In this document: piece by piece, positions 1-32,522 of the stretch
Numbering within the stretch: position 1 is the stretch's first letter
Layout of the letters: each line of letters starts with the position of its first letter
Source: Bacteroidaceae bacterium
Lineage (GTDB): Bacteria; Bacteroidota; Bacteroidia; Bacteroidales; Bacteroidaceae
Assembly: GCA_017628845.1 (NCBI GenBank)
Contig: JAGBYI010000218.1
Coordinates: 1-32,522 of the forward strand
Length of the DNA: 32,522 nucleotides
Direction: 5' to 3'
Position numbers and translations under genes: made by a program
The notes under the pieces: generated by a model
The model's database searches: none
The model's input: the letters and a program-made list of their open reading frames with translations, nothing else
Told to the model about the DNA's origin: nothing

Positions 1-226
1 CGCAACCGTTGCCACCGAGGACATGCTGACTGCCGACAGAATCAAGTGGGCACTCGGTGCCAGCATAGGCCGCAAGTTCAGCAACCAGTTCGCTCTGAAC
101 AAACAGGCTCAGAAGGTGGACTACAGCGCAACGCAGGAAACAGCCGATCCCGAACCTGAGACACCATCGGGCGGCGGCGGCAACAACGGCGGCGGCAATA
201 CTCCGGGCGGAGAGCTTGAGGGATGA
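1..226 (+). CDS. C-terminal part of a small protein with Gly-rich tail (5' end outside window)
   Basis: The reading frame is open from base 2 and stops at 224-226. About 35 residues of mixed, probably helical sequence (TEDMLTADRIKWALGASIG) lead into a linker and a glycine/asparagine tail ending GGELEG. The HU-like protein at 17644-18120 ends the same way, so the two share a tail type although their bodies do not visibly match. If the window is circular, the frame continues into the last 17 bases and starts at an ATG at 32506, giving 80 residues. Its place between an HNH gene and terL would suit a small terminase subunit, but no terminase motif is visible. It could equally be the end of a truncated HU-HIG-type protein. 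Function not recognised. Confidence 0.6.
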   Translation, partial: ATVATEDMLTADRIKWALGASIGRKFSNQFALNKQAQKVDYSATQETADPEPETPSGGGGNNGGGNTPGGELEG

Positions 227-302
227 AGACTCTACCACAAGGCCCTGGGAAGCCAACCAGATAAGTTCTTGGCGAGCCAAGCGGCAAGCCGAGCGGACGA
301 GG

Positions 303-331
303 GAAGCATCACCAATGGTGCTTCTCTTTTT
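303..331 (+). terminator. Rho-independent terminator
   Basis: GAAGCA pairs with TGCTTC, continuing as CC/GG around an AAT loop with a three-base bulge, and is followed by TCTTTTT. It ends transcription of the gene at the window start. A smaller hairpin (CTTGG-CGAG-CCAAG, 268-281) lies just upstream. Confidence 0.7.
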
Positions 332-440
332 GTTGAACACGAATTGAACGAATTGAACGAATAAGCAATTATGCGAAAAGGGGCTGTTTTGTAATCTCTA
401 ATGTTACAATTTGGGGTTATCTTATGCAAAAAAATAAGTA

Positions 441-462
441 AAAGCGCAAAAAGTTGCGCTTT
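441..462. promoter_or_regulatory. Perfect inverted repeat upstream of promoter (possible operator)
   Basis: AAAGCGCAA and TTGCGCTTT form a perfect 9-bp inverted repeat with a 4-base centre. It lies about 25 bp upstream of the -33 element for the acidic-protein gene. There is no T-run after it, so a DNA-binding site fits better than a terminator. The obvious candidate binder is the HTH protein of the same operon (inference). Confidence 0.5.
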
Positions 463-472
463 GACGCGAAAT

Positions 473-496
473 AAATGCACAAAAACTTGTGCATTT
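473..496. promoter_or_regulatory. Second inverted repeat overlapping the -33 element (possible operator)
   Basis: AAATGCAC and GTGCATTT form a perfect 8-bp inverted repeat with an 8-base centre. The repeat covers the TTG of the -33 element at 487-489, so a protein bound here would block transcription. This layout suits autorepression by the HTH regulator at 963-1214. Confidence 0.5.
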
Positions 497-517
497 AGAA
501 TAATTGCCTTATCTTTG
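487..517 (+). promoter_or_regulatory. Bacteroidetes-type promoter for the acidic protein/HTH operon
   Basis: TTG at 487-489 and TATCTTTG at 510-517 are separated by 20 bases, matching the Bacteroidetes primary sigma consensus TTG-N19-21-TAnnTTTG. Transcription should start near 525, about 35 bases before the ATG at 561. Confidence 0.8.
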
Positions 518-560
518 CATCAGAAAACATAAGTAATAACATTCTAAAAGCAAAGGAACT

Positions 561-956
561 ATGGCAACAAGAGAGCAAATCATCAAGAGAGCTAACCGCA
601 AGGTTGAGAAGCTAAACGAATACATTCGTGAGTGCATCAAGGAGTGTCACGGAGAAACTGACCTCTACCTCGACAACAGCAGCACAATCGAAGGGTTACC
701 TGAATACGTTGAGCCGAACTACAACATCAAGGAGGACGGACACCTCTACTCTGGCGACACAGAGCTCTGCCGCGCAATCTTCACATGGGACGAGGACAAC
801 GAGGATGAGTGGGAAATCGACGACGAACTGAATGAGATGCTGAAATGGGAAAAGGCTTGTGTACGCCGAGGCGTTAAATACTTCAAGGAGTACAACCCGG
901 ATTGGGATGACAACGAAGAGGCACACGAAAACTTCATGAACAGCTTAGACGATTAA
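561..956 (+). CDS. Highly acidic small protein, candidate anti-defence/DNA-mimic protein
   Basis: The product has 131 residues, with 36 Asp/Glu against 16 Lys/Arg (net about -20). An especially acidic stretch lies near residues 75-92 (WDEDNEDEWEIDDE). There is no signal peptide or membrane segment. The start is set by GGAACTATG, shared with many genes here. It is first in a two-gene operon behind a consensus promoter with two inverted repeats, and a small HTH gene starts 6 bases after its stop. A small unknown protein followed by a small HTH autoregulator, beside the terminase gene, is the classic anti-CRISPR/Aca layout, and the charge fits a DNA mimic. That function is inference only. It could also be an antitoxin-like or unrelated accessory protein. 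I do not recognise the family. Confidence 0.85.
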   Translation: MATREQIIKRANRKVEKLNEYIRECIKECHGETDLYLDNSSTIEGLPEYVEPNYNIKEDGHLYSGDTELCRAIFTWDEDNEDEWEIDDELNEMLKWEKACVRRGVKYFKEYNPDWDDNEEAHENFMNSLDD

Positions 957-962
957 GGAACT

Positions 963-1214
963 ATGAACAAGGAACAACAAGCACAGCGCATGGGGCAGCG
1001 CATCACTGTTCTGCGCAAGCTGGAGGGTATTAGTCAGCAGGAACTCGCCGACCGTGCGGGACTGACCCGTCAGCACATCGGTCGCATAGAAAAGGGCGAA
1101 CTGGTGAGTGTGGCCTACGTTACCATCCAGCAGGTAGCCGAAGCTCTCGGCATGACGGTTGACATCATCGACCCAGGCTTGCAAGACCTTGCACCGCTGA
1201 AACGGCTGACATAA
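963..1214 (+). CDS. XRE-family helix-turn-helix regulator (Aca-like position)
   Basis: This is an 83-residue protein, almost all one Cro/CI-type HTH: residues 10-65 contain LRKLEGISQQELADRAGL, TRQHIGRIEKGEL and the trailing helix QQVAEALGMTV. There is no dimerisation or effector domain, so it is probably a simple DNA-binding repressor. The start codon sits in GGAACTATG, 6 bases after the acidic-protein stop, so the two are co-transcribed. A likely job is autorepression through the inverted repeats at 441-462 and 473-496 (inference). A strong terminator follows and isolates the operon from terL. Confidence 0.9.
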   Translation: MNKEQQAQRMGQRITVLRKLEGISQQELADRAGLTRQHIGRIEKGELVSVAYVTIQQVAEALGMTVDIIDPGLQDLAPLKRLT

Positions 1215-1240
1215 GACATTACCGGCAACAACTCACGAAG

Positions 1241-1276
1241 AGAGACATCCCACGGACGGGATGCCTCTCTTTTTTA
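1241..1276 (+). terminator. Rho-independent terminator after the HTH gene
   Basis: AGAGACATCCC pairs with GGGATGCCTCT (one mismatch) around a short loop and runs straight into TCTTTTTTAT. The possible ATG at 1261 lies inside the 3' arm, so it is unlikely to be the start of terL. Confidence 0.85.
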
Positions 1277-1290
1277 TACCCAAACACAAT

Positions 1291-3264
1291 ATGAATAATT
1301 TCGACGAACTTAAACAGATCAAGGCGCGATGCCTATCGGACATTCGGGAGGCATTGCCGCGCTATGCTGACAAACTGAATGCGATTGATGAGCGTCTGCT
1401 GATATACGTCGAGGATGCTCTGAGCAACAACGCATCGCACTCAAATCTTTATGAGCTGCTGGGAATAAGAAAAGAGCTCAGGCTGATGGATTCCTACGAG
1501 ATGGACATCCCCAGGGTGCAGCGTTCGCTTAGGGCCATCGAGGGACAATGGGCGAACGGCAAGCACCAAAAAGGCGGGCTGAAGTTTGACACGCCTCGCG
1601 GCAATCAGCATGTGCTGCTCATGCCTTACCAGGTGTGGTGCCTCTTCGGTATCAATGCCTTCATCACCGAGGCGGACATGGAACGCGAGTGGAACGATGG
1701 CGACGAGCTGCTGCCAACGGAGTTTGTGCGCGACGGCATGGTGTGGGACCGCAGACGGCTGACACAGGAGGCACATCTGTTCCAGACGCGAAAGTCGGGC
1801 AAGACAGAGTTCGGTGCAGCCATCGACTTCACGGAGGTGTGCTTCCTCGGCCCTGCCAACGGTCAGGCACTCATCTGTGCCCCGTCGGCTCAGCAAAGCG
1901 AAATAGCCTACAAAGCCATTCGCGAGTTTGCGATGCAAGTTGACCCGACCTGCTCGAACCGTATGGGCGGCAAGTATTTCCGCATGACGCGCAACGGACT
2001 GAACTGGCAACCAGGGCATCCGATGAAGGGCGAAATCAAGTGCATGGCGGCTGGCAAGACATCGAAGGACGGACTATATGCCTACATCGTACATGCCGAC
2101 GAGCACGGTCAGCCCGGCTACATCAACGGACATTGCGACATGCAAGCAGCCGTCGAGACGTGCTGGGGCTCAACGGGTCCACGGCGCGAGAAACTCCTAC
2201 TCCATACCACCACAGCAGGCAACGTGAAGGAAGGCCCCTACAAGGACAAGATAGAGCAATCGGTGCAACCGTCATTGCTCAAAGAACTGGACTACCCACT
2301 CGGACAACCGAACAGAACGCCCGACGATTCGTGGTTCGCTTTCCTTCTGCAACTCGATCCGTGGGAGCAGACGGAAGACATCACAAAGCTGGACGATACG
2401 GAGCTCTTCAGAAAAGTCAACCGAAGCATCGGTATCACCGTCCAGCCGACATACTATCGGGAACGCCTCTACGAAGCCACGCAGAGCGACGACACGAAGA
2501 AAGAGGTATTAACAAAGGACTTCAACATCTGGCAAACCAGTCGCATCACCTCGTGGCTCAGCGGCGACAAGATTCGTCCGCTTCAGCAAGACAGACGGGT
2601 GACCGATTGCAAGTATCAGGACGGCTGGCAGACATTCGTTGGGCTTGACTTCTCGAGCGGTGACGACCTTTTTGCCATCACCTACGTCTCGATTAACTAC
2701 AAGACGAAGGACCCCGTTGGCCGCTTCTTCGCAGACATGGAGGCATGGATAGTGGAGAAGACACTGGAAACCACTCCGAACCGTCCGCTTTATGAGAAGT
2801 GGATAGAACAAGGATGGCTGAAAGTATGCCCAGGAGAAGTGTTCGACCCGAACCTTCCAATCAATGCACTCATGGAGAAGGGACAGTACGGCGTGAACCT
2901 CTTCGCCTTCGGTTACGACCCAGCTCAAAGCAAGCTGCCCATCAACACCATAAAGGCATGGCTTCAGACGCTCGGCCTGCACGCCGATGTCATCAAGCAA
3001 ATGGTCGTGCCGGTGCCGCAAACTTTCATGGTATTTAACGGCTTGATAGGAGAGGTCGAGTATTACATCCAGAACGGCGAGCCGTGGCTCTCGTTCTCGA
3101 ACAACCCGATGTGGCCGTGGCAATTCGGCAACTGTCGCGTCGAGGAAGTCCACGAGCTCCGCAAGTTGCTAAAAGCCGCACCGAACGAAAAGATTGATAA
3201 TATCCATGCGCTCATCGACGCGTTCTATTGCTTCGATTTGAGCGAAGGAAGAATACAACAGTAA
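1291..3264 (+). CDS. terL: Phage terminase large subunit
   Basis: The 657-residue product is the DNA-packaging motor: an ATPase that translocates DNA into the prohead and a nuclease that cuts the concatemer. Residues 167-172 (RKSGKT) are the Walker A-type motif and VHADEHG (Asp270-Glu271) is Walker B. The C-terminal RNase H-like nuclease domain shows acidic residues in GLDFSSGDD (Asp453), GYDPAQ (Asp543) and the late DNIHALIDAF segment (Asp636/Asp643). The length is usual for HK97/P27-type large terminases. I chose ATG 1291 because the in-frame ATG at 1261 lies inside the upstream terminator. No clear small subunit precedes it in the window; the gene at the window start is the positional candidate. 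Confidence 0.95.
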   Translation: MNNFDELKQIKARCLSDIREALPRYADKLNAIDERLLIYVEDALSNNASHSNLYELLGIRKELRLMDSYEMDIPRVQRSLRAIEGQWANGKHQKGGLKFDTPRGNQHVLLMPYQVWCLFGINAFITEADMEREWNDGDELLPTEFVRDGMVWDRRRLTQEAHLFQTRKSGKTEFGAAIDFTEVCFLGPANGQALICAPSAQQSEIAYKAIREFAMQVDPTCSNRMGGKYFRMTRNGLNWQPGHPMKGEIKCMAAGKTSKDGLYAYIVHADEHGQPGYINGHCDMQAAVETCWGSTGPRREKLLLHTTTAGNVKEGPYKDKIEQSVQPSLLKELDYPLGQPNRTPDDSWFAFLLQLDPWEQTEDITKLDDTELFRKVNRSIGITVQPTYYRERLYEATQSDDTKKEVLTKDFNIWQTSRITSWLSGDKIRPLQQDRRVTDCKYQDGWQTFVGLDFSSGDDLFAITYVSINYKTKDPVGRFFADMEAWIVEKTLETTPNRPLYEKWIEQGWLKVCPGEVFDPNLPINALMEKGQYGVNLFAFGYDPAQSKLPINTIKAWLQTLGLHADVIKQMVVPVPQTFMVFNGLIGEVEYYIQNGEPWLSFSNNPMWPWQFGNCRVEEVHELRKLLKAAPNEKIDNIHALIDAFYCFDLSEGRIQQ

Positions 3265-3279
3265 AAAAAAGGAGGAACT

Positions 3280-3540
3280 ATGGAAATGACTATGCCTATT
3301 GAATGCGTGGAAAATTTAGAGGGCAAGCAAGTGTTCACCGGCTTGTTTGGCGAACAGCTCGTGAACGTCAACACAAGAGACCTGGAAAAGCCACATTGGT
3401 CTGTGGCTTGTAAATTGACGTTAAGCGAAATCAGGCAGTTTGAAATTCTTCGTCGAAAATTCGGCATGTCAAAGTATAAGTTTGCCCGCCATTGCATTTG
3501 CCAGCAACTTAAAGACCTTGCATTATTACTTGAAGATTAA
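3280..3540 (+). CDS. Hypothetical small protein
   Basis: The product is 86 residues with no recognised domain. The last two thirds look alpha-helical (LTLSEIRQFEILRRKFGMSKYKFARHC, given here only as a landmark near residues 46-72), and three Cys/His residues cluster near residues 71-74. The start follows AAAGGAGGAACT, the same strong ribosome site as the next two genes. It opens a run of AT-richer small genes between terL and the lysis module. Soluble; function unknown. Confidence 0.75.
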   Translation: MEMTMPIECVENLEGKQVFTGLFGEQLVNVNTRDLEKPHWSVACKLTLSEIRQFEILRRKFGMSKYKFARHCICQQLKDLALLLED

Positions 3541-3560
3541 CCATAAACAAAGGAGGAACT

Positions 3561-3779
3561 ATGAAGATTTATTTTGATGTTTATAATACGCTGCACATGG
3601 GGTATGAACGCTGGTCAGTAATCTTCACGCCAGCCATATCTCTTGAACGTAGGGATGTGTTTTGTGATGAAAAATCATATTATTTTGTCATCCGATGGCT
3701 GGTATTCACCGTGGCGATGATCGTCACACGAAAGAAAAAACCAATTCCTAATGGTGAATGCAATATAAGTATTGATTAA
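3561..3779 (+). CDS. Hypothetical small protein
   Basis: The product is 72 residues and not recognised. Residues 40-56 are hydrophobic (YYFVIRWLVFTVAMIV) and could be one membrane-spanning segment, followed by basic RKKK. The ribosome-binding region AAAGGAGGAACT is identical to that of its neighbours at 3280 and 3792. AT-rich. A small membrane protein just before the lysis module could be a holin candidate, but nothing specific supports that. Confidence 0.65.
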   Translation: MKIYFDVYNTLHMGYERWSVIFTPAISLERRDVFCDEKSYYFVIRWLVFTVAMIVTRKKKPIPNGECNISID

Positions 3780-3791
3780 AAAGGAGGAACT

Positions 3792-4229
3792 ATGGTAATA
3801 ATTAAGACAGATGCAGGAACACGATTCATAAATGAAAATGAATGCTTGCAAATAAATCACAATGAAACGAACAGATGTGTGGAAGTATGGCCAAAGGGTG
3901 AGGTCTTGAAAACGCCACAATACTATCTGATAGAAAATGTTTCGCAAGTCAGATATGTAAGTCCAGCGCATGACATTGAATTTGACAGCAAAGAGAACTT
4001 CATTGCAGAGCTCATAGAAAAAATTAAAGACGAGAGTTTCAGGGCTAAGCATATCAATGTATGCTATAATCTTTTAAGGAACTTTTGCATGAGAACACTC
4101 CTCAAAAATGAGGCACTTATTGATGATGAAAAGAACGCAAATATCATGGACGAGTGGCTAAAAATATGCGAAAGGTTAAAAGAAGAACATGAAAAGATAA
4201 AAACACGATGCGAAAATGAGGAACTATGA
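3792..4229 (+). CDS. Hypothetical protein
   Basis: The product is 145 residues with no family recognised. The N-terminal half is beta-like and the C-terminal half is charged and helical with coiled-coil character (DEWLKICERLKEEHEKIK). There is no membrane segment. The start has the strong AAAGGAGGAACT context. Its stop overlaps the next start as ATGA, so the two genes are translationally coupled. AT-rich like its upstream neighbours, suggesting a separately acquired block. Confidence 0.75.
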   Translation: MVIIKTDAGTRFINENECLQINHNETNRCVEVWPKGEVLKTPQYYLIENVSQVRYVSPAHDIEFDSKENFIAELIEKIKDESFRAKHINVCYNLLRNFCMRTLLKNEALIDDEKNANIMDEWLKICERLKEEHEKIKTRCENEEL

Positions 4230-4525
4230 AACCGACGAGGAACCGCGTCATGTGCCCTGATTGTTGGAGGCTGAAGATGCTGTTCAAGACTCGAAAGAAA
4301 GCCATCAACTTCATTAAGTGGAACAAGGACGAGCTCGAATATGGTGGCGAGACCCTTCGTGCATACTATTGCCGAGCGTGCTGCGGATGGCACATTTCGC
4401 ATCAACCTGTGCGATGGTATGGCCGATGGGTGCCAACTGATACCGAAAGCAGCCTTCGCAACGAGCAGCGAGCTAAAAACAAACAGTACAACAAACAAAA
4501 ACGAAGAAATAATGATGAAGAGTAA
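4226..4525 (+). CDS. Small zinc-ribbon-like protein
   Basis: The product is 99 residues. CPDC (residues 9-12) and CRAC (residues 50-53, followed by CGWHISH) form two Cys pairs that could hold one zinc ion in a ribbon. The C-terminus is basic and Asn/Lys-rich. The gene overlaps the previous one by ATGA and has GGAACTATG as its start context. Its TAA stop is embedded in the first copy of the repeated GTAAACC element. Probable nucleic-acid-binding or structural zinc protein; exact role unknown. Confidence 0.75.
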   Translation: MKPTRNRVMCPDCWRLKMLFKTRKKAINFIKWNKDELEYGGETLRAYYCRACCGWHISHQPVRWYGRWVPTDTESSLRNEQRAKNKQYNKQKRRNNDEE

Positions 4526-4550
4526 ACCTTTGACCGACTTTCATACGATA
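4522..4550 (+). promoter_or_regulatory. GTAAACC-N17-CGAT element, copy 1
   Basis: GTAAACC at 4522, GACTTTC at 4536 and CGATA at 4546. This is the first of seven copies with the same 24-nt register. It overlaps the stop of the zinc-ribbon gene and precedes the spanin-like gene and its leader. Interpreted as a phage-specific promoter or start-associated regulatory site. Confidence 0.6.
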
Positions 4551-4591
4551 TAATGCCCGAGGAGGGAGGAATAGATTTTTCTATCATGGTT

Positions 4592-4653
4592 TCCGCCAAG
4601 TCCATCGGGGTATGCCGTGCAACGCGGTACCGACGAGAAACTGGCGGATTTTT
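4592..4653 (+). terminator. Structured leader with terminator-like stem upstream of spanin gene
   Basis: TCCGCCA (4592-4598) pairs with TGGCGGA (4642-4648), which is followed by TTTTT. Inside, TCGG-TA pairs with TA-CCGA and CCG with CGG. It lies between repeated element copy 1 and the spanin ATG, so it could be an attenuator or a terminator for read-through. Confidence 0.6.
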
Positions 4654-4666
4654 AACGCTCGAAACT

Positions 4667-5149
4667 ATGAACAAACGACAACGAGAAGAATACGACATTG
4701 AGCTCATGGGCGGCGTCTTGAAAGGCTGCCTCTCGGCCGTCGTGTTCTGGATAGTTCTGATCATGCTCGTGCTGCTGATGGCCAGCTGCAAGACGCGGAC
4801 GGTAGTGGTCGAGACTGTACGCACGGACACAACCTACATAACGAAGCACCAACGCGACTCGATATACATTCAGGACTCAACGCACGTCAGCGAACAGCAA
4901 CACGGCGACACAATGTATATCAAAATCACCAAGTGGCACACGAAGTATGTGGACAGAGCCGTTCACGACACGACCTACATCGCCACGCACGACACCATCC
5001 CCGACCCCTACCCTGTCGAAGTCAAGGTGCCGCGCGAACTGAATTGGTGGCAGAAAGCCTTGCAGCGCATCGGAGGCATCGCACTCGGCTTGATGCTTAT
5101 GTGGATAATATGGAAAGCATGGAAGCTGTGGAAGTTTTTCCATCCGTAA
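4667..5149 (+). CDS. Spanin-like lipoprotein with C-terminal membrane segment
   Basis: The product is 160 residues. A hydrophobic segment (residues 22-40) ends in LLMASC, a lipobox-like site with Cys41. The middle is Thr/His/Asp-rich and beta-like (repeated DTTYI). A second hydrophobic segment (about 131-152, GIALGLMLMWIIW) lies near the C-terminus. An outer-membrane lipid anchor at one end and a transmembrane segment at the other is the plan of unimolecular spanins, which fuse inner and outer membranes in the last step of lysis. Next come a membrane coiled-coil protein and an M15 endolysin, supporting a lysis role. I chose ATG 4667 (context GAAACTATG) over the in-frame ATG 4553, because the extra residues would run through the leader hairpin. 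Without the lipid anchor it would simply be a two-TM protein. Confidence 0.75.
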   Translation: MNKRQREEYDIELMGGVLKGCLSAVVFWIVLIMLVLLMASCKTRTVVVETVRTDTTYITKHQRDSIYIQDSTHVSEQQHGDTMYIKITKWHTKYVDRAVHDTTYIATHDTIPDPYPVEVKVPRELNWWQKALQRIGGIALGLMLMWIIWKAWKLWKFFHP

Positions 5150-5150
5150 G

Positions 5151-5179
5151 GTAAACCTGTCACCATGTCGCGCACGATA
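5151..5179 (+). promoter_or_regulatory. GTAAACC-N17-CGAT element, copy 2
   Basis: GTAAACC at 5151 and CGATA at 5175 keep the 24-nt register. The interior (ATGTCGC) departs from the GACTTTC consensus. It sits immediately after the spanin stop and 23 bases before the ATG at 5202. Confidence 0.55.
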
Positions 5180-5201
5180 TATAGAAATACTTATATATAA
5201 A

Positions 5202-5657
5202 ATGGAAATCTCATTCGATACACTGATTAACATTGCCGGACTGTTCCTGAGCGGAAGCGTCGGCGGTTTTGTGGCTTGGAAATGGCAACGTCGCAAGATG
5301 AAAGCTGAAGCCCAGACAGAAGAAGTGAACATGGCCAAAGCCGTGCAAGACACATACCAGCAGATGCTGAAAGACAAAGAGGAAGAGGTGGCCGACAAGA
5401 ACCGCATCATCACTGAACTTCGCGAAGACCGTGACCACTTCCGGCAAGACCGCAACGAACTGCGTGAACGCATAGATAAAACCGAATCACTCGTCAGGGA
5501 ATTGCAAGAGCAAGTCAGCGAGAATCGAAGAGAAATTGACATGATGCGCCCTTTTCTCTGTGGCGTGCTTGGTTGCAAGCTAAGAAAGCCCGTGGCAATA
5601 TCAGCGGCCCCTTCTGCTGAGAAGCCCAAGAAACAAACAAAAAAGAAAGAAGCATGA
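5202..5657 (+). CDS. Membrane-anchored coiled-coil protein of the lysis module (i-spanin or holin candidate)
   Basis: The product is 151 residues. There is one N-terminal membrane segment (residues 7-26), then basic KWQRRK, a long coiled coil (about 30-120, rich in Glu/Arg/Lys), a short CGVLGC segment and a Lys-rich tail. An N-terminal anchor plus periplasmic coiled coil is the plan of Rz-type inner-membrane spanins, while its position before the endolysin also suits a holin. The stop overlaps the endolysin start as ATGA, so translation is coupled. Lysis assignment by context; exact role unsettled. Confidence 0.75.
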   Translation: MEISFDTLINIAGLFLSGSVGGFVAWKWQRRKMKAEAQTEEVNMAKAVQDTYQQMLKDKEEEVADKNRIITELREDRDHFRQDRNELRERIDKTESLVRELQEQVSENRREIDMMRPFLCGVLGCKLRKPVAISAAPSAEKPKKQTKKKEA

Positions 5658-6085
5658 CACCCATCACATCACACTTCTGCCTGGAGGAATTCACAGCCAG
5701 CGCGACAGCCAAAGCCAAAGGAATTGCCAACACGCCGACGCAGCAAGCCGTCGTGAACATCACGGCCTTGTGCATTTCCGTTCTCGAACCTCTCCGAAAA
5801 TGGTGGGGCAACGAAGTCAAAATCGGAAGCGGTTATCGTTGCAAGGCTTTGAACCAAGCCGTCGGTGGTGTGTATAACAGTCAGCACCTTACAGGCCAGG
5901 CTGCCGACCTCTGCCTGGACGGCGACAAGCAGAAGGGCTTGAAGTGGTTCGAGTATATCCGTCGCAATCTTCCGTTCGATCAGCTCATCTTGGAACACAA
6001 CTCAAATGGAACATATTGGGTGCATGTCTCGTTCAACGCCCAGGGCAAGAACCGACATCAAGTAATCGACAATCTTTTGAAGTAA
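5654..6085 (+). CDS. Endolysin: M15-family D-Ala-D-Ala/L-Ala-D-Glu peptidase
   Basis: The 143-residue single-domain zinc peptidase should cleave peptide cross-links of peptidoglycan. The motif SGYRCKALN is followed by SQHLTGQAADL, giving zinc ligands His78 and Asp85; the third ligand is His124 in WVHVSF, and Glu114 is the likely catalytic base. The length is typical of Peptidase_M15_3 phage enzymes. There is no signal peptide, so it needs a holin to reach the wall. The ATGA overlap with the upstream gene and the following terminator mark the end of the lysis module. Confidence 0.9.
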   Translation: MTPITSHFCLEEFTASATAKAKGIANTPTQQAVVNITALCISVLEPLRKWWGNEVKIGSGYRCKALNQAVGGVYNSQHLTGQAADLCLDGDKQKGLKWFEYIRRNLPFDQLILEHNSNGTYWVHVSFNAQGKNRHQVIDNLLK

Positions 6086-6118
6086 TAAGTGTTTTTTTTG
6101 TGCATTTTTTTTATCGCA

Positions 6119-6145
6119 GGCTCGCTGGGAAGTGGGTCTTTTTTG
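6119..6145 (+). terminator. Rho-independent terminator after endolysin
   Basis: GGCTCGCT pairs with AGTGGGTC (8 bp, three G-T pairs) around GGGA, followed by six T. Repeated element copy 3 begins 6 bases later, as expected for a stop-then-restart of transcription. Confidence 0.7.
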
Positions 6146-6150
6146 TTTCG

Positions 6151-6186
6151 GTAAACCTATTAGCACCTTTCATGCGATAAGAAAAG
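6151..6186 (+). promoter_or_regulatory. GTAAACC-N17-CGAT element, copy 3
   Basis: GTAAACC at 6151, ACCTTTC at 6165, CGATA at 6175 and AGAAAAG at 6180. It follows a terminator directly and precedes the connector gene at 6206, so a promoter role is most natural here. Confidence 0.6.
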
Positions 6187-6205
6187 AACAAACAAAAATG
6201 AAGAT

Positions 6206-6559
6206 ATGAAATGGTTGACTTTAGACAAAATTAAGGCTCAGCTGCGCATCGACCCGAGCTTCACGCTCGAGGACGACATACTGACGATGTATGGCGAGAG
6301 CGCAGAAGACAGCGTGCTTGACATCATACGAAGGAGCCACGAAGATGTATTGGAGAAATACGGCAAGGTGCCCACGCCGCTCGTCCACGCAAGCCTGATG
6401 CTCGTGGATTTGAGCTACAAAGAGCGCGGACCTGTCAGCTCGCAGAACCTCTACCAGGTCCCCTACGCCGTGGACTTCAAGCTGAAGCCCTACATGAAAC
6501 TGTCAGACGAAGACGAACAAACAAACAACACACAATATGGCAAACATTGCAATCTTTAG
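6206..6559 (+). CDS. Head-tail connector (gp6-like adaptor)
   Basis: The product is 117 residues. The N-terminus [16 protein letters not shown] is the QLR signature of gp6-like phage connectors (HK97 gp6 / PF05135 type). A helical body with [19 protein letters not shown] and a [18 protein letters not shown] segment matches that fold. These proteins form a ring below the portal. Its last 23 bases overlap the start of the collagen-like fibre gene, so the two are coupled. It is placed far from the portal (16284), which is unusual for the family. Confidence 0.8.
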
Positions 6560-7637
6560 AATCAATTATAAGTCGGATTTTATTCTGACTTTAGAAAGCG
6601 ATGCAGGCTGGATGACGCCATTCTGCATCAAGTTTTGGACGGGTGCCCCATCGCAGGCATACTTTGCCGGATGGGACGGTACGACCTACACCAACTGCGA
6701 ACCGGTGGAAGGTGAACCAACAAAGCTGCTTGTTCAGTTCGACGACCACAAGCTACCAATCGGAAATTTGAAATACCAAGTCGGTTACCATTTCACGGTG
6801 TCTGACTTCCCAACCTCCATTGAAGACGAGGTAATCAACCCCGCCAGCATCATCATCGAGATAGATGGCGTTCAATATCAGGTTATGCTTGACTTTACAG
6901 GAGAAACTGCGCCCGAAATTCAGTTCTCATTGCCCGCTTACGCCAACGAAGCACAGCGTATCGCAAACGAGGAAGAACGCGAACGCATCTTTGCGGAAAT
7001 GCAATCCGAGAACGCAGAGGCTGTTGAAGGTGCTGAAAAAGTCAACGCAGAACTGAGCGGCACGATATTGACCGTGACAAACCGCGCTGGCGTCAGCACG
7101 AGCAAAAACGTTCAAGGCCCACAAGGAGAGCAAGGCCCACAAGGGGAGCAAGGTCCGCAGGGTGCAACTGGTCCACAAGGTCCGCAAGGTCCGAAGGGAG
7201 CCACAGGCGCAACGGGTGCAACTGGTCCGCAAGGTCCACAAGGTCCGACAGGAGCAACAGGCGCAACGGGTGCAACTGGTCCACAAGGCCCTGCTGGTCC
7301 ACAAGGCCCAGTCGCAAAGGTTGATATTGCAGCAGAAGCGCAAACCATTACGACACTTGCTTGCGAGATAGATAAATACTATCGTCTGGATGCAGCCGTT
7401 GACACTTTGGCAATCACTTTGCCGACCATTACAAGCACAGGAATTGTCGAGATGCTTGTTATTGCACTCACGACAGGAACAACGCCAAACATCACAATAT
7501 CTGGTGGCGCGGGCGTTACAATTCAATACTACGACAGTTATCTGATTGAGGCAAGCACATCGTATGAAATCAACTGTCTTTGGAACGGAACTGCTTGGGT
7601 AGTTGGTGCAGCAAAAATAAACGCGGGAGGGGCATAA
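6537..7637 (+). CDS. Collagen-like tail fibre / virion appendage protein
   Basis: The product is 366 residues. An N-terminal domain (1-150) is followed by a helical stretch with [18 protein letters not shown] (about 141-160). A Gly-X-Y collagen-like repeat of about 22 triplets, rich in GPQ and GAT (about 193-260), comes next, then a C-terminal beta-rich domain (about 265-360) ending NINAGGA-like. The repeat should form a trimeric stalk, with the N-terminal part attaching to the virion and the C-terminal part forming the tip. It starts inside the preceding connector gene and is followed after one base by a receptor-binding candidate. The short period-9 DNA repeat could change copy number by slippage, which would vary fibre length. 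Confidence 0.85.
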
Positions 7638-7638
7638 T

Positions 7639-8253
7639 ATGAAGTCTTTGTTATTAAGAAGAAGAGTGTATGCTGGTGTAAGTGAAATAATTCCATACCA
7701 AAGAATTTCGTACATCTATGTGGATTATGACAGAAACCATTATATTGATTTCCCAATAAACGTTAATGCTGGGGACTATTTTGAAGTAGGTGGAACTATA
7801 TCATTTGGAGCTGGTTCAGGTTGCCTTTATTTTATGAATAACCAATATAGCAACACCCAATTTCGAGCCGTGGCAAGTTCTGGCTTACAAACATACGTTG
7901 GAACAAAAACGGCAGTTGGCGATGTCAGCGGTTTAATTCCTTATTCAACAAGCGAAAAAATGTCCATTGCTGTTTCAACAACATTTATAAAAAAGAATGA
8001 TGTTGAAACAAGTATATTGCGACCTATTACACAGGGAGTAAGTGGTTTTAGACTTTTTGGAGGAAGTTCTTCTCCTTCTTGGTCTTGTCGCACATATTTA
8101 TATGATTTTTATATTAAGAAAAATAATTCTGTCATATATGATTTAGTTCCTGTTCGTATAGGTACAACTGGATATTTATATGATAAGAAAAGCAAACAGA
8201 TTTTTGCCAATGGAGGCAGTGGGAGTTTTGTTCTTGGCCCAGATATTGAATAA
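7639..8253 (+). CDS. Probable receptor-binding / minor tail protein
   Basis: The product is 204 residues, beta-rich, with no signal peptide. The C-terminal part reads VIYDLVPVRIGTTGYLYD and ends NGGSGSFVLGPD. That LVPVR...G.LYD...F.N.G.G.F.LGPD pattern is common at the ends of tail and fibre proteins of gut phages, beside LamG-like or beta-sandwich tips. The gene is visibly AT-richer than the flanking fibre and tail genes, as expected for recently exchanged host-range modules. It starts one base after the collagen-like gene. Adsorption role is inference. Confidence 0.75.
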   Translation: MKSLLLRRRVYAGVSEIIPYQRISYIYVDYDRNHYIDFPINVNAGDYFEVGGTISFGAGSGCLYFMNNQYSNTQFRAVASSGLQTYVGTKTAVGDVSGLIPYSTSEKMSIAVSTTFIKKNDVETSILRPITQGVSGFRLFGGSSSPSWSCRTYLYDFYIKKNNSVIYDLVPVRIGTTGYLYDKKSKQIFANGGSGSFVLGPDIE

Positions 8254-8265
8254 AAATATGCGACT

Positions 8266-8499
8266 ATGATATACATTCACACAGAAACAGGAAAAATGTA
8301 CTACGGCGGAACTGCAATGACAAGAATGCTGGACAATAGCACACTTTGGAGTGGCATTCCAACAAGTGAGCAACTGACTGAGTGGGGATTCGTGGAGTAT
8401 ATTCCACCTGAACCACCAGAGCCACAACCACCAACACCTGAAGATGAGTTAGACCCTTATGAAGCATTAAACATTATAACAGGAGGGATTGAGGAATGA
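8266..8499 (+). CDS. Small fibre-associated protein
   Basis: The product is 77 residues. The N-terminus (MIYIHTETGKMYYGG) is like short proteins that follow fibre genes, followed by a proline-rich linker EPPEPQPPTPEDE and an acidic end. The ATGA overlap with the next gene couples their translation. It may help fibre assembly or link to the carbohydrate-binding protein that follows. Not assigned to a family. Confidence 0.7.
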   Translation: MIYIHTETGKMYYGGTAMTRMLDNSTLWSGIPTSEQLTEWGFVEYIPPEPPEPQPPTPEDELDPYEALNIITGGIEE

Positions 8500-8885
8500 A
8501 AAGGAAAGAGGCTTGGGCATATCGCAGAAGCATAGAGGCTGCTGCTGCCTTGCAAAGTGATGAGAAGGCTTTGGAGAACATCTATCTATATCCACTATGG
8601 GAAGCAGACAAGGCTGTGCAAGTGGATGAAAGATACAGGTATGGAGAAACTCTCTACAAGTGCGTACAAGCGCATACCACACAAGCAGATTGGACTCCTG
8701 ATGTTTCACCTGCTTTGTGGGTGGTTGTAAGTCTTGACGAGTTTCCTGCATGGGTGCAGCCTATTGGTGCAGTAGATGCCTACAATCAAGGTGACAAGGT
8801 TTCACACAATGAGAAGCACTGGATTTCCGATGTGGATGCGAATGTTTGGGAACCTGGTGTATATGGGTGGACTGAAGCTAATTGA
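8496..8885 (+). CDS. Carbohydrate-binding protein with two CBM5/12-like units
   Basis: The product is 129 residues. After a helical N-terminus there are two related units: YRYGETLYKCVQAHTTQ...W (about 46-75) and YNQGDKVSHNEKHWISDVD...W (about 92-125). Each has the Gly-Asp/Glu-x-V/L, aromatic and Trp spacing of chitin-binding type 3 / CBM5-12 domains. Such modules on virions bind polysaccharide, so it may hold the phage to host capsule or mucus glycan. It ends the fibre cluster and is followed by a repeat and a strong terminator. Confidence 0.75.
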   Translation: MKRKEAWAYRRSIEAAAALQSDEKALENIYLYPLWEADKAVQVDERYRYGETLYKCVQAHTTQADWTPDVSPALWVVVSLDEFPAWVQPIGAVDAYNQGDKVSHNEKHWISDVDANVWEPGVYGWTEAN

Positions 8886-8909
8886 AGATTGAAAAATTGA
8901 AGATTGAAA
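8881..8909. repeat. Tandem direct repeat, 2 x about 15 bp
   Basis: ATTGAAGATTGAAAA is followed by ATTGAAGATTGAAAG. It overlaps the stop of the carbohydrate-binding gene and abuts a terminator. A similar AATTGAACG tandem lies at 344-361. Confidence 0.75.
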
Positions 8910-8934
8910 GGCGGGGTTGGGCTCCGCCTTTTTT
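8908..8934 (+). terminator. Rho-independent terminator after fibre cluster
   Basis: AAGGCGG pairs with CCGCCTT and is followed by TTTTT. It separates the fibre genes from the gp10/tape-measure operon. Confidence 0.85.
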
Positions 8935-8945
8935 GTTTCCCGGTG

Positions 8946-8981
8946 GTAAACCCATCGCCGACTTTCAGCCGATTAGAAAAG
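8946..8981 (+). promoter_or_regulatory. GTAAACC-N17-CGAT element, copy 4
   Basis: GTAAACC at 8946, GACTTTC at 8960, CGATT at 8970 and AGAAAAG at 8975. It follows a terminator by 11 bases and ends just before the GGAACTATG start of the gp10-like gene. Confidence 0.6.
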
Positions 8982-8988
8982 AGGAACT

Positions 8989-9627
8989 ATGTTTTCGTTT
9001 GAAGCCGATAATGTTGTGATACTCCAGGAGCAGAAGGCACTCGAAGCCGCGCTCTCCACGAACCCCAAGACACAGAAAGCCTTGCAGAAACTTGTGCGTG
9101 AGGTTGTCCTGGAGGCTCGCCGCAAGGTGGTGAACAGCATCAAATTCGACAACGGCGACCCCCGAAACACCCGGCAAGCTGTACGTACGACTGTATATCG
9201 AAAAATACTCGGCGGCAACCTGAACATCCTCAATTCAAAGAAAGCGCACGGTAAGAACTCATATCAGACACCAAAAACATCAAGAGGAACGAGGCGCGGC
9301 GGCAACAGAATGGCTCGCTCTCCGCGCACCCAGCAGATTCTTGACTATGCACCATTCGACCGCGAGTTCATCATGCGCTTTGTTGACTCGGGTACGAAGC
9401 AGAGATTTGTCGGCTTCCGTAATGCTATGAAAGCTAACCACAACCGATACCTTCAGACGAAAGACCGATGGGATGCTGGCGAGAACCGCACCGGCAACCG
9501 TGGCTCAATAGCGGCTCGCGGATTCTTTGCCCGTTATGGCGAACGTGCAATGGAGTTGGCAGCAGATAGACTAGCAGGACTTATTGAAACGGAGCTCGCA
9601 GCAACATTAAACGGAATGAAAAAATAA
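8989..9627 (+). CDS. HK97 gp10-like tail-completion/neck protein
   Basis: The product is 212 residues and basic. The N-terminal pattern, a helix followed by EVVLEARRKVVNSIK and then a long basic loop with RRGGNR, resembles HK97 gp10-like minor tail proteins. A helical C-terminus contains ARYGERAMELAADRLAGLIE. Such proteins sit at the head-tail junction. The start GGAACTATG lies directly after repeated element copy 4. It is followed after 3 bases by the tape measure. It is longer than typical gp10 proteins because of the inserted basic loop. Confidence 0.7.
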   Translation: MFSFEADNVVILQEQKALEAALSTNPKTQKALQKLVREVVLEARRKVVNSIKFDNGDPRNTRQAVRTTVYRKILGGNLNILNSKKAHGKNSYQTPKTSRGTRRGGNRMARSPRTQQILDYAPFDREFIMRFVDSGTKQRFVGFRNAMKANHNRYLQTKDRWDAGENRTGNRGSIAARGFFARYGERAMELAADRLAGLIETELAATLNGMKK

Positions 9628-9630
9628 GAT

Positions 9631-11922
9631 ATGGCAAACAGTGTAGTAAAACTCAGCATAGACTCGCACGAGTTTGACGCGAATATCAAGCGTGCAGGTG
9701 AAGCACTTAATAAATTCTTCGACCAGGCCAAGAAGGGCGACCGTACCTTTGAGGTGATCGACGATGATGCGATGGAGGTCGTCAGGGCTTTCGGGCAGAT
9801 GGAAACGAAGAGCAAGTCAGCAAGCGGACAACTTGCAGAACTGACGAAAGGCTTCACAGACCTCAGTCTCGCTTATAAGCGAATGACGGATGAAGAAAAA
9901 GCCTCGCCAGTTGGCAAGGAAATAACAAATCAGCTTGATATTCTGAAGGGACGCATCCAGGACACTAAGAAAGACATCTCCGACATTAACGGCGAGATAA
10001 ATGGCGGTGGAGGTTTGACGGGTGCGCTCGACCAACTGGCTGGCAAGTTCGGACTGAACATTCAGCAGCTTGCCGGATGGGGTGCCGCTATAAGCGCAGC
10101 AAAAGTGGCACTTGATGTCGCAAAAGATGCAATCTTTGCATCTGAATCAAATGTCGATGAATGGGGAAGAACCGTAGAAGCGGCAGAAAGTGTATATAAT
10201 AGCTTTTTGCAAACCTTAAACAATGGCGACTTTTCCGGCTTTTTATCTCGCATACAAGATGTGATAACTAAGGCGCGTGATGCTTACGATGCACTTGATG
10301 AGCTACAAACGCGAGGCGGCATTGTAAACAGCGAGAGGTTAAGACTTCAAGCAAGACAGACTGAATTGAAGTCTATAATCAGAAGACAAGGCGCAGATAG
10401 TGATGCAGGAAAGGCTGCCCAATCAGAATTGAAACAACTTGAGGGGCAACTTACGAAAGCCTACAAGACTGAGGAAAAGCTCAATTATAACGCATTCAAA
10501 CAAAAGGTTGACGAAAAACTACAAGAAGCAGGCCTCAATCTTAACAAAAAAAGCTATGATTTCCTCATGCGTTCATTTAGCGATGATGCGGTTTTCGAAA
10601 CGCTAAAAAGGAATGCAAACGGAGCAAAAACCCCAGGGCAAGACACATATAAGGTTGATAGCAGCAATCCTTTAAACCTTAAAAAAATTGATCCTCGCAA
10701 CACTGAGCAAAAGCTGCTCGACTTGTTTACAGACGAATGGCGCAAAGAGTATAAGCCATTGCTTGATGCTTCATTCTCTGCAAGAAATTCTGCTGCAAGT
10801 TCACTGCTCGGAGATGCACGCTACTTGAAAAGCGGAACTGGCGGTGGCACTGGTGGCGGTGGTTCTACTACGACGGTGGCCAAGGAGCTCAATCCGATGC
10901 AGCAGGCGCAGAAGGAAATATCGGCTCTTACTGAGGAAGCACTGACTGCCGACGAGGGACGGCTTGAAGTTATCAAGAAAGAGATTGCGGCACTGCAAGA
11001 GCAGGTGAATGTATATAAATCAATCCAGGACTTCGTGCAAGGCAAGGAGCCGAATTGGAATATACAGGTTGGTGACCGCAAGGCTTTCGAGGCTGAACAG
11101 AAGAAGATATTTGAGGCAAATGGCGGCACGGCATCGCGTCTCGAGTCAATGCAGTATTCCGTGATGAAGGAAATCAAGGCCGAGGACACAAAGGTAGATA
11201 CCGAAACGCTTCACACTCTCCTGAAGGATGCTTTGCAAAACAACATCGACACAACATCTCTTGACCTCACTTCGATTGCCGAACAGATAGGCGAAGGAAT
11301 AAATGTGCCGGATGAAAAATGGCAAGCAATCCTCGACAAGTACAACGAGCTGAAGGCAGCCATCGGCGAAGAGCCTATCCAGATAGATTTCAATACGGGA
11401 AAAATTGCAGAGGACGGAAAGAAAGCCGATAAGACGTGGCAACAGGCCGCAAGTGCCGTGCAAAGTGTCGGCTCGGCATTCTCTCAGATTGAAGACCCAG
11501 CCACAAAAGCAATGGGAACAGTGATGCAAGCCATAGCAAGCATCGCCCTCGGCTTTGCGCAAGCATCCGCACAAGCAGGTTCAATGGGTCCGTGGGCATG
11601 GCTCGCATTCCTTGCCGCTGGTGCCGCTGCAACGGCTACGACCATTGCAACCATTCATTCGCTGACTGGGTTTGCAGAGGGCGGTATCGTTCAAGGCAAC
11701 GCATATAGTGGCGACAACGTTGGTCCCGTCATGTTAGACGCAGGCGAGCTCATCCTGAACAGGAGCCAGCAAGGAACGCTCGCAGAGGCTTTGACTTCTG
11801 GCAACAATCAGGGCGGAGCCGTAGGTGGCACGCCATACGTGACTGGCGAGAAGATAGTCCTCGGCATCAACAACTATGGCAAGAAGCAGGGCTGGGGTGA
11901 ATTAGTTTTTAGCAGAAGATAA
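9631..11922 (+). CDS. Tail tape measure protein
   Basis: The product is 763 residues. Long helical and coiled-coil stretches occupy about 50-590, with a GGGGLTG-type linker near 128 and a Gly/Thr linker (GGTGGGGSTTT) near 405. Near the C-terminus a hydrophobic segment (about 645-680, WAWLAFLAAGAAATATTIATIHSL is the landmark) precedes GFAEGGIVQGNAYSGDNVGP and a helix, a hallmark of tape measures. The protein sets tail length by spanning the tube and is ejected with DNA. Using about 1.5 angstrom per residue, the predicted tail is near 115 nm. The order gp10-tape measure-tail protein is normal, but the tail chaperone that usually precedes a tape measure lies 12 kb away at 21904. Confidence 0.9.
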   Translation: MANSVVKLSIDSHEFDANIKRAGEALNKFFDQAKKGDRTFEVIDDDAMEVVRAFGQMETKSKSASGQLAELTKGFTDLSLAYKRMTDEEKASPVGKEITNQLDILKGRIQDTKKDISDINGEINGGGGLTGALDQLAGKFGLNIQQLAGWGAAISAAKVALDVAKDAIFASESNVDEWGRTVEAAESVYNSFLQTLNNGDFSGFLSRIQDVITKARDAYDALDELQTRGGIVNSERLRLQARQTELKSIIRRQGADSDAGKAAQSELKQLEGQLTKAYKTEEKLNYNAFKQKVDEKLQEAGLNLNKKSYDFLMRSFSDDAVFETLKRNANGAKTPGQDTYKVDSSNPLNLKKIDPRNTEQKLLDLFTDEWRKEYKPLLDASFSARNSAASSLLGDARYLKSGTGGGTGGGGSTTTVAKELNPMQQAQKEISALTEEALTADEGRLEVIKKEIAALQEQVNVYKSIQDFVQGKEPNWNIQVGDRKAFEAEQKKIFEANGGTASRLESMQYSVMKEIKAEDTKVDTETLHTLLKDALQNNIDTTSLDLTSIAEQIGEGINVPDEKWQAILDKYNELKAAIGEEPIQIDFNTGKIAEDGKKADKTWQQAASAVQSVGSAFSQIEDPATKAMGTVMQAIASIALGFAQASAQAGSMGPWAWLAFLAAGAAATATTIATIHSLTGFAEGGIVQGNAYSGDNVGPVMLDAGELILNRSQQGTLAEALTSGNNQGGAVGGTPYVTGEKIVLGINNYGKKQGWGELVFSRR

Positions 11923-11923
11923 T

Positions 11924-13981
11924 ATGACGTACTTCGACAAAGACGATTACAGCGAAAGGTATTTTGTCCGTTTTGTTGACCTTGACGGGAACGAATGGCG
12001 AATCAGCATAATGGACCCGACGGACGTTTTCACACCTGTTGAATTGACGGGCGCAGCCAATCCTATTGAGTGGTTCGGTGTAGGTGATGAAAGCCAGACA
12101 AAGGTCGTGTGTGGCTCTACGGGCACACTTCGCCTGGTATGCCGCACGGCTGAGCAAGCCAGCAACATATTTGTCGTGGGTGGGTTGTTCCCCGAAGTCA
12201 TCAACGACCGCCGTGTGGATGTGACAAGAAAGCGCATGGACGGCAGCACTGCCGTGTGGGACTTGATATGGCAGGGATTCATCAAGCCGGAACAATACAC
12301 GCAAGACTGGGACAGTGCTCCGTTGGAGGTGGAATTGCCACTCGTTTCGCCCATTGCTGCAACTGAGTTCTTCACAATGCCGGAATATAATTACGTCAGC
12401 GAAATGACATATATAGCCGACTTGCTGAATTATGTCATCGGACTGCTCGGATGCAACATAAATGCCATCATGACGAACAAGCCCATATACGAGGACTTCA
12501 ATGGAAACACAAGAGTGGACTCAGGCGGAAGGCCAATGCACTGGACGCAAGGGCAATGCTCGTCGATGTATTTCTACGATTTCGAGTCGGACGGAATAAA
12601 ACCCAAAACAATAAAGGAAGTCCTCGAAACCATTTGCTACCCTTACGGAAAGGTTAATGATTGCCGCGACTTTGTGACGATCATGATGAATGCAGGCAAG
12701 TGGATAGACGGAGACAATCACATCTACACACTTGTAACGGATAGAATAAGTATAAACTATCGGCGTTTCGTCAGCGACAGCCAAAGACAAACGCAAATCA
12801 ATCTGTCGGATTTGCAGATAGCAAGCACGGAGAACAGCGTCACACTTGTCGCAAAGCCATCAAGCTACGAATTCAGCAATAAGATAAACGTAGAAAGCGA
12901 CGTATATGAAATGGACGAATCCTACATAAAGAGTTCGTTGCCTTGTGATGCTGATATAGTACAGGACTCGTCAAAGGTTGTGTCCGTGCAGCTTGATTCT
13001 CTTAATAAATACACATATCACTTTTCGGGCGACTATGTTGACCAGGCACTATACCAACCCGTATATCAATATGGATTGGTACAAGGAACGAACGACCCGC
13101 AATTTTGCAGAGTCGTCCATGTAGAAACTGAAGATGGAGGCACAACATTTAAATATAGCCTCCAAATGCCACTCGCCTTTTACGTTCCTGCTGGCGGAAC
13201 CATTGGCTTTGACGTGCCGGTGAAAATCAAGTCAACGGCAGGCATGAACAAAGTGAAGGTGTCATTCGATGTGTATTCGACAAATTACGAGGGAAGAAGC
13301 CCGTCAGGAGAAATTATGCAAGAAACACTTGCTCCTCGAATAATAGATGCAACGGCAGGCAAATACCTGGACCTTTCCACAAGGCAATGGAATGATGTGA
13401 GCGGCAACTATACAAGCTGGACATTCCAATCAATGGGATACCTGAGCGATTGCAAGGTAACGTTCAACGAACCTCGTGAATCAGGAGATAACAGCTTGCA
13501 CACGCTTCGATTTGTGCTTGCAGAACGTCCACTGATTGCAGGGACTCCAAGACAAAACATGTATGTGAAAATCACCATTGAATATGTGCGCGACGACACA
13601 TATACGAACCAGGGCGTAGCCGACACCTTCACGAGCACACTGCAAAACACAGGTGAAAGGGCTTCGCTTGGCAGTTCTGGCGAAGCAATCAGCGTTGACT
13701 TCAAAACAATGTGCGGACGAACGTCTGTTGTAATCAATGGCAATTCTTATGCACCGGCGAATGGCTTTTGTGATTCACAAAAATACATAGACAAGGGCAA
13801 CCGCCAAAAGATAGAATTGGAGGCTGTGAAGTTCAACATGGATTTTGTCGTGCGTCCTTTCCTTGTGAACGACGGCAATACGGTATATGTCCCGGTAGCT
13901 TTCGGAATGAGTCCGCGTGACAATATCGCAAGAATAACACTTGTATCAACTAACCTCGGATTAACACCACCAACATCATGA
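11924..13981 (+). CDS. Large tail / baseplate protein following the tape measure
   Basis: The product is 685 residues and mainly beta-rich. An N-terminal domain (about 1-140) reads like a tail-tip domain (YFVRFVDLDGNEWRISI, then WQGFIKPEQYTQDW), followed by a larger region with no recognised catalytic motif. Its position directly after the tape measure (ATG one base after the stop) is that of distal tail or tail-associated baseplate hub proteins in siphoviruses. It lacks an obvious peptidase or lysozyme domain. The stop overlaps the next start as ATGA. Specific family not identified. Confidence 0.8.
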   Translation: MTYFDKDDYSERYFVRFVDLDGNEWRISIMDPTDVFTPVELTGAANPIEWFGVGDESQTKVVCGSTGTLRLVCRTAEQASNIFVVGGLFPEVINDRRVDVTRKRMDGSTAVWDLIWQGFIKPEQYTQDWDSAPLEVELPLVSPIAATEFFTMPEYNYVSEMTYIADLLNYVIGLLGCNINAIMTNKPIYEDFNGNTRVDSGGRPMHWTQGQCSSMYFYDFESDGIKPKTIKEVLETICYPYGKVNDCRDFVTIMMNAGKWIDGDNHIYTLVTDRISINYRRFVSDSQRQTQINLSDLQIASTENSVTLVAKPSSYEFSNKINVESDVYEMDESYIKSSLPCDADIVQDSSKVVSVQLDSLNKYTYHFSGDYVDQALYQPVYQYGLVQGTNDPQFCRVVHVETEDGGTTFKYSLQMPLAFYVPAGGTIGFDVPVKIKSTAGMNKVKVSFDVYSTNYEGRSPSGEIMQETLAPRIIDATAGKYLDLSTRQWNDVSGNYTSWTFQSMGYLSDCKVTFNEPRESGDNSLHTLRFVLAERPLIAGTPRQNMYVKITIEYVRDDTYTNQGVADTFTSTLQNTGERASLGSSGEAISVDFKTMCGRTSVVINGNSYAPANGFCDSQKYIDKGNRQKIELEAVKFNMDFVVRPFLVNDGNTVYVPVAFGMSPRDNIARITLVSTNLGLTPPTS

Positions 13982-14379
13982 ACGGAAATAATGTATATAT
14001 CAGCATCGGAGAGGGGACGTCCTCGACGATTATTGCAGGCACGAAGGTCAACGAAATACAGACGGAGTGCGAGACGATTGAAATCAGCGGGCCAAACGTG
14101 GCGGAGTGGAGGCAGCACATCGTGAAACGCAAGGAATGGAGTATGTCGGCCAACTATCTCATCACGAACTTTGCGCAGATTCAAGGCATCCTGCAATCAG
14201 GCACGGAGGTCGGCATCGTCGTGGTCGGACGCGATGGCACCACAATGAGCACCCTGCTACAAGGACGTGCCATCGTAAAGCAGGGCAAGCAGTCGTTCAC
14301 GCGCGGCAAGCTGGCGCAAGGCTCGTGGAAGTTCATCGGCAACGGACCGCTCACGGCTCCGAACCTTTCGCTTGAGTAA
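13978..14379 (+). CDS. Single-domain tail-tube-like protein
   Basis: The product is 133 residues. The pattern of beta strands, with EIQTECETIEISG, then WRQHIVKRKEWSMSANYL, a GTEVGIVVV strand and a C-terminal LAQGSWKFIGNGPL, is that of TP901-1/lambda-type tail tube folds. It is translationally coupled (ATGA) to the baseplate gene. A second, double-domain tube-like protein is encoded at 20907, so this one may form a tail-tip ring or alternative tube subunit. The TAA stop lies inside repeated element copy 5. Confidence 0.65.
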   Translation: MNGNNVYISIGEGTSSTIIAGTKVNEIQTECETIEISGPNVAEWRQHIVKRKEWSMSANYLITNFAQIQGILQSGTEVGIVVVGRDGTTMSTLLQGRAIVKQGKQSFTRGKLAQGSWKFIGNGPLTAPNLSLE

Positions 14380-14411
14380 ACCCAACGCGGACTTTCGTAC
14401 GAATAGAAAAG
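14376..14411 (+). promoter_or_regulatory. GTAAACC-N17-CGAT element, copy 5
   Basis: GTAAACC at 14376 (including the stop of the previous gene), GACTTTC at 14390, CGAAT at 14400 and AGAAAAG at 14405. It precedes the head-tail joining gene at 14418. Confidence 0.6.
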
Positions 14412-14417
14412 ACTACT

Positions 14418-14777
14418 ATGGCATACCAAAGCGGATTCTTAAAGTATAGGGTGACGGTGCAGAACAAGGTGGCCGGCAAGGGCTTCGGCGAAACGACGAA
14501 GTTTCAGGACGTGGCGACTGTATGGGCAAGCGTGACGTTCACGAAGGGCATGAAAGCCATGCACGAGGGAGCCCTCGACGCTTATGACACGGTGATGATA
14601 CGTATGCGCTACAACAACTTCACCACGCGCGACTCGCTGCTCATCTATGACGGAATCACCTATCAGATATTGTCATTCCACGCCGACAAACAAGAGAACG
14701 AAATACAAATCACTGCCTGCGAACTGGTGCAGGGTGCTCCGGCTCCTGCCCAGCAAGGCGGGGCGGTAGTAAAATAG
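14418..14777 (+). CDS. Head-tail joining protein (SPP1 gp16 / PF05521-like)
   Basis: The product is 119 residues. The beta-barrel pattern with TVWASVTFTKGMKAMHEG, then DTVMIRMRYNNFTTRDSLLIYDG and ITYQILSFHADKQENEIQITA, matches phage head-tail joining (head-closure) proteins. They seal the head after packaging and dock the tail. The start lies just after repeated element copy 5. It is followed by a glycosyltransferase rather than by tail genes. Confidence 0.85.
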   Translation: MAYQSGFLKYRVTVQNKVAGKGFGETTKFQDVATVWASVTFTKGMKAMHEGALDAYDTVMIRMRYNNFTTRDSLLIYDGITYQILSFHADKQENEIQITACELVQGAPAPAQQGGAVVK

Positions 14778-14783
14778 GGAACT

Positions 14784-16280
14784 ATGAAGAAACAAATCGC
14801 AATCGTACATTTCAACACGCCAGAGCTCACCGAGTCGTGCATCCTGAGCATCCGCAAGGTGGGGTGCCATTGGCCGGTGACGGTGCTTGACAATAGCGAC
14901 AAGCGTCCGTTCAAGGTGAAGATGAAGGGCGTGACCATCATCGACAACACGAAGGGACAAATCATCGACTTCGACGAGGAACTGGAACGCTTCCCGGAAC
15001 GCTGCTGGGACATGGCAAAAAAGTCGAACTACGGCAGCGCAAAGCACATGATGAGTGTTCAATACCTGTGGGGCGTGCTGAAGGAGGGCTTCATCCTTGT
15101 GGAGAGCGACGTGCTCATTAGGCAGCCGTTCGATTTCCTTTGGGACGAGCAATATGCAGCCACAGGCAAGGCGCAGTGGTTCCGTGGCCGTCGCATCGAG
15201 AAGGACAGACTCTTGCCGTGGCTCTGCTACATGAACGTGCCTTTGCTCACGGCTAACGGCGCAAGGTATTACGACCCCGAACGCTGCTGGGGCTTGCAGC
15301 CAGGAGGGATGCAGAACCCGAACAACTGGTACGACACGGGCGCACCGCTATTGGAGGACATCATCAAGACGAAGCCGCAGCTTTCTGCGCGTCTCTACTC
15401 CGACCTCGACAAGTGCTACATCCACTACTGCGGCGGCTCGTGGCGCGGCAACGACATCAAGCAGCAGGCCGAATGGCTCAGCAAGAACGAGACGTACTGG
15501 AAGCCGGAGGACAACTCGGACGCAAAGATATTCATTTGCACACACACGGACTTCGAGCCGGTGGTGAAGAATGAAATATACGAAGTTCTGGACAGCCGCA
15601 AGATGAAAAGCGGAAATGTGCCTGACCTCTACTACTCAGAACTGTGGCAGATGAAGAATGTCAGCGAAAGGAAGACGTTACCGAAGTATATCGGCTTCTG
15701 CCACTATCGCCGCTATTTCGGCTTCATGGATGCAGTGCCAAACATCGGGAAACTCATTGAAGCACGCGGAGCCATCACAACGAAGAAAGCCGACTTGAAT
15801 ATGACCATGCGCCAACAGTATGCAACCTGGGGCAACCCCGAAGACCTTGACATCTGCACGCAGATCATCAACGAGAAATATCCCGACTTTGCACCGGCAT
15901 GGAACCGTTCTCTCGCCAGCAAACAGATGCACATAGGCACGCTGTCGATAATGAAGACCGACGACTGGCTGGAAATGCTCAACGTAATGTGGGACGTTGC
16001 CCAGGAATACTTGAAGCGCATCGGTGGCGACATCGTGAAGCGAGTCGAAGAAAACCCCAAGGCATACCACATCGGAGAACAGCCCTTCTTTACCTTCACA
16101 CACGAGCTGCGTGTAGGCGGTCAGTTTGCCGAGCGCATCAACTCCGCTTGGATGGATTGGAAATTTCCACGCGCCTACGAGGTGCCGCTAAAGGTTACGC
16201 ACGAAAAGATTGAGGTTCCGTTCGAGGAGAAGAAGAGTAAACCCACGAGCAAGAAACGCGCGAATAAGAAAGGAAAGTAA
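14784..16280 (+). CDS. Two-domain glycosyltransferase (GT2-like + DUF4422)
   Basis: The product is 498 residues. Residues 1-about 245 look like a GT-A fold glycosyltransferase: VHFNTPELTESCILS at the start, ILVESDVLI as the probable metal/nucleotide-binding DxD-like site, then a WRGNDI landmark. Residues about 250-480 are a DUF4422 domain (IFICTHTDFEP, GFCHYRRYFGF, HIGTLSIM, HIGEQPFFTFTHELR), also a putative glycosyltransferase. The C-terminus is a Lys/Arg tail. The start has GGGAACTATG. It sits among head genes, between the joining protein and portal, so it probably glycosylates a virion protein or modifies a host surface glycan. The acceptor cannot be read from the sequence. Repeated element copy 7 lies in its 3' end. 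Confidence 0.85.
   Translation: MKKQIAIVHFNTPELTESCILSIRKVGCHWPVTVLDNSDKRPFKVKMKGVTIIDNTKGQIIDFDEELERFPERCWDMAKKSNYGSAKHMMSVQYLWGVLKEGFILVESDVLIRQPFDFLWDEQYAATGKAQWFRGRRIEKDRLLPWLCYMNVPLLTANGARYYDPERCWGLQPGGMQNPNNWYDTGAPLLEDIIKTKPQLSARLYSDLDKCYIHYCGGSWRGNDIKQQAEWLSKNETYWKPEDNSDAKIFICTHTDFEPVVKNEIYEVLDSRKMKSGNVPDLYYSELWQMKNVSERKTLPKYIGFCHYRRYFGFMDAVPNIGKLIEARGAITTKKADLNMTMRQQYATWGNPEDLDICTQIINEKYPDFAPAWNRSLASKQMHIGTLSIMKTDDWLEMLNVMWDVAQEYLKRIGGDIVKRVEENPKAYHIGEQPFFTFTHELRVGGQFAERINSAWMDWKFPRAYEVPLKVTHEKIEVPFEEKKSKPTSKKRANKKGK
16237..16272 (+). promoter_or_regulatory. GTAAACC-N17-CGAT-like element, copy 7 (inside 3' end of a gene)
   Basis: GTAAACC at 16237, CGAAT at 16261 and AAGAAAG at 16266 keep the register of the intergenic copies, but the interior is not conserved. 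It codes for a Lys-rich tail here, so chance is possible. It precedes the portal ATG by 47 bases, the same range as other copies. Confidence 0.35.
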
Positions 16281-16283
16281 GTT

Positions 16284-17612
16284 ATGGAACTATTCGGAAT
16301 GAACTTTTTTGGTAAGCGCGAAGCGACGCCAGGGGTGCCGCAGACGACCAATCCGAACGCCGCAAGCAACAAGTCGGACGTGAAGGGCGGCAACTGGGAG
16401 GCCAACGTGGTGCGCCCACACGGTCGCTCCTCTCTGCTCATACCGACATGGACGCGCTGCGTGACGCTCATCATGCAGACGATGGGGCAGATGGTGACGC
16501 AATACCAGCGCATCAATGCCGAGGGCGGAAACTTCATCGAGGACCGCTACGGCAAGAACGGCTACCTGAACTATCTGTTGCAGGTTCGCCCGAACCCCCT
16601 GATGACGGCCAGCCAGCTTCAAGAGCAAATCGAGTACCGCAAAATCTACTACGGCAACGCCTACGTCTATATCGAGCGTGAGCGTGACGGCTACCCTCGC
16701 CATTTGTGGCTCTGCACTGGTGGCGGCTACAATCCGCTGAGCAATAAGTACAACCTCGTGTATAACTCGGACAGAGGTCCGCGTGTCAAGGTGGAGGCCG
16801 ACGCAGCCGACGTGCTGCACTTCAAAAACGTCTTCATGACCGAAGACATGTATATGGGCATCCCCACCATCGACTATGCGTTCAAGGCACTCACCATTGC
16901 AGCTACCGGCGACGAGCAGGCACTGCAAGACGTGGCCAAGGGCGGTAAGATGAAAATCATCATCGGCGAGGAGCAGCAGCCCACCTTCCAGGGCACCGTT
17001 GCAATGGGCCTCTTCGATAAGAAGGAGATGGACAAGTACGCAATGGAGCTGGAGGAGAAGTTGGCCGGCAACGATGTCGTGGCAATGCGAGGACTGAACG
17101 ACCTGAAAATCATCTCGCAGACTGCCCAGCAGTTGCAACTGCTCGAGCAACGCGGCTACTCGGACGAGGCACTTTGCCGTCTGATGGGTGTGCCGAAAAT
17201 CATCGCCATCGTGGGCGACGGAGGCGGCAACTACCGAATGCCAGAACACGCCACGCAGGAGTTCCTGCTCCGCACCATACAGCCACGCATCCGTGAGCAC
17301 GAGGACGAACTGAACTCAAAGCTGCTTTCGCCGTCCGACTTCGGCAAGCGCAGGATTCATGTGTGCGAACTTGCCCTGAAACGACTCGACGCAAAGGGAC
17401 AAGCCGAAATCGACAAGTTACACCTCGATGCAGGCTGGAGCGTCAACGAGATACGCTCGTCCTACGACCTGCCCAGCATCCCCAACGGCGACGCTCACTA
17501 CGTCAGCACCAATCTTGCCGAGGTGGGAAGCGAGAAGTTGCGCAGCAACGGCGGAGGAAGGCCGAGCGGAGAACCGAAAAAAGAAGAGGACGTAACGGAA
17601 AATGAAAATTGA
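16284..17612 (+). CDS. Portal protein (HK97 family)
   Basis: The product is 442 residues, usual for HK97-type portals. Recognisable segments are SLLIPTWTRCVTLI near the N-terminus, LLQVRPNPLMTASQLQEQIEYRKIYYGNAYVYI (landmark near 93-125), the DVLHFKN strand, and late GYSDEALCRLMGVP with a C-terminal helical region. The protein forms the dodecameric ring at one capsid vertex through which DNA enters. The C-terminus is Gly/Glu-rich. It precedes the HU-like protein, protease and capsid genes, the expected neighbours apart from the inserted HU-like gene. Confidence 0.95.
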   Translation: MELFGMNFFGKREATPGVPQTTNPNAASNKSDVKGGNWEANVVRPHGRSSLLIPTWTRCVTLIMQTMGQMVTQYQRINAEGGNFIEDRYGKNGYLNYLLQVRPNPLMTASQLQEQIEYRKIYYGNAYVYIERERDGYPRHLWLCTGGGYNPLSNKYNLVYNSDRGPRVKVEADAADVLHFKNVFMTEDMYMGIPTIDYAFKALTIAATGDEQALQDVAKGGKMKIIIGEEQQPTFQGTVAMGLFDKKEMDKYAMELEEKLAGNDVVAMRGLNDLKIISQTAQQLQLLEQRGYSDEALCRLMGVPKIIAIVGDGGGNYRMPEHATQEFLLRTIQPRIREHEDELNSKLLSPSDFGKRRIHVCELALKRLDAKGQAEIDKLHLDAGWSVNEIRSSYDLPSIPNGDAHYVSTNLAEVGSEKLRSNGGGRPSGEPKKEEDVTENEN

Positions 17613-17639
17613 CGTAAGGTAAAAATAAAATTGACGTAA
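17605..17639. repeat. Direct repeat, two 13-bp copies 22 bp apart
   Basis: AAAATTGACGTAA occurs at 17605-17617 and 17627-17639, in the gap before the HU-like gene and including the portal stop. A further GACGTAAC lies at 17589-17596. The pair could be a regulator site or a duplication that shifted the portal stop. Confidence 0.7.
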
Positions 17640-17643
17640 CGAT

Positions 17644-18120
17644 ATGGCACAATTAACGCTTAAGGTCAAGAAGGTCGCCAACAAGAACCTTCGCACGAAA
17701 GTAATGGGTTTCGCCAGCCGTGCAATCGCTAACGGTGTGGCAACCTTCGACGACATCTGCGCACAGGCAGCACTCAACACGACACTCCATCCGAAGGAGT
17801 TGGCACTGGCTTTCGGCCTCGCACTCGATGCTGTGCGCGACGCACTGAAGAACGGCAAGATTGTTGACCTCGACCAGATTGGACGGCTCTACCCCGCCAT
17901 CAGCTCGCATTGGACGGAAACGGAAGAGGAGCAAACCATCGACGGGCTGACGAAGCGCGTGGCCTACCGTCCAAGTCAGGAAATCACAGCAGCCATTGCC
18001 GGTGCCCGCCTCGCCTGGGCAACCAAGCAGGAGGCTGAGGAAAGCGACGACAACGGCACCACTACCGATGACGGTGGCGACAACGGCGGTGGCAATCAGG
18101 GCGGAGAACTCGAAGGCTAA
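17644..18120 (+). CDS. HU-like DNA-binding protein with Gly-rich tail (HU-HIG type)
   Basis: The product is 158 residues. Residues 1-about 125 match the Bacteroidetes HU-HIG pattern: a beta strand (AQLTLKVKKVAN), a helix pair with a DDICAQAALNTTLHPKELALAF landmark, VRDALKNGKIVDLDQIGRLYP as the HU-type core, and VAYRPSQEI in the C-terminal arm. An acidic/Gly-Asn tail ending GGELEG follows, the same ending as the gene at the window start. HU-like proteins bend and compact DNA. Between portal and protease genes it may be a virion or late DNA-organising protein. That placement-based role is inference. Confidence 0.85.
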   Translation: MAQLTLKVKKVANKNLRTKVMGFASRAIANGVATFDDICAQAALNTTLHPKELALAFGLALDAVRDALKNGKIVDLDQIGRLYPAISSHWTETEEEQTIDGLTKRVAYRPSQEITAAIAGARLAWATKQEAEESDDNGTTTDDGGDNGGGNQGGELEG

Positions 18121-18122
18121 AG

Positions 18123-18151
18123 GTAAACCCATACGCGACTTGTGCGCGATA
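18123..18151 (+). promoter_or_regulatory. GTAAACC-N17-CGAT element, copy 6
   Basis: GTAAACC at 18123, GACTTGT at 18137 and CGATA at 18147. It begins 2 bases after the HU-like stop and precedes the protease ATG by 56 bases. Confidence 0.55.
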
Positions 18152-18178
18152 TGTAGATAACTTTTCACAAAAAAGAAT

Positions 18179-18859
18179 ATGGATGCAAAACGAGAAATTA
18201 GAACCATTGACTGCCAGTTGGCCGTTCGAGAAGCGGAAGGCGGTCAGGCGGGCGAGTCTCGCACAATCACGGGGCGTGCCATCGTTTTCAATGCTGAAAG
18301 CGAAGTGCTCGACGATTGGGGAGAAAGATTCCGCGAAGTGATATTGCCAGAGGCGGTGACAATGGAGTTCCTCAACACGCAGGATGTTAAGATGAATATG
18401 CTGCATGAAAGGGAGCTGACTGTTGCTCGTTGCAATAAGGGCGTAGGTTCCTTGCGCATGGCAGTGGACGAACAGGGCGTTACATTCGAGTTCGAAGCCC
18501 CCAAGTGTGACATCGGCGACCGCTGCCTGGAAATGGTGCGTCGCGGTGATTATTCCGGCTGCTCTTTCGAGTTCTATCCTAAAGACTATGAGGTGGAGCG
18601 TACAAAGGGTGCCGACGGCAAAGATGAAGTCGTCATTCGCCACAAGAGCTTCGAATACCTTGGAGCCCTGACAATCGGAATGGACCCTGCATACAGGCAG
18701 ACAAGCGTCAATGCACGCGAAATGGACAAACAGACTCCAGAGGGGAAAGCGGAAATTGCAGCCCAGGAGCAAGCACAGCGCGAAGCCGAGCAGAGAGCCA
18801 TCAATGCCGGTGCAGCCAGAGAGAGACAAATTCATTTAATGAAGATAACCAGTTATTAA
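18179..18859 (+). CDS. Prohead maturation protease (HK97 family)
   Basis: The product is 226 residues. The serine protease core contains TITGRAIVFN near residue 30, VKMNMLHERE with catalytic His76, and DYSGCSFEFYP with nucleophile Ser129. The C-terminal 50 residues are a helical Gln/Glu/Ala-rich segment of the kind that serves as a scaffold and is removed. It cleaves the N-terminal delta domain of the capsid protein before expansion. Start: ATG 18179 after repeated element copy 6. The capsid gene follows after 22 bases. Confidence 0.9.
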   Translation: MDAKREIRTIDCQLAVREAEGGQAGESRTITGRAIVFNAESEVLDDWGERFREVILPEAVTMEFLNTQDVKMNMLHERELTVARCNKGVGSLRMAVDEQGVTFEFEAPKCDIGDRCLEMVRRGDYSGCSFEFYPKDYEVERTKGADGKDEVVIRHKSFEYLGALTIGMDPAYRQTSVNAREMDKQTPEGKAEIAAQEQAQREAEQRAINAGAARERQIHLMKITSY

Positions 18860-18862
18860 CCC

Positions 18863-18877
18863 CTTAAACAGTTTAAG
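18863..18877. promoter_or_regulatory. 15-bp palindrome before the capsid gene
   Basis: CTTAAAC-A-GTTTAAG is a perfect inverted repeat in the 22-base gap between the protease stop and the capsid ATG (18882). It could be a small translation-control hairpin or a protein-binding site. Confidence 0.45.
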
Positions 18878-18881
18878 AAAA

Positions 18882-20093
18882 ATGGGAAAATTGACTAAAG
18901 ACGAACTTCAAGTTCGCAACCGTGAGATTCAGGACCGCATGTCCGAACTCAACGAAACCGTTGTGAAGGAAAAGCGCGAGAACTTCAACGAGGAGGAGCA
19001 GCGCGAGTGGAACAACCTCAGCCGTGAGTACGAGCTGAACGAGATGAAGATGCAGAGCATGATGACAGACGAGGAACTCGCCAAGCATCGCGAAATCGTC
19101 AGCAAGGGCGAACAGCTCCGCGAGTATCTGAAGCAGGTACGCCAGGGAAAGGCAGACCGCGAAATTCTGCTCTTCCCCGCCGACGGGAACGTGAGCGCAA
19201 ACGTCACCGCTTCTGGTGCCATCCAGCTCAGCATCCACGAGATGATTCCTACCCTGCACGAAGGACTCGACCTTCCCGCTTCTCTGCGCATCGTGACTGG
19301 CGTCACCGGCAACGAGATTTGGCCCGTCAGCATCAACGATGCAGAGATGGAAGAGGTTGGTGAGGTGGAAGCCCTCAACGACCAGGTGCTCGACTTCGCC
19401 AACATCACACCGACCCAGCGTCGCGTAGGCTTGACGATTCCCGTCAGCAACATGGCCATCGACAACGCTGCCTTCGACCTGTTGGCATTCGTGCAGGCCA
19501 AGTTCACAATCGCCCTCCGCATCTACCTCGCCAAGAAGCTCTATTCTTTGGCTCAGTGGACAGGCAACAAGGGTCCGTTCTCTGGCCTCACAAAGGCTGG
19601 CGACATCGAAATCGGTGCCGACTCCTACAAGAACATCCTGAAGGCTGTCGCCAAGTTCAGCGACAAGGGCTTCTTCGAGGGTGACGTTGTTATCATCATG
19701 GACCGCGAGACCGAGGCCGAGCTGAAGGCAACTCCTCTCATCGCTGGTGCAGCAGGTGGCTTCGTTGTTCAGAACGGCCGCTGCGCAGGCTATCCCTACG
19801 TGGTGACTCACTACCTGAACACCGAGCTCAACAGTGCAGGCTCTCTCGTGCCCACCGCTAAGAAGTACATCGCATTCGGTTACTTCGAGTGGTTCGCCCT
19901 CCAGCAGCACGGAACGGTGCGCATGACGACTGACGCGACGAGTACCGCCGTGGCTAAGAAGAACCTGACTCAAATCACCTTAAACACGGCATGGTCGTTT
20001 ACTGACCTCAGTAAGAAGATCAACGGTGCCAACGACGTGACTCAGGCATTCGCCATCTACGAGGTTGTAGAGGAAGAGCCCACTACCGTCTAA
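18882..20093 (+). CDS. Major capsid protein (HK97 fold)
   Basis: The product is 403 residues. Residues 1-about 95 form a strongly charged coiled-coil delta domain (scaffold). The mature part begins near FPADGNVSANVTASGAIQ and continues through ITPTQRRVGLTIPVSN, the KNILKAVAKFSDKG region, VIIMDRETEAELKAT, GYPYVVTHYLNT and IAFGYFEWFALQQHGTVRMTTD, all typical of the phage capsid family. Many copies build the icosahedral shell. It directly follows the protease. A 73-nt structured element follows the stop. Confidence 0.95.
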   Translation: MGKLTKDELQVRNREIQDRMSELNETVVKEKRENFNEEEQREWNNLSREYELNEMKMQSMMTDEELAKHREIVSKGEQLREYLKQVRQGKADREILLFPADGNVSANVTASGAIQLSIHEMIPTLHEGLDLPASLRIVTGVTGNEIWPVSINDAEMEEVGEVEALNDQVLDFANITPTQRRVGLTIPVSNMAIDNAAFDLLAFVQAKFTIALRIYLAKKLYSLAQWTGNKGPFSGLTKAGDIEIGADSYKNILKAVAKFSDKGFFEGDVVIIMDRETEAELKATPLIAGAAGGFVVQNGRCAGYPYVVTHYLNTELNSAGSLVPTAKKYIAFGYFEWFALQQHGTVRMTTDATSTAVAKKNLTQITLNTAWSFTDLSKKINGANDVTQAFAIYEVVEEEPTTV

Positions 20094-20112
20094 TCTCTCG
20101 ATGTTCATCTGT

Positions 20113-20185
20113 CTTGGGGTGGATCATAGTTCCCCCGCTGGCGACATGCGACCGAGATAACAGCCGGTTAGTCGCCAGCCCCAAG
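20113..20185 (+). ncRNA. Structured RNA element between capsid and tail-terminator genes
   Basis: CTTGGGG (20113-20119) pairs with CCCCAAG (20179-20185), and CTGGCGAC (20138-20145) with GTCGCCAG (20171-20178); the two 3' arms are adjacent, so the stems could stack. GGGG at 20116 could instead pair with CCCC at 20132, giving an alternative fold. No T-run follows. It may limit read-through or stabilise capsid mRNA. Not a canonical tRNA or known family to me. Confidence 0.6.
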
Positions 20186-20230
20186 GCGGTGAAGCTAAGC
20201 AAAAACAAAAACACGTCAATCTGATATGCA

Positions 20231-20668
20231 ATGGTAGTCGAACTCGATGAAATAATCTACGCAGCACTCACGGCGAACTCTGAGCTGTCAAGCCTCGCCG
20301 GTGGCATCCACTCGACTTGTATCGAAGTGCCGCCAACCGACGCAGACAATACACCGCTCCCGTACATCATCATCACTGACGACCCGTTCCAAAATCAAAC
20401 CGGAACAAAAGACAACGTATGGGAGGGTGATGTTGACAGCGTACAAGCAGGTGTCGAGATTGCGGCCGACAGTCCGAAGGAGGTAAAACGCCTCCGCAGA
20501 CTCGTCCGCAAAGCCGTGGCTGACTACATCGAGACGGCAGAGCTCGAGAACAAGCCATACCTGCAAAACCTCACAAACGAGGGAATTGCCTGGGACTGGA
20601 TTAAGCCCTGCTACTTCGACACCTTGCATTATCAGGCTGACATGTATGTAAATCTCAACGACGAATAA
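20231..20668 (+). CDS. Tail terminator / tail-completion protein (DUF3168-like)
   Basis: The product is 145 residues. The pattern of an N-terminal helix (ELDEIIYAALTANSELSSLAGG), then a PLPYIIITDDP strand, a variable loop, a VQAGVEIAAD strand and a helix with KEVKRLRRLVRKAVADYIE resembles DUF3168 / gpU-like terminators that cap the finished tail. Its position between capsid and tail tube genes is correct for that role. The start ATG 20231 follows a 137-base gap with an RNA structure. Confidence 0.7.
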   Translation: MVVELDEIIYAALTANSELSSLAGGIHSTCIEVPPTDADNTPLPYIIITDDPFQNQTGTKDNVWEGDVDSVQAGVEIAADSPKEVKRLRRLVRKAVADYIETAELENKPYLQNLTNEGIAWDWIKPCYFDTLHYQADMYVNLNDE

Positions 20669-20672
20669 AACT

Positions 20673-20897
20673 ATGGGAAAGAAAACCGAAAACACACAGG
20701 AGCAGGTGGAGAAGACCGCACCCGCCTTCGTGGAAGAGCTTATGAAAAAAGGGTCTGCAATACTCCGAGCGAAGACACGCGAAGAGCTGGCTGAGATGGT
20801 CAATGAAATCCCTGCCGATGTGAAATACGGTGCCGGAGCCGTCGGACAATCGAGGGAAGACGGCACTTTCGTTCTCATGGTCGAACTCGTAAAATAA
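20673..20897 (+). CDS. Hypothetical small protein in tail operon
   Basis: The product is 74 residues. A charged N-terminus is followed by a helix (VEELMKKGSAILRAKTREELAEMVNEI) and a short beta hairpin (DGTFVLMVELVK). It starts 5 bases after the terminator gene and ends 9 bases before the tail tube gene, so it is co-transcribed with them. Possibly a small neck or tube-capping factor. Family unknown. Confidence 0.7.
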   Translation: MGKKTENTQEQVEKTAPAFVEELMKKGSAILRAKTREELAEMVNEIPADVKYGAGAVGQSREDGTFVLMVELVK

Positions 20898-20906
20898 TAC
20901 AAAGCT

Positions 20907-21827
20907 ATGGCAACATTAAAAGGTCAGAATTTACGAATACTTGCTTATGCTTTTGACGGTACATCGTCTGCCGTGATAGGCATGGCCACGAACTGCACCA
21001 TCACGCTCACGAACAACACGGACGAGGCAAGCACGAAAGATGACGTAGGTCTCGCTTCGAAGCCAGAAGTCATCAGCAAGGCTTGGTCAGTTCAGGTTGA
21101 TTCGCTGAATGTTGTGAACGCAGCGGCGATGCTCACAGCAATTAAATCCATGAGCAAAATTCAAATTATGTGGGACGAAGTTGGGACAACAGACAACCAG
21201 ACGCCTGTTGCATCAACAGCTTTTGCTCGTCAAGGTTATGCCTACATCTCCGATGCAACATTTTCCTTTAACAACAGGGAAAATAGCGTAAAGAGTCTTC
21301 AATTTATGGGAGCTTCTCAGCTGACCACCGTTCCAACAAGTGGACAGTCTTACGAAGTGCTTTCTCAAGGCACCTACACCAAGGGCCAGTTCGTTCGCCT
21401 GTTCCTGGGCAGCGACAACACAACAACCCCTGCCAAGGTTATTGGTTCAGCTACGCAGTTGCAGCTTCATGTGTCGCTTCAGATGGAAAGCGCGTCAACG
21501 AAGGACACAGAAGGAATGTGGGATGTTCAAGAACCCACCGGCTTGTCATACGACATCACAACCAACGCACTCGTACGCGGCGGCGACACTATCACATCGA
21601 CTGTTCAAGCGCAAGGTCTGTCGGAACTTGAGGCAATCTACGAAGCCGGCACGCCCGTGAAGTTCCAGATTGCAAATGTGAGCGGAGCAAACCAGCGAAC
21701 TAAAGGTGCCGTCCTGATCAGCGGTTCGGTCATCCTGTCTCAATTAACTATTAACGCACCCAATCGTCAGAATACGAGCTATGATGCTCAATTAGCTGGC
21801 TGGGGGCCGTTTGTGGTCGGTTCATAA
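20907..21827 (+). CDS. Major tail tube protein with two related domains
   Basis: The product is 306 residues, about twice the usual size. The first half (about 1-140) has TNCTITLTNNTDEASTKDD followed by WSVQVDSL and closes with QFMGASQ. The second half (about 165-306) repeats the plan: LHVSLQMESASTKDTEGMW, then LSYDITTNALVRG, and ends in GSVILSQLTINAPN. Both match the tail-tube pattern in which a KD motif and a Trp/Tyr strand follow the first hairpin. It is probably the main tube subunit, with an internal duplication. It precedes the tail chaperone genes, the expected order. Confidence 0.8.
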   Translation: MATLKGQNLRILAYAFDGTSSAVIGMATNCTITLTNNTDEASTKDDVGLASKPEVISKAWSVQVDSLNVVNAAAMLTAIKSMSKIQIMWDEVGTTDNQTPVASTAFARQGYAYISDATFSFNNRENSVKSLQFMGASQLTTVPTSGQSYEVLSQGTYTKGQFVRLFLGSDNTTTPAKVIGSATQLQLHVSLQMESASTKDTEGMWDVQEPTGLSYDITTNALVRGGDTITSTVQAQGLSELEAIYEAGTPVKFQIANVSGANQRTKGAVLISGSVILSQLTINAPNRQNTSYDAQLAGWGPFVVGS

Positions 21828-21836
21828 ACTATCGCG

Positions 21837-21880
21837 CCGCTCGTCTGTCTTGACTTCGTACTGTGCAAGCAGGCGGGCGG
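21837..21880 (+). ncRNA. Stem-loop between tail tube and chaperone genes
   Basis: CCGCTCGTCTG pairs with CAGGCGGGCGG (11 bp with two G-U pairs), and inside it CTTG pairs with CAAG. There is a T-rich stretch after it (TTTAACTTTTT), so it may act as a partial terminator that lowers chaperone expression relative to the abundant tube protein. Confidence 0.65.
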
Positions 21881-21903
21881 TTTAACTTTTTAACAAGGGA
21901 ACT

Positions 21904-22302
21904 ATGAAGACAAAAGAAATCACCATCTGCGGCAAGCAAGTGACGCTTGCCTATTGTTACGCCACCGAAATCATCTACAAGGACATCACGGGCGAAGACC
22001 TCATTGACTACGTTAAACATGCCATTGCCAGCATCAGCGAGGAAAAAGACCCCGACGCAAAGCGAACTCTGTCCGCCATCCTCTCCCTGGCTATGGCTTA
22101 CGACCAATGGAAAGAGGAGGACGGCAAAGAAGCTCAGCAGCAACTAACGCTGAAAGAACTGATGAACGAGGCAGCACCTGCTGAAATTGGCATGGCGATG
22201 CTCGCCGTCATTGACCTTCGCGGTCAGTTTTACCATGTGGCGAAAGCTGACGAAGAAGAAGTCAAAGCAGACGAGCAGGAGGGCGAAGAAAAAAACGCAT
22301 AA
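21904..22302 (+). CDS. Tail assembly chaperone, short form (lambda gpG analogue)
   Basis: The product is 132 residues. Its start ITICGKQVTLAYCYATEIIYKDITGED resembles the beginning of tail assembly chaperones in Bacteroides phages. The body is helical and the end is acidic (EEEVKADEQEGEEKNA). It follows the tail tube gene. The last codons contain a slippery AAAAAAC in the right phase, letting a minority of ribosomes shift -1 into the frame ending at 22634. The chaperone coats the tape measure during tail assembly and is absent from the virion. Start GGGAACTATG. Confidence 0.85.
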   Translation: MKTKEITICGKQVTLAYCYATEIIYKDITGEDLIDYVKHAIASISEEKDPDAKRTLSAILSLAMAYDQWKEEDGKEAQQQLTLKELMNEAAPAEIGMAMLAVIDLRGQFYHVAKADEEEVKADEQEGEEKNA

Positions 22303-22334
22303 GCGTCCACGGGCTATATGAAATTCTCGTGGGC
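22290..22334 (+). promoter_or_regulatory. -1 programmed ribosomal frameshift site with downstream stem
   Basis: The heptamer A_AAA_AAC (22290-22296) is phased correctly for the upstream frame. After an 8-base spacer, GTCCACG (22305-22311) pairs with CGTGGGC (22328-22334), 7 bp. The zero frame stops at 22300-22302, and the -1 frame is open to 22634. This is the classic stimulatory layout for tail chaperone frameshifting. Confidence 0.85.
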
Positions 22335-22634
22335 GAAATCGGCATACCTCGCAGGGAATTCCTCTATGTTTTGCAGTTCTGGGAAGTGCGCAGAATCATG
22401 CGTGGCAACCAACGTAGGCACCGCGATATGTGGTCGGCTGCACGTTGGCAAACCTATTACATTATGTCGGCACAGATAGGTGGCAAGGGAATGCGTGAAG
22501 CTGGCCTCCGTAAGCCAACCGACCTGCTTCCGCTGCCGTGGGACACAAACGAAAAGCCAGACCTTCCGAGCGAAGAGGAAATAGCACAGATTCAGGAAGA
22601 AATGAAGATGATTGGCAACCCGTGGAAAAAATAA
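22296..22634 (+). CDS. Tail assembly chaperone, frameshift extension (gpT-like part of gpGT)
   Basis: This frame has no plausible start of its own except GTG at 22329, but it is open back through the slippery site. After the shift it reads RISVHGLYEILVGEIGIP and continues RREFLYVLQFWEVRRIMRG, ending GNPWKK. Shifted ribosomes would add 112 residues to the first 131, giving about 243. In lambda-like phages the T part binds the tail tube subunit while G binds the tape measure. The last 13 bases overlap the GTG start of the next glycosyltransferase. Confidence 0.8.
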   Translation, partial: RISVHGLYEILVGEIGIPRREFLYVLQFWEVRRIMRGNQRRHRDMWSAARWQTYYIMSAQIGGKGMREAGLRKPTDLLPLPWDTNEKPDLPSEEEIAQIQEEMKMIGNPWKK

Positions 22635-23410
22635 TCGTATCGATGACAACGTGGCCGCCTCGCTTTGCTGTTGCTTACGAGGCAATGGCGGCCATCGTGG
22701 AGCAAGTAAAGGACGGAAACCTTCAAGACCGCGTTCACTGCGTCATGGTGCTCAGCGAAGAAGAGGCGTGCGCCACGGAAACAAGGCGAGCTGCTTGCCA
22801 CCTGATGTGCGAGATGTATAAGCTGGGCGTGGAAGTCATCCTCGACCCCGGCAACATAATGAGCCACAAGAAGCTCATACCGACGCTCGAAAAATACCCG
22901 AACAATCCCATCCTCGTTGTTGACGACGACAACGCCCAGTGCAAAGGATGGTTGCAGACTTTTATCCGCGACCACGAGCAACACCCGAATGACATCATCT
23001 ACGGGCAATCGCTCAGCCATGTAGAGTTGCAAGGCGACAAGATTGTGGAGGTGCGCGAACCTTTTTCTTTTGAAAACGCTGGGAAAGTGACCATCAACAT
23101 GAAACCTGCAAACGGAGCAAGCGGAACACTCTATCCTAAACACACGTTCACTGATCCACGCTTCTTCGACCGCGAACTCTTCATGCGCCTCTCGCCTACG
23201 AGTGACGAGACGTGGCAATGGGCATTCGCCAAGATAGCGGGCAAAACATTCCGCCAACTATCGTCCAACAACATGCCGTTTATGCTCAGCTTTGATCCTG
23301 ACTCTGCGCTGTGGCATATAAACAAAGACAAGTACACGGACATCCACAATGCCATTGCAAAAGAAATCCCCGAATACTTGGAAGCATTAAAAAAAGAAGC
23401 CGCTCAGTGA
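22622..23410 (+). CDS. Glycosyltransferase (GT-A type)
   Basis: The product is 262 residues. The start is taken as GTG 22622 because the N-terminus then reads MEKIIVSMTTWPPRF, typical of this glycosyltransferase type; an upstream ATG would place 28 extra residues inside the chaperone gene, and ATG 22643 would lose the first strand. NPILVVDDDNAQ (about 97-108) contains the DxD-type metal/sugar-nucleotide site. GTLYPKHTF and SDETWQWAFAKIAG lie in the acceptor half. There is no membrane segment. It overlaps the frameshift gene by 13 bases and ends in a bidirectional terminator. It is the second sugar-transfer enzyme in the morphogenesis region; target unknown. Confidence 0.8.
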   Translation: MEKIIVSMTTWPPRFAVAYEAMAAIVEQVKDGNLQDRVHCVMVLSEEEACATETRRAACHLMCEMYKLGVEVILDPGNIMSHKKLIPTLEKYPNNPILVVDDDNAQCKGWLQTFIRDHEQHPNDIIYGQSLSHVELQGDKIVEVREPFSFENAGKVTINMKPANGASGTLYPKHTFTDPRFFDRELFMRLSPTSDETWQWAFAKIAGKTFRQLSSNNMPFMLSFDPDSALWHINKDKYTDIHNAIAKEIPEYLEALKKEAAQ

Positions 23411-23426
23411 AGCGGCTTTCTTTTTA
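23397..23426. terminator. Bidirectional terminator between convergent operons
   Basis: AAGCCGCT and AGCGGCTT (8 bp) enclose CAGTGA, with TTTCTTTTT on the plus side and an A-rich flank on the other. The glycosyltransferase stop is in the loop and the minus-strand lipoprotein stop abuts it. Confidence 0.85.
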
Positions 23427-24302
23427 CCATGTACGTTCGAGTGCAGTTTCCCATGCCTCGTTCACGCTGACATCCAGGGTGCCGCCAGAGCCGAAGAGGT
23501 TGCCGCTGTATTCCGTGGCACGATTTGCCTTGAATGGTGCGCCGCTGATGTTCACGCTGCCAAGCACTCCACCGTCTGCATCCTTCGCCTTTACAGAGAT
23601 ATTGGTAGTCCACTCGTCAGCAGCACTCACGCTGAAGAATGATGCCATGAGCTGCCCGGACGTGCCGACATAAGACGATGGAATATCTACCGTCATTTCC
23701 TGACTCTGTGCGCTCACAGCGGAGCCGGTCACATAGTCGATGCCATAATACCATACGGAAGGTGTGACGCTCAGCAGCGTGCAAGTTGCAGGCACTTCAT
23801 CGTTCACGGTCAGACGTAGCTTCGTGACAACGCGGTCAAGCGTCACGGCGCGGTTCCCGTTGCTTGTAGAGACTACGCTCACCTCATAATCTTTCCAGAA
23901 GGTGTCACGAACACTGCCCCACGAAATGATGTGGTCGGTTTCGTTCACGCTCGGCTCAGTTCCGCGTGATGCTACAAAATAGACATGATGCTGACCGTAG
24001 GCAAGCGTCATTTCAGGCTTGCCCCATGCAGCATCTTCTGGCGTTTGATGAATCTTCTGCACGAGATTGCCGTCCATGTAGTCGAACACCCACAAATCTG
24101 TCATTTCCTTGCCGTCTGCTTGCAGATAGGCACGAGTGAACGCAGCAGCTCCGAAGTCGCCCTTCACGGTGAAAGTGAACTTCTTGCCTTTTAGGTTAAT
24201 CACGCCCCACTCCTCCGGCTCGTCGGCTTGAGGTTCGATGTTTGCTTTTTGGCAAGATGCCAATACCATTGCACAAAGTGCAAAAAATACAATCTTCTTC
24301 AT
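23424..24302 (-). CDS. Fimbrillin-like lipoprotein (FimA/Mfa-like), probable lysogenic-conversion gene
   Basis: The product is 292 residues. The signal MKKIVFFALCAMVLASC has a clear lipobox (LAS-Cys17). The mature protein is beta-rich, with FTFTVKGDFGAAAFTRAYL near 48-65, then AYGQHHVYFVASRG and VTLDRVVTKLRLTVND, the pattern of Bacteroidales fimbrillin/Mfa-like proteins, and ends in a C-terminal strand set. Family members form surface fimbriae by donor-strand exchange after processing at an Arg. It overlaps the integrase stop as ATGA, so it is translated with it, likely from the prophage state. A surface protein expressed by lysogens could alter adhesion or block other phages (inference). Confidence 0.8.
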   Translation of the reverse strand: MKKIVFFALCAMVLASCQKANIEPQADEPEEWGVINLKGKKFTFTVKGDFGAAAFTRAYLQADGKEMTDLWVFDYMDGNLVQKIHQTPEDAAWGKPEMTLAYGQHHVYFVASRGTEPSVNETDHIISWGSVRDTFWKDYEVSVVSTSNGNRAVTLDRVVTKLRLTVNDEVPATCTLLSVTPSVWYYGIDYVTGSAVSAQSQEMTVDIPSSYVGTSGQLMASFFSVSAADEWTTNISVKAKDADGGVLGSVNISGAPFKANRATEYSGNLFGSGGTLDVSVNEAWETALERTW

Positions 24303-25468
24303 ACCTTTTTCTTTTTGTTGTTATTGATTTTGTTGGCTATCATGTCGAAATCTTCATGCACGGACTCTGCGAGCACTTTGGCATATCGTTGCGTCTGCTT
24401 GATGTTCGTGTGGCCGAGCATCCTCGACACGTTCTCAATCTTAGCTCCGTTCCTGAGCATAAACGTTGCGAAGGTGTGGCGGGCAAGGTGTGAGTGCAAG
24501 GGAATGGTGATGCCGCAAGCCATGCCCAGCAGCTTCAGTTCTCTGTTATAGACTTGATTGGTCATTTTCGGCAGGTTCATGTCGTACCTTTGCAGAACGT
24601 CCACGGCTGGCGGCAAGAGTTGGTTGACGTATGGCACGCCCGTCTTGATGCGCGACGCAATGATGCACCATTTGCCTTTCACTTTCTTATATTCGGATAT
24701 GTCAAACGCCATCATGTCCGAGAAGGAAAGCCCCGTGAACATTTGGAAAATGAAAAGGTCGCGTGCTCTTTCCATGAAGGAACCAGGTGCAGGATTAAAC
24801 TTCTGAATCTTCGCCATCTCCTCTTCGGTCAGGTATTCCGTGCTTTGCTTTTCGCCACGCGAGAACTCGCCACGCAGTCGGTTGTAAGGGTTGGATGAAA
24901 TAAGCTCGCTCTTCTCAGCACGGGAAAGCAAAGCCTTTAAGCACTTGTGATAATTGTATGCGGAGCCAGTCGTGATGCGTACGCCTCGCCCACGCAAACG
25001 GCGAACGAAAGCATCAAACTTGTAGATATTCTCGGCTGTGAAGTCTGACCAGTCGGAAATGCGCCCGAATTCTTCGAGACGATTTATTGCCGACTTGTAG
25101 TGCTTATATGTTCCATAGGTGACAGGCAACTGCGTGATTTCTTTCTTCATCCACTCGATTGCAGTTTGCTTGTGAACAGTCTGCCATGCTTGCCGACGCA
25201 CGGACGCGATGTCGATGTCCTGCCCAGTCTCGATGCACTTGTTCACTATGGACATAATCTTGTCAAGCAGAATGCCGAGCCGTTCATTTAAAGCGTTGGC
25301 TTGCGGATGGTCAACAACCTTGTCAAATTGCCACTGATGCGCACGCACACGTACGCCCGTGTTAATGTAATAAGGTTTGCGGTCGGCGGTCACGCGAACT
25401 TCAAGCGGTCCTTCAGCACCAGGGCGAACTCGACCCCGATGATCAAAAACAATGGCAGATGTAATCAT
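24299..25468 (-). CDS. int: Tyrosine recombinase / phage integrase (IntDOT-like)
   Basis: The product is 389 residues: arm-binding N-terminus (1-about 90), SAM-like core-binding domain (about 100-200) and catalytic domain (about 210-375). Catalytic residues seen are HLAR (His327, Arg330), LGHTN (His353) and Tyr362 in TQRYAKVL. The place of the first Arg is FTGLSFSD, with Ser instead of Arg, as known from CTnDOT integrase and its relatives. It integrates and excises the phage at att sites. It lies downstream of the repressor and HIRAN genes on the same strand. The gap upstream carries repeats likely to include attP. Confidence 0.95.
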   Translation of the reverse strand: MITSAIVFDHRGRVRPGAEGPLEVRVTADRKPYYINTGVRVRAHQWQFDKVVDHPQANALNERLGILLDKIMSIVNKCIETGQDIDIASVRRQAWQTVHKQTAIEWMKKEITQLPVTYGTYKHYKSAINRLEEFGRISDWSDFTAENIYKFDAFVRRLRGRGVRITTGSAYNYHKCLKALLSRAEKSELISSNPYNRLRGEFSRGEKQSTEYLTEEEMAKIQKFNPAPGSFMERARDLFIFQMFTGLSFSDMMAFDISEYKKVKGKWCIIASRIKTGVPYVNQLLPPAVDVLQRYDMNLPKMTNQVYNRELKLLGMACGITIPLHSHLARHTFATFMLRNGAKIENVSRMLGHTNIKQTQRYAKVLAESVHEDFDMIANKINNNKKKKV

Positions 25469-25484
25469 GTCTTTTTTTGTTTTT

Positions 25485-25726
25485 GTTTCCCCGCTTTTGT
25501 TTCCCTTGTTTCCCCACCCTTTTTCGGCTGGGGAAACATTGGGGAAACATTTGCACTTAAATCGCCCTTTTTCGCCTTGTTTCGTCTTTCGTTGAAATCT
25601 CTCGAAACCCTTTATTTATCGGGCTTTCCGCGTCTTTTTCGGCTTTCCGTCAAACTCTAAAAAGTGATTCCGTTGGGGTTTGGTATGTGGCTGAGGGTGC
25701 GATAATTAGCGAAATCGTGGGGAAAC
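25485..25726. other. Candidate attP / integrase arm-site region with repeated GTTTCCCC
   Basis: The 289-base gap between integrase and the HIRAN gene holds GTTTCCC(C/T) at 25485, 25499 and 25508 and the inverse GGGGAAAC at 25530, 25541 and 25719. The two inner opposed copies form an inverted repeat (25508-25537). GGCTTTCCG is also repeated at 25622 and 25641, and TTTTCGGCT at 25521 and about 25637. Clustered repeats beside int are expected for arm-type binding sites. The core crossover site itself cannot be picked out. Confidence 0.55.
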
Positions 25727-25757
25727 GGATTTGTAATTTTGTTCTGATCCAGTTGGG

Positions 25758-26273
25758 TTATTTTTTGATTAAGTTTAAGTTGATGTATGCGTCGGTGTAG
25801 AAGATGTCATCGTCTTCGCGATAGCCGATGTAGATAAAGCAGGGACACGTACTTCCGCTGGTATGCTCGTGGATGATGTCGGTCATGTCGCGTGGGACGT
25901 AGCCGAGGAGTTGCCAGTCGGATGTCATCACACGGATTGCGTTCGGGTCGTAGGGATTGTCAGGTTCTGCCACAAGCAAAGCCATTGACTCACCGAGGTG
26001 CTTCATGGCAACATCTGCATGATGCGTGATTCCAGCAATCTCGAATTCTATGAAGTCAGGCTGATATACATCTTTAGGCCACACGCTGACGTGGTAGCCT
26101 TTGTCCTTAATGCAAAAGAATTTCAACTCCTGGACTTCTGCATTGGGATTGTTGCTTGCCGGTTCGACGACCTGCTGCTGCTCTGGCTCGTTTTGTAAGC
26201 GCGACGGATTAGTTGCTGCGTAGATGAAAATAGCAATCAGAGCTACTACTAAAAGAAAAATGATGAGTGACAT
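25758..26273 (-). CDS. Membrane-anchored HIRAN-domain protein
   Basis: The product is 171 residues. One N-terminal membrane segment (2-20) is followed by a Gln/Pro/Asn linker (about 25-45) and a HIRAN domain (about 75-155): FEIAGITHHAD, ALLVAEPDNPYDPNAIRV and LLGYVPRD are the signature blocks. HIRAN domains bind DNA ends or ssDNA in helicases and occur alone in phages. Here it is tethered to the membrane with the domain probably in the cytoplasm. The gene starts 4 bases after the repressor stop, so lysogens should express it. Superinfection exclusion or sensing of incoming DNA is a reasonable guess, not shown. Confidence 0.85.
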   Translation of the reverse strand: MSLIIFLLVVALIAIFIYAATNPSRLQNEPEQQQVVEPASNNPNAEVQELKFFCIKDKGYHVSVWPKDVYQPDFIEFEIAGITHHADVAMKHLGESMALLVAEPDNPYDPNAIRVMTSDWQLLGYVPRDMTDIIHEHTSGSTCPCFIYIGYREDDDIFYTDAYINLNLIKK

Positions 26274-26277
26274 AGTT

Positions 26278-26703
26278 CTAAGATTTTAATTTATTTATTG
26301 CATTTTGTAATTCTTGCTTTAGGGATGCCACCTCTTCCAATGATTGACGAAGTTCACGCCTCATGTCTTCGTTTGCCTTAACTTGTTCCGTGACCATTTG
26401 GATCAGTGCATCTGCCCAGGTTGGTAGTGCCACATAGTCGCTCATCGGCTCGGACACGCGCTCAACCTCTGAAAGTAATTGATCGGAATTGCAACGGAAG
26501 TATTCAGGATTGAAGATATTGCCGAATGCTTCATTCAGTTTTCGGATTGTTGATTCAGAAGGTTTTTTTACTCTGTTATTAAGGATTTGCGAGATTGAAG
26601 TCTCGGAAACACCTATCTTTTCAGACAGTTCTCGTTGGTCAGCAACGAGTCCATTTTTGTAGAGGTAGTCCAATGCTACCCTAAAACGCTCATTTCGTAC
26701 CAT
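26278..26703 (-). CDS. CI-like XRE repressor
   Basis: The product is 141 residues. The N-terminal HTH (about 12-65) contains DQRELSEKIGVSETSISQILNN and PSESTIRKLNEAFG. The linker leads to a C-terminal coiled coil (about 105-140) for oligomerisation. There is no LexA/S24 peptidase domain, so induction is not by self-cleavage. It is divergent from the early genes across a repeat-rich operator, the standard position of a lysogeny repressor. It heads the minus-strand set repressor-HIRAN-(attP)-integrase-lipoprotein. Confidence 0.9.
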   Translation of the reverse strand: MVRNERFRVALDYLYKNGLVADQRELSEKIGVSETSISQILNNRVKKPSESTIRKLNEAFGNIFNPEYFRCNSDQLLSEVERVSEPMSDYVALPTWADALIQMVTEQVKANEDMRRELRQSLEEVASLKQELQNAINKLKS

Positions 26704-26710
26704 TTTAACC

Positions 26711-26821
26711 CGATTTAGGTGCCTTTAAGCCACTTTAATCTTAAATTATGTTAAGAATTTAAGTGGTTTTAGGTCGTTTTAAATAGATTTATATATCTTT
26801 GCACTCAGAAAACCTAAATCG
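26711..26821. promoter_or_regulatory. Lysogeny operator region with nested inverted and direct repeats
   Basis: CGATTTAGGT (26711-26720) and ACCTAAATCG (26812-26821) are a perfect 10-bp inverted pair bracketing the early promoter. Between them an imperfect palindrome has arms 26730-26744 and 26751-26766 (CCACTT...CTTAA / TTAAG...AAGTGG). TTAGGT-N2-YTTTAA-like half-sites recur directly at 26715 and 26769. Repressor binding at several sites with looping is likely. Confidence 0.75.
26771..26801 (+). promoter_or_regulatory. Early (lytic) promoter
   Basis: TATCTTTG at 26794-26801 matches the Bacteroidetes -7 element TAnnTTTG. No TTG is at the expected -33 place (AGG at 26771-26773), so the promoter may be weak or activator-dependent. 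It is embedded in the operator. Confidence 0.65.
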
Positions 26822-26839
26822 AGCAATCGGACATAAAAT

Positions 26840-26902
26840 AGCCCTGCGGCCTGAAAAGGTCACCTGAGAACGATAGGGGTATCGGCAAAGGTAGGGCTTT
26901 TT
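26840..26902 (+). ncRNA. Y-shaped structured leader / attenuator of early operon
   Basis: AGCCCT (26840-26845) pairs with AGGGCT (26893-26898), followed by TTTT. Inside, GGCC-TGAAAA-GGTC forms one hairpin, and ACCT (26862-26865) with AGGT (26889-26892) encloses CGATA-GGGG-TATCG as a second. The closing stem plus T-run forms a terminator between the early promoter and the first early gene, so it may control early read-through. Not recognised as a known riboswitch class. Confidence 0.65.
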
Positions 26903-26950
26903 CTTGAAAAACGAATAAAACCATATAAAACTTTAAGAACTTTTAACGAC

Positions 26951-27292
26951 ATGGCATTGGATAAGGAAATACGGAATGAGCTCACGGAGCTTGTGGGTGC
27001 GGCTATCACAGCGGCGACCAGGGCGCAGAGCGAGCGGTTCGTTACAGGCGCAAGGCTGTGTGAGATGTATCAGATGTTCACGCCGTCCAGGTTGAAGACT
27101 TGGGGCTCTACTTTGCCACGCATCCGTGCGACGTTCATCGGAGAGGACGGCGAAACCGAGCAGACGGGCTGGGCTTACAACGTGGCCGCCATTCAGAAGA
27201 TGATAGACAGGAATGAGCTGGTATTCATCATGAAGCCGAAGGATGCGGTTGTGTATCGTCCAAGCAAAAGAAAATGTAAAACCACCAAATAA
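26951..27292 (+). CDS. First early protein, hypothetical
   Basis: The product is 113 residues. An N-terminal helix (LDKEIRNELTELVGAAITAATRAQ) is followed by VTGARLCEMYQMFTPSRLKTWGSTLPRI, which could be a winged-helix-like recognition element, and a basic C-terminus RPSKRKCKTTK. That is plausible for a DNA-binding early regulator or excisionase-type protein. It is the first gene behind the operator and leader. Function by position only; no family recognised. Confidence 0.75.
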   Translation: MALDKEIRNELTELVGAAITAATRAQSERFVTGARLCEMYQMFTPSRLKTWGSTLPRIRATFIGEDGETEQTGWAYNVAAIQKMIDRNELVFIMKPKDAVVYRPSKRKCKTTK

Positions 27293-27300
27293 AAATTATT

Positions 27301-27513
27301 ATGAAAAAAGAAGTATTGAAGAACTGGTTGCGTCTGGCAACAGTATTCGTGTGTGTAATGTTTGCTCTTATCCTGCTGATGGCTGAGCCTAATAAACCTT
27401 ACACGGGCTTAATGTGGATTGTCATGCTGATAGCTGAGAAGGTCGGTGCGCTGGCGTGCGGCTTAGTGGCATACTTTCAACTTGAAAAGTTAACCGAAGA
27501 AATTAAGAAATAG
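27301..27513 (+). CDS. Small two-TM membrane protein
   Basis: The product is 70 residues. Two hydrophobic segments (about 11-28 and 37-60) are separated by a short AEPNKPYTG turn, with a Lys/Glu-rich tail. It starts 8 bases after the previous gene. Early expression of a small membrane protein could relate to exclusion or host take-over. Unknown family. Confidence 0.7.
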   Translation: MKKEVLKNWLRLATVFVCVMFALILLMAEPNKPYTGLMWIVMLIAEKVGALACGLVAYFQLEKLTEEIKK

Positions 27514-27515
27514 TT

Positions 27516-27890
27516 ATGGAAATACGTGGCATACTCATTCAGAAGCTCGGAGAGAGCAGCGGCACAAGCGAGAAGACTGGAATGCCGTGGAAAAACGCGG
27601 AGTTCCTCGTGGAGATACCGGGCAACTATACGCGCAAGATTAACTTCAAGGTACGCGACGGGCAATATAACCTTATCAAACGCTTTGAGGAACTTGTAGG
27701 AAAGACAGTGGACGTCAGCTTCGAGATTGACGCTCACGAGCACAATGGCCGATGGTTCAACGAGGTTCGTGCCTGGGGCATCGTGGAATACCGCCCAGAG
27801 CAGAAGACGGCTGGTGAAGCCGTAGAAGAATCAAAGAAGGACGAACCGTTCGCAGACCTAAACCAAGGCAATGACGATTTGCCATACTAA
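27516..27890 (+). CDS. DUF3127 OB-fold protein, probable phage ssDNA-binding protein
   Basis: The product is 124 residues. The DUF3127 pattern is clear: GILIQKLGESSGTSEKTGMPW near the start, then the AEFLVEIPG strand, KINFKV, VGKTVDVSFEIDAHEHNGRWFNEVRAW and an acidic linker. The C-terminus NDDLPY mimics the acidic, Phe-type tip of SSB proteins that binds replication partners. It is two bases from the upstream stop and upstream of the RepA-like and primase genes, fitting a replication role as the phage SSB. Confidence 0.8.
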   Translation: MEIRGILIQKLGESSGTSEKTGMPWKNAEFLVEIPGNYTRKINFKVRDGQYNLIKRFEELVGKTVDVSFEIDAHEHNGRWFNEVRAWGIVEYRPEQKTAGEAVEESKKDEPFADLNQGNDDLPY

Positions 27891-27970
27891 GATAAACGGG
27901 ATAGAACAAGGCACGCCACAGCGGTGGCAATGCTTCCCGAATCTTTTCACATTTTGTAGCAAATACATTG

Positions 27971-28002
27971 GCTTCTGCACGTCTGCGAAGATACGCAGAA
28001 GC
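27971..28002. repeat. Inverted repeat just upstream of tRNA-Tyr
   Basis: GCTTCTGC (27971-27978) and GCAGAAGC (27995-28002) form a perfect 8-bp stem ending 4 bases before the tRNA. It may guide 5' processing or be a relict structure. A smaller hairpin, GCCAC-AGCG-GTGGC, lies upstream near 27920. The 511-base gap 27891-28401 holds no credible protein gene. Confidence 0.6.
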
Positions 28003-28006
28003 ATAT

Positions 28007-28089
28007 GGGAGGTTAACCGGTAAATGGTAGCCGCAAAGACTGTAAATCTTTTCTCTCTGAGACTGGGGGTTCGAGTCCCTCACCTCCCA
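28007..28089 (+). tRNA. tRNA-Tyr (GTA anticodon)
   Basis: Acceptor GGGAGGT (28007-28013) pairs with ACCTCCC (28082-28088), discriminator A at 28089. D arm: CGG/CCG around TAAATGGTAG. Anticodon stem AAAGA/TCTTT with loop CTGTAAA, anticodon GTA at 28042-28044. Long class II variable arm. T arm GGGGG-TTCGAGT-CCCTC. CCA is not encoded. The D stem is short (3 bp) but the whole is canonical for tRNA-Tyr. Confidence 0.88.
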
Positions 28090-28093
28090 CAAC

Positions 28094-28171
28094 AATAGCA
28101 TGTCGTACAGCCCTGCCGAAAGGCGAACGTTAATGAACAGAGACTGGGTGACTCTGCTGCCCACTGCTATT
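28094..28171 (+). ncRNA. Unclassified three-stem RNA between tRNAs
   Basis: AATAGCA (28094-28100) pairs with TGCTATT (28165-28171). Inside, GCC-GAAA-GGC (28115-28124) is a GNRA tetraloop hairpin and CAGAG (28138-28142) pairs with CTCTG (28152-28156). The 7-bp closing stem and 78-nt size are tRNA-like, but there is no TTCRANY loop and no anticodon arm. It could be a decayed tRNA or a separate small RNA. Confidence 0.55.
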
Positions 28172-28205
28172 GCAAGCTCTTTGACTTATTGCAACAAAAC
28201 GCATG

Positions 28206-28261
28206 ACACAAGAAAGTAACGCATAGTGCAGAAATGCTGAGACTGCGTGAAGGGCTTGTGT
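28206..28261 (+). ncRNA. Nested hairpin RNA between tRNAs
   Basis: ACACAAG (28206-28212) pairs with CTTGTGT (28255-28261), ACGCA (28219-28223) with TGCGT (28244-28248), and GCA-GAAA-TGC (28228-28237) caps it with a GNRA-type loop. A boxA-like GCTCTTTGAC occurs upstream at 28176-28185. Further on, GCACTGA/TCAGTGC (28281-28306) makes a hairpin before tRNA-Cys. Confidence 0.5.
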
Positions 28262-28308
28262 GTAATAGTATAGGCTTCAGGCACTGAGCCAAAGGAGAAT
28301 CAGTGCTT

Positions 28309-28379
28309 TGCCTTGGAGCTCGATGGTAGAGCAGCCGTTTGCATCACGGCGTGAGCAGGTTCGATTCCTGACAAGGCAA
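28309..28379 (+). tRNA. tRNA-Cys (GCA anticodon)
   Basis: Acceptor TGCCTTG pairs with CAAGGCA, discriminator A at 28379. D arm GCTC-GATGGTA-GAGC. Anticodon stem GCCGT/ACGGC with loop TTGCATC, anticodon GCA at 28341-28343. T arm GCAGG-TTCGATT-CCTGA, with its closing pair mismatched. T at position 37 and G at position 8 are unusual, so it may be divergent. CCA is not encoded. Confidence 0.78.
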
Positions 28380-28401
28380 CAACGACATAAAATAGGGAAC
28401 T

Positions 28402-29631
28402 ATGACAGATGAACAAAACATTCTACCCGATCTGCCGACAGGCGAAGAGCTGGAGGCAAAACGGGTGGCTCAACAGACGGACGAGCGAATGACCGAATTG
28501 CGGGAATATCTGCTCGACGCTACCAAAGACTACCCAGAGCCATACTACATGCTGGAGTACAACGGCGTTCCGTTCTCGACAATCGGAGGCATCCAGGCAC
28601 TAAGCGGTCAGAAGAAGAACGGCAAGACATTCGTACTTGCCCAGCTGATGGCCGCAATACTTGGCACCGACATAGACAAAAGCCGAACGCCACAATACTT
28701 GCAAGGCTTACGGGTTCCTGAGCGGACGCTTGAACACCTCGGACACAATCCGACAGTCTTGTATGTGGACACCGAGATGGAGGAACTGAACAGCGCAAAG
28801 GTACTGCGGCGCGTGCATTGGTTATGCGGTTGGCCGCTTGAAGTGCCTTGTGAACGCTTTCACGCGCTTTGGCTCCGAAATGTGACCGATGTCAAAGAGG
28901 GAGAGAAAGTCATCGAAAAGGCATACGCCAAGCGATACCGACTTATTAAGGATGCCATTGAAGTGTTCAAACCTGACGCGGTATTCATAGACGGACTGCG
29001 TGACATAATGGCGGACTTTAACAACCTCGAAGAGTCGGCATCAATAATCGGCGAACTTATGGCAACGGCTCAGAAGAACAACTGCTGCATCTGGAACACA
29101 CTCCATATGAACCCACGACCGGGCAATGATGATGAAAGCAAGATGAGAGGACACGCAGGAACGGAGCTCGGAAACAAAGTCACAGATACGTTGGTCAGCA
29201 TCAAAAAGAAAGACCCGACGACAGGCGACGTGACATTCACAGTCAAACAGCAGGATGCTCGCGGCAAGGACATGGACGATTGGAAGTTCCAGGTAACCGA
29301 AGCAGCTGGCGCGTTAGGAGTTCCAAGAATCATAGCATCTGCTAATGTTGTTACTGACGAAGAGCAGAACATAATCAACGAAGCAAGGGAATACTTTAAG
29401 TCTTATTCTTGGACTTCCATCGGTGCTACGTACACAGAACTGGAGAACCACCTGAAACGGAAGGGCGTGAAGAGCAACCGCAAGATATTAGACCTTTTCA
29501 ATACGGCAAAAGAAGCCGGTATCATTGTACGAAACGAAAAGAGAAAATATCACTACCGCGAAGAGATTCCAAATGACAACATTGAAGACCTGCCATTTGA
29601 GAAGCCAGATGATTCTGAAGATGAATTTTAA
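28402..29631 (+). CDS. RepA-like RecA-fold ATPase/helicase
   Basis: The product is 409 residues. Walker A SGQKKNGKTF lies at 68-77 and Walker B DAVFIDGLRD, with Asp197, in a RecA/DnaB-type core. TVLYVDTEME near 115 and NTLHMNPRPG, then RGHAGTELGNKV near 245-262, are typical of RepA / AAA_25 replication helicases of Bacteroidetes mobile elements. The C-terminal quarter has a winged-helix-like region (about 325-385) and an acidic tail. It should unwind the replication origin for the primase encoded next. Start in GGGAACTATG, 22 bases after tRNA-Cys. Confidence 0.9.
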   Translation: MTDEQNILPDLPTGEELEAKRVAQQTDERMTELREYLLDATKDYPEPYYMLEYNGVPFSTIGGIQALSGQKKNGKTFVLAQLMAAILGTDIDKSRTPQYLQGLRVPERTLEHLGHNPTVLYVDTEMEELNSAKVLRRVHWLCGWPLEVPCERFHALWLRNVTDVKEGEKVIEKAYAKRYRLIKDAIEVFKPDAVFIDGLRDIMADFNNLEESASIIGELMATAQKNNCCIWNTLHMNPRPGNDDESKMRGHAGTELGNKVTDTLVSIKKKDPTTGDVTFTVKQQDARGKDMDDWKFQVTEAAGALGVPRIIASANVVTDEEQNIINEAREYFKSYSWTSIGATYTELENHLKRKGVKSNRKILDLFNTAKEAGIIVRNEKRKYHYREEIPNDNIEDLPFEKPDDSEDEF

Positions 29632-29657
29632 TGCCGTTCACCCCCGTAAGTCCGTAA

Positions 29658-29706
29658 CCCCCACCCCCCCACTACCCCCTTATAGGGGGGTAGATGGGGG
29701 TGGAGG
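29658..29706. other. GC-rich long hairpin / G-tract element between RepA and primase genes
   Basis: CTACCCCC (29672-29679) pairs with GGGGGTAG (29686-29693), and after a small internal loop the C-run at 29658-29668 pairs with G-runs at 29696-29706 (about 19 bp in total). The plus strand has G-tracts of 6, 5 and 3 within 23 bases. It could be a replication origin or primase-loading structure, a terminator without a U-tract, or a Prevotella-type intergenic repeat. Confidence 0.65.
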
Positions 29707-29722
29707 GTGACAGACACGGGCG

Positions 29723-29741
29723 ACGCGCGTGTGCGCGTTTT
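29723..29741 (+). terminator. Short GC hairpin with T-run
   Basis: ACGCGC-GTGT-GCGCGT followed by TTTAT. It is 23 bases before the primase ATG, so it may terminate the RepA transcript or control primase level. Confidence 0.55.
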
Positions 29742-29763
29742 ATCTACTACATGATATTTAACT

Positions 29764-30999
29764 ATGAACCGTATCGACGAACTGACAATCGACAAGGTGC
29801 GCGACGCTGCTGGCATCGTGGACGTGGTGAGTGACTTCGTGCAACTGCGACGAAGCGGAAAGGAATACGAAGGGCTGTGCCCGTTCCACGGCGACAAGAA
29901 CCTCGGCTCGTTCAAGGTGTCGCCAGCCAAGAACATCGTAACATGCTTTAGTTGCCAAGAGAGCTGGGACCCTGTTGGCTTCGTCATGAAAGCCGAAGGG
30001 TTGACATTCCCGGACGCTATCAGGTGGCTGGCGAAGAAGTACGGCATCTTCATCGACGAGGAGCAGAACCGCTTCAAGCCGAAGCCATCAAAGCCGAAGA
30101 AGGAGCTGCCTATACCTCCAGACTTGCCACCTCGCCTGTGGAGCATTGACATGGTGACGAAAAGGCTGAATACCGACAGCGACTTATTTGTGTCGTGGGT
30201 GTATTCGCTTGGCTGGCGGCTCGAACAACGGCAGCGCATTGAGAACGTCTTGCACAATTTCCTTGTAGGACACTCGGCAATAATATGCAAGCGCGGCGAA
30301 CACACGGAGCGTCACGACTTCACAATCTTCTGGCAGATAGACGAGCAGATGCAAGTCCATAACGGGCACCTGATGAAATACCACGCCAACGGACATCGCG
30401 TAAAAGAAAAAGAGCAATACCCGCAGACTTGGATACATAGCCGCATGAAGTACTCGGACTTCAGCAAGACCGGCATTCGTCAGTTCAACGAATACACGGA
30501 ACGTGCCAGCTTCTGCCTGTTCGGACTTCACCAACTGTCCATACCTGGCTCGGAAAATGCGACCATAAACATCGTAGAAAGCGAGAAGACAGCCATACTT
30601 GCCAGCATAGCATGGGGCAATCCTCGCAAGCACTTGTGGATGGCGTGCTGCGGCATAGGTAACCTCACCAACAGAAATGACATGCTTCGACCGCTCATCA
30701 AGATGGGCCGCCGCATAGTCCTCTACCCTGACCGCGACGGCGTGGAGAAATGGAAGGCAGTCGTGAAGCAAATCGGCTACCAGCACCTCGACATCAACAC
30801 CGACTTCGTGGAGAAATACTGGCTCGAATGCGACGGCGAAAAGGCAGACGTGGCGGACGTGATGCTCAGAATGATTCAGCACCCCGAAACCGTAGGCCGC
30901 AAGCCAACGCCAAAGATGCCCGAACACATTAAACAACTTATGAATGAAAATCCACTCGTCCAGGTACTCATCGACAAACTGGACTTGGTGGCAGAATAA
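29764..30999 (+). CDS. DNA primase (CHC2 zinc finger + TOPRIM)
   Basis: The product is 411 residues. The zinc-binding domain has Cys39, His42, Cys61 and Cys64 (CPFH...CFSC). The TOPRIM-like centre includes Glu272 in NIVESEKTA and Asp323-Arg-Asp325 in VLYPDRDG. It lacks the C-terminal DnaB-interacting or helicase domain of longer primases, matching a partnership with the RepA-like ATPase. It makes RNA primers for phage replication. It starts after a 132-base gap that holds a GC-rich hairpin. Confidence 0.93.
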   Translation: MNRIDELTIDKVRDAAGIVDVVSDFVQLRRSGKEYEGLCPFHGDKNLGSFKVSPAKNIVTCFSCQESWDPVGFVMKAEGLTFPDAIRWLAKKYGIFIDEEQNRFKPKPSKPKKELPIPPDLPPRLWSIDMVTKRLNTDSDLFVSWVYSLGWRLEQRQRIENVLHNFLVGHSAIICKRGEHTERHDFTIFWQIDEQMQVHNGHLMKYHANGHRVKEKEQYPQTWIHSRMKYSDFSKTGIRQFNEYTERASFCLFGLHQLSIPGSENATINIVESEKTAILASIAWGNPRKHLWMACCGIGNLTNRNDMLRPLIKMGRRIVLYPDRDGVEKWKAVVKQIGYQHLDINTDFVEKYWLECDGEKADVADVMLRMIQHPETVGRKPTPKMPEHIKQLMNENPLVQVLIDKLDLVAE

Positions 31000-31026
31000 A
31001 CAACTGATTAAACGGATTGAACGGAT

Positions 31027-31215
31027 ATGAAGATAATAATTGAAAATGAAGGCACTACTACAACTATTGATGTAGATCCAGAAAATGCACTTGTTTCCGA
31101 TATAATAGAATCATTAATTGGTGCTCTTATGCAAGATTTTTCTTTACGTGGAATAATGGGTTCTCTTTATAAAGTATTGCATAACATCGAATCTGTACAC
31201 GATTATGAAGGATGA
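31027..31215 (+). CDS. Hypothetical small acidic protein
   Basis: The product is 62 residues and AT-rich in its codons. A short beta hairpin (MKIIIENEGTTTTIDVD) is followed by a helix (DIIESLIGALMQD). The stop overlaps the next gene's start by 11 bases. It follows the primase by 27 bases. No family recognised. Confidence 0.65.
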   Translation: MKIIIENEGTTTTIDVDPENALVSDIIESLIGALMQDFSLRGIMGSLYKVLHNIESVHDYEG

Positions 31216-31849
31216 AGGCAATTTCGTCAGCGTGGCTGGCAAGATAAGCACCTGGAGCTACGGTCGCATCATGCGGATTCTGAAGCGCAAAGGGCTGAAC
31301 ATCTACCAGATGATTCAGAACTTCTGCGACACCATTATCCGCTACATGGACGACAAGCACAACCGCACGCCGGACGTGGAGAAGGCCATGAATATGTTCG
31401 AGGGCATGATTGGCTGGGAGAACAACTTTAACCTCTGCGACCCCAACACAAAGCCAGAAATCAGCGAAGCCACCTACTACCTGAGCGACTTCACCAAGGA
31501 CAAAGCAAAGAAAGGTGTGCGCGTGGTTCACGTTGAGCGGCCACTCATGGATAAATGGTCGCAGACGTTCAACGTGCAACAGATACTCGAACGCTTCATG
31601 TGCCTCACCTTCCCGAGCCTGTACCGACGGCTCCGCTTCATTGCCGTGTGCCGCGAGTGTACCAGTCTGCTCGAACTGCTCATCGACATCGTGGGCGAGC
31701 TGGAGCGCGAGGAGGACAAGAAGGAAATGATGCGGGACTTCGAGGACGCAGATCGTGGTGACTTCGGACAGAAGCCGCACGAAGGGCAACCATACAAGCG
31801 ACCCTACGAAGCAAGCCAGGACACACTATTCAAAGACGAACTAATATAA
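31205..31849 (+). CDS. Hypothetical helical protein
   Basis: The product is 214 residues. It is mostly helical, with YGRIMRILKRKGLNIYQMI near the start, then a LYRRLRFIAVCREC segment and LLELLIDIVGELEREEDKKE, and an acidic/Gly-Pro-rich tail after residue 180. There is no signal or membrane segment. It overlaps the upstream gene and precedes the HNH operon. I do not recognise the family; it may be a replication or recombination accessory protein by position. Confidence 0.75.
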   Translation: MKDEGNFVSVAGKISTWSYGRIMRILKRKGLNIYQMIQNFCDTIIRYMDDKHNRTPDVEKAMNMFEGMIGWENNFNLCDPNTKPEISEATYYLSDFTKDKAKKGVRVVHVERPLMDKWSQTFNVQQILERFMCLTFPSLYRRLRFIAVCRECTSLLELLIDIVGELEREEDKKEMMRDFEDADRGDFGQKPHEGQPYKRPYEASQDTLFKDELI

Positions 31850-31854
31850 TAAAT

Positions 31855-32058
31855 ATGGAACAGATAACAGTAAGCACAAGACGAATGTACTTGCAAGAGC
31901 TCGCGCTTCTGTCGCTCATCAGACGAGGTGAATGCCATGAGCCAGTGATGCAATTCGGAAAGCCATTCTACAAACTCAAGTGCGAGAACCCCTGGGTGCC
32001 AACGCCGAAGGAGGAGCAACGAACCAAGATACCACAAATGGAAATACTGACGCCATGA
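31855..32058 (+). CDS. Hypothetical small protein coupled to HNH gene
   Basis: The product is 67 residues. An N-terminal helical stretch (RRMYLQELALLSLIRRGE) is followed by a Pro/Lys-rich end. It starts 5 bases after the previous stop and overlaps the HNH start as ATGA. Function unknown. Confidence 0.7.
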   Translation: MEQITVSTRRMYLQELALLSLIRRGECHEPVMQFGKPFYKLKCENPWVPTPKEEQRTKIPQMEILTP

Positions 32059-32414
32059 GCCGAGACCCAAGATACCAGAAGCTATTGAACTCGAAGCGAT
32101 GGCAAGAGGTGAAGGCTATCGTATGGCGCAGAGCCGAAGGATTGTGCGAGATGTGCAAGGCAGAAGGCATACTGACGCCCGGCGTGGACTGCCACCACAT
32201 CCTGTCCGTCGAGGGAGCCAAGACCATTGACGGCCCCGACGGCATGGAGGCAAGATGCTACAATCCGAACAACTGCCAGCTATTGTGCGTGCCGTGCCAC
32301 ATCAAAGTGCATCAGGAACAACGCTCACACACAAAGGCAGAGGTCAAGGCCAACAGGCAACGCGCATTCGAGCGATGGATAGAACACCTCGGCGGCAAAT
32401 CGCCCACCGATTAA
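32055..32414 (+). CDS. HNH endonuclease (terminase-associated)
   Basis: The product is 119 residues. CEMC (zinc pair), then VDCHHILSVEG with the HH catalytic pair, and NNCQLLCVPCHIKVH with the N/H and second CxxC complete a canonical HNH fold. I chose ATG 32055, coupled by ATGA, over the upstream GTG at 31980, which lies inside the previous gene. Small HNH proteins encoded beside terS/terL in HK97-like phages help the terminase cleave at cos. Here it ends 90 bases before the candidate small gene that runs over the window end. Confidence 0.92.
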   Translation: MSRDPRYQKLLNSKRWQEVKAIVWRRAEGLCEMCKAEGILTPGVDCHHILSVEGAKTIDGPDGMEARCYNPNNCQLLCVPCHIKVHQEQRSHTKAEVKANRQRAFERWIEHLGGKSPTD

Positions 32415-32415
32415 A

Positions 32416-32451
32416 CCCGGGGCGGTCGTTTTTGCCCGAGGGGACGAAAAC
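32416..32451. other. Candidate cos region
   Basis: Two bases after the HNH stop lies CCCGGGGCGG, then a hairpin in which GTTTT (32428-32432) pairs with AAAAC (32447-32451) around GCCC/GGGG. In HK97-like phages with an HNH gene, cos sites typically lie right after HNH and before terS in such C/G-run plus T-run sequence. The assignment is by position and composition only. Confidence 0.35.
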
Positions 32452-32505
32452 TCCCAAATAACAAGTCCCGACGGATGTGCAGGTGAATTTTCCCTTGCAA
32501 AGGTA

Positions 32506-32522
32506 ATGGAAAGATATGCAGC
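32506..32522 (+). CDS. Possible 5' end of the gene that continues at base 1 if the window is circular
   Basis: ATG at 32506 begins a frame reading MERYA up to the last base, and joining base 1 continues in frame through to the stop at 224-226 (80 residues). The frame upstream is open back to a TAG at 32380 but has no ATG, GTG or TTG before 32506. AAAGG lies close upstream. Depends on circularity. Confidence 0.4.

Follow-up and report, generated by a model that had tools for sequence, protein, structure and literature searches.

A two-box element before late genes of Bacteroidales phages: a probable phage late promoter

The repeated element and its genomic confinement

Seven copies of a short element, GTAAACC-N17-CGA(T/A), lie among the phage genes of the window (the whole stretch of 32,522 nucleotides analysed here), and raise the question of whether they start late transcription and which protein would read them. 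An earlier note on this DNA had listed seven GTAAACC boxes, each followed by a second box exactly 24 nt on, all on the plus strand; the coordinates of all the boxes, their spacing and their orientation proved correct. The copies, and two hairpins next to them, are:

4522..4556, plus strand: predicted late promoter copy 1 (GTAAACC 4522-4528, CGAT 4546-4549), 5' of a lysis-type gene
5151..5185, plus strand: predicted late promoter copy 2, 5' of gp5202-5657
6118..6139, plus strand: terminator-like hairpin directly 5' of copy 3
6151..6185, plus strand: predicted late promoter copy 3, 5' of the head-tail connector gene 6206-6559 (Pfam Phage_connect_1)
8906..8932, plus strand: terminator-like hairpin directly 5' of copy 4
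8946..8980, plus strand: predicted late promoter copy 4, 5' of gp8989-9627
14376..14410, plus strand: predicted late promoter copy 5, 5' of the head completion gene 14418-14777 (Pfam Phage_HCP)
16237..16271, plus strand: predicted late promoter copy 6, within the end of ORF 14784-16280 and 5' of the portal gene 16284-17612 (Pfam Phage_portal)
18123..18157, plus strand: predicted late promoter copy 7, 5' of the prohead protease gene 18179-18859 (Pfam Peptidase_S78)

The exact pattern occurs seven times on the plus strand only, against a mean of 0.01 and a maximum of 1 in 100 dinucleotide shuffles; with two mismatches permitted, the count in the window is not significant (16 vs 12.96). GTAAACC alone is likewise found seven times on the plus strand and never on the minus strand. 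The copies are intergenic as described, except that copies 1 and 5 run over the stop codon of the ORF before them and that copy 6 lies inside the end of an ORF. The distance from box 1 to the ATG is 51, 55, 43, 42, 47 and 56 nt for copies 2-7, and 64 nt for copy 1 if its gene begins at ATG 4586, the likely start, in whose frame the peptide by eye resembles relatives. Copies 3 and 4 do stand right behind terminator-like hairpins, as had been noticed, and the scan that holds both hairpins returns 18 such matches in the window, which is the shuffle level (18.7).

Two further motifs had been described inside the element. AGAAAAG is present at offset 29 in copies 3, 4 and 5 as claimed. Copies 1, 4 and 5 carry an exact GACTTTC at offset 14 and copy 3 an approximate one (ACCTTTC); copy 6, for which it had also been reported, has AAGAAAC there, and a near form (GACTTGT) is found instead in copy 7. 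GACTTTC was rejected as a third box, being confined to the window and its close relatives and not conserved in the wider set.

In the whole MAG there are 14 exact two-box sites (backward control: 1), all in the window contig and one near-identical contig, and at least three exact sites per genome are found in only two of 399 genomes of the host family, both of which carry the ribbon-helix-helix (RHH) gene discussed below on the same contig and strand. This distribution bears on the proposal, also made in the earlier note for a special sigma factor, that an ECF-type sigma factor, from the host or the phage, recognises AAAC as its -35 and CGA as its -10 and needs no activator. The two motifs and their rigid 17-nt spacer do resemble ECF promoters, and one XRE-type HTH protein (963-1214) matches Sigma70_r4 above the cut-off (3.9e-06, 26.7 bits), less than it matches HTH_3 (45.2 bits). 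This protein is however absent from 12 of 23 related records, and apart from it Pfam named no sigma factor family, ECF included, in the 29 window genes scanned (30 proteins, as one gene has two versions; the scan excludes most tail genes and the integrase). Because the exact sites of the MAG are confined to phage contigs and rare in the family genomes (397 of 399 have fewer than three), there is no host regulon with the exact motif. Since, in addition, box 1 varies among phages and the -10-like part is constant, we regard an ECF-type promoter as improbable.

Conservation in related phages

The motif scan over related phages that had been suggested as a check revealed that both boxes and their spacing are conserved. 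With a PWM score of 10, 92 sites were found on the late-gene strand of 19 records of the phage group and one on the opposite strand, with 0 and 1 in reversed controls; 84 exact matches, many of them from these same records, served to train the matrix, and both strands were searched. When the box-1 triplet was left free (score 13), opposite-strand sites numbered 0 in 43 records. The second box also reappears unselected when GTAAACC alone is selected: of 262 occurrences counted on both strands of loci L015-L099, 88 have CGA(A/T) at +24, and no other spacing between 8 and 59 accounts for more than 8. Late-strand GTAAACC outnumbers that of the other strand 323 to 48, and on the late strand alone the preferred bases are G25 (71%), A26 (63%), T31 (54%) and A32 (70%). 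Between the window and G236 the spacers differ in six of seven sites, taken in order, and the boxes are unchanged.

De novo counts of 7-mers upstream of ORFs in the 19 records place GTAAACC on top in nine, and in G007 and G013 the top word is a shifted form of each one's own box. The box ranks lower in G029 and G310, G008 yields GGTTAAC, a palindrome that masks the strand, and no box emerged from this count in G304, G157, G277, G016 and G030. Three of these (G277, G304, G157) are contigs with more distant RHH homologs, in which no such box was found. In searches directed at cultured phages, the window portal matches 192 records, all below 60% identity (best 25.5%), the capsid matches only Bacteroides phages F2, F4 and Bacuni_F1 (26%), and nothing in the phage collection matches the G010 RHH protein.

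In some phages box 1 is changed throughout (to GTACCCC or GTAACCTA) with the -10-like part kept. Such a phage-wide alteration of one box, while the other stays, points to a phage-encoded specificity factor.

Position relative to genes, starts and terminators

The gene that follows a site is a late gene in 125 of the 126 cases with a recognised gene (30 more sites have none). Box 1 is found at most 170 nt upstream of the protease gene in 31/32 and the portal gene in 28/31 records, but of the RHH gene in 0/44 and TerL in 1/27; it precedes primase in 4/41 and RepA in 2/44. The host TAnnTTTG element, which marks the -7 position of primary-sigma promoters, precedes the protease gene in 0/32 and the portal gene in 2/31 records, and a scan of 4000-19000 for sigma70-type promoters gave 14 matches vs 13.9 in shuffles. 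A contrasting case is provided by the early operon of the window (26951 onward):

26794..26801, plus strand: host-type -7 element TATCTTTG, 5' of the early operon

Start-associated sequences occur in some mycobacteriophages, and RHH proteins are often repressors. The element could be an operator, as the earlier note had also considered, at which a repressor or other regulator binds 5' of late starts with the promoters elsewhere; its copies do stand before start codons, and like the start-associated sequences and stoperators of mycobacteriophages they are dispersed, in one orientation and near gene starts. The absence of any enrichment of TAnnTTTG or sigma70-type matches argues against promoters elsewhere, and an operator explains neither why the second box is -10-like nor how the terminators are arranged, two features which together with the late-operon position set the element apart from those sequences. 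Nothing was found in favour of the repressor idea, and of all the readings weighed here we judge an operator the most unlikely.

Near the 253 sites examined there are 86 terminator-like hairpins: 54 lie wholly upstream, 16 within offsets 0-38 (of which 3 start upstream of box 1), in 15 the 5' arm falls on the spacer or on box 2, and one lies wholly downstream. The same windows hold another 52 on the opposite strand, a point against the late-promoter explanation. The 31 hairpins within or across the element might suggest a put- or Q-like antitermination site, where an antiterminator loaded from the nascent GUAAACC transcript, or from the DNA itself, would carry polymerase past nearby terminators. 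The single wholly downstream hairpin, compared with 54 upstream, speaks against this, as do the start codons that in some genes come directly after the element. The covariation check proposed earlier gave no sign of conserved RNA structure: for 30 aligned sites the consensus structure is empty and pairing is below that of shuffles, and the column-pair test on 272 sites gave a best z of 2.7. Antitermination is thus very unlikely. A spacer palindrome noticed by eye (GCA-N4-TGC) was likewise rejected, its pairing being below shuffles.

The gene start lies at offset 32 or beyond in 137 of 138 sites, and the only exception, a site inside RepA of G310, is taken as spurious. This edge is 8 nt past the C of CGAT, and the start point predicted from it differs in detail from that of the earlier note, 5-12 nt after CGAT. 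Nine genes start at offset 32-36 and two portals at 32 (G007, G009); these either require leaderless mRNAs or are at odds with sigma70- or ECF-like geometry, by which transcription would start at offset 35-39. According to the transcript data summarised in PMC7366714, 5' UTRs shorter than 10 nt make up only about 3.7% in Bacteroides thetaiotaomicron. Given the positions of gene starts, an earlier guess of offset 39 was dropped in favour of 32-36.

A predicted late promoter and its relation to known systems

The best explanation overall, to which we assign a probability of about 0.72 from sequence comparison, is a phage late promoter, with a phage factor on box 1 and the host holoenzyme on box 2. 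It draws on directly computed features (conservation, rigid spacing, strand bias, late-gene position, terminator and start-codon geometry and the change of box 1) and from them predicts promoter identity, start point, sigma factor used and reader. Box 1 (RGTAAACCY), about 26-32 nt 5' of the start point, would be bound by a phage-encoded DNA-binding specificity factor from the early operon, and box 2 (CGAWWARTA), which differs from the host TAnnTTTG element, would serve as the -10-like part recognised by host RNA polymerase holoenzyme. Transcription would begin at or just past offset 32 (predicted range about 32-36; about 4554 for copy 1) and yield mRNAs with a short leader or almost none from the operons for lysis, connector, head completion, portal and protease. 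Terminators that precede the element or lie across it would block read-through, and transcripts beginning at the element without the 5' arm of the hairpin would escape termination. The promoter interpretation of the earlier note is thereby supported in part, and comparative data favour the version in which a phage late activator acts with the host RNA polymerase.

As outlined in PMC2988021, T4 middle promoters combine a MotA box at -30 with a sigma70 -10 and depend on sigma appropriation. The predicted promoter shares with them a phage-specific box in place of the host -35, joined to a -10-like element and repeated many times per genome, and the use of host RNA polymerase described there is presumed here (PMC2988021). 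It differs in sequence, in host phylum and in serving late rather than middle genes; its candidate reader belongs to an RHH-like family, its box 2 does not correspond to a sigma70 -10, and neither MotA nor AsiA was named among the 29 window genes scanned with Pfam. Primary-sigma promoters of Bacteroidetes have, by the account given in PMC7366714, TTTG at -33, TAnnTTTG at -7 and a spacer of variable length. If the start is at offset 32, the two boxes fall at similar positions (about -32 and -7; PMC7366714), but TAnnTTTG is missing at nearly all sites and the spacer is rigid.

Searches of open-access literature gave, among the papers listed and judged by title, no description of how late genes are switched on in Bacteroidales phages. 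A defined promoter class would make late operons of many uncultured phages mappable from sequence alone, name one candidate activator and supply Bacteroides genetics with promoters that differ in their boxes.

The candidate reader and variants of box 1

The likeliest reader of box 1 would be the product of a gene between those of primase and HNH:

31205..31849, plus strand: candidate reader, a 214-aa RHH-like protein of a conserved family, with a putative role in late gene activation

The family has no name in the libraries searched, and Pfam, PHROGs and NCBIfam report no homology to RinA/ArpU or Q. RHH profiles match below the Pfam cut-offs (RHH_10 in 2 of 15 N-terminal segments, best 0.00023; Antitox_RHH in one, 0.013), and PDB searches gave no significant match. 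The gene directly precedes HNH and the packaging block, a location shared with RinA/ArpU and Q late regulators, from whose folds its RHH-like product would differ.

The gene is present in 11 of 12 portal-derived records that reach primase, the window included (the exception is G017); this is the unbiased figure, as the 23 related records were picked to hold portal and RHH, and the 23/23 there is by construction. Position, near-universality and a loose co-change with the box suggest the RHH-like protein as reader, for which we see roughly even odds. The same promoter could be read by another phage protein, such as a further early regulator or the product of an ORF outside those considered, an alternative that overlaps the preferred explanation. 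In its favour, the evidence for RHH amounts to these three points, and the HNH, integrase and structural genes are equally universal in the 23 records. Against it, early wHTH 26951 is missing in 6 of these records, XRE963 in 12 and XRE26278 in 2, and, in records chosen to hold it, RHH is the sole universal early gene compared that resembles a DNA-binding regulator. We consider another reader rather unlikely. We also suggest, more tentatively than the RHH assignment itself, that in this Bacteroidales phage lineage a new family of RHH activators may redirect host RNA polymerase through a co-evolving -33-type box, with built-in terminators and near-leaderless mRNAs.

The box is not uniformly distributed among RHH phages, some of which have it at few late anchors (1/6 in G034, 2/7 in G012, 2/6 in both G032 and G037). 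A simple code linking the RHH strand to box 1 was entertained, as in G013 and G020 (both KQQTKVH) and in G310 (LLTRVT) the RHH strand and the box both depart from those of the other phages: G013 has GTACCCC on the plus strand only, at five of six late-gene anchors, and G310 has six copies of AGTAACCTA, also on the plus strand only. The code was rejected: G020 contributes one plus-strand GTACCCC site (and has GTAAACC six times on the minus strand), G025 (LLQTKVS) retains GTAAACC, and G737 combines an ordinary strand with a different box 1, AAAGAAAACCCC (two sites, by eye). With the G013 portal as query for further GTACCCC phages, that box was found in G013 itself and in one contig with an identical portal.

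The two-box element and its conservation

The element, composed of box 1 (GTAAACC, offset 0) and box 2 (CGAT or, more generally, CGA(T/A), offset 24), occurs seven times on the plus strand, and all coordinates assigned to it in the earlier note proved exact; the exact pattern gives 7 matches in the window against 0.01 in shuffles. Its description as intergenic is right only in part, since copies 1 and 5 lie over stop codons and copy 6 falls within the end of an ORF (14784-16280). Across the MAG the exact pattern occurs 14 times, seven in the window contig (C22) and seven in C27, another phage contig (identity to the window 99.8-99.99%), which is either a strain variant or an assembly duplicate of the window phage. 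C27 (loci L103 and L104) aligns to window 19-28562, with a break at 7116-7309; the two contigs differ at 7100-7320, where the tail fibre ORF (6537-7637) carries, by eye, collagen-like repeats of the Gly-Pro-Gln type.

Using the window portal protein, we collected relatives from IMG/VR (the top 80 of 108 loci). In these and five loci found by pattern, CGA(A/T) follows at +24 after 88 of 262 GTAAACC; among spacings of 8 to 59, none but +24 gives more than 8 cases. Built from 84 distinct sites that were selected by both boxes, the seven of the window among them, the consensus reads R-GTAAACC-Y, C at 12, W-rich 17-19, G at 21, CGAWW at 24 and A-rich thereafter. The fair test is provided by sites picked by GTAAACC alone: the 323 on the late strand show R at -1 (90%), Y at 7 (93%), C12 (59%) and, around box 2, G25 (71%), A26 (63%), T31 (54%) and A32 (70%), the last surpassing every other A outside box 1 in conservation, while the 48 on the other strand show none of these preferences. 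The motif scan of related phages proposed earlier yielded 92 late-strand sites and 1 other-strand site in 19 records (position weight matrix, PWM, score 10), with many of the 92 overlapping the training set, and reversed-PWM controls gave 0 and 1; neither RNA structure nor covariation was found at the sites. The element is real and conserved. The phage hosts appear to be Bacteroidales, as RHH, the candidate reader described below, was found on three MAG contigs (Bacteroidales, Bacteroidaceae and Muribaculaceae).

Genes behind the element

Most likely the element represents a class of late promoters in Bacteroidales phages and works with a phage-encoded activator; like everything said here on the function of element and reader, this is read from sequence. 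Among 156 PWM sites (score 11) in 51 records, a recognised family start lies within 160 nt of 126, and 30 have none.

Next gene after PWM sites (gp names give the window start of late genes)
Commonest: protease 29, portal 24, connector 21
Middle: gp8989 14, gp14418 14, gp5202 11
Rare: lysis 3, tube 3, gp11924 3
Single cases: tape measure 1, HU 1, capsid 1, RepA 1

None of these 126 sites precedes primase, RHH, HNH, TerL, DUF3127, early wHTH or XRE genes. Box 1 alone is found at most 170 nt upstream of protease in 31/32 cases and of portal in 28/31, but also upstream of primase in 4/41 and of RepA in 2/44. Coverage of late genes is uneven among phages: it is complete (6/6) in the window, C27 and three related records (G001, G011, G038), 2/7 in G012 and 1/6 in G034.

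Terminator-like hairpins, start codons and host promoters

Near 253 sites, 54 terminator-like hairpins lie entirely upstream of box 1 and 1 entirely downstream; 16 occupy offsets 0-38, three of which begin upstream of box 1, and 15 have the 5' arm on the spacer or box 2 and the 3' arm after box 2. Controls gave 84 hairpins in 1500 random windows and 52 on the opposite strand of the 253 site windows. Transcripts arriving from upstream would be halted at these terminators, and those initiated at the element would be made without the hairpin 5' arm. At four sites (G002 36499, G010 2380, G038 9589, L094 6455) the 5' arm includes the CGA box itself, a compact overlap of promoter and terminator.

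At 137 of 138 sites the start codon, anchored by gene family, falls at offset 32 or beyond, the sole exception being a PWM match within RepA of the record G310, which we take as spurious. Transcription may provisionally be placed to start around offset 32-36, which would put box 1 at about -32 to -26 and CGA at about -8 to -6, similar to Bacteroidetes promoters with their elements at -33 and -7 (PMC7366714). Such a start would, however, require near-leaderless mRNAs, which counts against it; these are described as rare in Bacteroides thetaiotaomicron (PMC7366714). It also counts against the promoter reading that box 2 departs from the host -7 consensus; the host -7 element TAnnTTTG is found upstream in 0 of 32 protease and 2 of 31 portal regions; it precedes the first early gene in 8/34 cases (reversed control 0). 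T4 middle promoters carry a phage box at -30 in place of -35 (PMC2988021), and the element would work in a similar way, a likeness that implies no membership in the T4 class. Among the open-access matches listed, titles revealed nothing relevant on such promoters, RHH late activators or GTAAACC.

Variants of box 1

Box 1 is altered throughout some phages, so its reader is probably phage-encoded. In G013 (L129, L130), whose portal shares 78% identity with the portal of a GTAAACC phage, GTACCCC occurs 7 times on the plus strand and 0 on the minus, accompanying 5/6 late anchors; of these seven, two form the ends of an apparent terminal repeat, and the copy at 11952 seems to be inside a gene. One site with its flank is repeated near both record ends, which suggests a direct terminal repeat and hence perhaps a complete circular genome. 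G017 has GTACCCC 3 times on plus and 0 on minus. G310, a prophage-like contig from another genus of the host family, has AGTAACCTA six times on plus and never on minus; by eye, two of the six precede starts reading like portal and protease, and four keep the TA-to-CC distance of GTAAACC sites. In G008 the portal and protease sites read GTTAACC; as GGTTAACC is palindromic, strand is uninformative there.

A candidate reader

We propose as candidate reader of box 1 the product of one window gene:

31205-31849, plus strand: RHH, a 214-aa ribbon-helix-helix-like protein, between primase and HNH

Its N-terminus (consensus ATKV...RL...AK..G...Y.LLQM.CDTLIRYMDD) resembles a ribbon-helix-helix, for which Pfam gave matches only below threshold; PHROGs gave two weak matches to unnamed families and NCBIfam none. 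The family is present in 11 of 12 portal-derived records that reach primase. A search with the RHH profile alone gave 80 loci, the top 80 of 83. Portal is also present in 24 RHH records, and 21 of these have two or more PWM or exact sites; the exceptions are G016, with a single site, and the two changed-box records G013 and G310. In a 43-record set, all eight RHH records without PWM sites also lack portal. Among 399 host-family genomes, 9 match the RHH profile and 2 have at least three exact sites; both of these carry RHH on the same contig and strand as the sites. The remaining seven comprise three contigs of 6-7 kb and four (G310 included) with more distant homologues. Among 295 genomes of the order, RHH was found in its own genome only. 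Against the link to box 1, G737 combines a different box 1 with an ordinary RHH strand. Also against it, in G020 (L218), with an RHH strand as in G013, GTACCCC occurs once on plus and GTAAACC 0 times on plus and 6 on minus; its GTAAACC orientation relative to RHH is the reverse of that in all other RHH records.

Other features of the window

By eye, two ORFs have similar Gly-rich tails, and BLAST clustering did not join them; the phage also carries two tRNA genes.

1-226: ORF truncated by the contig start
17644-18120: ORF with an HU-HIG match
28007-28090: tRNA-Tyr
28309-28380: tRNA-Cys
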